64,000 bases of DNA from Spirosoma aerolatum (GTDB lineage Bacteria > Bacteroidota > Bacteroidia > Cytophagales > Spirosomataceae), in NCBI RefSeq assembly GCF_002056795.1, contig NZ_CP020104.1, positions 372,001-436,000 on the forward strand, written 5' to 3'. The notes beneath the pieces are model-generated. The model searched no databases. It was not told the origin of the DNA and was given only the letters and a program-made list of their open reading frames with translations. The translations under genes and the position numbers were made by a program. Of this stretch, positions 1-64,000 are shown piece by piece. The stretch's first letter is position 1; each line of letters opens with the position of its first letter.

Positions 1-913
1 CGGTCAGAATGTCGATGCTAAGAGGTTGGTCAGGAAGAACAATGTTGTGCTTAACGGCATTCTCGACCAGAAGCTGGAGCGTAAGGGGAGGAAGACGGTA
101 TGTTTGATAGCGGTCATCAATGGTTACGTTCATCGTCAATCCTGAGCCATGCCGGGTTTTCAGCAAGTGGTAATACGACTGAATAAAATCCAACTCAGAA
201 CCCAGCTCAGTCAGGTGCTGATCGTTGGCGCGGAGTAAGTAGCGGTACACCGTACTGAGCTCTTCCAGAAATACTCGTGCCTGTTTAGGATCATCCTCAA
301 TGAGCGAGTCCAGCACATTCAGACTATTGAATAGAAAATGCGGATTGACCTGCTGCTTCAGCGCATCGAGCTGACTTTGTAAATTGGCCGTACGTAGTTT
401 TTCCTGTTCCTGCTCCGACAGCCTCAGCTTTTTCTGGTAAAGTGCCGAATCGCGGGCAAAAAACAAGGTTTCGTAAATCGTCTGAAAAAAGATAAAATTA
501 ACGGCTGCCTGTACAAAATCGAACCCGTACAGATTCAGGGCAATCGTCGCTTTATTAATCGTAATACTGGCTGTATGACCGTACGAATGATAGCCCAGTA
601 GGGTGCCATGGGTAAACCAGTATCGAATGGCGCCTGTTAGCCAAAGACTTACTGTTGTTGCTACGCTCCCTGCCAGAAACGTTAGGATTAGCCGCTTCCA
701 AATGTCTTTTTTGGAAAAATATTTCTGTCGGAAATAGAATACGATTGCCCGAATGACGTGCCAGGTTACCGTAATGGAGACCAGACTGATGAAGATGCGG
801 AGTAGAATGTCACCCGTCAGCGGCTGTCTATGAAAACCATTGCCGGTTATACTAAATGCTAGTATCAGTGTAATACCAACTACACGCAGCCATTTGTCAT
901 TAATCGTGTTCAA
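1..913 (-). CDS. LytS/YehU-family sensor histidine kinase, C-terminus outside window
   Basis: Partial gene; 304 codons are visible and the C-terminus lies beyond base 1. The first half is hydrophobic with several membrane spans, followed by a short coiled coil from about residue 155. The His_kinase motif NPHFLFNSLN sits at residues 190-199 (His192) and an ATPase N-box reading LLVENAVKHN lies near the window edge. This is the membrane-bound LytS type, which usually signals to a LytTR regulator. No in-frame ATG exists before the kinase domain; an in-frame TGA lies just upstream and TTG at 913 is the only sensible start. It is a close paralogue of the kinases at 2307 and 5439. The signal sensed is unknown. 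Confidence 0.85.
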   Translation of the reverse strand, partial: MNTINDKWLRVVGITLILAFSITGNGFHRQPLTGDILLRIFISLVSITVTWHVIRAIVFYFRQKYFSKKDIWKRLILTFLAGSVATTVSLWLTGAIRYWFTHGTLLGYHSYGHTASITINKATIALNLYGFDFVQAAVNFIFFQTIYETLFFARDSALYQKKLRLSEQEQEKLRTANLQSQLDALKQQVNPHFLFNSLNVLDSLIEDDPKQARVFLEELSTVYRYLLRANDQHLTELGSELDFIQSYYHLLKTRHGSGLTMNVTIDDRYQTYRLPPLTLQLLVENAVKHNIVLPDQPLSIDILT

Positions 914-1048
914 CGTGAAGCAGTTCGGGCGTTTTCAGTAAAGATAATGTAAGTTTTAAACTGATGAAAGATACATTTCTGAGGCTATAGGCTACGCGAT
1001 GGTAGTATTAGTTACCTCAATCTTACAGGGTTGAGATAAACGGTACAG

Positions 1049-2197
1049 CTAAAAATCTACAGCATAGAGCGTTTCTAACCGACGTTGATTCAGACTGTCT
1101 GGTAAATGCCGAAACAATCCATTCCGCAGGAAAGCCAGTACGGGACTGCTGGTTTGGGCAAGCTGGCCAATACGCCAGGATGTATTGGTAATGTAATGAG
1201 TACGCTGTAATCGTCGATGATCGAAGGCCGCAAACGCGGATTCCGGCGACTGATTTTTGGCTAATTCATCGGCCAGAATAACCGCATCTTCAATAGCCTG
1301 ACAAGCACCCTGGCCCATATTGGGGGTTGTAGCGTGGGCAGCATCACCAAGTAGAACGGCTCGGCCGAAAACGTAGCTGTTCAATGGTTTCAGATCAACA
1401 ATATCGTTCCAGATCAGCGACTCGTTGGGCGTTTGCGCTATTAATTCAGGAATAGGCGCATGATAATGGGCAAAACGGTCGGCAAGTTTTTGAACCGTCA
1501 TCTGACGCATTTCGTCCGATTTGGCAGGGGCATTAACGCAGGCGAACCAGTACACCTGATCGTTCGCCATAGGAACAACGCCAACCCGTCCTTTAGTACC
1601 CCAGGTTTCGGTAGCCTCCTGTAATGTATTTCCTGGTAGATTGACAACGGCCCGCCAGCAGGTATAACCCGCGTAACGAGGTAGCCAACCCGGTATAAGT
1701 TGCTGCCGAATCGGCGAACGTATACCATCGGCCACGAGCAAATAGTCCGTTTTATGACTGGTGCCGTCGTCGAAGTAAACCGTAATGCCATCGGGTTGAG
1801 GGTGAATATGAATGGTTCGTTTGCCGGTATGAACGCTATGGGGAGGGAGTTGGGTCAGGAGAATCTTGTGCAGATCGGCCCTATGGATGCTGAAATTATT
1901 AACCCCAAAGCGTTTGCTAACGATTCGACTATCGGTACGGGTAATTTTGTCGCCTTGTTCATCGAGGATGGTAAATGCCTCAAGCTGACGGCCTGCGTGG
2001 ATAATCTGATCGGCAATGCCCAGTCGCTGAAACGCTTTGATGGCATTAGCTGCCAGCGCCAGGCCTGCACCTGATGGCTGAATAGTTGGAGACGCTTCAA
2101 AAACCGTGGTGGGGATGTTTTTGCGGTTAAGAGCAATGGCTGTGGTTAAACCGGCAATACCACCGCCAACGATAGTGAAAGAAGAATTTTTTTTCAT
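1049..2197 (-). CDS. FAD-dependent monooxygenase (UbiH/PHBH-like)
   Basis: A 382-residue flavoprotein of the aromatic-ring hydroxylase fold. The dinucleotide motif GGGIAG is at residues 11-16, the DG motif (VADGIRSPIR) near 156-165, and the FAD ribityl motif GDAAHATTPNMGQG at 284-297. Such enzymes use NAD(P)H and oxygen to hydroxylate or epoxidise small molecules; the substrate cannot be read from sequence. No signal peptide, so cytosolic. It sits between two histidine kinase genes on the same strand, but with gaps above 100 bp on both sides, so co-transcription is uncertain. Length is normal for the family. Confidence 0.88.
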   Translation of the reverse strand: MKKNSSFTIVGGGIAGLTTAIALNRKNIPTTVFEASPTIQPSGAGLALAANAIKAFQRLGIADQIIHAGRQLEAFTILDEQGDKITRTDSRIVSKRFGVNNFSIHRADLHKILLTQLPPHSVHTGKRTIHIHPQPDGITVYFDDGTSHKTDYLLVADGIRSPIRQQLIPGWLPRYAGYTCWRAVVNLPGNTLQEATETWGTKGRVGVVPMANDQVYWFACVNAPAKSDEMRQMTVQKLADRFAHYHAPIPELIAQTPNESLIWNDIVDLKPLNSYVFGRAVLLGDAAHATTPNMGQGACQAIEDAVILADELAKNQSPESAFAAFDHRRLQRTHYITNTSWRIGQLAQTSSPVLAFLRNGLFRHLPDSLNQRRLETLYAVDF

Positions 2198-2306
2198 ACG
2201 TCGTGTTACTACTCTTTAGCTGTGAGGAATCGTTAGGTGGTTAAATATTAACGATTTGACAAACTTTCATACGCTTATCTTTTACTAAAACCATGCATTC
2301 GCCTAT

Positions 2307-3665
2307 TTATACTGAACACTCTTTTTCAATAAGCGGCAGTGTCACAATAAATAGACCCCTATCTTCCTGAATGGTTGGAATGGGTTGATTTAATATCTGA
2401 TATTTTGACCATATGTTGGCTAAACCCACTCCATTGGAGGCTACACGTACGGTTTTTCGCTGTACATTGTTTCGGACCTGTAGCTGATTGTTCTCATTGG
2501 TCGAAATGGCAATTGTTAGCGGGTAGTCAGCTAGAATTACATTGTGTTTCACAGCATTTTCGACCAGTAACTGCAAGGTGAGTGGAGGCAACTGGAGCGC
2601 CAGTAGTACAGGCGAAACCGCCCATTCTACCCGAAGTGCCTGACCATGCCGCGTTTGCAGCAAATGACAGTATGAGCGGATAAACGCCAGTTCAGAGGCC
2701 AGTGGGATCAGAATCTGGTCATTCGCCCGGAGCATATATCGATATACCGAGCTGAGTTCATCCAGAAAAATACTAGCTTGTTGCGTATCATCGTCAATCA
2801 GCGCACTCAGCGAGTTCAGGCTATTGAACAGAAAATGCGGGTTAATCTGTGCTTGTAACGCCCGGATATGTACCTCCGTTTTTTCCTGTTCCAGACGTTG
2901 CATCACCAGTTCAGCCTCCAATTGGTCGCGATGGTGTTTTTCCCGCTCGTGCATAAGTTCCTGTTCAATCATCGCATTACGAACGGCCGCCCGGCGCTGG
3001 CGATAGCTTAGGCCCAGCGAGAAACAGACCAGTTCGGCAATAATACCAGTTTGCATATAAGTCAGCGATACCATCCAGAACGGCCCGGCCCAGTCTTCAT
3101 AAGGTCTGACCATCGATAGAAACATGGATGTGAGTCCGCCGACCAGCAGAAAACCGGTACCGATGGCATACATACGTGAAACGGGATCGCATAACGATAG
3201 CATTTGCTGAATGCCATAGACACCCAGAACGGCCATCGCTAAACGCATCATAATAAACGTTACTTCGTAGAGGACTGGATTCCATAATGATGGCCCGTAG
3301 CAGAGTAAAAGATGAATACCAATGTAAATGACAATGCCAACCTTTATTCGTTGCAACTGGCGGTAAAAATTGGGTAGCCGATGACGTAGATCGAGAATAG
3401 AGTCGATGAAGTCGAAATAAATATAATAGGCCCCCATGGGTGCGACTGCCCGAACAAAATGATTGGTCTCCAGGGAAAACCAATCGCGGAATGTATATAC
3501 GCGCAGGCCAAAATAAAACAGCCAGGCCAGCATGTATAATGTATACAGGCCATAGTTTCGATCCCGATACGTAGTCCACTGGACTATGTTCATCAACATG
3601 ATCGAGAGTACCATGCCTGTAAAAACCGCGCCCCAAATCTGGAAGGTCATAAGGTAACATGTCAT
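2307..3665 (-). CDS. LytS-family histidine kinase with 7TMR-DISM-like membrane domain
   Basis: A 452-residue kinase. About seven hydrophobic segments fill residues 8-222, resembling the 7TM-DISM sensor module, then a charged coiled coil spans about 225-270. The phospho-acceptor motif INPHFLFNSLNSL has His277; the GHKL N-box LLVENAVKHN is near 366 and the G-box SNGVGLANI follows. It differs from its neighbours at 1 and 5439 in the sensor half while sharing the kinase half closely. ATG at 3665 gives MTCYLMTFQ; an in-frame ATG at 3650 is an equally good start. The partner is probably a LytTR regulator, perhaps the one at 8576. Confidence 0.88.
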   Translation of the reverse strand: MTCYLMTFQIWGAVFTGMVLSIMLMNIVQWTTYRDRNYGLYTLYMLAWLFYFGLRVYTFRDWFSLETNHFVRAVAPMGAYYIYFDFIDSILDLRHRLPNFYRQLQRIKVGIVIYIGIHLLLCYGPSLWNPVLYEVTFIMMRLAMAVLGVYGIQQMLSLCDPVSRMYAIGTGFLLVGGLTSMFLSMVRPYEDWAGPFWMVSLTYMQTGIIAELVCFSLGLSYRQRRAAVRNAMIEQELMHEREKHHRDQLEAELVMQRLEQEKTEVHIRALQAQINPHFLFNSLNSLSALIDDDTQQASIFLDELSSVYRYMLRANDQILIPLASELAFIRSYCHLLQTRHGQALRVEWAVSPVLLALQLPPLTLQLLVENAVKHNVILADYPLTIAISTNENNQLQVRNNVQRKTVRVASNGVGLANIWSKYQILNQPIPTIQEDRGLFIVTLPLIEKECSV

Positions 3666-3671
3666 TCAAGG

Positions 3672-3749
3672 TCATCTGGCTTCGCTGTCATTGAAGGTCA
3701 TAAGTAGTCATACATTGCTTAATGACTCAATGATAGCGAAGCCAGATGA
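3672..3749. terminator. 23-bp inverted repeat (one mismatch), terminator-like
   Basis: Arms at 3672-3694 and 3727-3749 are complementary over 23 nt with one mismatch, around a 32-nt loop. It lies just after the stop of the beta-helix lipoprotein gene (minus strand) and just before the kinase start at 3665, so it can end transcription between them. The stem is much longer than a standard terminator and lacks a clean U-tract. Confidence 0.6.
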
Positions 3750-3763
3750 GCAGAGGGCGCCAA

Positions 3764-5296
3764 TTATTTCTCGATCAATACGTTGGTCTGGGCATTTGCC
3801 TCAAAGGTATTGGCTGTATTGAGGTCGGTATTGGCCGAAGCCCCATAGCTGACGAACACACCATACCCACCACTACCACTGATTTTTGTATTTTTAACCG
3901 ACATCAAGGCTTTCGTGCCGTAGATCGCAATGCTGGCTTTTTTAGCCGATACGATCACACTGCTGCCAGCGTTGCTAACTTCAGCATATTGCAGTTCATT
4001 CTTGCTGTCCTGCGAGTAGCAGATAATACCTTTCCAGTAGGGGGCTGAGCGGTCGGCCCCTGCGAAGACAATCTTGTTCGTCGTTGTCCCTTTGGCCGAT
4101 AGATATCCGGCTGTGTTGATTCGGATAACAGCATCGCGGTTCATTTCAATGATAACACCAGGCGCTAGTTTCCAGCCTGCGTCGACCGAAAAGTCACCAC
4201 TGATCCGGTAGGGCGTTTTGTCATTGAAACCGTTCCAGGCCACCTCATTAGTGCCTTTGATACCCGAGGGCGTAATGTCGACAATGTTACGGCCATTGCC
4301 GCCCGTGAAGGTTGAAGTGGCATCAAGCTTGGCTACGTTTTCGGCATTCAGCAGGATACCCGCTTCCGTATTGCTGGTAAAGCTGTTCTGGGCGAACTCC
4401 CGGAGAATGCCACCATCCAGCACATACAGGCCGTAGCCATCGTTTTGCGAGAACAGACAGTTTTTCAGCGCAATCTGAGCATGACTTCCTCCCGACATGA
4501 ACAGGGCGGCTTTGGTGGTGCTATATACTGTGCGGCTGCCTGCGTGCATTACCTCTACATATTCCATCGTGTTGGCGTTGCTGCCTGAGTAGAGCGACAC
4601 GCCTATCCAATAGCCTTTGGTTTTCTGTACACCCACAAATTTTATTTTATTCTCTGCCGTTCCTTTGGCGATCAGTAAACCACCGCCATCGTTGACATTC
4701 ATCCGTACATCACGTTCGAAGGCAATGACTACTCCCGGATTGATCGTCAATTCGTTGTTGACATCGATACTTTTCGTTACGATATAATCGGGCAGGTCAG
4801 GATTCAGAACGCGGTCGATCAGGGTGGTTTTAACGGTGATGTTCGCCGTAATCGCCAGAGGTTCAGCTACGGAGGCTGTTACGAGTACTTTGTCGGTACT
4901 TTTACCATTGGTGCTGGTCACGGCCAGTTCCAGTTCATACTCGCCAATTTCGTCGGGTTTGAAGGTGGGTTTGAACGAAGCCGCGTCGCTCAGGGTAACG
5001 GTGCTTTTAGCGGGTTTACGCACCAGCGTCCATTGGTACGATAAAGGCTTACCCTGACTGTCGTTGGAAGCTGACCCGTCGAGATTGACGGTCTGGCCAA
5101 CCTGTACCGATTGATCGGGACCGGCATTGGCTGTAAGCGAACCCGATGGGTTGACTTCGGTTTCTTTCTTGCAACTGGTCAGGAAGAAGAGGCTGGCCAT
5201 CAGAAACGAGATGAGCAGTTTCAGGGCCACTACTGCCGGGGCAAAGGTAATGTGGGCCGGGAGGGCCAGTGTTGGGTACGTTGGTGTTGGTTTCAT
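3764..5296 (-). CDS. PKD-like / right-handed beta-helix surface lipoprotein
   Basis: A 510-residue exported lipoprotein. A hydrophobic segment followed by the lipobox FFLTSC places the lipidated Cys near residue 42. A PKD-like Ig domain follows (NAGPDQSVQVGQTVNLDGSA, typical of PKD/REJ folds, about residues 57-140). The rest has repeated patterns such as LTINPGVVIAFERD and APGVIIEMNRDAVIRI plus IKFVG/IVFAG strands, which fits a parallel beta-helix split into two similar halves. Probably periplasmic or surface exposed, possibly carbohydrate-binding; no catalytic residues are obvious. The signal sequence would fit better from a start downstream of 5296 (a GTG lies near residue 22), so the start is uncertain. 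Confidence 0.78.
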   Translation of the reverse strand: MKPTPTYPTLALPAHITFAPAVVALKLLISFLMASLFFLTSCKKETEVNPSGSLTANAGPDQSVQVGQTVNLDGSASNDSQGKPLSYQWTLVRKPAKSTVTLSDAASFKPTFKPDEIGEYELELAVTSTNGKSTDKVLVTASVAEPLAITANITVKTTLIDRVLNPDLPDYIVTKSIDVNNELTINPGVVIAFERDVRMNVNDGGGLLIAKGTAENKIKFVGVQKTKGYWIGVSLYSGSNANTMEYVEVMHAGSRTVYSTTKAALFMSGGSHAQIALKNCLFSQNDGYGLYVLDGGILREFAQNSFTSNTEAGILLNAENVAKLDATSTFTGGNGRNIVDITPSGIKGTNEVAWNGFNDKTPYRISGDFSVDAGWKLAPGVIIEMNRDAVIRINTAGYLSAKGTTTNKIVFAGADRSAPYWKGIICYSQDSKNELQYAEVSNAGSSVIVSAKKASIAIYGTKALMSVKNTKISGSGGYGVFVSYGASANTDLNTANTFEANAQTNVLIEK

Positions 5297-5438
5297 GAAG
5301 AGGCCGCTCGTGCGGAGATTTGTTGTTTAACGGCAACAAAGGTATTGGCACACATTGCGACCTGGAATAAGGAACCGGCTGAAACGGAAAAAGCCGTGGT
5401 TGAACTGGCGTTGTTGGAGGTAAACTGTAAAAAACAGC

Positions 5439-6479
5439 CTATGAATCGACATTGATAAGCGGCAATCTGACCACAAACTGCCCATTCGTTTCCTGAACGG
5501 TTGGCATCGACTGGCCGAGCATCTGATACTTCGCCAGGATGTTGCTCAGACCAACGCCATTGGATAACACCCGCGCCTGTTTTTTCTGTAAGGTATTTCG
5601 AACGATCAAAAAGCCCCGTTCATCCGTTTCAATACTGATCGTTAGCGGTTGATCGGCCAAAACGATATTGTGCTTTACGGCATTTTCGAGTAAAAGCTGA
5701 AGTGTTAGCGGGGGGAGTTGGTAGGTATCGAATCGTTTATCAACGGAAACGGTCAGAATAAGTCCGGAGCCATGTCGGGTTTTCAGCAGGTGATAATACG
5801 AATCCACAAAGGTCATTTCCGTTGTCAGATCGGTCAGATTCTGTTCACCGGCCCGGAGAATATACCGATACACGGAGCTAAGTTCTTCGGCAAACTGCTC
5901 AGCTTGCGCCGGATTCTCACCAATCAGCGAAACCAGCGAATTGAGGCTGTTGAACAGGAAGTGCGGATTGACCTGCTGCTTTAGCATATCGAGTTGTCGC
6001 TGTACATGCAACTCCTTTAACTCATATTCCCGTTTTACACTCTCTTTCCATTTCTGGTAGGAGTAGATGGATTCAAAAACGCCGATGGAAAGCAGGTTGC
6101 AGATAAACCCAATCAGCAATGTCCACCGAAAAATAACGGGATCATAACGATAGCCAGGAACCTCAAACCAATCATACAGCAGAAAAATCAGGCAAACCAA
6201 TAGCGCCGTGACAATGATGTAGAAAATTAGACAGTAGAGGATGCGCCGAAGCGCCTGATCGAGTTCGGTATAGCAGTAACGCATATACTTCATCCAGGTG
6301 TCCATGAGCCAGGCAAAGGCTATATACAGAATCGTTACCCCAGTAGTTACCGGAATGAATAGGGCCAGATCATCGAAATAGCGAGTGCCCAGAATCAGAT
6401 AGTTCGCAATGAATACCGCCGGATAGCTCAACAGCATGACCAGAATGTCGTAGCGGTCGAGAGTATACCATTGTTTCAT
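5439..6479 (-). CDS. LytS-family sensor histidine kinase
   Basis: A 346-residue protein with four predicted membrane helices in residues 10-135, a linker helix, then the His_kinase domain with NPHFLFNSLN at 171-180 (His173), the N-box LLLENAVKHN and the G-box SNGVGLSNI. It closely resembles the kinases at 1 and 2307 in the catalytic half; the QLPPLTLQLL stretch is shared by all three. No receiver domain is fused and no regulator is adjacent on the same strand. The nearest LytTR regulator is at 8576 on the other strand. ATG at 6479 is the natural start. Confidence 0.9.
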   Translation of the reverse strand: MKQWYTLDRYDILVMLLSYPAVFIANYLILGTRYFDDLALFIPVTTGVTILYIAFAWLMDTWMKYMRYCYTELDQALRRILYCLIFYIIVTALLVCLIFLLYDWFEVPGYRYDPVIFRWTLLIGFICNLLSIGVFESIYSYQKWKESVKREYELKELHVQRQLDMLKQQVNPHFLFNSLNSLVSLIGENPAQAEQFAEELSSVYRYILRAGEQNLTDLTTEMTFVDSYYHLLKTRHGSGLILTVSVDKRFDTYQLPPLTLQLLLENAVKHNIVLADQPLTISIETDERGFLIVRNTLQKKQARVLSNGVGLSNILAKYQMLGQSMPTVQETNGQFVVRLPLINVDS

Positions 6480-6527
6480 GCGTGCCTAGAAAGAAAGTCT
6501 ACATTAAAGCGAGGTTAAAAATAGTAA

Positions 6528-6619
6528 TTTACGAACTACGACGAATGAGGTACGATCTGACTTTCGCAGGTAATTCCGGCGATAGCCATCCATCGACATC
6601 ATTCGTCGTAGTTCGTAAA
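6528..6619. terminator. 21-bp perfect inverted repeat downstream of the cytochrome gene
   Basis: Arms at 6528-6548 and 6599-6619 match perfectly over 21 nt with a 50-nt loop. In the minus direction the element follows the stop of the cytochrome gene and ends in an A/T-rich stretch, so it could terminate that transcript ahead of the kinase gene. The long loop is unusual for an intrinsic terminator. Confidence 0.55.
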
Positions 6620-6627
6620 AAGGGGAG

Positions 6628-7608
6628 TTACTTCTCTGCCAATTGGAGTTCGGCTGTTTTTTGCGCGATGTCGTGATTGATTTTCGGCACCGTTTTCAGG
6701 TATTCATAGATAGCGCCCACTTCCCGATCAGATAAAACCATTTTGGGCTCCATCGGATATTTGAGAATACTACCGTCGGGCCGTACGCCAAACTTCACGG
6801 CCCGAATAAACTGCTCTTTCGTATACCGGCGACCAATGCCCGTTTTTTCGTCAAAGGTCAGATTGGCGGTTATTACTTTTTTGCCGCCTTCGCCCACCAT
6901 TTCGATACCACCGCCATAATACCCTTTGGTTTTTTCGGGATGGACTTTGTCCTGGTCAATCAGGTCGCCTGAGTGGCAGGCATAGCAATCGCCAATGGCG
7001 TCGGCTGTGTAGCGGCCAAGGGCCACCAGATTGGCGCTATCGGGGAAAGCTACTACCTGACCCTTGTAGGGAAGCGGCTTCATAATGGTATTTGCCAGTA
7101 CTTTTGAGAACAACGAAAATTCGGAAGCCGGGGCTTCCTGGTTCGATGGTTGTACCGGGAAACGGTCGGAGCGAAGCCAGGCAATCACCGATTTCAGGTC
7201 TTCGTCGGCCATGTTCGGATACTGAGGCATAACCGGTGCATACGAGCCATCCCGTCGTATGCCTGTACGCAGGAAATACATCAGTTCACCGTCGGTCCAT
7301 TTACCAATGCCTTTTTCTTTATCCTGCGTAATATTTTTGGAGTAGAGCTTGCCGAAAATGGCTGGTACTTCGGCCAGGTATTTGCCGGTCAGGCGGTTGT
7401 TTTTGTCGGCATGGCACGACATGCACTGAATCTGGGCAATGACTTCACCACGAGCTACACGGGCTGGTGTGCTTTCAACCGTAATGGCAGGAATAGTAGG
7501 CGGGTCGTAGGTAGGGACGCCCACAATGGAGACATAAGCGCCGAAGCCAAGTAACGCCACAAGGACGCAGCCTAGGATAAGGCCGACAATTTTAAGAGCT
7601 TTTTTCAT
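6628..7608 (-). CDS. Exported diheme cytochrome c
   Basis: ATG at 7608 gives a 326-residue protein starting MKKALKIVGL with a single N-terminal hydrophobic segment (signal or anchor); an ATG at 7635 would add nine residues of no apparent use. Two CxxCH haem-binding sites are visible: CMSCH (62-66) and CYACH (208-212). Candidate axial methionines sit in MPQYPNM and MEPKM. Two class I cytochrome domains in tandem are typical of electron-transfer subunits that accept electrons from periplasmic dehydrogenases. No dehydrogenase gene is adjacent, so the redox partner is unknown. Periplasmic or inner-membrane anchored. Confidence 0.87.
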   Translation of the reverse strand: MKKALKIVGLILGCVLVALLGFGAYVSIVGVPTYDPPTIPAITVESTPARVARGEVIAQIQCMSCHADKNNRLTGKYLAEVPAIFGKLYSKNITQDKEKGIGKWTDGELMYFLRTGIRRDGSYAPVMPQYPNMADEDLKSVIAWLRSDRFPVQPSNQEAPASEFSLFSKVLANTIMKPLPYKGQVVAFPDSANLVALGRYTADAIGDCYACHSGDLIDQDKVHPEKTKGYYGGGIEMVGEGGKKVITANLTFDEKTGIGRRYTKEQFIRAVKFGVRPDGSILKYPMEPKMVLSDREVGAIYEYLKTVPKINHDIAQKTAELQLAEK

Positions 7609-7723
7609 TGTATTTGTCTGTTTAAAGAGGAACATGGCCGTTAAGACCGAGGCAAAATTGCGGGCTAAACATCTATGTACCAGTTCGGTTTCGGATGAAG
7701 CGGTATTCTATTGGGCTGAACTG

Positions 7724-7752
7724 AAAAAAGGCCGTTGTGAAACGGCCTTTTT
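7724..7752. terminator. Intrinsic terminator (compact hairpin)
   Basis: AAAAAAGGCCGTT and AACGGCCTTTTT pair around a GTGA tetraloop, with A- and T-tracts on both sides, a textbook bidirectional terminator. It follows the stop of the small exported protein gene (minus strand) and precedes the cytochrome gene. Confidence 0.85.
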
Positions 7753-7778
7753 GCTAGCTGAATTTTATAACCCGTGTC

Positions 7779-8189
7779 TTATTTCACCGAAATGGTACGC
7801 GATGGCTGAGCAACTGGTGTGTTAATGCTCATCGCATGTACACTCTTGTCGTTACCCGAAACGACCTGGATCTGGTAAGCACCATCGTTCAATTCTGATA
7901 AATCGAATTTTACGTGAACGTTACCTTCTTTTTTATTGATGTACTTTGTGGCGAGGGTAAACCCATCCGAATCCAATAATGAAATCTCCATAGCTTTACC
8001 CGGTTCGCGTTCAACCATCACATTTACTTTCGATGGTACTGCCGATGGGTAAATAGCTACTTTATACGAATTTGTAATAGCTGTTGGGCCAACCGATACC
8101 GGAGACTTTGGTAGGTGAGGTGCGTGTTTTGCAAACGCAGATGTACTCAGCAGTACAGCAGCAAGGAGTGTTGTGGCAATTGTTTTCAT
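7779..8189 (-). CDS. Small exported protein, unknown function
   Basis: A 136-residue protein with a clear signal peptide (MKTIATTLLAAVLLSTSAFA). The mature part, about 115 residues, has the beta-strand pattern SYKVAIYPSAVPSKVNVMVE ... MEISLLDSDG ... GAYQIQVVSG, resembling the small Ig-like folds of Bacteroidota secreted proteins and loosely the T9SS C-terminal domain. It lacks the usual terminal K-rich T9SS motif and is a stand-alone protein, so I do not call it a sorting domain. A TAnnTTTG box lies about 60 bp upstream. Its terminator is at 7724-7752, so it is probably monocistronic. Confidence 0.7.
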   Translation of the reverse strand: MKTIATTLLAAVLLSTSAFAKHAPHLPKSPVSVGPTAITNSYKVAIYPSAVPSKVNVMVEREPGKAMEISLLDSDGFTLATKYINKKEGNVHVKFDLSELNDGAYQIQVVSGNDKSVHAMSINTPVAQPSRTISVK

Positions 8190-8246
8190 GACTTTCAGAA
8201 GTTATTTGTTGTTTATGATTCGCCATAGCGGTTAAAAAGAACGTTG

Positions 8247-8254
8247 CAAAGCTA
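8247..8254 (-). promoter_or_regulatory. Candidate -7 box for the small exported protein gene
   Basis: On the minus strand the bases read TAGCTTTG, an exact match to the Bacteroidota TAnnTTTG element. No TTG is found at the expected -33 distance (TTT is present). Predicted leader about 50 nt. Confidence 0.4.
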
Positions 8255-8505
8255 TAGCGTCACAATGCGCTGCTAAACAGATTGTTAGCCGAAGCGTTAG
8301 GATTCAGGGTTGAACCGCATAAATCACGCTTTCAATTGATATTCGCTGATCTTTAGTAAGTTAGATTAGCGTTGGAGGGAAAGTATAGGTTAATTGGGGC
8401 GGTAGTTTCGGCACATTATCATGCGATTAGTGCCTTAGAACTGACGGTTCATCACAGGTTCATACCGTTTCGAACAATGATTTGTGGGTTTAATACAACT
8501 GCGGG

Positions 8506-8537
8506 TTGCAGATTGGCTAGTCTGTCATGTATTTTTA
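8506..8537 (+). promoter_or_regulatory. Candidate promoter of the LytTR regulator
   Basis: TTG at 8506-8508, a 21-bp spacer, then TATTTTTA at 8530-8537, one mismatch from TAnnTTTG. Spacing fits the 17-23 bp known for Flavobacterium-type promoters. Start codon at 8576. Confidence 0.4.
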
Positions 8538-8575
8538 GTCTCCCAAATACGCAATCATCTTAACTCTTTTAACCA

Positions 8576-9388
8576 ATGAACGTACTGCTGATTGAAGACG
8601 AGGAATTAGCCGTTCGCAAACTCACCAAATTATTGCAGGACGTAGACCCTACTATTACGATTGTAGGTACCGAAGCTAGTGTTCGGTCGTCGGTGGCCTG
8701 GCTCAATGCCAATGGTCCTGGCCAACCGCTGGCTCCCGATCTGATTCTGATGGATATTGAACTGGCCGACGGACAAAGCTTTGAGATTTTCGAGCAGACA
8801 ACCGTCAGTGCGCCCGTTATCTTCACGACTTCCTACGATGAGTATGCGCTTAAGGCCTTCAAAGTCAATAGTATCGATTATTTATTGAAGCCGATCAAAC
8901 GGCACGAGCTGGAAGCCAGCCTGACTAAATACCGCCGGACGAAAGGCGGAACGACTACTGAGTCGGGAGAAACAAAAAACAATCACCTGGGTACGGTCGA
9001 CATTGACGCACTGGTACAACAACTCCGCCAGCAGATTCAGCCCAGCGATTACCGGCGCCGGTTTCTGGTGAAACATCTGCAACAGTGGGTCCCGGTTGAG
9101 GTCAGCGACATTGCTTATTTTTATTCAGAAGAAGGGGTAAGCCTGTTCCGTACGACAAGCAATCAGAAATTTTCGCTGGATTACCCGCTCGATGAACTCG
9201 AAAATATGCTTGATCCATCGCAGTTTTTTCGGGCCAACCGGCAGTTTATCGTACACATCAACACCGTCCAGCAGATTCACCCATACTTTAACAATAAGCT
9301 CAAACTGACCCTCAAACCCGCTACCGACGACGAAGTGCTGGTAAGCCGCGAACGCGCCACGGAGTTTAAGAAATGGATGGGGAAATAG
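8576..9388 (+). CDS. LytTR-family response regulator
   Basis: 270 residues: a receiver domain at 1-120 with the acidic pair in LLIEDEE, phospho-acceptor Asp60 in LILMD, the switch Thr in FTTSYDEYA and Lys in LLKPIK, then a linker and a C-terminal LytTR DNA-binding domain from about 155 (VEVSDIAYFYSEEGVSLF ... FFRANRQFIVHI). Such regulators pair with LytS-type kinases. No kinase is adjacent on this strand, but three lie 2-8 kb away on the other strand, making it their most likely nearby partner. Acts in the cytoplasm as a transcription factor. Confidence 0.92.
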   Translation: MNVLLIEDEELAVRKLTKLLQDVDPTITIVGTEASVRSSVAWLNANGPGQPLAPDLILMDIELADGQSFEIFEQTTVSAPVIFTTSYDEYALKAFKVNSIDYLLKPIKRHELEASLTKYRRTKGGTTTESGETKNNHLGTVDIDALVQQLRQQIQPSDYRRRFLVKHLQQWVPVEVSDIAYFYSEEGVSLFRTTSNQKFSLDYPLDELENMLDPSQFFRANRQFIVHINTVQQIHPYFNNKLKLTLKPATDDEVLVSRERATEFKKWMGK

Positions 9389-9463
9389 AGAAAAACGGTG
9401 TATACTATATAGGCGTTTGGTATAGAATTGTCATACAGTAAACCTTTTTAGTAGCTTTACGCC

Positions 9464-10246
9464 GTGGAAAAAACCGGCTTTATCGAAATACGCGTAACTG
9501 GCACCAAAGGCAACCTTGATCTGACTCCTGACACCTATGATATTCGTGAGGTGATGGCTGTCCTTGAACAGGTGGAATGCTTGCTATTTCCAGCCGACCG
9601 GAAAGATCGACCAACGATCAGTTACCAAATCCAGGGCGGTTCTGTGCGCCATATTTTTAAGACTGCCGTTCAGTACATTATTGGATTCAATGCGCTGATT
9701 GGTCAGATCAGCCAGCGGCAGAACATTGATTTTCTGGAATCAGCTACGGCCAAAGCGTTTGAAGAGTTTCAGGAAATGGCCGTACAACGCGGCTATACCT
9801 TCATTATTCGTACATCCGAGCCAAACACCAGCGAATTACGGATTGATCGCACTACGAAGTTGTATCGGACCGAAGCCGTCTGGGCCGAAGCTGAATTCTA
9901 TTTGTATGGTCGGGTGACCAATGCCGGTGGAAAAGATAGGGCCAATATTCACCTGCAAACAGACGACTATGGCGTGGTTATTATCAAAACGCCAATTGCC
10001 ATTTTAGAAAAGCTGGAAGGTAATATCCTGTATCGAACGTTTGGCGTTCGGGTGCTGGGAAAGCAGCACACGGAGACCGGGGAACTGGACCGCTCGGAAC
10101 TTCGATTTGTTGAACTGGTCGATTATCATCCCAATTACGACGAGGCCTATTTACAATCGCTACGTACTAAAGCTAAGAAGAACTGGCTAGGCTCTGTCAA
10201 TTCCGATACCTGGTTACGTGACTTGCGAGGAAACTATGACGCCTAA
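9464..10246 (+). CDS. Unrecognised 260-residue protein, partner of PIN nuclease
   Basis: Starts with GTG (9464). I recognise no family. It opens with a beta-rich region (FIEIRVTGTKGNLDLTPDTY), followed by an amphipathic helical part (ALIGQISQRQNIDFLESATAKAF), then a second beta-rich half ending in a basic tail (RTKAKKNW). No signal peptide, membrane segment or cysteine cluster; probably a soluble cytosolic protein. Its last 11 bases overlap the start of the PIN gene in an ATGACGCCTAA junction, so translation of the two is probably coupled. That layout is typical of toxin-antitoxin operons, but 260 residues is large for a classical VapB antitoxin and no ribbon-helix-helix or AbrB motif is visible. 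Confidence 0.75.
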   Translation: MEKTGFIEIRVTGTKGNLDLTPDTYDIREVMAVLEQVECLLFPADRKDRPTISYQIQGGSVRHIFKTAVQYIIGFNALIGQISQRQNIDFLESATAKAFEEFQEMAVQRGYTFIIRTSEPNTSELRIDRTTKLYRTEAVWAEAEFYLYGRVTNAGGKDRANIHLQTDDYGVVIIKTPIAILEKLEGNILYRTFGVRVLGKQHTETGELDRSELRFVELVDYHPNYDEAYLQSLRTKAKKNWLGSVNSDTWLRDLRGNYDA

Positions 10247-10721
10247 ATCTGTACTGCTGGATACGAGCTTTTTTCTACGCTTTCTGAACGACGAAGATCC
10301 GTTATATTCTCATGCTGATGGGTATTTCCGTTATTTTCTTCAGCAGGAAATGATTATGCTCATCTCCACCATTTCAATCGCTGAATATTGCGTTGGAGGA
10401 GATATTTCCGAATTACCGTTGAAAAATCTTCAAATTTTGCCTTTCAATATTAGCCACGCTCGGCGGACTGGCGAGTTTGCCCGGCTGGTATTTCGGCATC
10501 GTAATAAGCTTGAACTGATCAGCCGGATGATTATTCCTAATGATACTAAGCTGTTTGCCCAAGCCGATGTAGAAGCATCCGTTCTGTATTACCTGTCGTC
10601 AGACGTTGAAAGTCAGAAAATTTATGGCTTGCTACGTTCGCAGAATGCCGGACCAAAATTTGAGTTTCTGAATCTAAAAACGCCACCATCAGAAGCATTT
10701 GGAATTTTGGATTTACGGTAG
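10236..10721 (+). CDS. PIN-domain protein (VapC-like putative RNase)
   Basis: 161 residues from ATG 10236; an ATG at 10218 would add six residues inside the upstream gene. The order of acidic residues fits a PIN active site: Asp9 in LLDTSF, Glu50 in SIAEYC, Asp103 in PNDTKL (position of the usual D-ALIAA) and Asp123 in YLSSD. PIN proteins are metal-dependent ribonucleases, often toxins that cut tRNA or rRNA. All four acids are present, so activity is plausible. The coupled upstream gene is its likely regulator or partner. Somewhat longer than a typical VapC (about 130-140). Confidence 0.78.
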   Translation: MTPKSVLLDTSFFLRFLNDEDPLYSHADGYFRYFLQQEMIMLISTISIAEYCVGGDISELPLKNLQILPFNISHARRTGEFARLVFRHRNKLELISRMIIPNDTKLFAQADVEASVLYYLSSDVESQKIYGLLRSQNAGPKFEFLNLKTPPSEAFGILDLR

Positions 10722-10766
10722 ATTCAGCAGTCGACGGCCTTAGGATACCAGTATTTCTAAATCCCT

Positions 10767-11258
10767 ATGAAAAAACTCTATTTCCTATTCTGTCTTCTGA
10801 TTACGCTTTCGGTTCAGGCACAAACAGGTAAAAAAACGGGCTCTCTGGCCGATGTCGCGTTTATGGAAGGTCGCTGGCTGGGTACCTTTAACGGAGGACC
10901 TATTGAAGCCGCCTGGATTGCCCCTGTTGGTGATAACCTGTCGGGCTTCATGCGAATGATGAAAGACAACAAGGTGACGATGTACGAGATGTTGATCTTT
11001 GAACAAACCAGCGAAGGGCCAATCGTACTGGTTAAACATTTTAAGCCGGGCCTGATCGGGCAGGAAGAAAAAGATAAATCGGATCGCTATCGGTTTATTG
11101 AAGCCAGTTCTAACCGGGCTTTGTTCGAGAAAGAGGATGGCTCTATCCGCATCATTTACGAAAAACGCGGAGCCAATCAGTTAGTGATTCAGCGCGGCCA
11201 GCCCAAAGATGGAAACTGGGCGTTCAGCGACCTTTTTGTTTTCAAACGCGTCAACTAG
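10767..11258 (+). CDS. DUF6265-like exported protein
   Basis: 163 residues with a signal peptide (MKKLYFLFCLLITLSVQAQ). The mature part begins with the typical FMEGRWLGTFNGGPIEAAW and continues as a small beta-barrel with EMLIFEQ and ALFEKEDGSIRI strands, matching the DUF6265 family of Bacteroidota. Function unknown; the fold suggests lipocalin-like binding of a small ligand in the periplasm. It begins 45 bp after the PIN gene and ends just before a 36-bp inverted repeat. Confidence 0.75.
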   Translation: MKKLYFLFCLLITLSVQAQTGKKTGSLADVAFMEGRWLGTFNGGPIEAAWIAPVGDNLSGFMRMMKDNKVTMYEMLIFEQTSEGPIVLVKHFKPGLIGQEEKDKSDRYRFIEASSNRALFEKEDGSIRIIYEKRGANQLVIQRGQPKDGNWAFSDLFVFKRVN

Positions 11259-11267
11259 ATCGTATTG

Positions 11268-11341
11268 GTTAAAAACGTCGGCACGAGCCCTACGGAGAAT
11301 AAACATTTATTCTCCGTAGGGCTCGTGCCGACGTTTTTAAC
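11268..11341. repeat. 36-bp perfect inverted repeat, 2-nt centre, between convergent genes
   Basis: Arms 11268-11303 and 11306-11341 are perfect complements, separated only by CA. The ends carry TTAAAAA and TTTTTAA, so the element can act as a bidirectional terminator for the genes ending at 11258 (plus) and 11342 (minus); the right arm reaches the base next to the latter's stop codon. The arms are about three times longer than termination needs. Confidence 0.9.
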
Positions 11342-11989
11342 TTAATTATGCACGAATGAATATGATTTGTTGGGGTCCAGCAACGGATGTGGTCCTTTCA
11401 ATTCGTTGTCGCCGATGGTAAGGGCCAGATTCTCGAAGAAAACATCCATCACCCAGGGTTCGAACCGGAATTCGAAGTCGTTGTGTTCTTGATGAGCGAT
11501 CTGAAAAATAGAATAGCGTTCTGGGCAGAACTCAAACTGGAGCATAAGGGCATCAACGGGATGTTTATTAAAATGCACCTGCCCATTGGTGTTGGTGGTG
11601 CCCTGTTGAATATCGGCTCCATTTTTAACACCAACCAGGATATAACTCAACAATTGCTTATTGGTGTCAACAATACGGATCGTAAGCTGATTGCCCGGAA
11701 CTGTTCTACTTTTTACCAGGACAAAGTCTTTATCCGGTTTTGGGCGGCTATTCAGGATAATCTGGTCGCCCTGGAGTTTCCAGGTTCCTTTTCCCATACG
11801 GTCGAGGGCGCCGTAGGCGAAGAAAAATTCAAATGTAGAATCCGGGTTTAGTTTGATCCCGGATCCAACTTCACGGACGCCTGTGAGGTAGTATTCTCCG
11901 GCGACAGATCTTGGCGTTTTCTGGGCAATGGATTGTGTCATAATCAGGGTAGCTACCAATCCGAGGACTGGCGTATAAAATGCGTTCAT
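11342..11989 (-). CDS. Exported protein of unknown function
   Basis: I start this gene at ATG 11989, which gives a 215-residue protein with a clean signal peptide (MNAFYTPVLGLVATLIMTQS). The open frame continues to 12244 but that part is basic, cysteine-containing and overlaps the 3' end of the DUF1080 gene, so I treat it as non-coding. A TAATTTTG box at 12007-12014 just upstream supports the shorter form. The mature protein has a lipocalin-like beginning (SVAGEYYLTGVREVGSGIKL ... GKGTWKLQGDQIIL) and a C-terminal beta-rich region ending DPNKSYSFVHN. No enzyme motif seen. Confidence 0.7.
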   Translation of the reverse strand: MNAFYTPVLGLVATLIMTQSIAQKTPRSVAGEYYLTGVREVGSGIKLNPDSTFEFFFAYGALDRMGKGTWKLQGDQIILNSRPKPDKDFVLVKSRTVPGNQLTIRIVDTNKQLLSYILVGVKNGADIQQGTTNTNGQVHFNKHPVDALMLQFEFCPERYSIFQIAHQEHNDFEFRFEPWVMDVFFENLALTIGDNELKGPHPLLDPNKSYSFVHN

Positions 11990-12125
11990 GTAGTTGTTGT
12001 CTTGCTCAAAATTACATGAACACATGCCCCGATAGCCAGCGCTAGTTTGTAACGGGAGTTGAAAAGTGTATAACTGGAGTAGATCAAAACGTAAACCACA
12101 AGCTACGTAGTTCGGGCAAATCCTG

Positions 12126-12956
12126 CTAGTGCGGTAACTGGCTAATGGGGCGAATCTGAATGTTTCGGTAAAATACCTCTGCCCCTTCTGACTGAATCTG
12201 AATCTTACCTTTCGTGAGGGGCACGATTTCGCCGTTGACGACATGACGTGTATGTACCAGCATGAGATTGACTTTGCCGTTCATAACGTGCAGACAGGTG
12301 TCGCCCAGGCAATATAATTCAACGACATTCCATTGGCCCGATGGTTTTTCATTGTCGGGATTTTTTAGGCAGGTGCGGCCATTAGGGGTTTTATCCTGAA
12401 AGGTAATTGGCGTAGCTTCGGGCTGATAAATGAATTTTCCCTTGTCGTTTTTCGTGGCCGGAATATCGGCCAGTACATTCATCACCCCCCAATAGTCACC
12501 ACAATCTCCCTCCTGAATTTGGAACTCGAACGACTCCATCCAGAGCATAGGTGTTCCATGCGATCCAACGCTATGGTAGAGCAAACCACTATCGCGCGGC
12601 TGATCAAGTTTGGGTGGCCACTTTTGGGTTCCCCATTTGAATTCGGCCCGGAAATGGTAGTTCTCAAACTCGGCCAGTGTATTGATGCCCCCAAATGTTT
12701 GGCCTGAAATCCGTAAGGCAGGTTGCCCATCGGCCATCACCACAGAGAAAACATGGTTGGGATCGTTGTTGAGGCCAATCGGGGCTGGTTTTGGCGCTTG
12801 CTTATCTGCCGAATAAGGTCGATCGAGATAGGTTTCCCAGCCCCTCAAATCTTTTCCGTTGAATAGGGATTGCCAGCCGGTTGCTTTTTCCCTGCTTTGA
12901 CCCAGTATTGAACCGTAAAACAAACTCAGGCAGGATGCCAGGACATATACTTTCAT
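12126..12956 (-). CDS. DUF1080 (3-keto-disaccharide hydrolase-like) exported protein
   Basis: 276 residues with a signal peptide (MKVYVLASCLSLFYGSILG). The DUF1080 signature SLFNGKDLRGWETY appears near residue 30, and the concanavalin-like fold continues through FRAEFKWGTQKW, GLLYHSVGS and the final IQIQSEGAEVFYRNIQIRP. Members of this family are glycoside hydrolase-like proteins reported to act on 3-keto-glycosides in Bacteroidota. Periplasmic. A second DUF1080 gene lies at 14188, and lactonase-type proteins at 13024 and 14868 suggest a shared role in sugar oxidation products. Confidence 0.88.
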   Translation of the reverse strand: MKVYVLASCLSLFYGSILGQSREKATGWQSLFNGKDLRGWETYLDRPYSADKQAPKPAPIGLNNDPNHVFSVVMADGQPALRISGQTFGGINTLAEFENYHFRAEFKWGTQKWPPKLDQPRDSGLLYHSVGSHGTPMLWMESFEFQIQEGDCGDYWGVMNVLADIPATKNDKGKFIYQPEATPITFQDKTPNGRTCLKNPDNEKPSGQWNVVELYCLGDTCLHVMNGKVNLMLVHTRHVVNGEIVPLTKGKIQIQSEGAEVFYRNIQIRPISQLPH

Positions 12957-13023
12957 AGAACGAAGATGTACAACAATTTAGCGAACAGACGGTTTACGTC
13001 GGGATATATGATTTACACAACGT

Positions 13024-14127
13024 ATGGATATGAAACAGTCTTTGATCGTGCTTCTACTCGGCCTTGGTCTGGCCGCTGGTTGTCAGAAGAAAGAAAATGC
13101 AAAAGGATTGGATACGGGCAATTTGGATAGCGCCAAAGAAGAGGTATCGACCGTTGGTAATCCGAAGTTACTCTATACACTACCCGACAAGTACAATACG
13201 CCCGATGGAATGGCTCTGGCACCCGATGGATCGGTTTACCTGTCGGTTCCTAATCTGGCCGATAACAGCTATCCTGGTGTTATTGTAAAATTCGCCAAAG
13301 ACTCTGTTCGGTTTTTTGCCAGTTTACCAGCCCATCCCGACACAAAACACGCCTGCCCGATGGATTTGGCTTTCGGACCTGACGGTAATCTGTATTATGC
13401 TGACAATCAGTATGAAAACGATAAAGATTACAAGTCGCGGCTGATGCGGATTCGCATGAAGGGTAGCCAGATCGTTGGAATTGAGCCTGTGGTAACTGGC
13501 TTTGGCTTGTCAAACGCTGTAGTCTGGAAAGGGAATACAATTTACGTAACCGATAGCCAGTGGGACATGCCTGACAACGACAAAGGTAGTGCGGTGTTCC
13601 ATTTCACAATGGATGAACTCGCCAAAGGCCCTGTTGCTCTGAAGCCTAAAACGATGGACCCGCACATTCTGGCTACATTTACGACGCAGGTTAATGAAAC
13701 GGGTGTTGATAACGGAGCCGATGGCCTGGATTACGACAGTAAAGGCACTTTTTATACGGGTTCGTTCGGCGACGGGACGCTCTACAAACTGACATTGAAG
13801 CCAGATGGCTCTTTAGCGTCAAAAGAAGTGGTGAATACCGATCAAAAAATTGCCTGTGTGGATGGATTGATCATCGACCGGAAGACTGATAAAATTTACC
13901 TATGCAACTCCCGAATGAATGCTGTGATGACCGTTACGCCCAATGGTAAGGTGAGCACACTTGTTCAAAATGGCGATACAGAAGGCGGAACTGGTAAAAT
14001 TGACCAACCCGCTGAGGTTCTTTTGAAAGGGAATCGACTTTACATTACAGACTACGACAAGCCCGAGAAGAAATTCGTTAATACGAAAGCCGACAAAGTA
14101 CACACCATGTCGTATGTAGATTTGTAA
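13024..14127 (+). CDS. SMP-30/gluconolactonase-like lipoprotein
   Basis: 367 residues. The lipobox LAAGC puts the lipidated Cys at residue 20. The mature protein is a six-bladed propeller of the SMP-30/LRE type: NTPDGMALAPDGSVYLSVP, MDLAFGPDGNLYYAD, VDGLIIDRKTDKIYLCNS and AEVLLKGNRLYITD mark successive blades. SMP-30 proteins are metal-dependent lactonases that open sugar lactones; whether this one retains activity cannot be decided. Faces the periplasm. It runs opposite to its neighbours and converges on the DUF1080 gene at 14188. Confidence 0.82.
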   Translation: MDMKQSLIVLLLGLGLAAGCQKKENAKGLDTGNLDSAKEEVSTVGNPKLLYTLPDKYNTPDGMALAPDGSVYLSVPNLADNSYPGVIVKFAKDSVRFFASLPAHPDTKHACPMDLAFGPDGNLYYADNQYENDKDYKSRLMRIRMKGSQIVGIEPVVTGFGLSNAVVWKGNTIYVTDSQWDMPDNDKGSAVFHFTMDELAKGPVALKPKTMDPHILATFTTQVNETGVDNGADGLDYDSKGTFYTGSFGDGTLYKLTLKPDGSLASKEVVNTDQKIACVDGLIIDRKTDKIYLCNSRMNAVMTVTPNGKVSTLVQNGDTEGGTGKIDQPAEVLLKGNRLYITDYDKPEKKFVNTKADKVHTMSYVDL

Positions 14128-14136
14128 CGTGGACCT

Positions 14137-14177
14137 CTGGTCCGCATAATTCGTTAAGTATTAACTATGCGGACCAG
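14137..14177. terminator. Bidirectional hairpin between convergent genes
   Basis: CTGGTCCGCATA (14137-14148) pairs with TATGCGGACCAG (14166-14177), with a nested GTTAA/TTAAC stem in the loop. It lies between the stops of the SMP-30 gene (plus) and the DUF1080 gene (minus). Confidence 0.65.
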
Positions 14178-14187
14178 GGAATTACAG

Positions 14188-14787
14188 TTATAATGGTTTC
14201 AGTTCCAGATTGCGCCAGCGGACTTTAATTCCCCCGCCATCGTGAATTTGCAGGGCAATAGAACCGTCGGCCTGACCAATCTTTTCGTCGTGCATATCGA
14301 CCATCTCTTTACCATTGAGGTAGGTCTGAACATGGTCACCTTCAACCCGAATCCGCATTTTGTTCCATTGTTCGGGTTTTAGAATCGTTTCTTTTTCGTC
14401 AGGAATCTGAACCAGCCAGCCCCGGCCGTAGGATTCATAAATGCCGCCCGTATCGTGGTTGGGGGGAGCTACTTCAACCTGCCAGCCACTGACTTTAGTG
14501 CCTTCGATGGTTGACCGGAAAAAGACGCCACTGTTGCCGTTAGCTTCCTGTTTGAATTCCAGCGTTAGGTCGAAGTTCTTATAAAATTTTTCGGTAGCCA
14601 GGTAGCCGTATTTTTTGTCGGGACCGCTTTCGCATACCAGGTTGCCATCTTCAACGTACCACTTTTCAGTGCCGTAGATTTTCCAGCCGTCCAGATTTTT
14701 TCCATTGAACAGGCTAATGGTTTTTTTAGCGGGGGCTGCCATTATAAACAGAATGAGCAGCAATCCGGCCGTAAGTACTTTGGTCAT
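14188..14787 (-). CDS. DUF1080 (3-keto-disaccharide hydrolase-like) exported protein
   Basis: 199 residues, a near-minimal DUF1080 domain. Signal peptide at 1-20 (MTKVLTAGLLLILFIMAAPA), then SLFNGKDLDGWKIYG, NFDLTLEFKQEANGNSGVFF, the central VSGWQVEVAPPNHDTGGIYE and final GGGIKVRWRNLELKPL. The NSGVFFRS and ALQIHDGG stretches are typical of the family. Shorter than the DUF1080 protein at 12126, and of the common type. Probably co-directional with the lactonase gene at 14868, 80 bp upstream, and possibly in one operon with it. Confidence 0.9.
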   Translation of the reverse strand: MTKVLTAGLLLILFIMAAPAKKTISLFNGKNLDGWKIYGTEKWYVEDGNLVCESGPDKKYGYLATEKFYKNFDLTLEFKQEANGNSGVFFRSTIEGTKVSGWQVEVAPPNHDTGGIYESYGRGWLVQIPDEKETILKPEQWNKMRIRVEGDHVQTYLNGKEMVDMHDEKIGQADGSIALQIHDGGGIKVRWRNLELKPL

Positions 14788-14867
14788 TAGAAATTACAGG
14801 TTTAATGTTTGGGGTTCTGGGTTCGAAATTACAGATAAAACGGCGATCAGAAGCTCTCTGGCTATGG

Positions 14868-15995
14868 TTAATGGGAACTAGCCATAAGCACACAAACCGG
14901 AGCGGGTACTTTGACAGACTGACCGGTGTAAGTTAACAGGCCTGTTTTCTGATCGCGTCTGAAAATCGTGATGTTGTCCGTATCCTGATGGGCCACGAAT
15001 ACAAATTCTCCTTTCGGGTCGATCAGGAAATTACGGGGAGTTTTGCCTTCCGTCGGTTGCTCACCCACTTTAGTCAGCTTTCCATCTTTTCCAACAGCCA
15101 GGATCGCCAGGCCGTTAAAGCCCCGATTCGACTGATACAGAAATTTGCCGGATGGGTCAATATGAATGTCAGCACTGGTATTCTGACCGCTAAAGTTGGC
15201 AGGTAGTGTTGGTACATTATCCTGCATCAGCGTTAGTTTGCCCGTTTTGGCATCGCGGGAAAAAGAAGCTACCGTAGAGGTCAGTTCTTCAACCAGATAG
15301 GCGTATTTGCCATTGGGATGAAACGTAAAATGCCGTGGACCTGAACCGGGCTTTACACTCACATAGGGTGTTGAAGCTGGCTTGACCTTACTATTCGCTA
15401 CGTCGATTTCAAAGATATTCAGCTTATCGGTGCCCAGATCAGCAACATAAACAAATCGGTTGTCAGGGGCTAGCGTTGCCGAATGGACATGGGCTTTTTC
15501 CTGACGTTGTGCATTAGGACCAGTGCCTTCATCCTGCACTTTATCGGTCGACTCCCCCAGAGTGCCATCGGCTTTGATGGGTAATACGGCCAGGCTACCC
15601 CCGCCATAATTGGATACAAAAGCGGTTTTGCCTGTATGGTCAACACTCACATGGCAGGGCCCCGCGCTTAGCGACGATTGACTGTTCATAAACTGAAGTT
15701 TGCCCGTAGCCTTATCGATCGAATAAGAGCTTACGCCACCTGCTCCTTTATCGGCCCCTTCGTTGACGGAGTACAGATATTTGCCCGTTGGATGTATTGC
15801 CAGAAAGGATGGACTTTTTACGTTTGAAACGGCCTGAATCTGGTGCATGGTACCCGCCTTCCGGTCGAATTCAAACACATAGATACCCTCACTACCTCTT
15901 AACGAGTACGTACCAATGTACATGATTTCTTTGCCGGTCTGAGCCTGAGCTGTCAAACTGGCACTTACTAAAATAGTAGCCAATAGCTTATTCAT
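14868..15995 (-). CDS. YbhE-type lactonase (6-phosphogluconolactonase family)
   Basis: 375 residues with a signal peptide (MNKLLATILVSASLTAQAQ) and a seven-bladed propeller of the lactonase family: EIMYIGTYSLRGSEGIYVF at the start, then repeated blades such as SPSFLAIHPTGKYLYSVNE, GPCHVSVDHTGKTAFVSNY, GPRHFTFHPNGKYAYLVEE and TPRNFLIDPKGEFVFVAHQ. The export signal argues against the cytosolic pentose-phosphate step and for a periplasmic lactone or related substrate. It fits the DUF1080/SMP-30 neighbourhood. Confidence 0.88.
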   Translation of the reverse strand: MNKLLATILVSASLTAQAQTGKEIMYIGTYSLRGSEGIYVFEFDRKAGTMHQIQAVSNVKSPSFLAIHPTGKYLYSVNEGADKGAGGVSSYSIDKATGKLQFMNSQSSLSAGPCHVSVDHTGKTAFVSNYGGGSLAVLPIKADGTLGESTDKVQDEGTGPNAQRQEKAHVHSATLAPDNRFVYVADLGTDKLNIFEIDVANSKVKPASTPYVSVKPGSGPRHFTFHPNGKYAYLVEELTSTVASFSRDAKTGKLTLMQDNVPTLPANFSGQNTSADIHIDPSGKFLYQSNRGFNGLAILAVGKDGKLTKVGEQPTEGKTPRNFLIDPKGEFVFVAHQDTDNITIFRRDQKTGLLTYTGQSVKVPAPVCVLMASSH

Positions 15996-16147
15996 AAAAC
16001 AAGGATGAGTCGGACTAATAAGTGTATAAAGTGCATAAACTACCGTTAAGACTAAATCATGTCATCTTGCAGAATTTGAGATTTGCTTTTGCAGAAACCG
16101 CCTGATAAAGAAATAGTGCAATTTTATAGGTTTACATGAAACAATAG

Positions 16148-16181
16148 TTGTAAAACGATTAAGCAGAATCCCTTAACTTTG
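16148..16181 (+). promoter_or_regulatory. Promoter of the OmpA-like lipoprotein gene
   Basis: TTG at 16148-16150, a 23-bp spacer, then TAACTTTG at 16174-16181, an exact Bacteroidota TTG-N17..23-TAnnTTTG promoter. Predicted leader about 70 nt before ATG 16261. Confidence 0.6.
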
Positions 16182-16260
16182 CGAAACGATTCTGTCTATC
16201 AACAGTAGGTATCGTTTTAACCTAACTTTTTCGTTACCGTTACTATTTTCTCTTATCAGT

Positions 16261-17145
16261 ATGAAACGAATTTTGATTCTTTTTTCGGCAGTAGTAATGC
16301 TGGCTTCCTGTAACAGTAAGAAGCGGCTAGCCGAAATGAAAGCCCTACAGGATGCTCGTGACAAGGCCGTATCTTCCCTGGCCGACTGTGACAAATTGAC
16401 GGCTGATCTACGTACCCAATTGTCGGCTAAAGACACGGATCTGCAAGGTAAAGACAAACAGGTTAGTGATTTACAGGCTCAGATCGACTATCTGAAAAAG
16501 ACCAATACCAACCTCCTGGACCGGATGTCGGATTTGTCGATTGTTAGTAAATCAGGTGCGGAGAGCATCAAAAAATCGCTCGAAACACTGAACGAACAAA
16601 CGAAGTACGTTAATAACCTCAACTCAAGTATTCAGCGTAAAGATTCGTTGAACCTGGCGTTGGTGATGAGCCTGAAACGTTCGCTGGACGACATCAACGA
16701 TCAGGACGTACAGGTTGAAGTGAAAAAAGGGGTTGTGTATGTGTCTCTGTCGGACAAGCTTTTGTTCAAATCGGGTAGCTACGAGGTTCTACCTGCTGCC
16801 GAAACGGTATTGGGCAAAGTGGCTAAAGTGGTAAATGATCACAAGGAGCTGGATATTCTGGTTGAAGGTCATACCGACATCGTACCTATCTCAACTGCGT
16901 CGATCAAAGATAACTGGGATTTGAGCGCTTTGCGAGCTACTTCGGTCGTTCGGACGCTGCAAAAGAAATTTGCTGTGGCTCCTGAACGTATGACTGCTGG
17001 TGGTCGCTCAGAGTTCGCTCCGAAAGATGATAACACAACGGATGCTGGTCGTCAGCAAAACCGCCGGACTGAGATCATCATCACGCCAAAACTGGATCAG
17101 TTCTTCAATCTGCTGTCGAGCGGCCAGGCTGGTGGAAGCAAATAA
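16261..17145 (+). CDS. OmpA-family peptidoglycan-associated lipoprotein
   Basis: 294 residues. The lipobox LASC gives Cys17. Residues 20-135 are charged and heptad-like, a long coiled coil. The OmpA C-terminal domain follows (about 150-275): LLFKSGSYEVLPAAE, ILVEGHTDIVPI, NWDLSALRATSVV and GRQQNRRTEIIITP contain the conserved residues that grip diaminopimelate. Role: anchors the outer membrane to the wall. Ends shortly before a 35-bp inverted repeat. Monocistronic. Confidence 0.9.
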   Translation: MKRILILFSAVVMLASCNSKKRLAEMKALQDARDKAVSSLADCDKLTADLRTQLSAKDTDLQGKDKQVSDLQAQIDYLKKTNTNLLDRMSDLSIVSKSGAESIKKSLETLNEQTKYVNNLNSSIQRKDSLNLALVMSLKRSLDDINDQDVQVEVKKGVVYVSLSDKLLFKSGSYEVLPAAETVLGKVAKVVNDHKELDILVEGHTDIVPISTASIKDNWDLSALRATSVVRTLQKKFAVAPERMTAGGRSEFAPKDDNTTDAGRQQNRRTEIIITPKLDQFFNLLSSGQAGGSK

Positions 17146-17151
17146 GGTTTG

Positions 17152-17222
17152 ATTCAAACAGGTTCAATAAAAAATCCCGGTTGATGACATCAACCGGGAT
17201 TTTTTATTGAACCTGTTTGAAT
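17152..17222. repeat. 35-bp perfect inverted repeat with 1-nt centre
   Basis: Arms 17152-17186 and 17188-17222 are perfect complements around a single A. The inner part (AAAAAATCCCGGTTGATG and its complement) resembles a terminator with T-tracts, while the outer part extends the stem well beyond need. It lies between the OmpA-like gene (plus, stop at 17145) and lspA (minus, stop at 17279). Confidence 0.92.
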
Positions 17223-17278
17223 ATGTATTCCAATCGTTGTCCTCCTGAGGAGCGAGGGGTTTTCGAGTAAGTGCTAAC

Positions 17279-18094
17279 TTACTCTCGTTCCGAATCAGTA
17301 TGACTGGGTTGCTCTGAAGAGTCCTTATCCGTATCCGTTGGTAAGACGGTTTCAGCATCTGGCTGGGCTTCTTCGTCTGATAAATTAGTGGTTTCTGACT
17401 CTGAATCGACTGCGGGTGACTCCTGTTCTTCCTGAAGATAGTCAGCAGCTGGCAGGACCGATGCTTCGATAGGGTCAGGGCCTGAAACGGGTAACATACT
17501 GTCTTCCACATGCTGTTCGCCAAAGAATCGACGCTGGAAGAACAAAATCAGGCAGACGCCAATGAAAATGCAGGAATCCGCAATGTTGAAAATGGGCGTG
17601 GAGTAATATTGGCCTCCCCATACAGGCACCCAGTCGGGAATAAACCCCTCCCACACATCCACAAAGATCATATCGATGACCTGACCATGAAACCAGGGCG
17701 TTGGCGAGCCATAAGGCGCATTATGCAGAAAAACGCCGTAAAAGGTGCTGTCGATCACGTTGCCAACGGCTCCCGCCAGAATCATGGCCATCGCCCACAA
17801 TAATCCGTTTGGGGCACCACGATGCGCCAGATTAACCAGGTAATAACCGATACCTACCATGGCGAACAGTCGGAATATACTAAGTAGTAATTTCCCGTAT
17901 TCATGCCCTAACTGCATCCCGAACGCCATGCCTGGGTTCAGCACGTAATGCAGTTTCAGCCAGTCGCCAGCTAGTTTTATCTGGCCGGCAAAGCCTGGAG
18001 CCATGTAGAAATGAACAGCCAGCTTCACGCCCTGATCCAGCGCAATCAAAGCGAGTGTCAGTAGAAAAAATTTAAGGGGATTTTTTTGAATCAT
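17279..18094 (-). CDS. lspA: Lipoprotein signal peptidase (signal peptidase II)
   Basis: 271 residues. The first 190 form the four-helix LspA core: ALDQGVKLAVHFYM near the N-terminus, HYVLNPGMAFGM, then the catalytic aspartates in GNVIDSTFYGVF and FNIADSCIFIGV. It cleaves prolipoproteins at the lipidated Cys in the inner membrane, as needed by the many lipoproteins encoded here. A soluble, acidic, Ser/Glu/Asp-rich tail of about 75 residues follows the last helix, much longer than in E. coli (164 residues); its role is unknown. A Bacteroidota-type insertion (TPWFHGQVIDMIFVDVWEG) sits between the catalytic motifs. Confidence 0.95.
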   Translation of the reverse strand: MIQKNPLKFFLLTLALIALDQGVKLAVHFYMAPGFAGQIKLAGDWLKLHYVLNPGMAFGMQLGHEYGKLLLSIFRLFAMVGIGYYLVNLAHRGAPNGLLWAMAMILAGAVGNVIDSTFYGVFLHNAPYGSPTPWFHGQVIDMIFVDVWEGFIPDWVPVWGGQYYSTPIFNIADSCIFIGVCLILFFQRRFFGEQHVEDSMLPVSGPDPIEASVLPAADYLQEEQESPAVDSESETTNLSDEEAQPDAETVLPTDTDKDSSEQPSHTDSERE

Positions 18095-18106
18095 AATAAA
18101 AAAGTA

Positions 18107-18158
18107 GGCACAGCAGGGACCGTTTTCACGGCCGGGCGAGTTCCCGGTTTGCTGTGCC
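18107..18158. repeat. Short inverted repeat in the lspA leader
   Basis: GGCACAGCA (18107-18115) pairs with TGCTGTGCC (18150-18158) around a GC-rich 34-nt loop. On the minus strand this would sit immediately upstream of the lspA start. It could be a leader structure or part of the terminator of the upstream gene. Confidence 0.4.
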
Positions 18159-18185
18159 AGTCATAAAAACTGCCAAAAATAGTCA

Positions 18186-18254
18186 GGTGTAGTCAATGAT
18201 TGGCAAGCGTTGTCGTTTCAGTCCTGACTATTCTTGCCAATCATCGACTACACC
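18186..18254. repeat. 22-bp inverted repeat (one mismatch) after proline dehydrogenase gene
   Basis: Arms at 18186-18207 and 18233-18254 pair over 22 nt with one mismatch around a 25-nt loop. It follows the stop of the minus-strand gene ending at 18268 and probably ends its transcript. The sequence is unrelated to the other intergenic repeats. Confidence 0.7.
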
Positions 18255-18267
18255 CGTAGCTATTTAC

Positions 18268-19548
18268 TTATTTCGAGCGACAATCCTTCCGGCGTTTCAA
18301 CTCATTACTGACTAAGGTAAACTCCCGGCTACTTTGTCCGGCAATCGACTTATTCTCATCGGCTCGCCGGAACAAGTAAGGCATCACGGCGTCAATAGGC
18401 CCATAGGGCACATATTTGGCCACATTGTACCCTTTATTCGCCAGGTTAAACGAGATGTTGTCACTCATGCCCAGCAACTGCGCAAAGAAAATATGGGGGT
18501 CGTTGGGAGCAATGCCCAGTCGGCTCATTTCCTGTACGCAATATTGGCAGCTTTCTTCATTGTGCGTGCCCAGGCAGACCGAAATAATATCCCGGTGTTC
18601 AAGGCAGAAATCGATGGCGGCATTGAAGTCATGGTCAGTATCATCTTTGGTGGCCTGAATAGGGTCCTGATACTCATCTTCATGGGCTCGTAGCCGTTCT
18701 TTTTCCATGTAGGCCCCCCGTACCAGTTTTACGCCCAGGTAATACCCCTTTGCCTGAGCTTCAGCCGTATCGCGCTGAAGATGAGAAAGGCTTTCCCAAC
18801 GATACATCTGGTAAGTGTTATAAACGATGGGACGTTCGTGGTTATAACGGTCCATCATTTCGTAGGCTAACGTGTCAATCGTATCCTGAATCCAGCTTTC
18901 CTCCGCATCGATAAAAATGCGGACGTTGCGTTCATAAGCCCGTCGGCAAAGCATATCGACCCGTTGCATTACCCGGTCGAATTCGGCCTTCTGGGTTTTG
19001 TTGAGCGAATCGCCTATCTGAACCGCTTCGAGGAGTTCGGTTGAGGCAATACCGGTCACTTTAAAAACTGAAAATGGGATGTCTTTCGATTCGCTGGCAC
19101 GTTCGATCGTGCGGAGGATTTCGAGGGCAGTTTCGTCGAAACTTTTTTCAGTATCTTCTCCCTCTACTGAGTAATCGAGAATGGTGCCAACATGCACGTT
19201 GTGGAGGTGTCGGATGGTTGTTTCGCAATCGCGAATACTCTCACCACCACAGAATTGCTCGAAAATTGTGTTTTTAATCAGGAATTTAATGGGAAGATGT
19301 AGGCGTAAGGCAATCTTTATAAAAAAAGTACCTAAATTTACCAGCCATCCCTGATTCATCAACGCAAATAACCAGTAGGTCTTTCGGAGTTTGAAGTCCG
19401 ACTGGGACGAAAAAGCAATCGAAGTATCCTCAAATGAAATGGGGCGTTCCGAGCTTGGTTTTCGATCGGATTGACCCTGGATAGTCTCCGGCATTAGATT
19501 ACTTCGGTTCGACATATCAGTGCTCCGTTTGGGCGGTGCTACTTGCAT
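18268..19548 (-). CDS. Proline dehydrogenase (monofunctional)
   Basis: 426 residues with a PutA-type proline dehydrogenase barrel. Visible family motifs: FSVFKVTGIAS, VRIFIDAEESWIQDTID, VYNTYQMYRWES, GVKLVRGAYMEKER, VCLGTHNEES, FAQLLGMSDNISF and the C-terminal YGPIDAVMPYLFRRADEN. It oxidises proline to pyrroline-5-carboxylate using FAD. It lacks the second (aldehyde dehydrogenase) half of PutA, as usual in Bacteroidota. The first 40 residues are disordered-looking; start sites at ATG 19515 (MSNRSN) or a later Met are possible. Divergent from the DAHP synthase gene. Confidence 0.92.
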   Translation of the reverse strand: MQVAPPKRSTDMSNRSNLMPETIQGQSDRKPSSERPISFEDTSIAFSSQSDFKLRKTYWLFALMNQGWLVNLGTFFIKIALRLHLPIKFLIKNTIFEQFCGGESIRDCETTIRHLHNVHVGTILDYSVEGEDTEKSFDETALEILRTIERASESKDIPFSVFKVTGIASTELLEAVQIGDSLNKTQKAEFDRVMQRVDMLCRRAYERNVRIFIDAEESWIQDTIDTLAYEMMDRYNHERPIVYNTYQMYRWESLSHLQRDTAEAQAKGYYLGVKLVRGAYMEKERLRAHEDEYQDPIQATKDDTDHDFNAAIDFCLEHRDIISVCLGTHNEESCQYCVQEMSRLGIAPNDPHIFFAQLLGMSDNISFNLANKGYNVAKYVPYGPIDAVMPYLFRRADENKSIAGQSSREFTLVSNELKRRKDCRSK

Positions 19549-19659
19549 AGCTTAAGTGCGTGTCGGTTACACGGCCGAAATATAAACGAATTTTAAATCA
19601 AACGGTTAAAATTCCGGCGCGACTTAGTTTGACAAACAAAAACGGTTTTAGACAAATTA

Positions 19660-19689
19660 GGGAACCGGCTTGACTGACAGCCGGTTCCC
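19660..19689. promoter_or_regulatory. 11-bp perfect hairpin in the divergent region
   Basis: GGGAACCGGCT (19660-19670) pairs with AGCCGGTTCCC (19679-19689) around TGACTGAC. No T-tract follows on the plus strand and no gene ends here, so it is not an ordinary terminator. It may be a leader element of the DAHP synthase gene or a protein site. Confidence 0.45.
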
Positions 19690-19729
19690 AATGCAAATAT
19701 ACCACAAATTTAAATTGAAAGTTCCCCAT

Positions 19730-19748
19730 AGAGTATAACCAATACTCT
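19730..19748. promoter_or_regulatory. Small dyad upstream of the DAHP synthase gene
   Basis: AGAGTAT-AACCA-ATACTCT, a 7-bp perfect dyad with a 5-nt centre, ends 17 bp before the start codon at 19766. It could be an operator; no known regulator motif matches. Confidence 0.3.
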
Positions 19749-19765
19749 TAGAATACCTGATTAGT

Positions 19766-20869
19766 ATGAAAGTAGAATTAGCTGTAGAGCCGCTTGGATC
19801 GTGGATTGAGACCAACGGCAAACCTCTGATCATTGCGGGGCCCTGTAGCGCTGAAACCGAAGATCAGTTAGTTGAAACGGCTCGCCAATTGAGTACATTG
19901 GGAGCAGTACATGCCCTTCGTGCGGGTGTATGGAAGCCTCGGACACGTCCGGGGAGTTTTGAAGGTATGGGCGAAGCGGCTCTTCCCTGGCTTCAGCGGG
20001 CAAAAGCCGAAACGGGTTTGCCAGTTGCGGTAGAGGTAGCGACTCCCGAACATATCGAACTGGCGCTGAAATATGGTGTCGATATTCTGTGGATTGGTGC
20101 TCGTACCACCGTCAATCCATTTAATGTACAGGAAATTGCCGATGCGCTTCGGGGGGTTGATGTACCCGTATTGATCAAGAACCCGGTAAACCCTGATCTG
20201 GCTCTGTGGGTTGGTGCGTTTGAGCGGATTGCTGGAGCAGGCATCAAGAAACTGGCGGCTATTCACCGGGGCTTTGCAACGGGCGAATCCAGCAAATACC
20301 GGAATGTGCCCATGTGGCAGATGGCAATCGAGCTGAAATCGATTTTTCCACAGTTACCAATTATCGGCGATCCAAGCCACATGGCGGGTAAGCGAGCGTA
20401 TCTGAACGAGTTGGCTCAGATGGCTATGGACCTCAACTACGACGGTCTGATTGTCGAATCGCACATTGACCCCGACAAAGCGTGGAGTGATGCTGCTCAG
20501 CAATTGACCCCAGCCGCTTTTGGTGACATGCTTGATCACCTGGAAATTCGTCAGGTTGAATCGCAGAACCTGGAGTTTCAGAGCTTTACCGAACAGTCGC
20601 GTCGTAGTATCGATAACGTAGACCGTCAGATTGTCGAAATGCTGGCTGCCCGTATGGCGCTGGTTGAGCGGCTGGCCGAATACAAGCGTGATAATAACGT
20701 GACGCTGTTCCAGCCTGAGCGGTGGAAAGAAATCCTTAAAACGCGTACCGAATTAGGTAAAAAACTAGGTTTGTATCCTGAACTGGTGGAAGAAATCTAT
20801 AAGATTATCCACATGGAGTCGATTCGGAAGCAGACCGAAATCATTCATAACACCGCGCAAAGTGCGTAG
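19766..20869 (+). CDS. Bifunctional DAHP synthase / chorismate mutase
   Basis: 367 residues. The N-terminal 260 form a 3-deoxy-7-phosphoheptulonate synthase barrel (LIIAGPCSAETEDQL, ALRAGVWKPRTRPGSFEG, VLIKNPVNPD, IIGDPSHMAGKRAYL), the first step of the shikimate pathway. Residues about 265-360 are an AroQ chorismate mutase (RRSIDNVDRQIVEMLAARMA, LAEYKRDNNVTLFQ), making prephenate. The synthase-first order is common in Bacteroidota; the mutase part probably also gives feedback control. Cytosolic. Followed by a terminator-like stem at 20893. Confidence 0.95.
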   Translation: MKVELAVEPLGSWIETNGKPLIIAGPCSAETEDQLVETARQLSTLGAVHALRAGVWKPRTRPGSFEGMGEAALPWLQRAKAETGLPVAVEVATPEHIELALKYGVDILWIGARTTVNPFNVQEIADALRGVDVPVLIKNPVNPDLALWVGAFERIAGAGIKKLAAIHRGFATGESSKYRNVPMWQMAIELKSIFPQLPIIGDPSHMAGKRAYLNELAQMAMDLNYDGLIVESHIDPDKAWSDAAQQLTPAAFGDMLDHLEIRQVESQNLEFQSFTEQSRRSIDNVDRQIVEMLAARMALVERLAEYKRDNNVTLFQPERWKEILKTRTELGKKLGLYPELVEEIYKIIHMESIRKQTEIIHNTAQSA

Positions 20870-20892
20870 TTAGTGGGTTGAATAAACTAAAG

Positions 20893-20950
20893 AAAGGCTG
20901 TGGAATACGGGTAGTGAGTTTTAAACTACTACACGTACTCCACAGCCTTT
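20893..20950. terminator. Extended stem-loop between convergent genes
   Basis: AAAGGCTGTGGAATAC (20893-20908) pairs with 20935-20950 with one mismatch, and an inner GTAGT/ACTAC stem lengthens it. It separates the DAHP synthase gene (plus) from the DUF4249 gene (minus). Confidence 0.75.
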
Positions 20951-20968
20951 TGCTTTCTATATCGCAAC

Positions 20969-21919
20969 TTATTTAACCATTATCGTAAGCGTCGAACGGT
21001 TATAAGCGCCAAAACAACCAAGTCCGCCCTGGATATTGGTTGGTATCAGAACGGGTTCCGCAAAGGGATTGTCCCTTACTTTATTCTGTCGTTCTACGGC
21101 ATCGTGGTACCGGTAATAATTTTCGTCGAGGTTTAGCAGGTAGCCGTCTATTCGGCCAGATGGAGGTACTCCGACCCATATTCCATTCATCAAGGTATAG
21201 GAGAACGGAGATAAACGGCCACGCACCGAAACAATTTCCTGCCCGTCGCGACCAATGTCGGTAATGGTTGAGCCATTCTCAAAATACCAGTCACCTCTAA
21301 AGGACATAAGTGTATCGCGAACATAGTTATTTGAGGAGTTTAAAACCGGAAATCGCTGCTTGTATTCATTATTGCCGGCAACCCGGTAAAAATTGGCTTG
21401 TCCAGCAGGGTCGCGCCACTGCAATCGGGCGTAATAACTCTTTCGTCTATCGCCATATTCAGTGGTTATTCCCGAGTCTAAGGTCATTTGTGTAAGCGGT
21501 ATGGCATTCGGTACCGTACAGGTTCCTATAACTTTACGTCCATCAGGCACCTGTACGGTTAATGTATATGTCTTCCCTACAACAATAGGCAATTCGGTAG
21601 CGGCTGCGCTGTAAGAAAGGGATGTGTTGCCGAACGCATTGGCAGTTTGCTTACTTTTTAAGAGAATAGTGCGGTTACCATCCGATAACGTAACGGTGGC
21701 ATTTGGTATGTCTGAATACAGATCATTGGTTGTTCCTAAGATCGGCAGGGAATGCGTTACGCGGGCTGCCAGCACCGTATCCTGAGGAGATATAAAACAG
21801 GCCACTACCAGTTTTTCGGAGTCCTGTTCGAGCCCTACTGGGTTTACTTCCTGGCGTAGACTCGTACAGGCTGCAAACAGGCTGGCAAACACCAGGTATA
21901 TAAGTAAGTTGAGTTTCAT
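20969..21919 (-). CDS. DUF4249 lipoprotein, partner of TonB receptor
   Basis: 316 residues from ATG 21919, two bases after the receptor stop codon at 21922 (a TTG at 21925 would overlap it). Lipobox FAAC at about residues 15-18. The DUF4249 pattern is clear: KLVVACFISPQDTVLAARVT, NATVTLSDG, GKTYTLTVQVPDGRKVIGTC and the final NIQGGLGCFGAYNRSTLTI. Members are found downstream of TonB-dependent receptors in Bacteroidota and are thought to sit at the cell surface as substrate-binding partners. Translationally coupled to the receptor gene. Confidence 0.88.
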   Translation of the reverse strand: MKLNLLIYLVFASLFAACTSLRQEVNPVGLEQDSEKLVVACFISPQDTVLAARVTHSLPILGTTNDLYSDIPNATVTLSDGNRTILLKSKQTANAFGNTSLSYSAAATELPIVVGKTYTLTVQVPDGRKVIGTCTVPNAIPLTQMTLDSGITTEYGDRRKSYYARLQWRDPAGQANFYRVAGNNEYKQRFPVLNSSNNYVRDTLMSFRGDWYFENGSTITDIGRDGQEIVSVRGRLSPFSYTLMNGIWVGVPPSGRIDGYLLNLDENYYRYHDAVERQNKVRDNPFAEPVLIPTNIQGGLGCFGAYNRSTLTIMVK

Positions 21920-21921
21920 GA

Positions 21922-24360
21922 TCAAAATTTGAAATTATAGCTGACCGAAGGCACAACTGGGAATACAGAATAGCGGAAGAGGCCTGTACGGCTTGGTTGA
22001 CCCTGGCCCTGGCTTACCGATTCGAGTTGGTAGAAGAAAGGATTCCGACGGTTGTAGGCATTATAGAGACTAAACTCCCAGGTTCGCTCGTGGTGTTTCT
22101 TTTGTTTGTGAAACTGGATCGCTACGTCAAACCGATGATAGGCTTCGGCCCGGAAACTATTTTTCTGCTGACTATAGTCGCTAACGGATGTCCCTGAGTC
22201 GAATAATGGAGCAATAAGGGTCGGAACATTATTCGCATAAATCGTTGCAAGGCCCGGCGAATTACGGTAGGCCCGGTAGTTGGCAATGGGTACCGTCAGG
22301 GCGTTTCCGGTGCCATACACCCACGTGCCCGACAACGTGATGCGCTTACTTAGTTCATAAATACCGACCACCGATATATCATGCCGCCGGTCGTAACGGG
22401 GGAAGAAAGGACGCCCGCCGTTGAGTTCAGGAAATTGCCACTTTGTCCACGAGAGCGTATAACCCACCCAACCCGAAAGCCGCCCTGTTTTGCGCTGAAG
22501 AAGCACTTCGGCACCATAACTCCAGCCCTTTCCGGCGGTTACGTTATCTTCCCAACGAACCCGCTCGGCCGACGTCGGATCATCGATTAGCAGAAAGCTT
22601 GCCCCTTCCTTGTAATTGATGATGTTCTGCATGGTTTTATAGTACCCTTCAACGGTAAGTGCGAAGCCTTTGCCCAGTACAAAATTGTCGGCAAAGTCCT
22701 TGGCAAGTCCAACGGCGACCTGCCTGGATTGCTGAGGGGCAACCCGGTCGGTGGTTGGCACCCATAAATCCGTTGGTAGGCCGATGCCGGTGTTGCTCAG
22801 CAGGTGGATATACTGATTCATCGTTGCGTATGAAGCCTTAACGGAAAGACTTGGCCGCAACTGGTAAGAGGCTGATAGCCGGGGTTCAGGACGTAGATAG
22901 TTCGTGTTGCCCTGGGTAAACACACTTACGCGCATACCGCCATTTACCCGCCAGCGATCAGTAGGGCGCCAGGTGTCTTCGGCATATAGCCCCATTTCTG
23001 TACCGTAAATGGCTTCAACATCTCGTCGGAATTCATTGGCTGAAGTGTTCTGTACGACCAGAGCACTGGGCGTAAACTGGTGAAAAATCGTTTGCGCCCC
23101 AAAACGTATTGAGTGTCGGGGAGAAAGGTAATAGTCGAAATCGAGTTTGGTCGATAAGTCGCGAATGCCGGATGTATACCGAAGTGAAGTGTTGAGCGTA
23201 TCGGCCGTACGCGTATCGGCCGAAATCTGGAATTGGTAATTGCTGTAGATCAGCGACAGATTTGCAAATAATTTCTGATTGAACAGGTGATTCCAGCGAA
23301 GTGTACCGGTTGCATTCCCCCAACCGATGCCTACATCGTTGCCTCCGCCTTTCTCGCTGGAGTAAAAACGATCCCGACCAAAATAACCACTCAAGTAAAG
23401 TTTGTTATTCGGTCCGAAGTCGTAATTCGCTTTGGCATTGAAGTCATAGAAGTAATAACCTGCTTTGGTTTGACCATCACTTTGAGCACTAATCAACGGC
23501 GCAGCAAGCACATCCAGATAAGTTCGCCGTCCCGATAGTAAAAAACTCCCAGCAGGCTGGCCCGTCTTTTTGTTTTTGGCAAAAGGGCCTTCCAGCGTTA
23601 GCCGACTGGCAATGAGGCCGATTCCGCCCTCTCCGTGGAGCCGTTCTTTATTGCCATCTTTCATATTCAGTTCAATGACTGACGACAATCGGCCCCCATA
23701 ACGGGCAGGAAAGCCGCCTTTGGTCAACTCAACACTTTTTAAGGCATCGCCATTGAACACCGAAAAGAAGCCAAACAAGTGGTTGGCGTTGTAAACTGTT
23801 GCTTCGTCCAGAATGATCAGGTTCTGGTCAGGGCCACCACCACGGACATAGATTCCCGTCTGCCCTTCAGAGCCTTTCTGTACACCCGGCATGAGTTGCA
23901 ATACTTTCAGGACATCTTTTTCGCCCAGAAACGCCGGAATCTTTTTGATTTGGGCCACAGGCACATCGATCCGACTCATCTGTGGACTCTCGCTTACTTT
24001 TTCTTCCGTGCGACTCGCTTTGACCTCTACCTCCGACAGAATTCGTCCGGGCGTTAGCGATACGCTGAGTGCTCGGTTTTGGCGAAAACCAACGGTATGC
24101 TGGATGGGCTCGTAGCCTACAAACGAAAAAGCCAGATGCAGGCTATCCTGGGCAGGGAGCGTTAGGGAATAAAACCCGTACGTATTAGTGGTGGTACCAG
24201 TGGAGGTGCCTGGCAGATAAACATTGACACCGATGAGTGCTTCCTGACTCCCCGTTTCGCGTACATAACCGCTGATTGTAAAAAGATTCGGGGTGTTTTG
24301 GGCGCGAATAGGACCAAAGGAAAGCAGGGTGCAGATAAAAGAAACTAAAGGTAGACGCAT
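21922..24360 (-). CDS. TonB-dependent receptor with carboxypeptidase-regulatory-like domain
   Basis: 812 residues. Signal peptide, then a CarboxypepD_reg-like domain (ISGYVRETGSQEALIGVNVY, about 28-110), a plug domain (GEKDVLKVLQLMPGVQKGSE, VRGGGPDQNLIILDEATVYN, about 125-240) and a 22-strand barrel ending in a C-terminal Phe (SVSYNFKF), the usual outer-membrane signature. It imports a large nutrient using TonB energy; the substrate is unknown. About two-thirds identical by eye to the receptor at 25396. First gene of a receptor/DUF4249 pair. Confidence 0.93.
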   Translation of the reverse strand: MRLPLVSFICTLLSFGPIRAQNTPNLFTISGYVRETGSQEALIGVNVYLPGTSTGTTTNTYGFYSLTLPAQDSLHLAFSFVGYEPIQHTVGFRQNRALSVSLTPGRILSEVEVKASRTEEKVSESPQMSRIDVPVAQIKKIPAFLGEKDVLKVLQLMPGVQKGSEGQTGIYVRGGGPDQNLIILDEATVYNANHLFGFFSVFNGDALKSVELTKGGFPARYGGRLSSVIELNMKDGNKERLHGEGGIGLIASRLTLEGPFAKNKKTGQPAGSFLLSGRRTYLDVLAAPLISAQSDGQTKAGYYFYDFNAKANYDFGPNNKLYLSGYFGRDRFYSSEKGGGNDVGIGWGNATGTLRWNHLFNQKLFANLSLIYSNYQFQISADTRTADTLNTSLRYTSGIRDLSTKLDFDYYLSPRHSIRFGAQTIFHQFTPSALVVQNTSANEFRRDVEAIYGTEMGLYAEDTWRPTDRWRVNGGMRVSVFTQGNTNYLRPEPRLSASYQLRPSLSVKASYATMNQYIHLLSNTGIGLPTDLWVPTTDRVAPQQSRQVAVGLAKDFADNFVLGKGFALTVEGYYKTMQNIINYKEGASFLLIDDPTSAERVRWEDNVTAGKGWSYGAEVLLQRKTGRLSGWVGYTLSWTKWQFPELNGGRPFFPRYDRRHDISVVGIYELSKRITLSGTWVYGTGNALTVPIANYRAYRNSPGLATIYANNVPTLIAPLFDSGTSVSDYSQQKNSFRAEAYHRFDVAIQFHKQKKHHERTWEFSLYNAYNRRNPFFYQLESVSQGQGQPSRTGLFRYSVFPVVPSVSYNFKF

Positions 24361-24424
24361 AGAGGATCAATAAGTACTATAGACCCTAACATCAACTTAA
24401 CCGTTGTGATATATGAAGTTTTTT

Positions 24425-25396
24425 TTATTTCAATCGTAGCGATAAGACCGAGTTGTTATAGCCCGCAAAACAACCGAGCCCACCGTCGATATTACTAGGA
24501 ATCAGAACTGGTTCGGCAAAGGGGTTGTTGCGTGAACGATTCTGCCGGATGATTGCTTCCCGATACCGATAATATGATTGATCGACGGTCATTAGATTAA
24601 CCGATACGACTGCTATACGATAGCGGTGATAGAAGTCAAGATCCTGATTGCCAGACGGCTGATTAGATGTTAAATACGCCCTTCCTGACATCATCGTAGT
24701 ACCGTCGACGCCTTCGTCCGAAAAAAGCCCTCGGTTGTCGTCATCAAAAGAAAGGTTGCTGGTACCGTCTGTTCGGCTGCAACTGCTACAATTAATCACA
24801 TATTGGAAACTCCCAGATACCTGATAGAAGTTCGTCTGACCAGCAGAGTCCTGCCAGCTTGCCCGTACAAAATACCGCTGGTTCTGATTTCGGTTAAGAA
24901 TGGCGTTGGCGTTAGAGTCTAATTTGACGGAGGTAGGCTTGACCGCATACGGAATGGTACAGGCACTGGTTGCTTTCTGTCCATCGGCCGTCGTTACGGT
25001 CAGTTTATAGGTATGCCCCGCAATAATAGGCAGTAATTTGGCATCGGCGCTGTAATAAAGACGGACTGAGTCGCCGGGGAAAAGCGTGTTCCTGTAAAGA
25101 AGCTGTACGGACCGACCGCCTTCTGATAGTATAACGGTAGCGTTTGACACCGATGTGCCTGACATATATTGGCTGATACTGTCGCCTACTATGGTTCGGG
25201 AGCGGGTTACGTTTGCCGTTAAAGCCACATCCTGTGGCGATAAAAAGCAACTTACGACCAGTTTGGGCGGATCAACACCTAATTCACCTGGATCTACTTC
25301 GTTTCGCAGGCCAGTGCAGTTGTTAAGCAGAAACAGACTAATCAGGCAGGTAATGAGTACCGGAAATGGGTTGTAGAAACGAACGAATAGAGCCAT
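24425..25396 (-). CDS. DUF4249 lipoprotein, second copy
   Basis: 323 residues, lipobox LLNNC at about residue 27. Shares the DUF4249 landmarks with the copy at 20969: KLVVSCFLSPQDVALTANVT, NATVILSEGGRSVQLL, GHTYKLTVTTADGQKATSAC and NIDGGLGCFAGYNNSVLSL, but the middle portion differs and carries a CSSC pair (VINCSSCSRTDG) absent from the other. The ATG at 25396 overlaps the receptor's TGA by one base (TGATG), so translation is coupled. Confidence 0.88.
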   Translation of the reverse strand: MALFVRFYNPFPVLITCLISLFLLNNCTGLRNEVDPGELGVDPPKLVVSCFLSPQDVALTANVTRSRTIVGDSISQYMSGTSVSNATVILSEGGRSVQLLYRNTLFPGDSVRLYYSADAKLLPIIAGHTYKLTVTTADGQKATSACTIPYAVKPTSVKLDSNANAILNRNQNQRYFVRASWQDSAGQTNFYQVSGSFQYVINCSSCSRTDGTSNLSFDDDNRGLFSDEGVDGTTMMSGRAYLTSNQPSGNQDLDFYHRYRIAVVSVNLMTVDQSYYRYREAIIRQNRSRNNPFAEPVLIPSNIDGGLGCFAGYNNSVLSLRLK

Positions 25397-27774
25397 CAGA
25401 ATTTAAAATTATAGCTAATTGCCGGAACAATCGGGAAGACTGAATAGCGGAACAGGGCAGTCCGGGAGGGGGTCGTTGCTGTGGCGGCTACGGATTCGAG
25501 TCGGTAAAAGAACGGGTTTCGACGGTTATACAGGTTGTAGGCGCTGAATTCCCAGGTTCGTTCGTGGTGTTTTTTCTGTTTGTGAAATTGGATGCTTACA
25601 TCAAACCGATGATAGGGTTCGGCTCGGAACGTGTTTTTCTGGCTACCATAATCGTCCGAAGTGCGGGGCGTATAAATGAGCGAGTTATCGAGCCGATAGG
25701 TATCATAGCGCCCAACGGGTATAGTCAGGGCATTGCCGGTACCGTATACCCACAGGGCTGATAACGTAATTCGTTTGTTTAGTTCATAAATACCGACCAG
25801 TGAAATATCGTGTCGGCGGTCGTAGCGAGGATAATACGGTTGTCCGCCATTCAGTTCGGCAAACTGCCATTGGGTCCACGAAAGGGTATAGCCCGCCCAG
25901 CCCGAGAAACGCCCCACTTTCTTTTGCAGCAAAAATTCGGCCCCGTACGACCAACCCCTTCCTGCCGTCACATTATCTTCCCAGCGTACGCTGTTCGCAT
26001 TCGTAGGGTCGTTGATGAGTAAAAAGCTGGCGCCTTCCTTGTAGTTGATGATATTGTTCATCTGCTTGTAATACCCTTCAATGGTCAGCGTTAGCCCACT
26101 ATTAGTAAAATCTTTGGCGATGCCAGCGGCTACCTGTTGCGATTGCTGGGGTTTTACCCGGTCGGTGGTAGGTACCCATAAATCGGTAGGCAGACCAATA
26201 CCCGTATTCGATAGCAAGTGAACGTACTGATTCATCAGGGCATACGACGCTTTGACCGATAGATCCGGTTTTAGGGTATAAGCGACCGAAAGGCGGGGTT
26301 CGGGCCGGAGGTAGTTAATATTCTGCCCCCAAAAGTAGCTCAGTCGGACGCCACCATTCAGCCGCCAGCGGGTCGACGGGCGCCAGGTATCCTCCATATA
26401 CACACCCGATTCCAGGACATCAATATTCGTCGCGTTATCGATCGATTGCCGGATGGTGGCATTTTGAAGAACGACCGCACTGGGAGTAAAGCGGTGATAA
26501 ATGCCCTGAATGCCTGCCCGGACAGAGTGCTGAGGGGTTGGGTAAAAATCGAAATCGTACTTGAGCGATAGATCCCGGATGCCCGAATTGTAGAACAGTG
26601 AGTAAACCGCCGTATCCTGTGTACTTTTTTCGACCGACGAAATCTGGAATTTATAATCACTGAAGATCAGCGATAGATTCGAAAACAGCTTCTGATTGAA
26701 CAGGTGATTCCAGCGTAGGGTTCCGGTTGCATTGCCCCAGCGTAGGCCCGTATCCGTATTCAGTACTTTATCGTCGGCATAAAAGCGATCGCGGCCAAAA
26801 TAGCCACTGAGGTAGATTTTGTCTTTGGACGTCAGATCGTAGTTGGCTTTGGCGTTCAGGTCATAGAAGTAATACCCGGCATTCAGTTGACCATTGGTCT
26901 GGGCATTGATGACGGGCGCGCCTACAAAATCAAGATACGTTCGTCGGCCTGAGATCAGAAACGAACCAGAACGCTCGCCCGGCTTTCTATTTTTTGTCAG
27001 CGGTCCCTCCAGAACCAGTCGCGAGGCAATGAGTCCAATGCCGCCCTCACCGTGCAATTTCTCCCGATTCCCATCTTTCATGTTCAGATCGATAACCGAT
27101 GAGAGACGCCCACCATACCGGGCCGGAAACCCGCCTTTTATTAATTCAACACTTTTGATCGCATCGCCATTGAAAACGGAGAAGAACCCGAACAGGTGGT
27201 TGGCATTGTAGACAACCGCATCGTCCAGAATGATCAGGTTTTGATCGGGACCACCCCCGCGCACGTAGATACCGGTTTGTCCTTCGGACCCTTTCTGGAC
27301 GCCAGGCATCAACTGAAGTACTTTGAGTACATCTTTTTCGCCCAGGAAAGCGGTTATTTTCTTGATTTGAGCTACGGGAACGTCAATGGTGCTCATACGT
27401 GGGCTTTCACTCACCTTCTCGACAGTATTGCCTGCCTTTATTTCAACCTCCGACAGTGCCTGACCGGGTGCCAGGAGAATATTCCGGGTCTGATTTGCCC
27501 GCAGGGGTATTGTGTAAGCTACGGTTTCATAACCAACAAATGAATAGGCCAGACGAACGCTATCCTGGGCGGGTAATGTCAGTGAATAAAAGCCGTAGGT
27601 ATTCGTTGTGGTGCCTGTAGTTGTGCCCGGCAAATATACATTGACACCGATCAGGGCCTCCAGACTGCCTGACTCACGCACGTAGCCGCTAACCGTAAAT
27701 CGATTGCCCGACTGGGCGAATAAATGACAGGGAAACAGGAAAAGAATAAGCAGACTTTGGAGACGTACGAGCAT
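25396..27774 (-). CDS. TonB-dependent receptor, second copy
   Basis: 792 residues with the same build as the receptor at 21922: signal peptide, CarboxypepD_reg-like domain (SGYVRESGSLEALIGVNVY), plug (FLGEKDVLKVLQLMPGVQKG, GGGPDQNLIILDDAVVYN) and barrel ending AISYNFKF. Plug and early barrel are nearly identical to the other copy, while extracellular loops diverge, as expected after a tandem duplication followed by change of ligand specificity. Lies in the outer membrane. Head of the second receptor/DUF4249 pair. Confidence 0.93.
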   Translation of the reverse strand: MLVRLQSLLILFLFPCHLFAQSGNRFTVSGYVRESGSLEALIGVNVYLPGTTTGTTTNTYGFYSLTLPAQDSVRLAYSFVGYETVAYTIPLRANQTRNILLAPGQALSEVEIKAGNTVEKVSESPRMSTIDVPVAQIKKITAFLGEKDVLKVLQLMPGVQKGSEGQTGIYVRGGGPDQNLIILDDAVVYNANHLFGFFSVFNGDAIKSVELIKGGFPARYGGRLSSVIDLNMKDGNREKLHGEGGIGLIASRLVLEGPLTKNRKPGERSGSFLISGRRTYLDFVGAPVINAQTNGQLNAGYYFYDLNAKANYDLTSKDKIYLSGYFGRDRFYADDKVLNTDTGLRWGNATGTLRWNHLFNQKLFSNLSLIFSDYKFQISSVEKSTQDTAVYSLFYNSGIRDLSLKYDFDFYPTPQHSVRAGIQGIYHRFTPSAVVLQNATIRQSIDNATNIDVLESGVYMEDTWRPSTRWRLNGGVRLSYFWGQNINYLRPEPRLSVAYTLKPDLSVKASYALMNQYVHLLSNTGIGLPTDLWVPTTDRVKPQQSQQVAAGIAKDFTNSGLTLTIEGYYKQMNNIINYKEGASFLLINDPTNANSVRWEDNVTAGRGWSYGAEFLLQKKVGRFSGWAGYTLSWTQWQFAELNGGQPYYPRYDRRHDISLVGIYELNKRITLSALWVYGTGNALTIPVGRYDTYRLDNSLIYTPRTSDDYGSQKNTFRAEPYHRFDVSIQFHKQKKHHERTWEFSAYNLYNRRNPFFYRLESVAATATTPSRTALFRYSVFPIVPAISYNFKF

Positions 27775-27995
27775 CGACCAGACGACTAAATGAGTAAAGC
27801 GAACAAAATGAGCTAGCGGGCGCTGAGTCTGTAGACTGTAAAACGTTTAGATGGCTAAATTATGTTATACAAGTGAGAAAGAACAGGTGCTTCAACAGAA
27901 TCCATACGGCTGTTTTTTAGTCGATTACTAAACAAAAGAACGGTAAGAACGGTAATACAATCGACGGCACCTGTCGTGTAAAGACCTGAATAGCT

Positions 27996-29336
27996 ATGCT
28001 TACGTTTGATAAACTTTCGCTCAATATACCCGATACGTCAAAACCGCGCGTTGTCATCATTGGGGGCGGCTTTGGTGGTATGAACTTAGCCAAGGCGCTG
28101 CGCGATGCCGATGTGCAGGTGGTGCTTTTCGACAAACAGAATTATAACGGTTTCTGGCCATTGCTGTATCAGGTAGCCACGGCTGGTCTGGAGCCCGACG
28201 CTATTGCTGAACCATTCCGAAAAATGTTTGATGGCTACGACGATTTTCATTATCGGATGGTACGGGTCAGCAAAATTGATCCTGAAACGAAAACGATAAC
28301 TACCCTTATTGGCGACCTGCATTACGATTATCTGGTCATTGCGACAGGGGCCAAGTCTAATTTTTTCGGCAACGAGCAGATTCAGAAATATTCGTTTCCC
28401 CTAAAAACCATCCCCGAAGCCCTCAACGTTCGAAGTCAGTTTTTACAATGTTTTGAACAGGCCAGCGTGACGACTGACCCCGAAGAACGGAAAAGTTTGT
28501 TAACCTTTGTTATTGCTGGGGCTGGACCAACAGGGGTTGAAATGGCTGGTTCTCTGGCCGAGATGCGTAAACATGTGCTTCCCTGCGATTATCCGGGTCT
28601 GAATTTCAGCGAGATGAGCATTATTGTGGTCGAAGGGCTTGGTAAAGTACTGCCTCCCATGTCGGACGAAGCCGGGCAAAAAGCACAACGCTATCTGGAA
28701 GATTTGGGTGTTATTGTTAAACTGAATACGCTGGTTGACTCGTACGATGGTGAAACGGTGACGTTTAAAAGTGGTGAACAAATCAAAACACAAACGCTGG
28801 TCTGGGCGGCTGGTGTAACGGGGGCACTCATGGATGGGATTCCGGCTGATGCGATTGAGAAAGGCCGTATTCTGGTCGACCCGATCAACCGGGTTCAGGG
28901 GCTGACTGATGTATTTGCCATTGGCGATATTGCCTTTATGAAGCTGAAAGACTATCCAAAAGGGCATCCGGGCGTAGCGCAGCCAGCCATTCAACAGGGC
29001 AAACACTTAGCCAAAAACCTGAAACACCTGCTGAAAAACGAGCCAACGACACCTTTCGAATACTTCGACAAAGGTTCACTGGCTATTGTAGGCCGCAGTC
29101 GGGCTGTAGCCGATTTGCCTGGAAAATTACATCTGGGCGGATTTATTGCCTGGATGGCCTGGTTATTCGTGCATATCTGGTATCTGGTTGGTTTCCGCAG
29201 CAAACTGATTGTGTTCAGCAACTGGATCTACCGATTATTCACCTACCAGCGGGGGACACGTATCATTATCCGCCCGTTTGTCCGCAAAGACGATAAAGTA
29301 GGGCAGGAGATCTTAGCGCACAACGAAATGAGCTAA
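27996..29336 (+). CDS. ndh: Type II NADH:quinone oxidoreductase
   Basis: 446 residues. Two Rossmann motifs: VVIIGGGFGGMNLAKAL near residue 19 (FAD) and FVIAGAGPTGVEMAGSLAEM near 170 (NADH), with the NDH-2 hallmark NYNGFWPLLYQVATAGLEP and a C-terminal FAD contact (FAIGDIAF ... QPAIQQGKHLAKNL). The C-terminal region (LGGFIAWMAWLFVHIWYLVG) is hydrophobic and should bind the membrane. It passes electrons from NADH to menaquinone without pumping protons. Cytoplasmic face of the inner membrane. Divergent from the receptor gene at 25396; followed by a hairpin. Confidence 0.9.
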   Translation: MLTFDKLSLNIPDTSKPRVVIIGGGFGGMNLAKALRDADVQVVLFDKQNYNGFWPLLYQVATAGLEPDAIAEPFRKMFDGYDDFHYRMVRVSKIDPETKTITTLIGDLHYDYLVIATGAKSNFFGNEQIQKYSFPLKTIPEALNVRSQFLQCFEQASVTTDPEERKSLLTFVIAGAGPTGVEMAGSLAEMRKHVLPCDYPGLNFSEMSIIVVEGLGKVLPPMSDEAGQKAQRYLEDLGVIVKLNTLVDSYDGETVTFKSGEQIKTQTLVWAAGVTGALMDGIPADAIEKGRILVDPINRVQGLTDVFAIGDIAFMKLKDYPKGHPGVAQPAIQQGKHLAKNLKHLLKNEPTTPFEYFDKGSLAIVGRSRAVADLPGKLHLGGFIAWMAWLFVHIWYLVGFRSKLIVFSNWIYRLFTYQRGTRIIIRPFVRKDDKVGQEILAHNEMS

Positions 29337-29349
29337 AGGCTATTTATAT

Positions 29350-29382
29350 GTGCTCGTCTGCGATTATATCGCGGACGAGCAC
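29350..29382. terminator. 15-bp hairpin between convergent genes
   Basis: GTGCTCGTCTGCGAT (29350-29364) pairs with ATCGCGGACGAGCAC (29368-29382) with one mismatch (a G:U pair in one RNA) and a 3-nt loop. It separates ndh (plus) from the barrel gene (minus). Confidence 0.75.
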
Positions 29383-29388
29383 GAAACA

Positions 29389-30216
29389 CTATCGTTTACC
29401 GAGCGGCAAATTGAACCCAAAGGCATATTTGTATTGCAACGAATAGAAATGATGCGTAGCCAACCCCTGCTGATCGGCACCCAGCCGCGTATTCGTATAA
29501 TCGGCCCAGGCACCTTGCACATCAGTTTGCAGGAAAAAATACCGGAAGATATCCAGTTTTAAACCACCACTCATGGCGGCTACGACACCATGAAAATGGA
29601 ACGGACCCTCTTGCTGATTGCCCAGTATGGTCGAAATGGTGTACGAAATAAGGGCTCCACCGCCAACCTTCCCGATCGCACTCAGTTGAAGATGTTTAGT
29701 TTGCCAGAGTTTATGGCGCTTCACCAGGTTGAGCATCAGGTAATTGTTGCCGTTGGTGTGTTGTAAATGCACAAAATCGGGTGTAACGAGCGTGTCTTTA
29801 TCGATCTGATGGCCCCGTATCTGCCCCTGTACATGGATAACCTGATTGTCGGTCACGATGTATTTCAGGTGGTCCCAGCTTAGTTCAATACCCAGATCGT
29901 GCCTGTCATTGAAGAAATAGCCGAGGTTCATGTCGTACTGGGGAACCGTCAGATTATCGAGCCGATAAAAGTCTTTCATGTCGGCCCGGTCGTGTGCGCT
30001 GGCTTTTATAAACGTAAAATCGTAATTATCAGTGGTTGTATTGCGAAAGTGGATGGTGCTGCGGGAATACGATTCGCGATTATAGCCCCATGTGAAGTAA
30101 AGGCTACCACGCATTTTGCCAAGCTTAACCGTACGTTGGGGAGGTAATGTTTGAGCGAGAACAGGTTGCAACCAGCAACAAAAGACAATACCAGACAGTA
30201 GAGCTTTAAGGTCCAT
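29389..30216 (-). CDS. Outer-membrane barrel-like protein, unknown
   Basis: 275 residues from ATG 30216 (MDLKALLSGIVFCCW...); an ATG at 30225 adds three residues. Signal peptide, then alternating strands with aromatic residues (GSLYFTWGYNRESYSRSTIH, DMNLGYFFNDRHDLGIELSW, YSLQYKYAFGFNLPLGKR) as in small outer-membrane barrels of Bacteroidota. The C-terminal strand does not end in a classical aromatic residue. No enzyme motif. Convergent with ndh. Confidence 0.65.
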   Translation of the reverse strand: MDLKALLSGIVFCCWLQPVLAQTLPPQRTVKLGKMRGSLYFTWGYNRESYSRSTIHFRNTTTDNYDFTFIKASAHDRADMKDFYRLDNLTVPQYDMNLGYFFNDRHDLGIELSWDHLKYIVTDNQVIHVQGQIRGHQIDKDTLVTPDFVHLQHTNGNNYLMLNLVKRHKLWQTKHLQLSAIGKVGGGALISYTISTILGNQQEGPFHFHGVVAAMSGGLKLDIFRYFFLQTDVQGAWADYTNTRLGADQQGLATHHFYSLQYKYAFGFNLPLGKR

Positions 30217-30323
30217 GAAGTACAATTACGGTATAGTGAATGGCGGTTACCTAAACGTAGGTAGGAAACACATGATACAAAAGACGTATTGCCCGTATAA
30301 AGTTCCCTAAACACCTACAAATG

Positions 30324-30357
30324 AAAAGGTAGCCACATTGATCAGTGACTACCTTTT
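30324..30357. terminator. Terminator of the small Tyr/His/Pro-rich lipoprotein gene
   Basis: AAAAGGTAG and CTACCTTTT (30324-30332, 30349-30357) pair, with an inner CAC/GTG stem. On the minus strand it follows the stop at 30384. Confidence 0.75.
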
Positions 30358-30383
30358 TATTTGTACTGCATAAACTAGTCAAA

Positions 30384-30575
30384 TTACCATCCAGGGCGTC
30401 CATACCCCCAGTTGCCACCATAAGGCCGAGGGGGTGGGGGAGGAGTATGGTGACGGTGGTATCCGTAATGACGACCTGTATTATACGCCGGTCTGCTATA
30501 GTATGTAGTGCAGCTACTGACCGTCAGAGCCAGCATAAGAGCTGTTATGTATCCAAACCATTTTAACGTTTTCAT
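30384..30575 (-). CDS. Small Tyr/His/Pro/Gly-rich lipoprotein
   Basis: 63 residues. Signal peptide with the lipobox VSSC (Cys about residue 22), then an unusual low-complexity tail with YYSRPAYNTGRHYGYHRHHT, a run of five prolines and GNWGYGRPGW. No domain is recognisable. The His-rich segment could bind metal. A clean signal peptide, its own terminator and a free-standing position make it a real gene despite its size. Outer-membrane-anchored by inference. Confidence 0.65.
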   Translation of the reverse strand: MKTLKWFGYITALMLALTVSSCTTYYSRPAYNTGRHYGYHRHHTPPPPPRPYGGNWGYGRPGW

Positions 30576-30749
30576 AGCTTTACATCCTTTTTTTGTAAAA
30601 TCATTGGTTGGATCATGCGCTGACGAAATCGATTAAGGTCTCCTCATTAATCTTTGGTTAAAGTTGTCGGGACAACAGGGATTAACGTCGATAACCAAAC
30701 GTTTGTCGCATATTCGCGTTTTGTAATTAATCGTTTGACATTTACGTCC

Positions 30750-32885
30750 ATGCGTTATCTAACCTTGCGTACCTTTGTACTGGCAAATGCCCTGGTTTTT
30801 CTGGCCGCTTCGTTGCCTGCTCAATCCATATCTGACACCACTAAAGGAGGGCCGCTCGATTTGGGCAAGATGTGGACGTTTGATAATCCACCTTCCGACT
30901 TTTTTCAGAAAACATACAACTTCAAAGCCGATCAGCAATGGTTCGATGAAGCACGACTCGCTTCGCTGCGATTTGCCGATTACTGCTCGGCCTCGTTTGT
31001 GTCGGCCAATGGTCTGGTCATGACCAATCACCACTGTGCCCGCGAGTCAGGAACGGGCGTTACGCGTAAAGGCGAAGACCTGAATGCGACCGGATTCTGG
31101 GCAAAAACAGCAGCCGAAGAGCGAAAAGTAGACGGTTTGTTCGTCGATCAGTTGGTGAAAATTGAGGACATCACCAAACGTGTGCAGGACGCGATGAATA
31201 CTGCCAATTCGGAGCAGGCACAGTTGCAGGCTCGTGAACAGGTATTTTCCGACATTAAGCAGGAATACAATCAGAAAGAAGGCTGGAAAGGGCTGGAACT
31301 GCAAACCATTACGTTCTACAACGGAGGTCGGTACTCGCTCTACGGGTTCAAACGGTATACGGACGTCCGGCTGGTGTTCATGCCTGAATTGCAGCTTGGC
31401 TTTTTCGGTGGAGATTACGACAATTTTACGTACCCTCGCTACGCCCTCGACTGCTCGTTTTTCCGGGTATATGATAATGGTAAGCCACTGCAAACCGCGC
31501 ATTATTTTAAGTTTAACCCCAACGGCGTCCGGGATGGTGAACCCATTTTTGTGATTGGGAACCCCGGCCATACCGAACGACTCAAAACTGTTGCCGAACT
31601 CGAATTTGACCGCGATTTACAAACCCCGGCTACGATTCAACTGCTTCGTAATCGTTCGGCCGCGTTGCAGGCTTACAATGCAACGGCCAAAAGCGACAGC
31701 GTACTGAACGAAATTTTTAGCCTGGAGAATAGTCTGAAAGCTTATGGCGGTCAGCTCGAAGGGTTACGTGATGCGAGCCTTCTGAGCCGGAAGGCTGTTT
31801 TTGAAAATCAGTTTAAGGCAGCCGCAAAAGCCAAAAACCTTCCTGCCGACCAATTGAAAACCTGGGATGAGATCGCGTCGAATACGGCTCAGCTTCGAAG
31901 TGTATTCAAGGATGCCAGCTACCTCGGTCCTAGCGAACAGACCATGGGTGAACTGATGACCTTTGCTAATCTGGTAACTCAATTCAGCGAGATTCTGGCA
32001 ACCCGGCCACAGGACGCCGAGCGCGCAAGACCATTGATGGTAGTACCCACCATAAAGAATCTGACGCTGGACCAGGCGTATCTGGCAGCTCATCTTTCGG
32101 AAGCGCAACAGGCCCTGGGCAACGATGACCCGTATATAAAATTAGCCTTGACCGGCCCCGATGGTAAATCCCGAACACCGAAGGAAGCAGCCGCTTACCT
32201 GTTCAAAAACACAAAACTGCTGGATCCGGCTTTTATTAGTGAGTTAGCTACGCGTCCGAATGCGGCTGCGGCTTCAAATGATCCCATGCTGGCACTGGCG
32301 AAGATTGGATTCCCACGTTATCGGACAGCCGCCCTTCAGGCCCGGCAAATCAGTCAGCGTCAGGAAGTGTTGCGGGGCCAGTTGGGTCGAATGCTGTACG
32401 ATGTGTACGGAACGGCGGTACCTCCCGACGCTACCTTCTCGCTTCGAATCAACGATGGAGTGGTTAAATCGTATAATTACAACGGTACAAAAGCCCCGAT
32501 TATGACCACTTTTGCCGGGCTTTACGACCGTAACTACTCGTTTGGCGACAAAGCGCCCTGGGATTTACCTACCCGCTGGAAAACCCCGCCGATGGAGTTG
32601 CTCAAACAGCCCATGTGCTTTATTTCGACCAACGATATTATTGGTGGTAATTCAGGTAGCCCGATGATTAATAAAAACCGGGAAGCAGTTGGACTGGCGT
32701 TCGATGGCAATATGGAAAGCCTTCCGGGTGAGTTTATTTTCGTACCGGATGCTAACCGGACCATATCCGTACATACTGGAGGCATTGTTGCCGCCCTCAA
32801 GTACATCTACAAAGCCGACCGACTGGTGAGTGAACTGGCAGGTACAGGCGTATCCTCAAAACCAGCAACGGCCAAAAAGAAATAA
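30750..32885 (+). CDS. S46-family dipeptidyl-peptidase (DPP7-like)
   Basis: 711 residues from ATG 30750, which opens a clean signal peptide (MRYLTLRTFVLANALVFLAA); a TTG at 30654 adds 32 residues of no value. Chymotrypsin-like S46 fold: the His region TNHHC (residues 92-96), the Asp in GGDYDNFTYPRYA, and Ser635 in GGNSGSP. The residue 18 after the Ser is Gly653 (LAFDGN), as in P. gingivalis DPP7; DPP11 has Arg there. So preference for hydrophobic/aliphatic P1 residues is predicted rather than Asp/Glu. Periplasmic; releases dipeptides from oligopeptides, alongside the S9 peptidase at 33621. Confidence 0.93.
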   Translation: MRYLTLRTFVLANALVFLAASLPAQSISDTTKGGPLDLGKMWTFDNPPSDFFQKTYNFKADQQWFDEARLASLRFADYCSASFVSANGLVMTNHHCARESGTGVTRKGEDLNATGFWAKTAAEERKVDGLFVDQLVKIEDITKRVQDAMNTANSEQAQLQAREQVFSDIKQEYNQKEGWKGLELQTITFYNGGRYSLYGFKRYTDVRLVFMPELQLGFFGGDYDNFTYPRYALDCSFFRVYDNGKPLQTAHYFKFNPNGVRDGEPIFVIGNPGHTERLKTVAELEFDRDLQTPATIQLLRNRSAALQAYNATAKSDSVLNEIFSLENSLKAYGGQLEGLRDASLLSRKAVFENQFKAAAKAKNLPADQLKTWDEIASNTAQLRSVFKDASYLGPSEQTMGELMTFANLVTQFSEILATRPQDAERARPLMVVPTIKNLTLDQAYLAAHLSEAQQALGNDDPYIKLALTGPDGKSRTPKEAAAYLFKNTKLLDPAFISELATRPNAAAASNDPMLALAKIGFPRYRTAALQARQISQRQEVLRGQLGRMLYDVYGTAVPPDATFSLRINDGVVKSYNYNGTKAPIMTTFAGLYDRNYSFGDKAPWDLPTRWKTPPMELLKQPMCFISTNDIIGGNSGSPMINKNREAVGLAFDGNMESLPGEFIFVPDANRTISVHTGGIVAALKYIYKADRLVSELAGTGVSSKPATAKKK

Positions 32886-32928
32886 AGCTTCTTGGTGTCA
32901 TAGCTGAAAAGATATAGAAAACGGTTGA

Positions 32929-33002
32929 GTGCGACCCCGATGGGGTCGAAGGTTTATAACGGTAATTGTTTCTATAGACATTCGACCCCATCGGGGTCGT
33001 AC
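32929..33002. repeat. Nested GACCCC palindrome pair
   Basis: 22-nt arms at 32929-32950 and 32981-33002 pair with one mismatch. Each arm is itself a palindrome (CGACCCC-GAT-GGGGTCG), so the DNA or RNA can fold either as one long stem or as two small hairpins. Lies downstream of the S46 gene. Confidence 0.85.
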
Positions 33003-33031
33003 CATTGATGTTAACGTAAACTTAGCCATGT

Positions 33032-33066
33032 AAACTCCCCGAAAGTTTAGTACTTTCGGGGAGTTT
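33032..33066. terminator. 15-bp perfect hairpin
   Basis: AAACTCCCCGAAAGT (33032-33046) pairs with ACTTTCGGGGAGTTT (33052-33066) around TTAGT. Second element after the S46 gene and just upstream of the DinB start at 33092. Confidence 0.8.
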
Positions 33067-33091
33067 GTGTTTTAACCGTTCCAACCTGACT

Positions 33092-33613
33092 ATGACTAAG
33101 TCTGAAATTCCGGTAATGCCCGATTTTTTCGACCGGTATATCAACCTGGCCGATAACGTTTTTCTGATTGATGCCCTCACACAATCGGCTTCGTTCGAAA
33201 GTCTGATTCCGGCCTATAAGCTCGAAGCGCTTGGTGACCGTCGGTATGCACCGGGTAAGTGGATGGTAACCGACATCCTGCAGCACATTATCGACAATGA
33301 GCGCATTATGACCTACCGAGCGCTTCGATTTGCTCGTAACGACAAGACCGAACTACCCGGTTATGACGAAGAACTGTTTGGCCAAACCGCCAACGGTAGC
33401 CGTCGAACCGTTGCCGATTTGTATGAAGAATATGCCCTGGTGCGGCAGTCGAGTATTGCCCTCTTCAAGAGTTTTGATAATGAAATGCTCCTCAGAACGG
33501 GCATTTGCTTCCACCGGACCATATCCGTAGTGGCGCTGGGGTTCGTGCTGGTCGGCCATGCGAAACACCACGTCAACATTATCCGCGAACGCTATTTACC
33601 GCTACTTTCATAA
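33092..33613 (+). CDS. DinB-family protein
   Basis: 173 residues from ATG 33092. Four-helix DinB/DUF664-type fold: WMVTDILQHIIDNERIM (first metal His) and VGHAKHHVNIIRERYL near the C-terminus (further His) make a likely metal site. DinB-fold proteins include metal-dependent thiol transferases; the reaction of this one is unknown. No signal peptide. The gene ends 7 bp before the ATG of the S9 peptidase gene and may be co-transcribed with it. Confidence 0.85.
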   Translation: MTKSEIPVMPDFFDRYINLADNVFLIDALTQSASFESLIPAYKLEALGDRRYAPGKWMVTDILQHIIDNERIMTYRALRFARNDKTELPGYDEELFGQTANGSRRTVADLYEEYALVRQSSIALFKSFDNEMLLRTGICFHRTISVVALGFVLVGHAKHHVNIIRERYLPLLS

Positions 33614-33620
33614 ACAAACT

Positions 33621-35843
33621 ATGCTGAAACGAATCCTCCTCTTTACCGCCATTTCGGCGCAGATTGCTGTTGCCCAACCAAAATCGAAGGTCACCGTTAC
33701 CGACCTGACCCGCATCAAACAGGTGGGGGGCATTGAACTATCACCCGATGGCAAACAGGCTGTTTATACGATCACGACAATTGAGTCGAACTCCGACCAG
33801 AAAGCGGATGGCCGCCCCGAAGAATACGACTACAAAACCCATATCTATCTGACCAGCCTGAAACCCGGCGATTCACGAGCGCTGACGCATGGGGCCGAAT
33901 CAGCTCGTCAGGCGGTTTGGGCCCCCGACGGTAAGCGATTGGCGTTTGTCCGGACGGTGAAAGGTAAAAGCCAGATTTTTATTATGCCGCTGGATGGGGG
34001 CGAAGCCTGGCAACTGACCAATAGTAACTACGGTGCATCTAATCCGCTGTGGTCGCCGGATGGTAAACGAATTGTGTTTACAGGGGGCGTAACCATGAAC
34101 CAGATGCTCACCGATTCGCTACTGAATCCTGATAAAGGTGGACCTTCCTGGTCGTTAGAAAAGCCCGGTTTTGCCAATAATGATTTTGTAAAGGTCGATA
34201 AGAAGATTAAACCGAATCCTGACGGGTCGCTGGCCGAAATTCGAGCCTATCTGGCGAAAGATGTGGAGGATAAAAAAGCCAAAGTCATTAATCGACTTAA
34301 TTTTCAGGGTGAGGCCACGACCGAACCCGACATCACGTTCCAGCATTTGTACGTTACGGACGTAGCCGAAAATGCCAAACCGAAGCCACTAACGCGGGGA
34401 TTTGAGTCCTTTCAGGCGGCTAACTGGCTTCCCAATGGGCAGGGGTTACTGGCGGTTACCGACCGCGATACGTTGAAACACCCTGACCGGGAGCAGGATA
34501 ACGCCATTGTGTTTGTTCCGGCTGATGGCTCAGGAAAGTTAACGATGGTGTTGGGCGAAGCAGGTAAGAGCTACGGGGCTCCTGAAATTTCTCCCGATGG
34601 GAAACAACTGGCCTTTCTGGTTAGTCCGTCCGAAGGGGTTAATTTCCCGCAAATCGGGCTGGCTACCCTGAACGGCTCAACCGCTTCGAACCCTCAACTC
34701 GTTACGTTCGACCGGGCGGCTGGTAATCTGGTGTGGACTGAAGTAGCTACCGTTGCAAAAGGCAAAAAGGCCACTTCCAGCTATGCGATCTATTTTACGG
34801 CTTCTTCTAACGGTGGCATTCCGCTTTATAAGCTTGACCCAGCAACCCGACAGGTAACGCAACTTACTGATTTTGACAGTGGAGTTACAGGTTTCGATGC
34901 CGCCAATAATCAGGTAGTTCTGGCAAAAACCGAAGTGGCTAACCCCTCCGAACTGTACGTTGCCGATGCGTCGGCTAAGTCACAAACGAAACTGAGTAAT
35001 CACAACGATTGGGTAGCCCAACGCCAGCTTAGTTTTCCTGAAAAACATACGTACAAGAATTCGCTGGGCCAAACGGTCGACTACTGGATTATGAAGCCCG
35101 CTTTTTTTGAGGCTTCTAAAAAATACCCGCTTCTGCTTAATATGCATGGTGGCCCCACGGCCATGTGGGGGCCAGGCGAAGCGTCCATGTGGCACGAGTT
35201 TCAGTACATGTGTTCGCAGGGCTATGGCATCGTGTATGCCAATCCGCGTGGTTCGGGTGGGTACGGCATCGCTTTCCAACGAGCTAATATTAAGGACTGG
35301 GGAACCGGACCTGCTGAAGATGTGCTGGCGGCCGAAAGTGCTGCTGCCAAAGAAGCCTGGGTCGATACCAGTCGTCAGGTGATTACGGGTGGTTCGTATG
35401 CGGGCTATCTGACCGCCTGGATTGTTGGTCACGATAACCGATTTAAAGCCGCTTTTGCACAACGGGGTGTGTATGATCTTACGACTTTTTTGGGCGAAGG
35501 CAATGCCTGGCGACTGGTTCCTAATTATTTCGCCTACCCCTGGACGCCCGAAGCTAAGGTTCTGGATGCCAATTCCCCTTATACATTCGTTCAGAACATT
35601 AAAACGCCACTACTCATCAAGCATGGTGAAAACGACCTGCGGACGGGACCAATTCAGAGCGAGATGATGTACAAAAGCCTGAAAATCCTCGGTCGACCGG
35701 TTGAGTATGTCCGTATGCCCGGCGCTACCCACGAGCTGAGTCGCTCGGGGAATGTTCGGCAGCGAATTGACCGGCTGCTGCGTATTTACGAATTCTTTGA
35801 GCGGTATATAGGCCCTGAAGCACAGGGGTTGTCGCAGAAATAA
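33621..35843 (+). CDS. S9-family prolyl oligopeptidase-like peptidase
   Basis: 740 residues from ATG 33621, which starts a proper signal peptide (MLKRILLFTAISAQIAVAQ); longer forms overlap the DinB gene. The N-terminal part is a WD40-like beta-propeller (ELSPDGKQAVYTIT, AVWAPDGKRLAFVRTV, NPLWSPDGKRIVFTGG, EISPDGKQLAFLV). The C-terminal alpha/beta hydrolase carries Ser592 in GGSYAGY, Asp672 in HGENDLRTG and His704 in GATHE, a full catalytic triad. Probably a periplasmic dipeptidyl- or acylaminoacyl-peptidase. Two exopeptidases in a row suggest a peptide-scavenging unit. Confidence 0.93.
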   Translation: MLKRILLFTAISAQIAVAQPKSKVTVTDLTRIKQVGGIELSPDGKQAVYTITTIESNSDQKADGRPEEYDYKTHIYLTSLKPGDSRALTHGAESARQAVWAPDGKRLAFVRTVKGKSQIFIMPLDGGEAWQLTNSNYGASNPLWSPDGKRIVFTGGVTMNQMLTDSLLNPDKGGPSWSLEKPGFANNDFVKVDKKIKPNPDGSLAEIRAYLAKDVEDKKAKVINRLNFQGEATTEPDITFQHLYVTDVAENAKPKPLTRGFESFQAANWLPNGQGLLAVTDRDTLKHPDREQDNAIVFVPADGSGKLTMVLGEAGKSYGAPEISPDGKQLAFLVSPSEGVNFPQIGLATLNGSTASNPQLVTFDRAAGNLVWTEVATVAKGKKATSSYAIYFTASSNGGIPLYKLDPATRQVTQLTDFDSGVTGFDAANNQVVLAKTEVANPSELYVADASAKSQTKLSNHNDWVAQRQLSFPEKHTYKNSLGQTVDYWIMKPAFFEASKKYPLLLNMHGGPTAMWGPGEASMWHEFQYMCSQGYGIVYANPRGSGGYGIAFQRANIKDWGTGPAEDVLAAESAAAKEAWVDTSRQVITGGSYAGYLTAWIVGHDNRFKAAFAQRGVYDLTTFLGEGNAWRLVPNYFAYPWTPEAKVLDANSPYTFVQNIKTPLLIKHGENDLRTGPIQSEMMYKSLKILGRPVEYVRMPGATHELSRSGNVRQRIDRLLRIYEFFERYIGPEAQGLSQK

Positions 35844-35852
35844 TACAAGTTT

Positions 35853-35943
35853 AATAGAGCCGTATCAATAGAACGCAGATTTTTATGATTCATTAAGATC
35901 ATAATCATCATAGAAATCTGCGTTCTATTGATACGGCTCTATT
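35853..35943. repeat. 30-bp perfect inverted repeat with nested inner stem
   Basis: Arms 35853-35882 and 35914-35943 match perfectly. The 31-nt loop carries a further ATGATT/AATCAT stem. It fills most of the gap between the S9 peptidase and the NAGPA-like gene. The words in the arms (AATCTGCG type) resemble phrases common in Bacteroidota intergenic DNA. Confidence 0.92.
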
Positions 35944-35961
35944 TGTTTTAACCGCTCAGTC

Positions 35962-36819
35962 ATGAAAAACTATGTACTGCTGATACTGATTGAATGTATA
36001 GCAATTGCATCCTATGCGCAACCAACGCTCGATTCGATACAAGTCAAAAAAGTAACCTGGCGAACAACCCGTATAACCCGGCAAGTTGTTTGGCAGGAAG
36101 CTCATTTCGATAGCTTGTTTGGGTCCAAACAGAATATTAATCTGATTGTACTGAAAAACCGACGCCGACGTCCGACGGTGGCGCTGGCCTCGGCGGGGGA
36201 TAGTCTTAAACCCACAAGCTGGTTTGGTGAGAAATTTGGCGCGTTAGTTGCCCTGAATGGCACCTTCTTCGATACTAAAAACGGTGGCTCGGTCGATTTT
36301 ATAAAAGTGGATGGGAAACTGATGGATACGACGCGGGTGACGGGGAAATCCCTGATTGAACACCAGCAGGCCGCTATTGTTATTCACAATAACCAGGTAA
36401 GGATTATTTTCGGCGGAAATAAACCCGGCTGGGATCGTCAGCTTTCAGACGAACATGTGATGACGACCGGGCCACTTTTGCTACAAAACGGTGAACCCCA
36501 TAAGCTACTAGCGAATGCCTTCAACGACAACCGCCATCCACGTACCTGTTTATGCGTTGGGCCACGTAAACGACTTGTTCTGGCAACAGTCGATGGGCGT
36601 AACGCCAATGCACAAGGGATGAACCTGCATGAACTGACGAATCTTATGCGCTGGCTAGGTTGCCGTGATGCTATTAATTTCGATGGAGGAGGATCTACAA
36701 CGCTCTGGATCAAGGCGGTAGGTAAAGACAGTCAGGGGGTAGTCAACTATCCATCCGATAGCAAGCAATGGATTCATACCGGCGAACGACCCGTTAGTAA
36801 TGCCCTGATAATCCGGTAA
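35962..36819 (+). CDS. Phosphodiester glycosidase (NAGPA-domain) protein
   Basis: 285 residues with a signal peptide (MKNYVLLILIECIAIASYAQ). The C-terminal NAGPA domain is clear: VALNGTFFDTKNGGSVDFIK, MTTGPLLLQNG, RHPRTCLCVGPRKRLVLATV, GRNANAQGMNLHELTNLM and NFDGGGSTTLWIK. This fold uncovers phosphodiester-linked sugars; bacterial members are often found with exopolysaccharide genes. No such genes are beside it. Periplasmic or secreted. Length fits a single-domain member. Confidence 0.86.
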   Translation: MKNYVLLILIECIAIASYAQPTLDSIQVKKVTWRTTRITRQVVWQEAHFDSLFGSKQNINLIVLKNRRRRPTVALASAGDSLKPTSWFGEKFGALVALNGTFFDTKNGGSVDFIKVDGKLMDTTRVTGKSLIEHQQAAIVIHNNQVRIIFGGNKPGWDRQLSDEHVMTTGPLLLQNGEPHKLLANAFNDNRHPRTCLCVGPRKRLVLATVDGRNANAQGMNLHELTNLMRWLGCRDAINFDGGGSTTLWIKAVGKDSQGVVNYPSDSKQWIHTGERPVSNALIIR

Positions 36820-36924
36820 ACAACGGGTCGACTAAAGTCATTGACCGAACACTCAAGCGAAATAGCATCGTAGTATTTATTTGAATAAGTTTACCGCTGT
36901 TACTCGTCTTAGATACATACCCTT

Positions 36925-37578
36925 ATGCGTTTACTTTTTTTTAGCCTACTCTTAACAGCAACAGCCTCATTTGGCCAGATCGCAAACGACAATACACTGA
37001 CTGCTCAAGTTGATGGAAAGGACTTTACGACACAACCACGCCGAATCAGAATCGGTAACTACTGGTGGATAACCGCTAATACCGTTAAGCCGGATAAATC
37101 ACTCCGTATCTGGCTAGGAAGTTTCAATGGTGAGGATGCACTCGAACCCGGTACGTACGTGGTGGTCGATGCCCGTGACCCCTATCGGAAGGAGTACCGG
37201 GAAAAATACGAAGGGCTGGAAAAATATAAAGGCATTGCCGCTATCCGCTACATCGAAGAAACGCGTGAGCCCCGCATGGAGTACCACGTAGGCGATTCGC
37301 AGAACAATGATGAGACGGTCGTGGTCACTAAGGCTGCCGATGGAACGCTGGAAGCCACTTTTTCGGGTAAACTGGCCGGAACCTACTGGAAAGAGAAAGC
37401 ATCCGCTACAGTATTCGGTGGCGTTGGTCGGCTGATGAGTAAAATGGAAGACAAAGCCATCACCAAAGCATCGGGCTATGACTCCGATATTGACCCCGAA
37501 GGAAACGGGTATAAAAAGCAGGATAAGAAAGACGAAATCGCGATTTCAAGCGGAAAAGTTCGACTCAAAATCAAATAG
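36925..37578 (+). CDS. Exported protein of unknown function
   Basis: 217 residues with a signal peptide (MRLLFFSLLLTATASFG). A mature beta-rich part starts LTAQVDGKDFTTQPRRIR and shows the DUF6252-like sequence style GTYVVVDARD, but the match is weak. An Asp/Lys-rich region follows (EYREKYEGLEKYKG), then a basic C-terminus (GKVRLKIK). No catalytic motif. Preceded by 105 bp and followed by a 32-bp inverted repeat, so monocistronic. Confidence 0.65.
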   Translation: MRLLFFSLLLTATASFGQIANDNTLTAQVDGKDFTTQPRRIRIGNYWWITANTVKPDKSLRIWLGSFNGEDALEPGTYVVVDARDPYRKEYREKYEGLEKYKGIAAIRYIEETREPRMEYHVGDSQNNDETVVVTKAADGTLEATFSGKLAGTYWKEKASATVFGGVGRLMSKMEDKAITKASGYDSDIDPEGNGYKKQDKKDEIAISSGKVRLKIK

Positions 37579-37601
37579 ATGCCTGCGCTGAATTAGTTTA
37601 C

Positions 37602-37675
37602 AAACCGCTAAGGCGCAATAGACGCAAAGAATTGCCTATCAATAATTCTTTGCGTCTATTGCGCCTTAGCGGTTT
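37602..37675. repeat. 32-bp perfect inverted repeat
   Basis: Arms 37602-37633 and 37644-37675 are perfect complements around a 10-nt loop, followed by TATTTTTG. It follows the exported-protein gene (stop 37578) and precedes the Nudix gene. Terminator-like but twice the length needed; the right arm overlaps a candidate promoter. Confidence 0.93.
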
Positions 37676-37682
37676 ATTTTTG
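37650..37682 (+). promoter_or_regulatory. Candidate Nudix promoter inside the inverted repeat
   Basis: TTG at 37650-37652, a 22-bp spacer and TATTTTTG at 37675-37682 match TTG-N17..23-TAnnTTTG. The -7 box is also the T-tract of the hairpin. Predicted leader about 14 nt to ATG 37703. Confidence 0.45.
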
Positions 37683-37702
37683 CTGACTATTAACCAACGG
37701 AT

Positions 37703-38389
37703 ATGAGCGATAACCAAACGACTGAAGCGCTGGAAGATGCCCATAAGTTTCGCTACTGGAAAAGCCAGATGGAAGCGAATGGGATGAAAATCAATACGAT
37801 CAACGATTTTTACATTCGTAGACGACATAATGGCGAAGTGTTATTTGCCATGCTCGAAGTAGATGCCGATACGCCTGAAGGGGATAAAATTCCGCCTGCG
37901 CTGTTTCTGAAAGGGCATGCTGCTTCTATGCTAGTCTGCCTGATCGACAAAGAGACGAAGGAAAAATTTGTGGTACTGGTCAAGCAACGGCGCATTGCAG
38001 ATGGCTCTCAAATCTATGAGCACCCGGCTGGAATGGTCGATGCCAGTGATGCCGCCGATGATGTGGCCGCCCGGGAGATTGGAGAAGAAGTGGGCCTGAC
38101 CGTAACGGCCAGCGAACTAACCAAATTAAATCCACGCGTGTGGTACCCAAGCACAGGTACCAGCGACGAGGGTATGCATTTTTTCTATGTCGAGCGCGAA
38201 ATGACGCGGGAAGAAATCATGTCGTTCCATCATAAAAACATGGGAAGTCAGTCGGAACACGAACGTATTGTTAGTGTAGTAGCTACGATTCCTGAGTCCC
38301 ATAAACTGATCACGAACGTCAATGGCCTTTTACTTAATTTCCTCTATTTAAAGCACGTCGGCGATTACGACACAATGAAATTGTTATAG
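37703..38389 (+). CDS. Nudix hydrolase
   Basis: 228 residues. A Nudix box reads GMVDASD then AADDVAAREIGEEVGL: the REIGEEVGL core is intact, but the first conserved Glu of Gx5E is Asp. The fold length suggests an ADP-ribose or nucleoside-diphosphate-sugar pyrophosphatase type (LVKQRRIADGSQIYEHPAG before the box is typical). It removes NMP-type groups from X-linked nucleoside diphosphates; substrate unknown. The gap of 28 bp to the deaminase gene suggests an operon. Confidence 0.85.
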   Translation: MSDNQTTEALEDAHKFRYWKSQMEANGMKINTINDFYIRRRHNGEVLFAMLEVDADTPEGDKIPPALFLKGHAASMLVCLIDKETKEKFVVLVKQRRIADGSQIYEHPAGMVDASDAADDVAAREIGEEVGLTVTASELTKLNPRVWYPSTGTSDEGMHFFYVEREMTREEIMSFHHKNMGSQSEHERIVSVVATIPESHKLITNVNGLLLNFLYLKHVGDYDTMKLL

Positions 38390-38417
38390 TTTACAGGGGC
38401 TGATGCGAAAATAATCC

Positions 38418-38888
38418 ATGCGTCAGCCACTGTACATCATAAACCGAAAACCTATGGACGAATTTATGCAGGAGGCCATTCGTCAGGCCCGAAAAAGTTT
38501 AAGTGAAGGCGGAATTCCGATTGGATCGTCACTTGTGAAAAATGGTGTACTGGTCGCATCGGGACACAACAAACGAGTACAGGAAGATAACCCGATTCTG
38601 CATGGCGAAATGGACTGCCTGAATAATGCAGGGCGCGTTGGTTCGTTCAAGGATACCGTTATTTATTCGACCCTGATGCCGTGCTATATGTGTGCTGGAA
38701 CCATTGTACAGTTTAAGATTCCGAAAGTGATTGTTGGTGAGTCGCGGACGTTTCCCGGAGCACGTGCTTTCATGGAACAGCATGGGGTTGAAGTCATTGA
38801 CCTCGATTTGCCGGAATGCGTGGAGATGATGGAGCAGTTCATCGCTGAAAAACCAACCCTTTGGAACGAGGATATAGGGGAGTTGTAA
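38418..38888 (+). CDS. Cytosine-deaminase-like nucleoside deaminase (yeast Fcy1 type)
   Basis: 156 residues. Zinc-site motifs are at HGE (His62, Glu64) and PCYMC (Cys89, Cys92), nearly matching the length and spacing of yeast cytosine deaminase (158 residues; His62, Glu64, Cys91, Cys94). The surrounding HGEMDCLNNAGR and TLMPCYMCAGTIVQF also read like Fcy1, not TadA or cytidine deaminase. Deaminates a free base such as cytosine. ATG 38454 would give a 144-residue form. Cytosolic. Confidence 0.85.
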   Translation: MRQPLYIINRKPMDEFMQEAIRQARKSLSEGGIPIGSSLVKNGVLVASGHNKRVQEDNPILHGEMDCLNNAGRVGSFKDTVIYSTLMPCYMCAGTIVQFKIPKVIVGESRTFPGARAFMEQHGVEVIDLDLPECVEMMEQFIAEKPTLWNEDIGEL

Positions 38889-38910
38889 AACTAATCTTAA
38901 GTTACCTTTG
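38883..38910 (+). promoter_or_regulatory. Promoter of the DUF6089-like barrel gene
   Basis: TTG at 38883-38885, overlapping the end of the deaminase gene, a 17-bp spacer and TACCTTTG at 38903-38910 match the Bacteroidota consensus. Leader about 40 nt to the GTG start at 38956. Confidence 0.55.
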
Positions 38911-38955
38911 TTTGATTGATTCGTCACATAGCTGTCATTGTAACGACCTGCCTTT

Positions 38956-39780
38956 GTGACGTTTCTAAGGTATATAATTGGGGTAACGACTTATCTTTTT
39001 TGTATAAGCGTATCGCTGGCGCAACGCTCAAGAATCTGGGCAGAACAACCTGGGACCTGGCTACTTCATGCTGGTGCAGGCATAACCCACTATACGGGTG
39101 ATCTGGCTCAGTTTGGTAATCTGGCCCATCTGCAACTCGGTGGTGCGTTTAACCTGGCGGCTTCGTACCGAGCCTCGACTCGACTTTCCTATCGGATCGA
39201 GGCTCAGTTGTATTACATCTACGCCCAGCAGAAATATACCCGCAATTACTACAATAACCTGTCGTTTCGAAGCTTGAATCCTGATGTCTGGGGCGGGGTG
39301 CAGGTGGACTTCTGGCCCATCGATGATCCATACCGGGCCACTATTCCTTACGCATTGGTAGGGGGTGGGCTTACCCATATGACTCCCAAGGCCATTTATC
39401 AGGGCCAGTCAGTAAGTTTAGCACCACTGCAAACGGAGGGAATAGGCTACAATCGGCTGGCGGGCATTGTTCGGTATGGGCTGGGCCTACCTTTGATGGC
39501 GACCGAACGTTTTCGAGTCAATCTGGAAGGTACGTATACGCACGTGTTGAGCGATTATCTGGATGATGTGAGCTCGTTTTATCGCGACAAAACGGGCATG
39601 AGTGCAATAGGAGCTGCTTTGGCTGACCGACGCGCCGAATTGGGAACAACCCTGAACCTCCCCGGTGAAATACGCGGCAATACCGGTAAAAACGACGGTT
39701 ATTTCGTGGTCATGGCACGGGTGGTATTTGTGATTATTACCCCACGTCAGCGAAGTTACCGCCGGATGATTGGACGCTAG
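38956..39780 (+). CDS. Outer-membrane beta-barrel protein (DUF6089-like)
   Basis: 274 residues. GTG at 38956 gives a good signal peptide (MTFLRYIIGVTTYLFCISVS, ending LAQ). The mature part begins WLLHAGAGITHYTGDLAQ, characteristic of DUF6089-type barrels, with alternating strands throughout and a basic C-terminus. Likely a structural outer-membrane protein. Its promoter overlaps the preceding deaminase gene; 64 bp separate it from the polyprenyl synthase gene. Confidence 0.7.
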   Translation: MTFLRYIIGVTTYLFCISVSLAQRSRIWAEQPGTWLLHAGAGITHYTGDLAQFGNLAHLQLGGAFNLAASYRASTRLSYRIEAQLYYIYAQQKYTRNYYNNLSFRSLNPDVWGGVQVDFWPIDDPYRATIPYALVGGGLTHMTPKAIYQGQSVSLAPLQTEGIGYNRLAGIVRYGLGLPLMATERFRVNLEGTYTHVLSDYLDDVSSFYRDKTGMSAIGAALADRRAELGTTLNLPGEIRGNTGKNDGYFVVMARVVFVIITPRQRSYRRMIGR

Positions 39781-39844
39781 GGTTTTGAGGGCTTTTGCTT
39801 ATTTTTGACCTCTCACTTTGCAGAACTGACCCTGCCCCACCCGA

Positions 39845-40816
39845 ATGAGTCCAGCAATTTTTGTTGATGCCCTTCAAGCCGAACTGCAAACCCTCCAATA
39901 TGGGCAATACCCGCCTGAACTCTACGACCCGATTCGGTACATTATGAGTCTTGGCGGCAAGCGGATGCGACCGCTGCTGACTCTGATGGCCGCGTCTCTG
40001 TTTATTGACGACTGGAAAAAAGCCGTTCGACCCGCGCTGGGCGTGGAAGTATTTCACAACTTCACACTCATGCACGACGACATTATGGATCAGGCTCCCT
40101 TACGTAGGGGACAGCCTACCGTTCATGAAAAATGGAACGGGAACGTGGCCATCTTATCGGGCGATGTCATGCTTGTCAATGCCTACCAATTGTTGCTGGA
40201 TGTAGAACCTGACCGACTTAAACCTGTCCTGGAGCGGTTTAGCCGAACAGCTGCCGAAGTGTGTGAAGGTCAGCAGATGGATATGAATTTTGAAACGCGC
40301 TGGGACGTAGCCGAATCCGAATACATCGACATGATCCGTCTTAAAACGTCTGTCCTGCTCGGATACGCGCTCGAATTGGGGGGATTGATTGCCGGGGCTG
40401 ATGCTGAGACGACCCAACATCTTTATGAAGGCGGTATGAACATTGGCATTGGTTTTCAGTTAAAAGATGATCTGCTGGACGTATACGGCGACCCGGCGAA
40501 GTTTGGTAAACAGGTAGGGGGCGATATTATCGCTAATAAAAAAACGTTTCTACTCATCGAGGCCTTGCAACAGGCAAAAGGCCCGCTACTGGATGAACTG
40601 ACGGGCTGGCTTGCGAAAACTGAATTCGATAAGCGTGAAAAAGTGAAAGCGATAACCGCTATTTACGACCAATTGGGTATCCGTCAGCAGACCGAAGCCC
40701 GCATTAATGACTATTTTGCCCGTGGGTTCGCCAATTTCGATCAGGTGAAAGCGGATAAGGACCGAAAAAATGTGTTAATTCAATTTACCCGACAATTGGT
40801 CGAGAGAGAAAGCTAA
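39845..40816 (+). CDS. Polyprenyl diphosphate synthase
   Basis: 323 residues of trans-isoprenyl synthase type: LGGKRMRPLL, first Asp-rich motif MHDDIMDQAPLRRGQPTVH, KTSVLLGYAL, and second Asp-rich FQLKDDLLDVYGD. The residues before the first DDxxD set product length: FHNFTLMHDDIMD, with Thr at -4 and Phe at -5, so a short- to medium-chain product (C15-C20) is plausible. Condenses IPP with an allylic diphosphate in the cytosol. Followed by an AT-rich imperfect repeat and the rhomboid gene. Confidence 0.92.
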   Translation: MSPAIFVDALQAELQTLQYGQYPPELYDPIRYIMSLGGKRMRPLLTLMAASLFIDDWKKAVRPALGVEVFHNFTLMHDDIMDQAPLRRGQPTVHEKWNGNVAILSGDVMLVNAYQLLLDVEPDRLKPVLERFSRTAAEVCEGQQMDMNFETRWDVAESEYIDMIRLKTSVLLGYALELGGLIAGADAETTQHLYEGGMNIGIGFQLKDDLLDVYGDPAKFGKQVGGDIIANKKTFLLIEALQQAKGPLLDELTGWLAKTEFDKREKVKAITAIYDQLGIRQQTEARINDYFARGFANFDQVKADKDRKNVLIQFTRQLVERES

Positions 40817-40835
40817 AATTATGTATGACGTATGA

Positions 40836-40881
40836 TATAGGATGTAGTTTGCATCATACATTATACACCATGCATCCTATA
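40836..40881. repeat. AT-rich imperfect inverted repeat upstream of the rhomboid gene
   Basis: TATAGGATG (40836-40844) pairs with CATCCTATA (40873-40881); surrounding words (ATGTATGA, CATCATACAT) also partly pair. Weaker than other elements; the right end lies 6 bp before the ATG of the rhomboid gene. Confidence 0.45.
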
Positions 40882-40887
40882 TAACTT

Positions 40888-41511
40888 ATGAGTATTACGC
40901 TATTAATCATTGTGGTTACAGTCATCATCAGCATGATGGCCTGGAGAGATTACAGCCTGATGGATCGCTGGGTTATGAATCCATATCAGGTGGTGCATCG
41001 AGGTCAATACTATCGACTCATCACCTCCGGTTTTTTACATGCCGATTGGGGGCACCTCATTTTCAATATGATCAGCTTCTATTTTTTTGGAGGCTTTATG
41101 GAGCAGGTGTTTTATGCACTTTTTGGCGGTAGTGGACCCATTTATCTGATCGGGTTTTATCTGGTAGCGATTATTGTATCGGACATTCCGACGCTGCTCA
41201 AGAATCGAAACAATCCGAATTATAATTCGCTCGGTGCTTCGGGTGGGGTATCGGCCATTATTTTTGCGGGTATCCTATTTAGGCCGTTGAATCCACTCTA
41301 CCTGTTTTTTATTCCGATTGGCATTCCTGGATTCATTTTCGGCCCTTTGTATCTGGCGTATTCCTACTATGAGTCGCGTCGGGGGATGAGTGCGATCAAT
41401 CACGATGCACACTTCTATGGCGCGTTGTTTGGCGTTTTGTTTATGATTATTGTGTATCCACCAGTACTTCCCCAGTTTTTCGAACAGATTTCGACCTGGC
41501 GTCTGTTTTAA
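40888..41511 (+). CDS. Rhomboid intramembrane serine protease
   Basis: 207 residues, about six membrane helices. Catalytic Ser118 is in GASGGVSAI and His175 in HDAHFYGALFG, the usual Ser-His dyad; HADWGHLIFNMISFYFFG is the conserved helix-2 region. Cleaves membrane proteins within the bilayer. Substrate unknown. ATG of the following LytTR gene is 8 bp away, so the two are probably one transcript. Confidence 0.9.
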   Translation: MSITLLIIVVTVIISMMAWRDYSLMDRWVMNPYQVVHRGQYYRLITSGFLHADWGHLIFNMISFYFFGGFMEQVFYALFGGSGPIYLIGFYLVAIIVSDIPTLLKNRNNPNYNSLGASGGVSAIIFAGILFRPLNPLYLFFIPIGIPGFIFGPLYLAYSYYESRRGMSAINHDAHFYGALFGVLFMIIVYPPVLPQFFEQISTWRLF

Positions 41512-41519
41512 TACCAACT

Positions 41520-42416
41520 ATGTTCCGATTCCTCAACCAGCCTTATCCATCTGAGGACTCGCCGGGCCGGGAGTTGCAAAAAGCAGCGTTCATTGGCTTG
41601 TTTGTCGGCCTGTTTTTATGGGTGTTTCAACCATTTGGTATCAACAACTGGGATACGCCCAACAAAGACCTTAAAATTGCAGGCTTTGGAGCCGTAACAT
41701 TTATTGTAACAGCCTTCAATTTCATTGTCTGGCGCCGATTGTTTCCCAAGCCATTTAGCGAAGAACGATGGACCGTAGGCCGGGAAATTATCTTCGTTAT
41801 TGCTAACATTCTGCTCATTGCCATTACCAATCAGTTTTATTTAGGAACGCTGTTGGGGGCTACTGGTCATAGAGGTATAGGTTGGTTTGGGACCATTTTG
41901 ATAACGTTTTCGGTAGGGATTTTTCCGGTTGTAGGGCTGGTATCGCTCAACTACATCCGGCAGCTTAAGAAGTACAGCCAGGCGGCTGCTAAGCTACCCA
42001 TTCATAGCGTGTCTGCCGACGATCAACTAGTGGAAAAGGAGCTTGAAGCTGAAGTGATTCGGCAACCTGCGCATTTACTAACGCTGGTGGCTGATAACGA
42101 GAAAGATAATCTGATACTATCTGCCAATGATCTGCTATACATCGAATCGAGCGATAATTATTGCACCGTTGTTTACTTCAAAAAGGATCAGATTGTAAAG
42201 CCTCTTCTTCGTAGTAGCCTGAGCCGTCTGGAAAAACAGATTGCGCAACTTCATATTGTTCGGTGCCATCGGTCTTATGTTGTCAATTTGAACCGGGTAG
42301 AGCGCGTAACGGGCAATGCACAGGGTTATAAACTCCATATACTCGGCGGACAGTTCCAGATTCCGGTGGCCCGACAGTATAACGAAACGCTCGTAGCCGA
42401 ACTGAAAGCCTTGTAA
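41520..42416 (+). CDS. Membrane-bound LytTR transcription regulator
   Basis: 298 residues. Four membrane helices occupy about 25-160 (IGLFVGLFLWVFQPFGI, FGAVTFIVTAFNFIVW, IIFVIANILLIAITNQFYL, ITFSVGIFPVVGLVSLNYI), followed by a linker and a C-terminal LytTR DNA-binding domain from about 195 (NDLLYIESSDNYCTVVYF ... IVRCHRSYVVNLNRVE). There is no receiver domain, so it may sense a signal in the membrane directly. Probably co-transcribed with the rhomboid gene. Confidence 0.88.
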   Translation: MFRFLNQPYPSEDSPGRELQKAAFIGLFVGLFLWVFQPFGINNWDTPNKDLKIAGFGAVTFIVTAFNFIVWRRLFPKPFSEERWTVGREIIFVIANILLIAITNQFYLGTLLGATGHRGIGWFGTILITFSVGIFPVVGLVSLNYIRQLKKYSQAAAKLPIHSVSADDQLVEKELEAEVIRQPAHLLTLVADNEKDNLILSANDLLYIESSDNYCTVVYFKKDQIVKPLLRSSLSRLEKQIAQLHIVRCHRSYVVNLNRVERVTGNAQGYKLHILGGQFQIPVARQYNETLVAELKAL

Positions 42417-42552
42417 GCTATCCCACCATTAGTCCCTGATACATAGTAGGCTTGCTAAACATCCCTAATGATGCCGTTTGCCCCTTTTTCCAGTAGTTAA
42501 ACGCTTGGCTCTTGTAGGTTTGTCTCAACGAACAACAAACCGAAAAACGGTC

Positions 42553-43251
42553 ATGAAAACGCTCATTAGTTCCCTGCTTATCCTCCATGTGGCCACGGGT
42601 TCAATTGCTCTACTGGTTGGCCTGATTCCGATGATCGCTAAAAAAGGAGGTCGCCTGCATAATCGGGCTGGACTCGTCTATGTCTATTGTATGATAACCG
42701 TAGCCATTACGGCCTTGCTTCTGTGCGGTTTACAACCCTTTAAAATGATGCGGCTGTTTCTGACAGGCATCGCAGTATTCAGTTTTTATCTGAGCATGAC
42801 AGGCTGGCGGGCTACGAAACAGAAAAAGGCAGGCCTTTCGTCTTTCGATAAAGGGCTTACATGGGCTACTCTGGTCGTTAGCCTCGCTATGATCGGTTTT
42901 GGTGGATATTTATTACTGACACGAGGGGCTTCGTTCTTTCCCATTTTATTCTCATTCTTCGGAACCCTGACGCTGGTATTTGCCGGGCGAGATATACAGT
43001 TTATGACGAAACCTGTTGAGAAAATGCATTGGTTCTTTCAACATTTTACCCGTATGGGTGGCTCGTATATTGCTACATTTACGGCGGCTCTGGTAACAAA
43101 TTTGCCTCGCCTGCTGCCCTCTAGTGCGCCCGAATGGATGTATACTGCTGGGTGGATTGTTCCTAGCCTAGTTGGGGGTATGCTCATTGGCCGAACAGTG
43201 GCGTATTACAAAAAGAAATTTAATGCCCCAAAAGTGACTGTAGTGGCATAA
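42553..43251 (+). CDS. DUF2306-like membrane protein
   Basis: 232 residues from ATG 42553; an upstream TTG would add 25 residues. Seven hydrophobic helices, with an N-terminal LLILHVATGSIALLVGLIPM and GRLHNRAGLVYVYCMI typical of DUF2306. Conserved His residues (LHVATG, LHNRAG, WFFQHFTRMGG) could coordinate haem or metal. Function unknown. Inner membrane. Confidence 0.75.
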   Translation: MKTLISSLLILHVATGSIALLVGLIPMIAKKGGRLHNRAGLVYVYCMITVAITALLLCGLQPFKMMRLFLTGIAVFSFYLSMTGWRATKQKKAGLSSFDKGLTWATLVVSLAMIGFGGYLLLTRGASFFPILFSFFGTLTLVFAGRDIQFMTKPVEKMHWFFQHFTRMGGSYIATFTAALVTNLPRLLPSSAPEWMYTAGWIVPSLVGGMLIGRTVAYYKKKFNAPKVTVVA

Positions 43252-43328
43252 GGCCAGGCTTGATTATAATACAGATGGAAATCAGCGATTTGTAGCCAGT
43301 TGACAAGGATCGCTCCAGATAGAAGATT

Positions 43329-44027
43329 CTATTTTTTCAATAGGCCTCTGGCTACAGGTAATGCTTTTTCGGCCCATTGTTTCATCTGCTTGCCTGAATA
43401 ATGCAGCCCATCCGAGGCAAATTGCGTGGCATCACCAGTCGAAGAGCGAGTTAGGGGTGTAATATCGACAAAAGAGATGTGTACTTTCTGGCATTCCTCT
43501 TTGGCAATGCTGTTGAACTGATCAATCTCCTGAGCAATTTTAGCCTTATCACGACCCGCAGCAAAAGGGGAAGATCCCCAGTCTGGAATTGACAGTACAA
43601 ATACATGCGCGGCTTTTCCGCCCGCAAACTGAATAGCGGTTTGTAGTAACTCCCGAAATTCCGTACGATACCGATCTGCCGACTGCCCTCGATACTGATT
43701 GTTGACGCCGATAAGCAGTGAAACCAGGCTATATGTTTTCCGATTGCCAGTGGCATTAATGGCTTCCTGAAGTTCGGCCGTAGTCCATCCCGTTCGGGCA
43801 ATGATGGTTGGGTTGCCTACATCAATACCTTCTTTGCGTAACAGGCCAGCCAGTTGAACGCTCCAACGATCCGCTTCACCAACACGTTCGCCAATGGTAT
43901 ACGAATCACCAAGCGACAAAAAGGAATACGCAGCCAGCGTAGTGGATGAGTTCATCTGAGTAGGTTCCGGGATAGGTAGTAGCGAGGCCAATAGAAGTGG
44001 GGCGAAGGAAAGCATCAGTTTTATCAT
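43329..44027 (-). CDS. SGNH/GDSL-type esterase, exported
   Basis: 232 residues with a hydrophobic N-terminus (IKLMLSFAPLLLASLLPIPE), likely a signal peptide. SGNH blocks: LSLGDSYTIGERV (Ser in block I), the Gly/Asn of LLIGVNNQYRG (block III), and DGLHYSGKQM with Asp-x-x-His (block V). All catalytic residues are visible. Acts as an esterase or acetylhydrolase, perhaps on cell-envelope sugars. Periplasmic. Confidence 0.85.
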   Translation of the reverse strand: MIKLMLSFAPLLLASLLPIPEPTQMNSSTTLAAYSFLSLGDSYTIGERVGEADRWSVQLAGLLRKEGIDVGNPTIIARTGWTTAELQEAINATGNRKTYSLVSLLIGVNNQYRGQSADRYRTEFRELLQTAIQFAGGKAAHVFVLSIPDWGSSPFAAGRDKAKIAQEIDQFNSIAKEECQKVHISFVDITPLTRSSTGDATQFASDGLHYSGKQMKQWAEKALPVARGLLKK

Positions 44028-44056
44028 AGCTGTTGTCGCCCGGCTGGTTTTGGCAA

Positions 44057-44740
44057 TCAGGCTTTGTTATAGAGTTTGATAATCGCTTCGCGCATCATCT
44101 GACCCGTATCGCTGAGCAGAAATCCTATTGTCTCGGCAATGTTGCGGGCCGGAACCCATTGGCTGGTATCGGCATCGGGCATCGCTTCCCGATTAGTAGG
44201 CGTATCAATGGTGCTTGGTACAAGTACGGATGCGGTGATACCTTTGGATTTCCCATCGGCGTTAATCAGGTCGGCCAACTGAAAAATCAGGGATTTGCTG
44301 AGGGCATAGGCCACCACATTTTTACCGTCGGTCGGCCGAAGTGCCGGACGCGCACCGATCAAAACAAACTGACCTCCGCCCTGTGCCTCAAATCGGCTCA
44401 TTAACGGCTTGACCAGATTGAAAGCCGACAAAAAATTGATGTCAACCATCTTTTGAATCAAATCGGGTGTCGTTTCCTGAAGGTTACCCATCGCAAAACC
44501 ACCTACCAACAAAACAGCCGCCTGAATATGGATGGACTGATGGGCAACTAAGTAATCAGCTACGCCTTTTTCATCAACCACATTCAGCACGCTGGTGGCC
44601 ACATTCGGTAATTCCTTGAACGCATCCCGATGACGGTCTGAGCCAACCGTTGCCAGAATAGAATAACCCTGTTCGTGTAAATAAGCCACCACATCCTGGC
44701 CTAGCCCACCCGAGGCACCCGTAATCAATATCGTTTTCAT
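44057..44740 (-). CDS. Short-chain dehydrogenase/reductase
   Basis: 227 residues. NAD(P)-binding GASGGLGQDV near residue 8, VNFLSAFN motif (NxxSAFN) in the middle, and a catalytic YALSKS (Tyr-x-x-x-Lys) near 148. Preceded by a Ser-poor stretch (IGARPALRP), so the usual catalytic Ser may be replaced. Classical SDR of the shorter length. Cytosolic; substrate unknown. Same strand as the GDSL gene, 29 bp apart. Confidence 0.85.
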   Translation of the reverse strand: MKTILITGASGGLGQDVVAYLHEQGYSILATVGSDRHRDAFKELPNVATSVLNVVDEKGVADYLVAHQSIHIQAAVLLVGGFAMGNLQETTPDLIQKMVDINFLSAFNLVKPLMSRFEAQGGGQFVLIGARPALRPTDGKNVVAYALSKSLIFQLADLINADGKSKGITASVLVPSTIDTPTNREAMPDADTSQWVPARNIAETIGFLLSDTGQMMREAIIKLYNKA

Positions 44741-44795
44741 GGTAGTGAAGAATTTGCCTACTCAACAGATTGATGCAAAATAGAGTTTAAAAACA

Positions 44796-44829
44796 AAGGG
44801 CATCGAGTTTTCTAACCCGATACCCTTTA
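44796..44829. terminator. Terminator of prfB
   Basis: AAAGGGCATCGAG pairs with the complementary bases ending 44829 (two G:U-type mismatches). On the minus strand it follows the prfB stop and ends in GTTTTTAAACTC, a U-rich tail. Confidence 0.7.
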
Positions 44830-44872
44830 TCATCAACAAAATCAGTTCGATCTCCAAAATCCTGGTTCCGGT

Positions 44873-45953
44873 TTAAACTTCCTGTTCTAGCAAAAAGGCT
44901 TTGATGAACGGATCTAACTCTCCGTCCAATACTGCGTCGGTGTTAGATGTTTGGTAGCCCGTGCGATGATCTTTCACCCGGCGGTCGTCCAGAACGTACG
45001 AACGAATCTGTGAACCCCACTCAATTTTCTGTTTTCCGGCTTCGACTTCGGCACGAGCGGCATTGCGTTTCTGCACTTCAATCTCGTATAATTTCGATTT
45101 CAGCAGACGCATGGCTACTTCTTTGTTCTGCAACTGGCTGCGTTCCTGCTGACATTCGATAATAAGCCCCGATGGTCGGTGCCGCAACCGAACGGCCGTT
45201 TCTACCTTGTTGACGTTCTGGCCACCTGCACCACCCGACCGGAACGTATCCCAGTCAATATCAGCCGGGTTAACGTCGATCTGAATAGTATCATCGACCA
45301 GTGGGTAGGCAAAAACAGACGCAAATGAAGTATGCCGACGGGCATTGGAATCGAAAGGCGACACCCGAACGAGTCGGTGAACGCCATTTTCGGATTTCAG
45401 AAAACCATACGCCAGTGGGCCGTCGACCTCAATGGTAGCCGATTTTATTCCGGCCGTATCTCCTTCCTGATAGTCGACCTGTTTCAAACTATAGCCATGT
45501 TTTTCGGCCCAGCGCATGTACATCCGGTACAGCATATCGGCCCAATCCTGGCTTTCAGTGCCACCCGCTCCGGCATTGATTTCGAGTACAGCACTAAGCT
45601 GGTCTTCTTCGTTGCCGAGCATTTTTTTGAGTTCAAGGTCTTCCAGGGTGGCTTTTACCTTTTTACCTTCCTCATCGACTTCCTCTTCGGTCACTTCGCC
45701 AGCTTCGTAAAATTCGAAAAGGGTTTCGAGGTCACCGAATTGGCTATTCAGGTTTTCAAAGCCAGTAATCCAGCCTTTCAGGCCACGAACCTGTTTCATT
45801 ACCCCTTCGGCACGGGCGGCATCATTCCAGAATTCGGGCTGGAAGGTTTGCTGTTCGAGTTCAGCTAATTGTTCTTTCTTGGAATCGTAGTCAAAGATAC
45901 CCCCTCAGAGCCTCTACTCTGGCTCTCAAGTCGGTCAACTGGTCAGTTGTCAT
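44873..45953 (-). CDS. prfB: Peptide chain release factor 2, programmed +1 frameshift
   Basis: Reads as two frames. ATG 45953 begins 20 codons ([20 protein letters not shown]) ending in CTT followed by an in-frame TGA at 45893-45891. The motif AGGGGGTATCTTTGAC is identical to that of E. coli prfB: an internal Shine-Dalgarno, slippery CUU and poor UGA-C context. A +1 shift continues with GAC in the frame to 44873, giving 359 residues. RF2 features are present: SPF (198-200), which reads UGA, and GGQ (243-245), which triggers peptide release. The residue equivalent to E. coli Thr246 is Ser. The shift autoregulates RF2 level. Confidence 0.97.
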
Positions 45954-46241
45954 GAACTTGTCGTAAACGTTTTAAAAGTAGTGATAACAAAGAAATACAA
46001 AGAGAAGACAGAAAACGTCTGTCCATCTCAATGGGCCTCTGTGTATCGCTGTGCTATCATTCAACATACAAAGATAGAACAAAACTGTGTGGGCCAGGGT
46101 TTCGGGCCAATACATACCGTTTACCAATGATGAATCGGCCTAAATCAGCAAGGTAATTCCCGTATCAACTTTTCGCCCTACCTTTGCGTTTGCTTGGTAA
46201 GAGCATTTCATTAATCATTCTACATTATTCATTCATAGATA

Positions 46242-47642
46242 ATGGCTTCACAGTACGATGTAATCGTTGTGGGTAGCGGGCCGGGCGGCTATGTAGCTGC
46301 CATTCGCGCGTCGCAGTTGGGATTAAAAACCGCCGTCATCGAGCGCGAAAGCTTAGGTGGTATTTGTTTGAACTGGGGGTGTATACCTACCAAAGCCCTG
46401 CTGAAATCGGCGCAGGTTTTTGAATATATCAAGCACTCTACCGATTATGGCATCACGATTTCGGGTGAGTCGAAACCCGATTTTGGTGCTGTGATCAAGC
46501 GGAGTCGGGGCGTAGCCGAAAGCATGAGCAAAGGCGTACAGTTCCTGATGAAAAAGAATAAAGTTGATGTGATTTACGGTAACGGAAAAGTAAAACCCGG
46601 TAAGAAAATCGACGTGACAGCTGCCGATGGGAAAGTAACCGAGTACGAAGCCAAACATATCATTATTGCCACTGGCGGGCGGGCCCGTCAATTGCCAAGT
46701 GTCCCCATCGATGGCGTGAAAGTGATTGAATACCGGAAAGCCATGTCGCTGGAAAAACGGCCCGACTCGATGCTGGTGATTGGTTCAGGGGCTATTGGCG
46801 TTGAGTTTGCCTATGTGTACGCCAGCATGGGTACGAAAGTGACTATCGTTGAATTCCTGCCGAACGTGGTTCCGGTTGAAGACGAAGATATCTCGAAAGA
46901 ACTGGCCAAGCAATACAAAAAAATTGGCATCGATATCTATACGAAGTCTGAAGTAACTAAAGTCGATACCAGCGGCAATGGTTGCAAAGTGTTTGTGAAA
47001 ACTCCCGATGGCGAGAAAACCTTCGATGTCGATATTGTTCTGTCGGCGGCAGGGGTAGTGGCTAACATTGAAAATATTGGCCTCGAAGAAACGGGTATTT
47101 CGGTAGATCGGGGTAAAATTGTAACGGACGATTATTACCGGACCAATGTAGATGGCTATTATGCCATTGGCGACTGCACAAAAGGACAGGCGCTGGCGCA
47201 CGTAGCTTCTGCCGAAGCCATCATTTGCGTAGAAAAAATTGCTGGCCTGCCGCATGTTGAGCCGCTCAACTACAACAATATTCCGGGTTGTACATATTGC
47301 ACCCCCGAAATTGCGTCGGTAGGATATACCGAGAAAGCGGCCCGCGAAGCCGGGTATGAGCTGAAAGTCGGTAAATTCCCGTTCTCAGCGTCGGGTAAAG
47401 CCAAAGCAGCCGGTACTCCCGAAGGGTTTGTGAAGGTGATTTTCGATGCCAAATACGGCGAATTCCTGGGCGCTCACTTCATCGGTAACAACGTAACCGA
47501 AATGATTGCCGAAGTTGTGGCAGCTCGTAAGTTGGAAACCACTGGCGAAGAGATTCTGAAAGCCGTTCACCCGCACCCAACTATGTCGGAAGCGATTAAA
47601 GATGCTACCGAAGCGGCTTATGGTGAAGCGATTCACCTGTAA
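46242..47642 (+). CDS. lpdA: Dihydrolipoyl dehydrogenase
   Basis: 466 residues. FAD site GSGPGGYVAAI (11-21), redox disulphide Cys42/Cys47 in GGICLNWGCIPTKALL, NAD site VIGSGAIGVEF near 184, FAD contact GYYAIGDCTKGQALAHVA and catalytic HPHPTMSEAIKDA near the C-terminus. It is the E3 component of the 2-oxoacid dehydrogenase and glycine cleavage complexes. A TACCTTTG box at 46179-46186 is a possible -7 element. Its stop codon abuts the 37-bp inverted repeat. Confidence 0.97.
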   Translation: MASQYDVIVVGSGPGGYVAAIRASQLGLKTAVIERESLGGICLNWGCIPTKALLKSAQVFEYIKHSTDYGITISGESKPDFGAVIKRSRGVAESMSKGVQFLMKKNKVDVIYGNGKVKPGKKIDVTAADGKVTEYEAKHIIIATGGRARQLPSVPIDGVKVIEYRKAMSLEKRPDSMLVIGSGAIGVEFAYVYASMGTKVTIVEFLPNVVPVEDEDISKELAKQYKKIGIDIYTKSEVTKVDTSGNGCKVFVKTPDGEKTFDVDIVLSAAGVVANIENIGLEETGISVDRGKIVTDDYYRTNVDGYYAIGDCTKGQALAHVASAEAIICVEKIAGLPHVEPLNYNNIPGCTYCTPEIASVGYTEKAAREAGYELKVGKFPFSASGKAKAAGTPEGFVKVIFDAKYGEFLGAHFIGNNVTEMIAEVVAARKLETTGEEILKAVHPHPTMSEAIKDATEAAYGEAIHL

Positions 47643-47727
47643 TAAATGAACAATGGATAATGCAGAAAGAATAATGATACCAGATAGACAATCATTATTC
47701 TTTCTGCATTATCCATTGTTCATTTAT
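47642..47727. repeat. 37-bp perfect inverted repeat filling the lpdA gap
   Basis: Arms 47642-47678 and 47691-47727 are perfect complements around a 12-nt loop. It begins at the last base of the lpdA stop and ends 3 bp before the stop of the minus-strand glycosyltransferase gene (47731), so the entire gap is one hairpin. Words such as AATGAACAATGGATAATG recur in intergenic DNA of other bacteria. Confidence 0.95.
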
Positions 47728-47730
47728 GTA

Positions 47731-48471
47731 CTACTTTAAAATCTTCCAGTGGGTAATGCCCAGCTTGGTGAAGCAGTAAAGGAGCGATGTCCGTAAAACC
47801 CCAAGTCCGTAGATTGAACTACGCTTGAAGTTGATCGAAGACGCTTCGTCAAAATATTTGGTTGGGCAGGTTACCTCACCAATTTCGTAACCCTTGTAGA
47901 AAATCTGGGCGATCATCTCGTTGTCGAAGATGAAATCGTCGGAATTATGCGTGAAATCCAGACTTCGTAATACCTCACCTGAGAAAGCCCGATAGCCCGT
48001 ATGGTATTCCGACAGCTTCTGGTTCATCAGTAGATTTTGGGTAAACGTCAGGAATCGGTTAGCTATATACTTGTACATGGGCATGCCCCCTTTCAAAGCT
48101 CCTTTGCCTAATATGCGTGACGCAAAGACGACCGGATACAAGTCATTCCCGATAATACTCGTCATAGCAGGTATCAGCAGAGGAGTGTATTGATAATCAG
48201 GGTGTACCATGATGACAATATCGGCACCTAACTCAATTGCTTTTGCGTAGCAGGTTTTCTGGTTACCGCCGTAGCCTTTGTTTTTATCATGGCGGATCAC
48301 ATGCCTGATACCTAAGCTACGTGCTACTTCGACCGTATTATCAGGACTGGCATCATCGACCAGGATAACGTCGTCGACCAGATCAAGTGGAATTTCGCGG
48401 TAGGTACGTTCCAGTGTTAGTGCTGCCCGGTAGGCTGGCATCACCACAACTACTTTTTTGTTATTGAACAT
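47731..48471 (-). CDS. Family 2 glycosyltransferase
   Basis: 246 residues with a GT-A nucleotide-sugar fold: VVVMPAYRAALTLERTYREI, the DDASPDNTVEVA motif (DDxSxD), IVIMVHPDYQYTP (the metal-binding region with DY), and FIFDNEMIAQIFYKGYEIGE. The DPM/dolichol-phosphate-glucose style of the HPDYQY signature suggests transfer to a lipid carrier. No export signal; a membrane-associated cytosolic enzyme by inference. Its promoter lies so close that the mRNA may be leaderless. Confidence 0.9.
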   Translation of the reverse strand: MFNNKKVVVVMPAYRAALTLERTYREIPLDLVDDVILVDDASPDNTVEVARSLGIRHVIRHDKNKGYGGNQKTCYAKAIELGADIVIMVHPDYQYTPLLIPAMTSIIGNDLYPVVFASRILGKGALKGGMPMYKYIANRFLTFTQNLLMNQKLSEYHTGYRAFSGEVLRSLDFTHNSDDFIFDNEMIAQIFYKGYEIGEVTCPTKYFDEASSINFKRSSIYGLGVLRTSLLYCFTKLGITHWKILK

Positions 48472-48476
48472 GGGGG

Positions 48477-48507
48477 CAAAATTAAAAGCAGAATATTACG
48501 ATACCAA
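48477..48507 (-). promoter_or_regulatory. Consensus promoter of the glycosyltransferase gene
   Basis: On the minus strand TTG (48507-48505), a 20-bp spacer and TAATTTTG (48484-48477) fit the consensus exactly. Only five bases separate the -7 box from ATG 48471, so the transcript would start at or within a few bases of the AUG. Confidence 0.5.
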
Positions 48508-48615
48508 TAATTTTGACAATTGGAGCCGTATCCTTAGCCATATTGGGTGTAGATTTGTTGTTTATCCGGCAGCCTGCCTGCTTTAGAGGCTTAATTGCCT
48601 GTATACTTTCAACTT

Positions 48616-49671
48616 ATGTTTTCAAGCGAAACCGTATTTTTTCTTGCCTTTGCAGCTTTCGTTCTTCTTATCATGGCGTTGGATTTGGGTGTATTCTCGA
48701 AACGTCAAAGCCATGTCGTTCAGTTTAAAGAAGCCGCTATCTGGAGTGCGATCTGGGTAGCATTATCCATTGCCTTTTACATCTTCCTGAAAAACTACGG
48801 TTATCTGGTACATGGTATAGACACGTTTGCCCGTCTGAAAGAGGTGCGGGATAGCTATGCCGACCACGTTGAATTTGTTCCCGGCAATTTTGCGGCCAGT
48901 TTAGCCCGTTTTCAGGACAATATGGCATTGGAGTACATTACGGGCTATTTGGTCGAATATTCACTATCGGCCGATAACATCTTTGTCTTCATCCTGATAT
49001 TTACGTCGTTCGGGGTTCGGGAACGCTACTACAAGAAAATCCTGGTCTGGGGCATTCTGGGGGCTATTATCCTGCGGTTTATTTTCATCTTCGTAGGGTC
49101 GGCGTTGATTCAACGGTTCGAATGGATCATGTACCTGTTCGGGGCATTTCTGGTTTATACGGGCGTTCAGTTATTCTTTCAGAAAGAAGAAGATGAAAAA
49201 ATTGAACCGGCCAAACATCCGGTTGTACGGTTTGTCAGCAAATACCTGAATGTGTATAACCGGAATGTGACGGACAATTTTTTCATTCGCCGGAAGTCGG
49301 ATCAAAAGTTATTTGTTACTCCATTGTTCATTATTGTAATCGTGATTGCGTTTACCGATCTGGTCTTTGCGGTCGATTCCATTCCGGCTATTTTCTCGAT
49401 TACGAAAGACCCGTATATCGTTTTCTTCTCCAATGTATTCGCCATTATGGGCTTACGGTCCATGTTCTTCTTCCTGTCGAGCATCATGAGCCAGTTCCGT
49501 TTCCTTAAAATTGGTCTGGCTTTCTTATTGACCTTTATTGGGGCGAAAATGCTGGCCGAACATTGGCTGAAGGAGCAAGGCTTTCAGCCCGTTTACTCGT
49601 TGTATGTAATTATTGGAATTCTGACTATAAGCGTTCTGGCCTCTTGGCTCATTCCTGAAAAGAAAGAATAG
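48616..49671 (+). CDS. TerC/Alx-family membrane protein
   Basis: 351 residues from ATG 48616 (MFSSETVFF); a TTG at 48595 adds seven. Eight to nine hydrophobic helices, with acidic residues inside the membrane typical of TerC: LIMALDLGVF, YSLSADNIFVFILIF, and AFTDLVFAVDSIPAIF. E. coli Alx exports Mn2+; tellurite resistance and Ca2+ or Mn2+ handling are reported for others. Followed by a terminator. Confidence 0.9.
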   Translation: MFSSETVFFLAFAAFVLLIMALDLGVFSKRQSHVVQFKEAAIWSAIWVALSIAFYIFLKNYGYLVHGIDTFARLKEVRDSYADHVEFVPGNFAASLARFQDNMALEYITGYLVEYSLSADNIFVFILIFTSFGVRERYYKKILVWGILGAIILRFIFIFVGSALIQRFEWIMYLFGAFLVYTGVQLFFQKEEDEKIEPAKHPVVRFVSKYLNVYNRNVTDNFFIRRKSDQKLFVTPLFIIVIVIAFTDLVFAVDSIPAIFSITKDPYIVFFSNVFAIMGLRSMFFFLSSIMSQFRFLKIGLAFLLTFIGAKMLAEHWLKEQGFQPVYSLYVIIGILTISVLASWLIPEKKE

Positions 49672-49696
49672 TATTAGCCTAGTTGATTACAAGCTT

Positions 49697-49733
49697 AAAA
49701 ACGGCCTATAGGATGAATCCATAGGCCGTTTTT
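49697..49733. terminator. Terminator after the TerC gene
   Basis: AAAAACGGCCTAT (49697-49709) pairs with ATAGGCCGTTTTT (49721-49733), with an inner GGA/TCC pair. Classical shape with flanking A and T tracts. Confidence 0.85.
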
Positions 49734-49837
49734 AATGGAGAAAATAACAAAAAAAAGAAGTTTCATAAATTTTTAGAGGCAAAGCGTGCGTGTTACTGAG
49801 CGATCTGTACTTTTGTTTTAGAATTAGTCTAAATAAA

Positions 49838-52219
49838 ATGGATACGAAACGTTCTACACTACGTTATTTCTTAACAGCTACCCTGTTGGTATGGGGAGCT
49901 TTCTTATATACAGTTAGTTATGCTCAGTCAGTCGGAACCATCGCCGGACGGATCATAACGGCGCAGGCGCAACCACTGGCTCACGCAACGGTACGCCTGA
50001 CAAATAGCCGGGTCGGTACTACGACAAACGATCAGGGCGAGTTTGTTCTTGAACGGGTGCCGGCTGGTGAGCAAACCATCGTTATCAGCCGTATTGGACA
50101 CGGACGGGTTCGACAGACGGTGAATGTGGTTGCAGGCGAAACAACCCGACTGACGGATCTGACATTGCTGGAAACGGCCGAATCTCTTCAGGAGGTAACC
50201 GTTGAGGGGAAAAACTCCTATAAAGCCGATATCCCATCGAATAGCCTTCGGATTAAGACGCCCCTGATCGAACTACCTCAGAATGTGCAGGTAATAAATC
50301 GCCAACTGATTGCCGACCAACAGATTTTCGATATGCTGGAAGGTGTTTCGCGCAACGTGAGTGGGGTTACACGCATGGAACACTGGGATAATTACGCTCG
50401 TCTGAATATGCGGGGTTCGCGGGTAGCACCCTTCCGCAATGGGATGAATGTGGAATCGACCTGGGGCCCGCTGGCGGAAGATATGTCGATGGTGGAACGG
50501 ATCGAATTTGTGAAAGGTCCGGCTGGGTTCATGATGGCGAATGGCGAACCGAGTGGGTTTTATAATGTCGTGACCAAGAAACCGACTGGCGTTACGAAGG
50601 GCGAATTTGCCATGACAACGGGTAGTTTCGATACCTACCGGGCTACGCTCGATCTGGATGGAAAGCTGAGCCAGGATGGCAATCTGCTCTATCGGTTGAA
50701 CATTATGGGCCAGTCGAAAGGCTCGTTCCGCGATTTTGAATACAACAACCGATACACCATTGCGCCCGTTCTGAAATATAAACTGAGCGATAAGACATCC
50801 ATTACGGCTGAATATACCTATCAATATTCGCAGATGTCGGTGATTGGTTCTGCGTATGTTTTTTCGGGTACGGGGTTGGGCGTTTACCCCCGGAATATTT
50901 CACTAGCCTCGGCCAACCTCGATCCGACGAAAATAAATGATCATAGCTCTTTCCTGATTCTGGAGCATCAGCTTAGTCCCAACTGGAAACTGACGGGGCA
51001 GTTGGCCTATTTTAATTCGACGCAGATTGGTAGCTCGATGTGGGCCGATTCGGCTAAGGCCAATGGTAATATTTACCGTCGTGTCAGTATCTGGGATGCG
51101 GCTAACCAGGGCAAGTTCGCGCAGATTTTTGTGAATGGCGATGTAACGACGGGATCTGTTACGCATCGTATTCTGGCTGGTCTGGATTTGGGCAGCAAAA
51201 AATATTATGCTGACTGGGGCCAAAGCTTCCCGCTTTATGATAAGGATTTCGTCTTCAACGCGAATACACCCAATTATTACTTGCCCACCAATTTACTACC
51301 TAGGTTCGATCGTTCGCAAAGCCTGATCAATCGGGCAGGGGCCAACGTGCTGAGTCAGTCATACAGTGGGCTCTATGTGCAGGACGAACTCCGGTTTTTG
51401 CAGGATAAAGTTCGTCTGACGCTGGCCGGTCGGATTACATCAACAAAAGACAGTCAATACGGTGCGGGTTCGGATGTAACCAAAGCGACACCACGGGTTG
51501 GATTGAGTGTTTCGCTGAACAAGCAAACATCTGTTTACGCGCTCTACGATCAGGCATTTGTTCCGCAGGCAGGGGCTGACCGACAAGGAAATGCGTTTAA
51601 ACCCATCACCGGCAACAATACCGAAATTGGCCTCAAGAAAGACTGGGCGGGTGGCCGCTGGAACTCGACCATTTCGGCGTACAAAATCACGAAGAATAAC
51701 GTCCTGACAACCGATCCGACCAACCCGAATTTTTCGATTCAGCTTGGACAGACACAAACGAGTGGGGTTGAGTTCGACATCCGGGGCGAAATCGTATCGG
51801 GCCTGAATCTGATTGCCAATTACGCCTATACGGATTCGAAAATCACGAGGGATACTGAAGCTAAAAATGTGGATCTGCCAGTTCCGGGTTTTAGCAAACA
51901 TGTTACTAATGCCTGGTTGTCATATCGTGTCCAAAAAGGTGCCGTACAGGGACTTGGCCTTTCACTGGGATACCAATGGCAGCTTGACCGCTACGGCTGG
52001 TTTTCGGATGCTGTGGATAAGAATCCTACACTGCCTAATTCGTTTCAGGCTGATGCGGCTATTTCCTGGCAAACCGGTCCCTTCAACGTAGCGCTGAATG
52101 TGAATAACCTGTTCGATGCCTATATCTATTCGGGCGCTTACTATTCATGGAGTAATGCCTACTACTGGCAGGCACAGGCTCCCCGCAATTTCCGCTTAAG
52201 CCTGGGGTATAAGTTTTAA
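49838..52219 (+). CDS. TonB-dependent siderophore receptor
   Basis: 793 residues from ATG 49838; a codon at 49790 would add 16 residues without a signal peptide. Signal peptide, CarboxypepD_reg-like domain (GTIAGRIITAQAQPLAHATV), plug domain with PLIELPQNVQVINRQLIADQ, LNMRGSRVAPFRNGMN and ERIEFVKGPAGFMMANGEPS, then a barrel ending NFRLSLGYKF. The FhuA/FpvA-type plug (LPQNVQV ... GFYNVVTKKP) points to ferric siderophore import. A possible -7 box TACTTTTG is at 49808-49815. The PepSY gene downstream fits iron uptake. Confidence 0.92.
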   Translation: MDTKRSTLRYFLTATLLVWGAFLYTVSYAQSVGTIAGRIITAQAQPLAHATVRLTNSRVGTTTNDQGEFVLERVPAGEQTIVISRIGHGRVRQTVNVVAGETTRLTDLTLLETAESLQEVTVEGKNSYKADIPSNSLRIKTPLIELPQNVQVINRQLIADQQIFDMLEGVSRNVSGVTRMEHWDNYARLNMRGSRVAPFRNGMNVESTWGPLAEDMSMVERIEFVKGPAGFMMANGEPSGFYNVVTKKPTGVTKGEFAMTTGSFDTYRATLDLDGKLSQDGNLLYRLNIMGQSKGSFRDFEYNNRYTIAPVLKYKLSDKTSITAEYTYQYSQMSVIGSAYVFSGTGLGVYPRNISLASANLDPTKINDHSSFLILEHQLSPNWKLTGQLAYFNSTQIGSSMWADSAKANGNIYRRVSIWDAANQGKFAQIFVNGDVTTGSVTHRILAGLDLGSKKYYADWGQSFPLYDKDFVFNANTPNYYLPTNLLPRFDRSQSLINRAGANVLSQSYSGLYVQDELRFLQDKVRLTLAGRITSTKDSQYGAGSDVTKATPRVGLSVSLNKQTSVYALYDQAFVPQAGADRQGNAFKPITGNNTEIGLKKDWAGGRWNSTISAYKITKNNVLTTDPTNPNFSIQLGQTQTSGVEFDIRGEIVSGLNLIANYAYTDSKITRDTEAKNVDLPVPGFSKHVTNAWLSYRVQKGAVQGLGLSLGYQWQLDRYGWFSDAVDKNPTLPNSFQADAAISWQTGPFNVALNVNNLFDAYIYSGAYYSWSNAYYWQAQAPRNFRLSLGYKF

Positions 52220-52221
52220 AC

Positions 52222-52282
52222 AGTTTACACCACCCTAAACCCTTCCCTGAAAGCAGGGGAGGGGTTTAGGGTGGTGTAAACT
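52222..52282. repeat. 28-bp inverted repeat (few mismatches) after the siderophore receptor
   Basis: Left arm 52222-52249 pairs with 52255-52282 with a long perfect stretch of 21 bp at the base and mismatches near the 5-nt centre. The words CACCACCCTAAACCC resemble a phrase common in Bacteroidota intergenic DNA. Lies between the receptor and PepSY genes. Confidence 0.82.
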
Positions 52283-52363
52283 CCTCCCCGGTTAGCTATG
52301 AAACCAGAAGAAGGGATAAAATAGAGGCTTGATTAAGAACTGATAGTCAAAGTATACCTAACA

Positions 52364-53557
52364 ATGACGGCAAAAAAACTGGTTGGAAAACTACACCTTT
52401 GGCTCGGGCTGGCGTCGGGGCTGTTGGTGTTTATTGTGGCGATTACAGGCTGTATTCTGGCTTTTGAACAGGAAATAAAGACGGTTCTACGGCCTTATCA
52501 ATTTGTAGAGGCAGCCAATAAGCGAGCGACGTTGCCACCTTCCCGATTAAAAGCTATCGCCGAAAAAGAAATCACAGGGAAGATGGCTAAAGCTGTCACC
52601 TATGGGGGTATTGGCCGAAGTGCGATTGTCTCGTTTTACGGAGCCGCTCCTGATTATTTCTATCAGGTATACCTAAATCCCTACACCGGAAAATTGCTCC
52701 ACATAACGGACGAAGAGACGGACTTTTTTCATTTCATTCTACACGGTCATTACTATCTGTGGTTACCTGAATCAATCGGCCAGCCGGTTGTGGCTTACGG
52801 AACCCTGGTTTTTACGATTCTATTGATTACAGGACTGGTACTTTGGTGGCCGAAAAACCTCAACAAGACGAACCGACAAAAGAGCTTTACCATTAAATGG
52901 AAAGCGCAATGGCGACGCGTCAATTACGATCTGCATAATGTGCCAGGTTTTTATGCGCTTGTATTCGCCTTGATGTTGGCGTTGACGGGCCTGGTTTTTG
53001 GCCTGCAATGGTTTTCGAAGTCGGTTTACTGGGTGACAACAGGAGGGAAAGCCCTGCCAGCGTTTCAAATTCCTTTATCCGATACAGCGGCTGCCAAACT
53101 GCCCAATTCGCCACTCGATGCTGTCTGGCAGCGCTTATCGATTCGTAAACCTGCTACGGCCGGAATCTATATTTCCTGTCCCGAGAAACCGTCAGAGTCA
53201 ATCTTTGCGTACGTCAATTACAAACCGGGCACGTATTACAAGCTCGATTATTACACCTTCGATCAACAGACGCTTAAACCGCTGGATATCGGTGGCCCTT
53301 ACTCCGGGACTTATACTAAAGCCGGGTTTGGGGATAAACTACGCCGGATGAATTACGATATTCATACCGGAGCTATATTGAGTTTACCCGGAAAAATTCT
53401 AGCGTTTTGTGCCAGTCTGGTTTGTGCTAGTCTGCCCGTTTCGGGCTTTATCATCTGGTGGGGCCGTCGAAAGAAAAAATCGAAAAATGCAAAACTACCC
53501 GTTACAACAGCAACGCCTACGAAAACGGCGCATCGACCAATGAGCCGGGTTGTTTGA
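52364..53557 (+). CDS. PepSY-associated membrane protein (iron-uptake type)
   Basis: 397 residues with four membrane helices: LHLWLGLASGLLVFIVAITG, a second near 148-170, ALVFALMLALTGLVFGLQWF and a last near 350-372 (LAFCASLVCASLPVSGFIIW). It belongs to the PepSY_TM/PiuB family, in which HLWLGLASG and HNVPGFYALVFAL are typical. These proteins usually accompany siderophore receptors and are proposed to reduce or release iron at the inner membrane. Conserved His residues (HLWLG, HGHYYLW, DLHNV, DIHTG) might ligate haem. Confidence 0.87.
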   Translation: MTAKKLVGKLHLWLGLASGLLVFIVAITGCILAFEQEIKTVLRPYQFVEAANKRATLPPSRLKAIAEKEITGKMAKAVTYGGIGRSAIVSFYGAAPDYFYQVYLNPYTGKLLHITDEETDFFHFILHGHYYLWLPESIGQPVVAYGTLVFTILLITGLVLWWPKNLNKTNRQKSFTIKWKAQWRRVNYDLHNVPGFYALVFALMLALTGLVFGLQWFSKSVYWVTTGGKALPAFQIPLSDTAAAKLPNSPLDAVWQRLSIRKPATAGIYISCPEKPSESIFAYVNYKPGTYYKLDYYTFDQQTLKPLDIGGPYSGTYTKAGFGDKLRRMNYDIHTGAILSLPGKILAFCASLVCASLPVSGFIIWWGRRKKKSKNAKLPVTTATPTKTAHRPMSRVV

Positions 53558-53631
53558 CAGGATTTACAGGATGAACAGGATTTTTTACCTTGCAGTGCGT
53601 TATAATCCTGATAATCGTGTAAATCCTGTCA
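53555..53631. repeat. 28-bp inverted repeat (three mismatches) before the helicase gene
   Basis: Arms 53555-53582 and 53604-53631 pair over 28 nt with three mismatches. The left arm starts in the PepSY stop codon and the right arm ends 10 bp before the GTG start of the helicase. The phrase TGACAGGATTTACAGGATGA matches a word family common in Bacteroidota intergenic repeats. Confidence 0.82.
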
Positions 53632-53640
53632 TAACCTACA

Positions 53641-56600
53641 GTGAATATCCCGTCACAAGCCGTTCTACGCACGTTTCGCCGACGTTTAACCAACCTGAGT
53701 AGCCGTAACCGTTCGTTGCTACTGACCAGTTTACCCGCTGGTCAGTTTCTGGATTTACAGGAAACGGATTTTCTACTTAACAAGTCTGCCTTTTCCATCA
53801 TCGCTGATCTCATTGGCCGAAAGCCTGCCATTGCACTCTGCGACGTACTGGACCCCCGTCAGGAGCGGAGTAACGAAGTAAGCCGGAAACTTCGCCGGAT
53901 TGCCCGAACCGCCCGATTTATTGAAGAAGAGCGCGGAACCGAAGATTTATATATAGGTTGGCCGTTCGTAAAGGGCAAATTTCTGGACGATACTGTCATT
54001 CATGGGCCGTTGCTATTTTTTCCAGTGCAGATTGAGCAGCAGGGGAAGTTCTGGAAACTCACTCGTCGGGGCGATGAGCTGGCGTTTCTGAATCCAACTC
54101 TGGCACTAGCCTATGGGCAGTTTAACCAGGTGAAGGTGCCCGACGAAGTGGTTGAAAAAACATTTGATGAGTTTGACCGCGACTCGCTTGTTTTCCGAAC
54201 GCAGCTATACGAATGGCTCAAAACCACCCCGCTCGAAATCAATTTCAATCAGGAATTATTTACGGATTCGCTTCATTTTTTCAACAAGCAATCCGGTAAA
54301 GATTTAACGCAGCTCGAACGGACAGGTGAGCTGAAGCTATTTCCAGAAGCGGTGCTGGGTATTTTTCCGCAGGCGGGCTCGTTTCTGGTGCCGGATTATG
54401 ATGAATTGATGGAGAAGCAGGGAGTGGAGAGCAGGGTGCAGGGGGCGAGTAGTGAAGGCATTGAGGTAAATGAAGAATCCATTTCAACGTTGTCTTCATT
54501 TCGGTATCCCGACCCCTTGCTCTCTGCTCCCCGCTCCCTGCTAGAAAAGTCCATCCACACACCCCTACCTATGGATGCGTCGCAGGAAGCGGCTTTGCGG
54601 GCGGTGAAGGCAGGTTATGGTCTGGTTGTGCAGGGACCGCCGGGTACGGGTAAGTCGCAACTCATTGCCAATCTGATGGCCGATGCGGCCGCGTCGGGAA
54701 AGCGTGTGTTGCTGGTTTGTCAGAAACGGGCAGCGCTCGATGTGGTGCAGGAACGATTGCGTCAGGTGGGTATGGAGCCGTTTTTAGCCCTGATCCACGA
54801 TTTTCAGGATGACCGACGCGCTTTATATGCACAAATTGCCGAACAGGTCAACCGGCTGGATGAGTATCGACAACAGAACAATAGTCTGAATGCTGTGTTG
54901 CTCGAACGTGATTTTGAGGTGGAAAGTCGGCGTATCGATGAAACAGTCGCTGAATTGGAAACCTTTAAAAATGCCCTGTTCGATACCCGTGAGTGTGGTG
55001 TTTCGGCTAAGGAACTCTACCTGACTACCGATTCGGATGCACTTAGTGTGGATTTGGGTGATACTTATCCACAATTCCACTTGTCTAATGTGGATAACTT
55101 TGTTCGGCGACTTGCCGATTTTGCTGCTTACGAACAACGATTAGGCACTGAGCATCTGTGGAAAGAGCGGGTGAGCTTCGCAGCCTTTTCCAATGCCGAT
55201 TTAGGAAAAGCAGATCAGGCGATTGTTCGGTGGATACAACTGCGTGAGACGGCTAATCAACAGACTACTCAGATAGTCGGTCAATCGCTCTCCCTGAGTC
55301 AACTAACAGACTGGCTGGCGCACGATTGGGAACTAACCGCCCTGCTGGCCTTACTCGATACGGACGATGCCACCCAACTTTGGGAGGTTATACAGCAGTT
55401 ACGACGAACGCCCAACCATCTGGCCCTGACTACCGACGAAACAAAGCTGGAACAACTGGCGAAGGCGTGGGACGAAACCCTGGAAATTCCGGGGCCAGAG
55501 TCTTCCATTTCAACACCTGATTTACGCGCTTTCCGTACGCTCCTGGCCGAAGCGATTACCGCTCGGTCGTCGTGGATGAGCTGGCAATGGTGGCAGTTGA
55601 CGAATGTGGGTAAAACTCAGTTGCAGACGGTACTTTCGGCCAATTCGCTGGATGTATCGGAATCGGCTTTACAGACGTTGGCCGTAAAAGTGGATAAACG
55701 CATACGGTTAGAAGCTGTCCGTCATGAAGCCAGTATGTTGCTGGCGGGTTTACCCTTGTCGGAAGCTCCGGAGAGTTTGCGACTCCTGCGTCGGGCACAG
55801 CACATAGTAGAACGATTAGGAACCATAGAACCTCTGCGGCAATTGCCTGAGTCAGGCTGGCGAACACATGAGCGATTTGCGGAACTGGTCAAGCTGCTTC
55901 TGGTACTTTCAACCACTATAGAGCAACAACGTACTACCGCATCGACCTATCTGACCAGCGATCAACTTGAACGGATCTGGCAGGATGATGCATTCGCTAC
56001 CGATCTGCGTCAAGCGCTTCGGCATGATTTCGATTTGCTTATCGAAGCTGATCGGTTGACAGAAGGTTTTTCGGAAGCGGAGCAACTCATTATAGATCGG
56101 CTACAAACCCTACATCCGGCAGATTGGACACAGGCGTTTGACAAAAGCTTACGCCGGGCCTGGCTCGATCACCTGGAGGGGCTACATCCAGAGCTACGGA
56201 GTGTATCGTCGCTCAAAATGGCGCAATGGGAGCAGGCTTTGCAGGAAAGTATTCGGCGAAAGCAAACGCTCAGCCGCGATATTTTGCTAGTGAAACTTCG
56301 TGAGCAAACGTATCGAAACCTGACGTTCAATCGATTGAACAACGTGGTTACTTACCGCGATTTGCTTCATCAGACCACCAAGAAGCGAAATGTGTGGCCC
56401 GTTCGGAAGTTGATGGAATCTTTCGCCGATGAAGTGTTTAAGTTAGTTCCCTGTTGGCTGGCCTCGCCCGAGTCGGTCTCCGCAATGTTTCCGTTGCAGG
56501 AAGGCTTGTTCGATCTGGTGATTTTTGATGAAGCCTCGCAATGTTTTGCTGAAAACGGTATTCCGGCTATTGTACGGGGCAAACAAGTAGTTGTAACGGG

Positions 56601-57654
56601 CGATAATCAGCAGCTTCGCCCCAGCGATCTGTACCGAACTCGTCTGGACGAAAATGAGCAGGAGGAAGAAACGCCTGTGGCTCTGGAGGTTGAGTCCTTG
56701 CTCGAACTGGCCGCACAGCAGTTGCCGCAGGTTTCCTTAACGGAGCACTACCGCAGTCGTTCACTCGATTTGATCAGCTTTTCGAATGCGCACTTTTATC
56801 AGAACAGGCTTTCGCTATTGCCCCATTTTGATGAGGTTAACCAGCATGAACCTGCCATCCGTTATCGGAATGTAAAAGGCGTCTGGCAACAGAATACCAA
56901 TCCTGTTGAGGCCGAAGCGGTCGTGCAACTTCTTGAGCAATTGCAATCCGAAATGCCGGGCCGTTCTATCGGTGTTGTGACCTTTAACTACCCACAGCAG
57001 CAGCTAATTCAGGATATGCTGGAAAGTAAAGCGGAGGTACGACAATCCGACAGTTCGCCCGCGTTACTTTCTAACACCGCGTCACATCTGTTTGTCAAAA
57101 ATATTGAGAATGTACAGGGCGACGAACGTGATATTATTATCTTCTCCATGGGGTACGCGCCCGACGAGCGCGGCCGTGTATCGACAAATTTTGGTAGTCT
57201 GAATGCACGTGGCGGTGAAAACCGATTGAATGTAGCGGTTACGCGGGCCCGTGAGCGAATTTATGTGATTACGAGCCTGTGGCCCGACCAACTGAACGTA
57301 GCAGATACGGCCAATGAGGGCCCCAAGTTACTCAAAGCTTACCTGGCTTACGCATTGAATGTGGCTCAGGAGCAGTTTCAGCCCACACCGCAGCCGGAAC
57401 AACCCTTGCCTTCGGGTTCCTTATTAAAAACCAGGTTGGCAATAGAGTACCCAACCTGGCGTCCTGAACTGCCCTTTGCCGATTTAACCGTTAAGGCTAA
57501 TGATGTCTACGAGTCATTGGTACTTACCGATGATGATGCCTATTATCAGCAGACAACTAAACAGGCCCATGCTTACCTGCCTATTGCGCTGACAACCCGT
57601 AAGTGGCCTTTCCGCCGAGTCTGGAGCCGGGAGTACTGGCGCAAGAAAGGCTAA
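53641..57654 (+). CDS. SF1 (UPF1-like) helicase with DUF4011-type N-terminus
   Basis: 1337 residues, GTG start. The N-terminal region resembles DUF4011 (RRRLTNLSSRNRSLLLTSLP). Walker A GPPGTGKS at 332-339, a long helical insertion from about 400 to 920, motif II FDEASQCF near 962, GDNQQLRPSD, HYRSR, and motifs V-VI ENVQGDERDIIIF and LNVAVTRARERIYV near 1194. This is the AAA_11/AAA_12 arrangement of UPF1-like SF1B helicases, acting on DNA or RNA. The C-terminus (VWSREYWRKKG) resembles the end of the MTES_1575/VSR-like nuclease domain, but the core is short. An inverted repeat is inserted in frame at residues 259-301. Confidence 0.88.
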   Translation: MNIPSQAVLRTFRRRLTNLSSRNRSLLLTSLPAGQFLDLQETDFLLNKSAFSIIADLIGRKPAIALCDVLDPRQERSNEVSRKLRRIARTARFIEEERGTEDLYIGWPFVKGKFLDDTVIHGPLLFFPVQIEQQGKFWKLTRRGDELAFLNPTLALAYGQFNQVKVPDEVVEKTFDEFDRDSLVFRTQLYEWLKTTPLEINFNQELFTDSLHFFNKQSGKDLTQLERTGELKLFPEAVLGIFPQAGSFLVPDYDELMEKQGVESRVQGASSEGIEVNEESISTLSSFRYPDPLLSAPRSLLEKSIHTPLPMDASQEAALRAVKAGYGLVVQGPPGTGKSQLIANLMADAAASGKRVLLVCQKRAALDVVQERLRQVGMEPFLALIHDFQDDRRALYAQIAEQVNRLDEYRQQNNSLNAVLLERDFEVESRRIDETVAELETFKNALFDTRECGVSAKELYLTTDSDALSVDLGDTYPQFHLSNVDNFVRRLADFAAYEQRLGTEHLWKERVSFAAFSNADLGKADQAIVRWIQLRETANQQTTQIVGQSLSLSQLTDWLAHDWELTALLALLDTDDATQLWEVIQQLRRTPNHLALTTDETKLEQLAKAWDETLEIPGPESSISTPDLRAFRTLLAEAITARSSWMSWQWWQLTNVGKTQLQTVLSANSLDVSESALQTLAVKVDKRIRLEAVRHEASMLLAGLPLSEAPESLRLLRRAQHIVERLGTIEPLRQLPESGWRTHERFAELVKLLLVLSTTIEQQRTTASTYLTSDQLERIWQDDAFATDLRQALRHDFDLLIEADRLTEGFSEAEQLIIDRLQTLHPADWTQAFDKSLRRAWLDHLEGLHPELRSVSSLKMAQWEQALQESIRRKQTLSRDILLVKLREQTYRNLTFNRLNNVVTYRDLLHQTTKKRNVWPVRKLMESFADEVFKLVPCWLASPESVSAMFPLQEGLFDLVIFDEASQCFAENGIPAIVRGKQVVVTGDNQQLRPSDLYRTRLDENEQEEETPVALEVESLLELAAQQLPQVSLTEHYRSRSLDLISFSNAHFYQNRLSLLPHFDEVNQHEPAIRYRNVKGVWQQNTNPVEAEAVVQLLEQLQSEMPGRSIGVVTFNYPQQQLIQDMLESKAEVRQSDSSPALLSNTASHLFVKNIENVQGDERDIIIFSMGYAPDERGRVSTNFGSLNARGGENRLNVAVTRARERIYVITSLWPDQLNVADTANEGPKLLKAYLAYALNVAQEQFQPTPQPEQPLPSGSLLKTRLAIEYPTWRPELPFADLTVKANDVYESLVLTDDDAYYQQTTKQAHAYLPIALTTRKWPFRRVWSREYWRKKG
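54416..54545. repeat. Inverted repeat inside the helicase coding sequence
   Basis: AGCAGGGAGTGGAGAGCAGG (from 54416) and the complement of 54515-54545 pair over about 33 nt with roughly six mismatches, and AAATGAAGA/TCTTCATTT form an inner stem. It reads in frame as about 43 Gly/Ser/Glu-rich residues just before Walker A, with purine-rich words (GGGAGCGGGGAGCAGAGAGC) that look like an intergenic element. Confidence 0.8.
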
Positions 57655-57700
57655 AGCATGACACATGACTATACTAGCAATACATAGGCTCAGCGATCAT

Positions 57701-58123
57701 TCAAGATAAAGTTCGTTGTTTGGAGATGATTGCATCCAGGCTAAATGCTCCGGGACCGAGCAGTAGGCAGGTTAGGTAACCGATCAGTAATAGAAACCCA
57801 GCCGACCCATCGCCTGCTATGTCGCCTTCGTGTGCAACAAAAACAATAACAAATGCGGTAATAATCAGTGGAATCAGTGCTGGCCGTGTCAACAACCCCA
57901 ACATTAGTAGGATAGAGCAGAAGAACTCCGCACCGATAGCCAGAGCCAGCGAGACCGAATGGCTCAGGTCCAGAAAACTCATAAAGGAGCTTTGATAGTC
58001 AGCAAAGTGGGTCAGTTTGTCGTAACCGTGGGGAATCATAGTGATGCCTAATCCCAGGCGTAACCATAAGGTGGCACTGTTCACTGTCCAGGATGTAGGC
58101 GAAGTAGGTTGTGTAAATTGCAT
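57701..58123 (-). CDS. DoxX-family membrane protein
   Basis: 140 residues from ATG 58123 (MQFTQPTSPTSW); ATG 58186 would give 161 residues and overlap the receptor gene's 3' end by 17 bp. Four helices, with LWLRLGLGITMIPHGYDKLT and GAEFFCSILLMLGLLTRPAL typical of DoxX. Members are linked to oxidative-stress or quinone-thiol roles. Follows the receptor gene closely on the same strand and is probably in its operon. Confidence 0.83.
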   Translation of the reverse strand: MQFTQPTSPTSWTVNSATLWLRLGLGITMIPHGYDKLTHFADYQSSFMSFLDLSHSVSLALAIGAEFFCSILLMLGLLTRPALIPLIITAFVIVFVAHEGDIAGDGSAGFLLLIGYLTCLLLGPGAFSLDAIISKQRTLS

Positions 58124-58169
58124 TGTATGAATTGGTTTGGCTAACTGGCTGTCCTGTTTAGAATGACGG

Positions 58170-60626
58170 TTATTTCGTGCGGGCATCGTCGTTGGTTATT
58201 TTTCGGATGGGTTCGTCGTGGCTGGCGCGGATCTGCCCAAACTGCCAGCTAAAGGTTAATTTGACCGAACGAGTGAAATATTGATTGGTAGTATGAGCCC
58301 AGAATGTACTCGCCTGCGAATCGTTCTGCTGACGGAAGGGATAGGTAAATGGATTATTGACGCCTAGCGTCAGACTGGCTTTTTTATCCCAGAATTCTTT
58401 GCGAACCGCCAGGCTGTAATCGTACCAGGCCGAATTTTTTCCCTGCAACAGCACCCAGCCCGTACTGTAAATACCATTGGCCTGCACGGTAAATTGGCGT
58501 GGTAACTGGTAAGCCAGATTCAGCGTGAATTGCCAGAGCCAGCCGGAATTCTGCACCTGTAAAGCCGGACTACTGAAATGGGCGTAATAAAACTCACCCC
58601 CACCGTTTAGTTTCCAGTTTTGACCCAGTTGCCCGGACGCATTTACGTTCAATCCCGTCCGCTCATTGCGGGCTACATTCTGTCGGGTAGTTAGTGATAC
58701 CCCCGACGTATCGACGGTCCGAACATCTTCGATGGAATTATCGGTTTGTCGGCGGTATAGGGCCAGGTTGAGGTAGGTACCTTTTTTTGTCGTTAAACTG
58801 TATGAGATTTCGGCCACATGCGCCAGTTCCGGCCGAAGTTGCGGATTACCTGCCATCCGGTTTTTCGGGTCGCTGGCATTAACATACGGATTCAGATCCC
58901 AGATCATAGGGCGGGAAATCCGTTGGGTGTAGGTTACTTTAACGGATTGCTGTTCGGTGAGCTGTTTTGATAGAATAACACTGGGTATGAAGTTGTTGAA
59001 CTGCACCCGAAACGGAGAAATAGTATGGACGAATTGACCGCTCATAATGGTGTTTTCCAGCCGGGTACCCAGTTGAAGTGTCCAGTGCGTCCGGTTTGAC
59101 AGCTTCAGGGAGACATAGCCCGCAGCTACCTGCTGGTCATACGTGAATGTATTGGATCGGTCGGCGCTGAGAGGTAGAAGCGCGATGTTTTCCGGTTGAC
59201 TGGTGTAGACCTCGTAGGTACTGCTGACATCCCGACGGACCATTTTAGCCCCTACCTCAAATACCTGCTGCCCATTGCGCGAAAACGGATGAACATAGTC
59301 AATCTGCCACGTCCACTGGGGGTTATGACTGCGGTTAGTACTCGTTTCCCGGTATATGGGCTGATCGGTCAGGCTGAGCTGATCGATGGCGTAGCGGGAA
59401 TTATCGAAGGTGTAGCTATACTGGCCCAGCACACTAAGTTCCTGCTTCGGTTTGTGAAAGGTGCGGGTATACCCCAGATTCCATTCGATATTACCAAAGG
59501 GGTTCTGTTGATCGACTACCTGGTTGTATTCCTGGCTAATCTGATTTTCGGAGTTCCGAAACCGATAATAGCCGGTATTAGATGTGGGCCAGGCGCCCCC
59601 CCAGCTACTAACCGACAGATTAACCCGGTTCAGTGTGTCGAAGGCATACTCCATGCTCAGATCGCCAAACCAGCCTGGGTGGATGTTGTTGGCGCTGATT
59701 CGTTGAAACAACTCTCCGGCCGGTTGGCCGTTTACCAGCGACATACGGGTTGTTTCAATAATACTCTTTTCGCGTTCGGCATTGGTGTTACCCGAAAACG
59801 TCAGGCCAAATTTCTCATGCTTGAATCCATAGCTGCCACCTAGCGACTGAACATAATTGCCCGCCGTTACATCCAGACTACCGTTGGAGCCTTTCAACTG
59901 TTTTTTGGTAATGATGTTAATGACTCCGCCAGCGCCTTCGGCATCGTAGCGAGCCGCCGGACTGGTGATCACTTCAACCGACTGAATCGTATTGGCCGGA
60001 ATCATCTTCAAGGCTTCACTCAGATTGCGGGCCAGCAAGCCCGATGGCCGACCATTCAGTAGCACCTTGATACTGGAACTTCCCCGAATCTGAACGTTGC
60101 CGGACACATCGACGGTAAGCATAGGAGCCTTGCGTAGCACATCGACGGCCGTACCGCCTTTGTTGGTAATGTCGCTGCCTGCGTTATAGACGAGTCGGTC
60201 CGGTTTTTCTTCAATCAAGGCTTTCTGCGTCGTTACCCGAACCTCGTTCAATTGGCGGCTTTCGGATCGCAGGAGGATGGTGCCTAAGTCCCGCTTAGGT
60301 TGACGGGCCGAAATTGTAATCCCTATCAGGGTGCGGGGTTGGTAGCCGACGTAAGAGATCTGGACACCGTAGGTCCCGATTGCCAGCCCGGTAAACGTGA
60401 AATGGCCTGTTTCGGTAGTGGTTTGACCCGTTATAATCGTTCCAGTTGCTGTCAGTAGCGCTACGGTTGCAAACGGCACTGGCTGACGGGTGGTGGAGTC
60501 GGTCAACATGCCCGATAGCTGTCCTTTTATGTTCGGATTTATCGGGCTGGTTGGTACCTGCTGGCCTTTTCCCTGGATTATTATCGACAGAAAAGAAAGG
60601 ATAAAATAGAATCGTAGAGCGTTCAT
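58170..60626 (-). CDS. Outer-membrane beta-barrel / TonB-dependent receptor (OMP_b-brl_3 type)
   Basis: 818 residues. Signal peptide, a CarboxypepD_reg-like domain (GQLSGMLTDSTTRQPVPFAT, about 34-120), a plug-like domain (TKGGTAVDVLRKAPMLTVDV, IKVLLNGRPSGLLARNLSEA) and the outer-membrane barrel_3 region. It ends KLTFSWQFGQIRASHDEPI with a charged tail beyond the last strand. Related to SusC-like receptors without a SusD partner here. Substrate unknown. The LytS/LytTR pair divergent from it at 60803 may control it. Confidence 0.9.
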   Translation of the reverse strand: MNALRFYFILSFLSIIIQGKGQQVPTSPINPNIKGQLSGMLTDSTTRQPVPFATVALLTATGTIITGQTTTETGHFTFTGLAIGTYGVQISYVGYQPRTLIGITISARQPKRDLGTILLRSESRQLNEVRVTTQKALIEEKPDRLVYNAGSDITNKGGTAVDVLRKAPMLTVDVSGNVQIRGSSSIKVLLNGRPSGLLARNLSEALKMIPANTIQSVEVITSPAARYDAEGAGGVINIITKKQLKGSNGSLDVTAGNYVQSLGGSYGFKHEKFGLTFSGNTNAEREKSIIETTRMSLVNGQPAGELFQRISANNIHPGWFGDLSMEYAFDTLNRVNLSVSSWGGAWPTSNTGYYRFRNSENQISQEYNQVVDQQNPFGNIEWNLGYTRTFHKPKQELSVLGQYSYTFDNSRYAIDQLSLTDQPIYRETSTNRSHNPQWTWQIDYVHPFSRNGQQVFEVGAKMVRRDVSSTYEVYTSQPENIALLPLSADRSNTFTYDQQVAAGYVSLKLSNRTHWTLQLGTRLENTIMSGQFVHTISPFRVQFNNFIPSVILSKQLTEQQSVKVTYTQRISRPMIWDLNPYVNASDPKNRMAGNPQLRPELAHVAEISYSLTTKKGTYLNLALYRRQTDNSIEDVRTVDTSGVSLTTRQNVARNERTGLNVNASGQLGQNWKLNGGGEFYYAHFSSPALQVQNSGWLWQFTLNLAYQLPRQFTVQANGIYSTGWVLLQGKNSAWYDYSLAVRKEFWDKKASLTLGVNNPFTYPFRQQNDSQASTFWAHTTNQYFTRSVKLTFSWQFGQIRASHDEPIRKITNDDARTK

Positions 60627-60802
60627 TAATACTATATTGATAGCCTATTGCTGGTTATCTGGGCACAAAGTACAATTCTGCTTCTGGCATCATCCCACTA
60701 AAAATGACAAACGTGTGCTTTTGGATGACGTATTCGATTGGTCATTTTCAATTGGAATGTCGGCCAACATTCGGTTTTTTTGTTTAAAAATCGCGAAGAA
60801 GG

Positions 60803-61864
60803 ATGAGTTGGTTTAACAAGAACGGAAAGCAAAAAGTCTGGCTGCGGGAAGTACTGGCCTTTGTGTTCCTGTTTATTCTGATGTCGCTGAATTCCTGGAA
60901 CCGGCTCACTTCCTGGAACGACCTGGGGCGGGCACTGCTCTTTTTTCTGACGCTGTATGGGCAGGCTCAGTTTCACCGCTTTGTCTTATTCCCCCTATTG
61001 TTTAAGCAACAGATCAGGCAATACATTTTGTGGACGGTTCCGGCACTGGTAGTGGGCAGTTTTCTGGTATACGGCGTAAATCATTGGCTTTACCCAGAGT
61101 CTTGCCCCATCGAGGAGTGGCGCGAAACCGGGCTTTTTCTGCTGGCCACCTACCTGGTTAGCCTGATGGTGCTTGTTGGGGTATTTCTGATCCAGCGGTT
61201 TTATCAGCAGCAGCAACAGCGCCATACCGACCAGTTGCTGCATCAGGACGAACAGATTCGATTTTTGCACGCCCAGCTTAATCCGCATTTCTTTTTCAAC
61301 ACGCTTAATAACCTCTACGGAATCAGTTTGCATGAGCCTGGCCGAATGCCTGATTTGCTGATGCAGTTATCGAAGCTGATGCGGTATCAGGTCGAGAGCA
61401 GCCGTCGGTCGTGGGTATCGCTGCAGCAGGAGATCGAGTTCATTACTAGTTACGTCACGCTGGAGCAGGAGCGGCTGGGGAAACGTTGCCAGATCAGCTA
61501 TGAGTACCCTACTGACGACTATGAACTGCAAACCTTCCAGTTGGCACCACTCCTGTTGATGCCGCTGGTCGAAAATGCGTTTAAACACGGGACGGGCGAC
61601 ATCAAAGGGTGCTTTGTCCATATCGTTCTGCAATTGCGAAATAACCGACTACGGCTATCTATTGAAAACTCGCTGTCCTGTCACAAGCTAAACGGTACAT
61701 CAACCGGCCTGGGTCTACAGAATACCCGCCAACGACTCGATATGCTGTATCCCGAAAAATACCAGTTGGCCTTAACCCAGGAGTCCGACCGATATATTAC
61801 CCTGTTAGAAATTCAGCTAGCCACCCGAGCCGATGTCCAACCCGTTGCGGTGTTTACTTATTGA
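60803..61864 (+). CDS. LytS-family sensor histidine kinase
   Basis: 353 residues. Four membrane helices in about 10-140, a Gln-rich coiled coil (RFYQQQQQRHTDQLLHQDEQ), then the His_kinase domain with LNPHFFFNTLNNLYGI, N-box PLVENAFKHG and G-box GTSTGLGLQNTRQRL. A standard LytS-type kinase distinct from those at 1-6.5 kb. The gene overlaps the regulator at 61833 by 32 bp, so the two form a coupled pair. Confidence 0.93.
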   Translation: MSWFNKNGKQKVWLREVLAFVFLFILMSLNSWNRLTSWNDLGRALLFFLTLYGQAQFHRFVLFPLLFKQQIRQYILWTVPALVVGSFLVYGVNHWLYPESCPIEEWRETGLFLLATYLVSLMVLVGVFLIQRFYQQQQQRHTDQLLHQDEQIRFLHAQLNPHFFFNTLNNLYGISLHEPGRMPDLLMQLSKLMRYQVESSRRSWVSLQQEIEFITSYVTLEQERLGKRCQISYEYPTDDYELQTFQLAPLLLMPLVENAFKHGTGDIKGCFVHIVLQLRNNRLRLSIENSLSCHKLNGTSTGLGLQNTRQRLDMLYPEKYQLALTQESDRYITLLEIQLATRADVQPVAVFTY

Positions 61865-62537
61865 TGACGAACAGGCTGCACACTATGTATTGCAGCATTA
61901 CATCGGGCAAGTCGATCAGTTGACGCTGGTGGGTAATTGTTACGATGCTCTGGAAGCGATTAATTTTTTGCACCGCCATCCGGTCGATTTGTTGTTTCTG
62001 GATATTAACATGCCGCAAATTAACGGCTTACAACTCCTGCAAACCTTAGCCAATCCGCCCCGCGTCATTCTTACTACCGCCTATTCGGAGTTTGCGCTGG
62101 AGAGCTATGACTACGGTGTGGTTGATTACTTGCTGAAACCCATCGAATTCCCCCGGTTTCTGAAAGCAATTGACAAAGTCATGTCAACAGAGACTGAAAA
62201 ACAACCGGTTCAACTCCCGGCTGTTCCCGAGCAATCGTTAATGGTAAAAGTGGATGCCGACTGGGTTCGTATTGCGTATAGTAGCCTGGAGTATATTCAG
62301 AGCTGGGGAAACTACGTCAAGCTTTTTACGGCCCAACAGGTTTACGTGACGTCCATGACCATGACCGAAGTGGAGCGTCGATTACCCTCCGATCAATTTA
62401 TCCGGGTTCATAAATCCTATCTGGTTCCGCTGGCTAAAATACACCGGATGAGTGGCAACGAAGTGTTTATCGGCGAGACGGCCCTGCCCGTAGGACTGAC
62501 CTATCGTCGGGAGTTAGTCGAACGACTAAAAGCGTGA
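61833..62537 (+). CDS. LytTR-family response regulator
   Basis: 234 residues. Receiver with LLIDDEQAA, phospho-acceptor Asp57 in LLFLDINMP, TTAYSEFAL and LLKPIEF; LytTR domain from about 130 (VKVDADWVRIAYSSLEYIQS ... FIRVHKSYLVPLAKIHRM). Partner of the kinase at 60803 with overlapping genes. Likely binds promoters nearby, possibly the divergent receptor at 60626. Confidence 0.94.
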   Translation: MSNPLRCLLIDDEQAAHYVLQHYIGQVDQLTLVGNCYDALEAINFLHRHPVDLLFLDINMPQINGLQLLQTLANPPRVILTTAYSEFALESYDYGVVDYLLKPIEFPRFLKAIDKVMSTETEKQPVQLPAVPEQSLMVKVDADWVRIAYSSLEYIQSWGNYVKLFTAQQVYVTSMTMTEVERRLPSDQFIRVHKSYLVPLAKIHRMSGNEVFIGETALPVGLTYRRELVERLKA

Positions 62538-62748
62538 GGCAGTGATAGGTGTATTTTTTTCAAAGGGATACTGTCGGCGAATTCAGACCATGGTCATCAA
62601 CAAATACTAAAGCGTGGATAGACTGTTTGATGAGCTTTGGGTTAAGGACAGGCTGGCTTACCCACAACTACCCAATTTATTACCTGATTGACTCCCCTAA
62701 GTAGGTCATTTGGGCCGGGTCTACCGCTACCCTTCACCACTTCATTGT

Positions 62749-63825
62749 TTATCGGCAGATATATTCGGTGACGGTTCGAAGATTTTTTGCTGGTGTAACA
62801 CCACCATTAACATAATAAATGCCATCGCCGTTAATAATCAACTCCAGTCTATTCCCTCGCTCGTCATAACGGTACATGGATTCCAGTGTTTTCGTAGCAC
62901 TATTCCTTTTATCAGTTAGTAAATAAGTCGACTTAGTTTGGAGGTCACCTGTTGGATAATAGCTATATTCTACCCAGTCCATACTCTGTTTAAAGCTATA
63001 TTCTGTGGCCTTCACCGATAATTTTCCTTGTTGGGTATAGCTGTAATTGGTGACATTCTGCCCCAAGCTATTAGAATAAGTTGACTTAACTAGCTGATTG
63101 TTAGCATTGTAATCGTGGACCATAAGGCCTGTTTTTAGGCCATTAATGGAGTAATCTTCTTGCGTGAGCTTCCCATTGTGATAGGTGTAATCGGTAGTAT
63201 ACCTTGAATTACTATAATTATCTGTGATCGTACTGGTAAATTTAACTAGCTGATTTTGGTTGTTGTACTCGTTAAGTACCTCTGAAGTCTTAACATCGCC
63301 ATTTATATTTTGTGTGTAGTTCTGCTTTAGGATGGCATTCTCGGAGGTATATGTGGTCAGGGTCTCCTGAAGATATTGACTACCTGAAGGGGAATTCGAT
63401 TCGTTACGGTCTCGGGTCTGATTTCCCCGATCATCATACTCACTTATTTGCATTAAGTGACTGTAAGGATAGTCAAATGTGGATATCTTACTCTTTACTT
63501 GCTTGTTTTGATGGTATGTGTATACCGTTTGGCCATACGAGATATTATTTTCAAACGGTATCGATTTGATTAGCAGATCTCCCTCATAGGTGTTTTGATA
63601 GATGGTGATGTTTGGACCATAGGTACCAGAGTATCTTACTTCTTTAACTGCAGAAAAGTGGTCATCATAGGTAGTCAGCGTCTTATCATTCTGGACGCCA
63701 TCAAGATAAGTTATTTCGGATGTGGTTTTACAGCGAATTGGCGTGGACGTTGGGTCAATATTCGAATGATTACAGGCCATCATACTGATTAGCAGGGCCC
63801 ACTGAAGGAGTCTTAAGACATTCAT
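62749..63825 (-). CDS. YD-repeat-like lipoprotein
   Basis: 358 residues. Lipobox MMAC (Cys about 18). The mature part is a set of tandem, Tyr/Asn/Asp-rich strand repeats (TYDDHFSAVKEVRYSGTYGP, EYDDRGNQTRDRNES, YNNQNQLVKFTSTITDN, DYNANNQLVKSTYSNSLGQN, YRYDERGNRLEL), in the style of Rhs/YD-repeat shells but short and without a toxin core. Codons look AT-richer than neighbours, suggesting acquisition. Surface role by inference; function unknown. Confidence 0.7.
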   Translation of the reverse strand: MNVLRLLQWALLISMMACNHSNIDPTSTPIRCKTTSEITYLDGVQNDKTLTTYDDHFSAVKEVRYSGTYGPNITIYQNTYEGDLLIKSIPFENNISYGQTVYTYHQNKQVKSKISTFDYPYSHLMQISEYDDRGNQTRDRNESNSPSGSQYLQETLTTYTSENAILKQNYTQNINGDVKTSEVLNEYNNQNQLVKFTSTITDNYSNSRYTTDYTYHNGKLTQEDYSINGLKTGLMVHDYNANNQLVKSTYSNSLGQNVTNYSYTQQGKLSVKATEYSFKQSMDWVEYSYYPTGDLQTKSTYLLTDKRNSATKTLESMYRYDERGNRLELIINGDGIYYVNGGVTPAKNLRTVTEYICR

Positions 63826-63982
63826 AAAAAACTACATTTATGAAAAGAATCTAGTTTCCTATGGACGCGGTTTTAGATCATAAGTAACTAATCGCACCAG
63901 AATGGACTTACTAAGAATTTGCTAATAGTAGCCATTTGAAAGAAGATCCCGTTGGGAATGCGAAATAGTTCTAACATATCCT

Positions 63983-64000
63983 ATGAAGAAACCTGTCAAA
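63983..64000 (+). CDS. Possible start of a further gene, cut by the window end
   Basis: ATGAAGAAACCTGTCAAA would begin MKKPVK and continues past the window. Only six codons are visible, so this is a guess based on the charged N-terminus and 157 bp gap after the divergent lipoprotein gene. Confidence 0.25.

What the first reader, a model, noticed from the sequence alone, without database searches (positions are those of the whole stretch)
3672..53631. A class of long, near-perfect, sequence-unrelated intergenic inverted repeats
Across the window, many gaps hold inverted repeats with 15-37 bp arms (3672, 6528, 11268, 17152, 18186, 29350, 32929, 33032, 35853, 37602, 47642, 52222, 53555). Five are perfect at 30-37 bp. 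Arms differ between sites, so they are not copies of one mobile REP. A terminator needs 7-12 bp; perfect pairing of 30+ bp should decay by mutation unless something restores it. Possible causes: template-switch correction of quasi-palindromes during replication, or selection for an RNA/DNA-level function such as extremely strong bidirectional termination, RNase III-type processing or mRNA 3'-end protection. This is the most system-like undescribed signal here.
Basis: partly seen in the sequence, partly recalled or inferred. Interest (0 to 1): 0.8.

Follow-up and report, generated by a model that had tools for sequence, protein, structure and literature searches.

The report
Self-mirroring DNA hairpins behind genes
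Just behind many genes of this bacterium sit long, nearly perfect DNA hairpins whose two halves tend to change together and whose middles sometimes flip over; most likely a known kind of DNA-copying slip keeps rewriting one half from the other, acting on a mixture of gene-end signals and short repeated elements.

Summary
The inverted repeats (IRs) are real and far above chance: 77 of score >=14 in 464 kb of this Spirosoma genome, 0 in five resamplings. They lie 3' of genes: 2.09/kb in convergent gaps, 0.12/kb in divergent gaps, median 15 bp after the stop in tandem gaps. They are not one class: some look like ordinary terminators; 48 of 111 fall into ten dispersed families, one flanking a RAYT gene. 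So "sequence-unrelated" is only partly right. Between G000 and a sister species (flanks about 92% identical) 63 stem pairs changed on both sides and stayed paired; permutation mean 19.4, maximum 30; 32 of 63 are transversions, as among loop changes. In two independent species pairs 8 of 48 loops (5 of 36, 3 of 12) are inverted in place, the mark of intermolecular template switching. At window 17152 the left arm was overwritten by a copy of the right one in the G000 lineage. Against: unfiltered, one-sided changes outnumber mirrored ones. Termination is inferred only: 30 of 43 long family hairpins lack a U-tract. The mechanism is known; its footprint at bacterial gene-end hairpins I did not find in print.

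The parts
3672..3749 (.). IR, arms 23 bp (22/23), loop 32, 3' of the minus-strand ORF 3764-5296
   Evidence: weaker in G032 (score 12)
6528..6619 (.). IR, arms 24 bp (23/24), loop 44, 3' of the minus-strand ORF 6628-7635
   Evidence: weaker in G032 (score 11)
11268..11341 (.). Perfect 36-bp IR, loop 2, 9 bp after the stop of ORF 10767-11258
   Evidence: G032 has 32/32 and G029 28/28 at the same gap with changed arms; 11 mirrored and 1 single change vs G032
17152..17222 (.). Perfect 35-bp IR: 24-bp terminator-like core plus an outer extension seen in G000 but not in G032 or G029; convergent gap
   Evidence: the left outer arm of G032 and of G029 does not match the right arm; in G000 it is its complement
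18186..18254 (.). IR, arms 29 bp (25/29; 22-bp part with one mismatch), 3' of the minus-strand ORF 18268-19548 (proline dehydrogenase)
   Evidence: 2 single, 0 mirrored changes vs G032; 3 single, 0 mirrored vs G029
20893..20950 (.).
   Evidence: no comparable gap found in G032 or G029
29334..29398 (.). Imperfect IR (74% of 31) with 15-bp inner arms 29350-29364 / 29368-29382, convergent gap
30316..30365 (.).
   Evidence: 1 mirrored, 0 single changes vs G032
32929..33002 (.). IR, arms 30 bp (27/30), two-member family with CCCCGATGGGGT, after ORF 30654-32885
33032..33066 (.). Short terminator-like IR, perfect 15 bp, loop 5; stem unchanged in G032 and G029
35853..35943 (.). IR 36/37 bp, loop 17; dispersed family with ATAGAACGCAGATTT core
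   Evidence: 5 mirrored, 0 single changes vs G032; 0 mirrored, 3 single vs G029
37602..37675 (.). Perfect 32-bp IR, loop 10; family CCGC.AAGGCGC..CGC.AAG
   Evidence: identical in G032; 1 mirrored transversion and 2 single changes vs G029
47642..47727 (.). Perfect 37-bp IR, loop 12, convergent gap between a Pyr_redox (lpd-like) and a glycosyltransferase gene; family AATGGATAATG; loop scored inverted relative to G032
49695..49735 (.).
   Evidence: 4 single, 0 mirrored vs G032, 2 and 2 vs G029
52222..52282 (.). IR 25/26 bp, loop 9, 2 bp after the stop of ORF 49790-52219; no IR >=14 in G032
53555..53631 (.). IR 25/28 bp beginning at the stop codon of ORF 52364-53557; score 12 in G032, none found in G029, 16 in G024

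Best explanation
The IRs are 3'-end hairpins of mixed origin (intrinsic-terminator-like stems, REP/REPIN-like and other dispersed palindromic elements) whose arms are homogenised, extended and sometimes flipped by template switching. When DNA synthesis stalls at the hairpin, the nascent strand copies the other arm instead of its template, so one arm becomes the complement of its partner; or it switches to the opposite strand and back, so the loop is inverted in place. SHOWN here: more mirrored changes than permutation gives, with the transversion share of loop changes in G000/G032; inverted loops in two independent species pairs, in family and in single-copy hairpins; one polarised stem extension. 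INFERRED: that replication rather than repair or recombination is the setting; that termination or 3'-end protection keeps hairpins at gene ends; that families arrive by mobility.
For:: G000/G032, 47 conserved hairpins, 1126 stem cells: 63 mirrored (32 transversions), 72 single (32 transversions), permuted mirrored mean 19.4, max 30 of 1000; loops >=6 nt: 36 tested, 25 forward, 5 inverted, 6 unresolved; forward-loop changes 27 transversions of 46. G006/G009, 23 conserved hairpins: 11 mirrored vs mean 4.2, max 10; 12 loops: 5 forward, 3 inverted, 4 unresolved. With a 1% threshold 0.48 of 48 would be expected inverted; Poisson P about 5e-8. By the sequences printed, six of the eight inverted loops carry further substitutions, so they are not mere assembly flips; in G000/G032 the excess holds for family (30 vs 8.4) and single-copy hairpins (33 vs 11.1); 3 of the 8 inverted loops are in hairpins without a second copy in the sampled DNA; at 17152 G032 and G029 share a left arm that does not match the right, G000 has the complement of its right arm; gene-end placement. 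Passages of PMC8794818 and PMC8604942 name multiple compensatory changes, stem extension and spacer inversion as marks of this mechanism.
Against: Without the filter that both species keep an IR >=14, single changes outnumber mirrored ones: 113 vs 76 (63 hairpins, G000/G032) and 51 vs 13 (34 hairpins, G006/G009). In G006/G009 9 of 11 mirrored changes are transitions, which stepwise compensation through G.U would also give, and its four family hairpins show 0 mirrored and 7 single changes. Five G000 hairpins hold 32 of the 63 mirrored changes (11, 7, 5, 5 and 4) and may be whole replacements by another copy; the other 42 have 31 mirrored and 69 single (no permutation run on that subset). In G000/G029 and G032/G029 no loop was scored inverted, but 10 of 13 and 12 of 16 were unresolved. 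The 47642 loop is the weakest inverted one (0.14 per base). Of the six inverted in the reverse G032 run, one more is ambiguous (0.21 vs 0.20). The permutation keeps base composition but not clustering of changes. Alignments near loops are ambiguous.
Confidence: 0.72

Rival explanations
1. Purifying selection on an RNA hairpin (terminator or 3'-end stabiliser) keeps pairing by stepwise compensatory mutations; no special mutation process is needed.
For: Placement 3' of genes, 4 of 119 divergent gaps with an IR >=16; many short single-copy IRs have a U-tract (36 of 66); 10 G.T against 6 A.C single changes on the sense strand; 9 of 11 mirrored changes in G006/G009 are transitions.
Against: Does not explain inverted loops (8 of 48). 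In G000/G032 32 of 63 mirrored changes are transversions, like loop changes (Fisher P 0.44), although these need an unpaired intermediate. Arms of 30+ bp exceed what termination needs (general knowledge).
Confidence: 0.3
2. Turnover of mobile hairpins: differences between species reflect replacement of one REP/REPIN-like copy by another (transposition or ectopic conversion), each copy arriving perfect.
For: 48 of 111 hairpins in ten families; RAYT-like gene L153 flanked by two TAACGCGGGTGG..CCCGCG hairpins; 22 of 72 hairpins without IR >=14 in the sister; in G032 a hairpin of the AGTGAGAAGTGAGG family, 76 nt longer gap, sits in the loop of a small stem that G000 has without it.
Against: Mirrored excess and inverted loops also in hairpins without a second sampled copy; hairpins with few mirrored changes keep most of stem and flanks.
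Confidence: 0.3
3. Loss of the hairpin nuclease SbcCD lets long palindromes survive in this genome.
For: No SbcD above cut-off in G000 or in G024, the genome of highest density (180/Mb at >=20); the E. coli-type exonuclease I C-terminal domain is absent too (where only E. coli of 14 controls has it).
Against: G032 has SbcD (166.5 bits) and 84/Mb against 71/Mb in G000; G029 and G033, also with SbcD, have 83 and 117/Mb (G006 and G009, with SbcD, 25 and 34/Mb). SbcD is over cut-off in 26 of 36 genus genomes.
Confidence: 0.05

Closest known systems
Quasipalindrome template-switch mutagenesis (phage, E. coli reporters, yeast)
   Same: One arm becomes the complement of the other; intermolecular switching inverts the spacer (passages of PMC7202029; PMC8604942)
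   Different: Here inferred from natural divergence of many long intergenic hairpins, with loops of up to 16 nt inverted; no mutation rate measured
Template-switch mutations creating and maintaining RNA hairpins (PNAS 2022, PMC8794818; passages read)
   Same: Multiple compensatory changes, stem extension, loop inversion
   Different: That study used rRNA and microRNA genes; it found compensatory change plus loop inversion extremely rare and 69 cases of loop inversion alone, typically of four-nucleotide loops. Here 8 of 48 loops >=6 nt are inverted, at gene ends
REP/REPIN elements with RAYT transposases; GTAG- and CGTC-tagged REPs (PMC3116915, PMC3733652; passages read)
   Same: One family flanks a RAYT-like gene; another looks like inverted dimers of TGTC-tagged units; the REPIN authors note common compensatory changes
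   Different: No hairpin of the other nine families was seen at the five Y1_Tnp loci (other transposases not searched); 63 of 111 hairpins are single-copy in the sample
Intrinsic (Rho-independent) terminators
   Same: Position after the stop codon; short ones often carry U-tracts
   Different: 30 of 43 long family hairpins show no U-tract; arms of 22-39 bp

Membership tests
Template-switch (quasipalindrome) mutation products | Changes mirrored in both arms beyond chance | tested here: met
   63 vs permuted mean 19.4, max 30; 11 vs 4.2, max 10
Template-switch (quasipalindrome) mutation products | Spacer inversion in place | tested here: met
   5 of 36 and 3 of 12 loops; 6 and 4 unresolved
Template-switch (quasipalindrome) mutation products | Stem extension by copying of one arm, polarised by an outgroup | tested here: met
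   One case, window 17152
Template-switch (quasipalindrome) mutation products | Arises as a single event during replication | not testable with these tools
   Needs strains or mutation-accumulation lines
Intrinsic terminators | Stable stem followed by a U-tract at a gene end | tested here: inconclusive
   Gene-end position met; U-tract (>=5 T in 7 nt near the 3' arm end, either end for convergent gaps) in 62 of 144 non-divergent IRs: 36 of 60 short single-copy, 12 of 42 long family
Intrinsic terminators | RNA 3' ends at the hairpin | not testable with these tools
   No transcript data
RAYT-associated REP/REPIN | Copies flank a RAYT gene | tested here: inconclusive
   Met for the TAACGCGGGTGG..CCCGCG family at 1 of 5 Y1_Tnp loci (L153); not seen for the other families there
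CGTC/TGTC-tagged REP dimers | Tag plus AT-started 8-9 bp stem, inverted dimer | tested here: inconclusive
   By eye the TGTCATTCC..GGAATC family (8 of 111) resembles the description read; no consensus alignment was run
One mobile REP family | All copies share one sequence | tested here: not met
   Ten families plus 63 single-copy of 111

The most novel reading that the evidence does not exclude
Bacterial gene-end hairpins are modular, flip-flopping elements: loops invert on the time scale of sister species, arms are rewritten together, and hairpins grow by insertion of further hairpins at their tips. A shared apical core (GGCTGACGC/GCGTCAGCC, GCCGGATGG) caps otherwise unrelated arm families, which would point to an undescribed element that targets hairpin loops. 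Loop inversion would also explain the reported excess of spacer polymorphism at bacterial terminators.
Probability: 0.22. Interest if true: 0.8.

Novelty: new variant of a known kind. Interest (0 to 1): 0.55.

Why it matters
Paired changes in stems are commonly read as proof of selection on RNA structure. If arms are rewritten together by one mutation, covariation at bacterial 3'-end hairpins and REPINs overstates that selection. Frequent loop inversion gives a ready test for the reported spacer-SNV excess at bacterial terminators (PMC13155455, passages; 'template switch' does not occur in its main text): clustered spacer variants should be reverse complements. Spirosoma would be a convenient natural system: 25 to 180 IRs of score >=20 per Mb in the seven genomes sampled.

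Tried and rejected
1) One mobile family: rejected. 2) SbcCD loss as the needed cause: G000 lacks SbcD but G032, G029 and G033 have it with similar or higher density. 3) Rfam: no match in the window at gathering scores. 4) Plasmid search with 35840-35960: no match. 5) Searching papers for six repeat strings: 0 papers (this library only). 6) G.U versus A.C as a test of RNA selection: 10 vs 6, too few. 7) One-armed states: among hairpins absent or much weaker in the other species, 'one arm only' in 3 of 27, 3 of 35, 1 of 13, 0 of 16; both arms present but mismatched was the commonest class (17, 15, 11, 9). 8) More distant pairs (G029, G024, G033) left most loop orientations unresolved. 9) A third close pair (G035/G025) could not be fetched.
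Full report
SETTING. The window is bases 372001-436000 of a single 7.96-Mb contig, G000. A named Spirosoma panaciterrae contig matches G000 over one 5,550-bp alignment at 84% (L205), so the genus is most likely Spirosoma. Closest sampled relatives are G032 (96% over the lpd gap; about 92% in hairpin flanks) and G029 (84% and 85%); G009/G006 form a second close pair, 96.9% over 1,340 bp at lpd and about 93% in hairpin flanks.

OBSERVATION. Each listed place holds an IR. Four are perfect at 32-37 bp and 35853 has one mismatch. In 464 kb (window plus 20 spaced stretches) there are 77 IRs at score >=14, 45 at >=18, 20 at >=25, and none in five order-2 resamples; 71 of 77 are intergenic by a simple ORF caller of mine, and 5 of 77 have a called gene across the loop. 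In 1.044 Mb no IR of score >=16 and loop <=60 lies wholly inside a called gene with a 15-bp margin; gaps of at least 30 bp carry one in 35 of 104 convergent, 58 of 388 tandem and 4 of 119 divergent cases; in tandem gaps the median distance from stop to IR is 15 bp (59 IRs). Of 153 IRs >=14, 91 have perfect arms, 24 of them >=25 bp and 15 >=30 bp; the longest arm is 39 bp.

WHAT THEY ARE MADE OF. Of 111 hairpins (score >=16), 48 fall into ten sequence families of 8, 7, 6, 6, 6, 5, 3, 3, 2 and 2; 63 are single-copy in the sample. One family flanks both sides of a Y1_Tnp (RAYT-like) gene (L153). The largest family resembles by eye the TGTC-tagged REP dimers described in PMC3733652 (passages). Short single-copy IRs often have a U-tract (36 of 66), long family ones less often (12 of 43). 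So the set mixes terminator-like stems, REP-like elements and others.

ARMS CHANGE TOGETHER. At the lpd gap five species (G000, G032, G033, G024, G040) have a hairpin of the same family, with arms 37/37, 35/36, 37/37, 38/38 and 36/36 matched although the sequences differ. Other relatives viewed there have shorter or imperfect stems (arms up to 25 bp), among them G029, which is nearer to G000 than G033, G024 and G040 are; so the family hairpin was lost there or gained more than once. Systematically, 72 of 101 G000 hairpins have a matching gap in G032: 47 conserved, 22 with no IR >=14 or absent, 2 with another IR, 1 too long. In the 47, 1126 stem cells: 983 same, 63 mirrored, 72 single, 8 changed on both sides without pairing; permuting right-arm changes among like bases gives mean 19.4 and maximum 30 of 1000. 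G006 to G009: 36 of 36 with matching gap, 23 conserved, 12 without IR >=14, 1 other; 11 mirrored, 28 single; mean 4.2, maximum 10. In G000/G032 transversions are 32 of 63 mirrored, 32 of 72 single and 27 of 46 forward-loop changes; Fisher's test shows no difference. In G006/G009 only 2 of 11 mirrored are transversions. Without requiring an IR in both species, mirrored/single are 76/113 and 13/51: one-sided divergence goes on beside correction.

LOOPS FLIP. For loops of at least 6 nt I compared the orthologous loop forward and reversed, with a null from loops of other hairpins. G000/G032: 25 forward, 5 inverted, 6 unresolved of 36. G006/G009: 5 forward, 3 inverted, 4 unresolved of 12. CTGTATTA/TAATACAG and GCATCTACCGTTT/AAAACGGTAGATGCC are exact reverse complements in their shared part; the other six carry extra changes. 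The reverse runs give 6 of 37 (one of them ambiguous) and 3 of 12. Three of the eight are in hairpins without a second sampled copy. The 47642 hairpin of the window is among the eight but is the weakest of them. In G000/G029 and G032/G029 no loop was scored inverted (3 and 4 forward, 10 and 12 unresolved).

A POLARISED CASE IN THE WINDOW. At 17152 the inner terminator-like stem is shared by G000 and G032 (24 bp) and G029 (21 bp). Left of it G032 and G029 have similar sequence that does not match their right side; G000 has instead the exact complement of its own right side, extending the stem to 35 bp. Overwriting of one arm from the other in the G000 lineage is the simplest reading.

GAIN AND LOSS. 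Some hairpins are present in one sister and missing in the other (for example G032 C9:129015, G000 6.874 Mb). In G032 C2:54952 a 47-bp-arm hairpin of another family sits in the tip of a small stem whose arms G000 keeps; which state is ancestral was not determined. Of 377 hairpins from seven genomes, 27, from several arm families, carry an apical motif (GGCTGACGC/GCGTCAGCC, GCCGGATGG or near variants): 1.98/kb in tips against 0.176/kb overall. The motif was chosen after looking at the data, and some of these hairpins are orthologues or one family, so this is a lead only.

MECHANISM. Arm copying, stem extension and spacer inversion are the marks of template switching named in PMC8794818 and PMC8604942 (passages); switching at quasipalindromes is an established assay in E. 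coli (PMC7202029, passages). Spacer inversion is ascribed there to intermolecular switching (PMC8604942). Stepwise compensation does not invert loops. Selection for gene-end function may still decide which hairpins persist. Absence of SbcD is not needed: G032 has it and as many hairpins.

RELATION TO PRINT. The mechanism is known. A tree-of-life survey (PMC13155455, passages) reports enrichment of IRs after stop codons and excess spacer SNVs at bacterial terminators, without the words 'template switch' in its main text. REPIN authors note frequent compensatory changes (PMC3116915, passage). PMC8604942 cites earlier work on conserved short IRs in non-coding DNA of proteobacteria, which I did not read. 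My searches (lists capped in several) showed no paper on loop inversion at bacterial terminators or REPs; the library lacks most subscription journals, and of papers I read passages only.

Noticed in passing
L153 (G000:C1 about 5.894 Mb): A Y1_Tnp (RAYT-like) gene flanked on both sides by long hairpins of the TAACGCGGGTGG..CCCGCG type.
   Followed up: partly
Tips of 27 of 377 hairpins in seven Spirosoma genomes: Several unrelated arm families share the apical motif GGCTGACGC/GCGTCAGCC or GCCGGATGG.
   Followed up: partly
Loci L154-L273: The CCGC.AAGGCGC..CGC.AAG repeat occurs in genomes of many phyla, in hairpins and without; I found no name for it.
   Followed up: partly
Genus genomes: SbcD is not over the cut-off in 10 of 36 Spirosoma genomes (two of these of low completeness), and in at least eight others its gene lies within about 2 kb of a contig end, as if next to a repeat.
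   Followed up: no
window:54416-54542: An 83% IR of AGCAGGGAGTGGAGAGCAGGG type, loop 67, inside the long ORF 53641-57654 (outside the loop limit of the counts).
   Followed up: no
G032 C2:54952-55057: A 47-bp-arm hairpin nested in the loop of a small stem that G000 has without it.
   Followed up: partly
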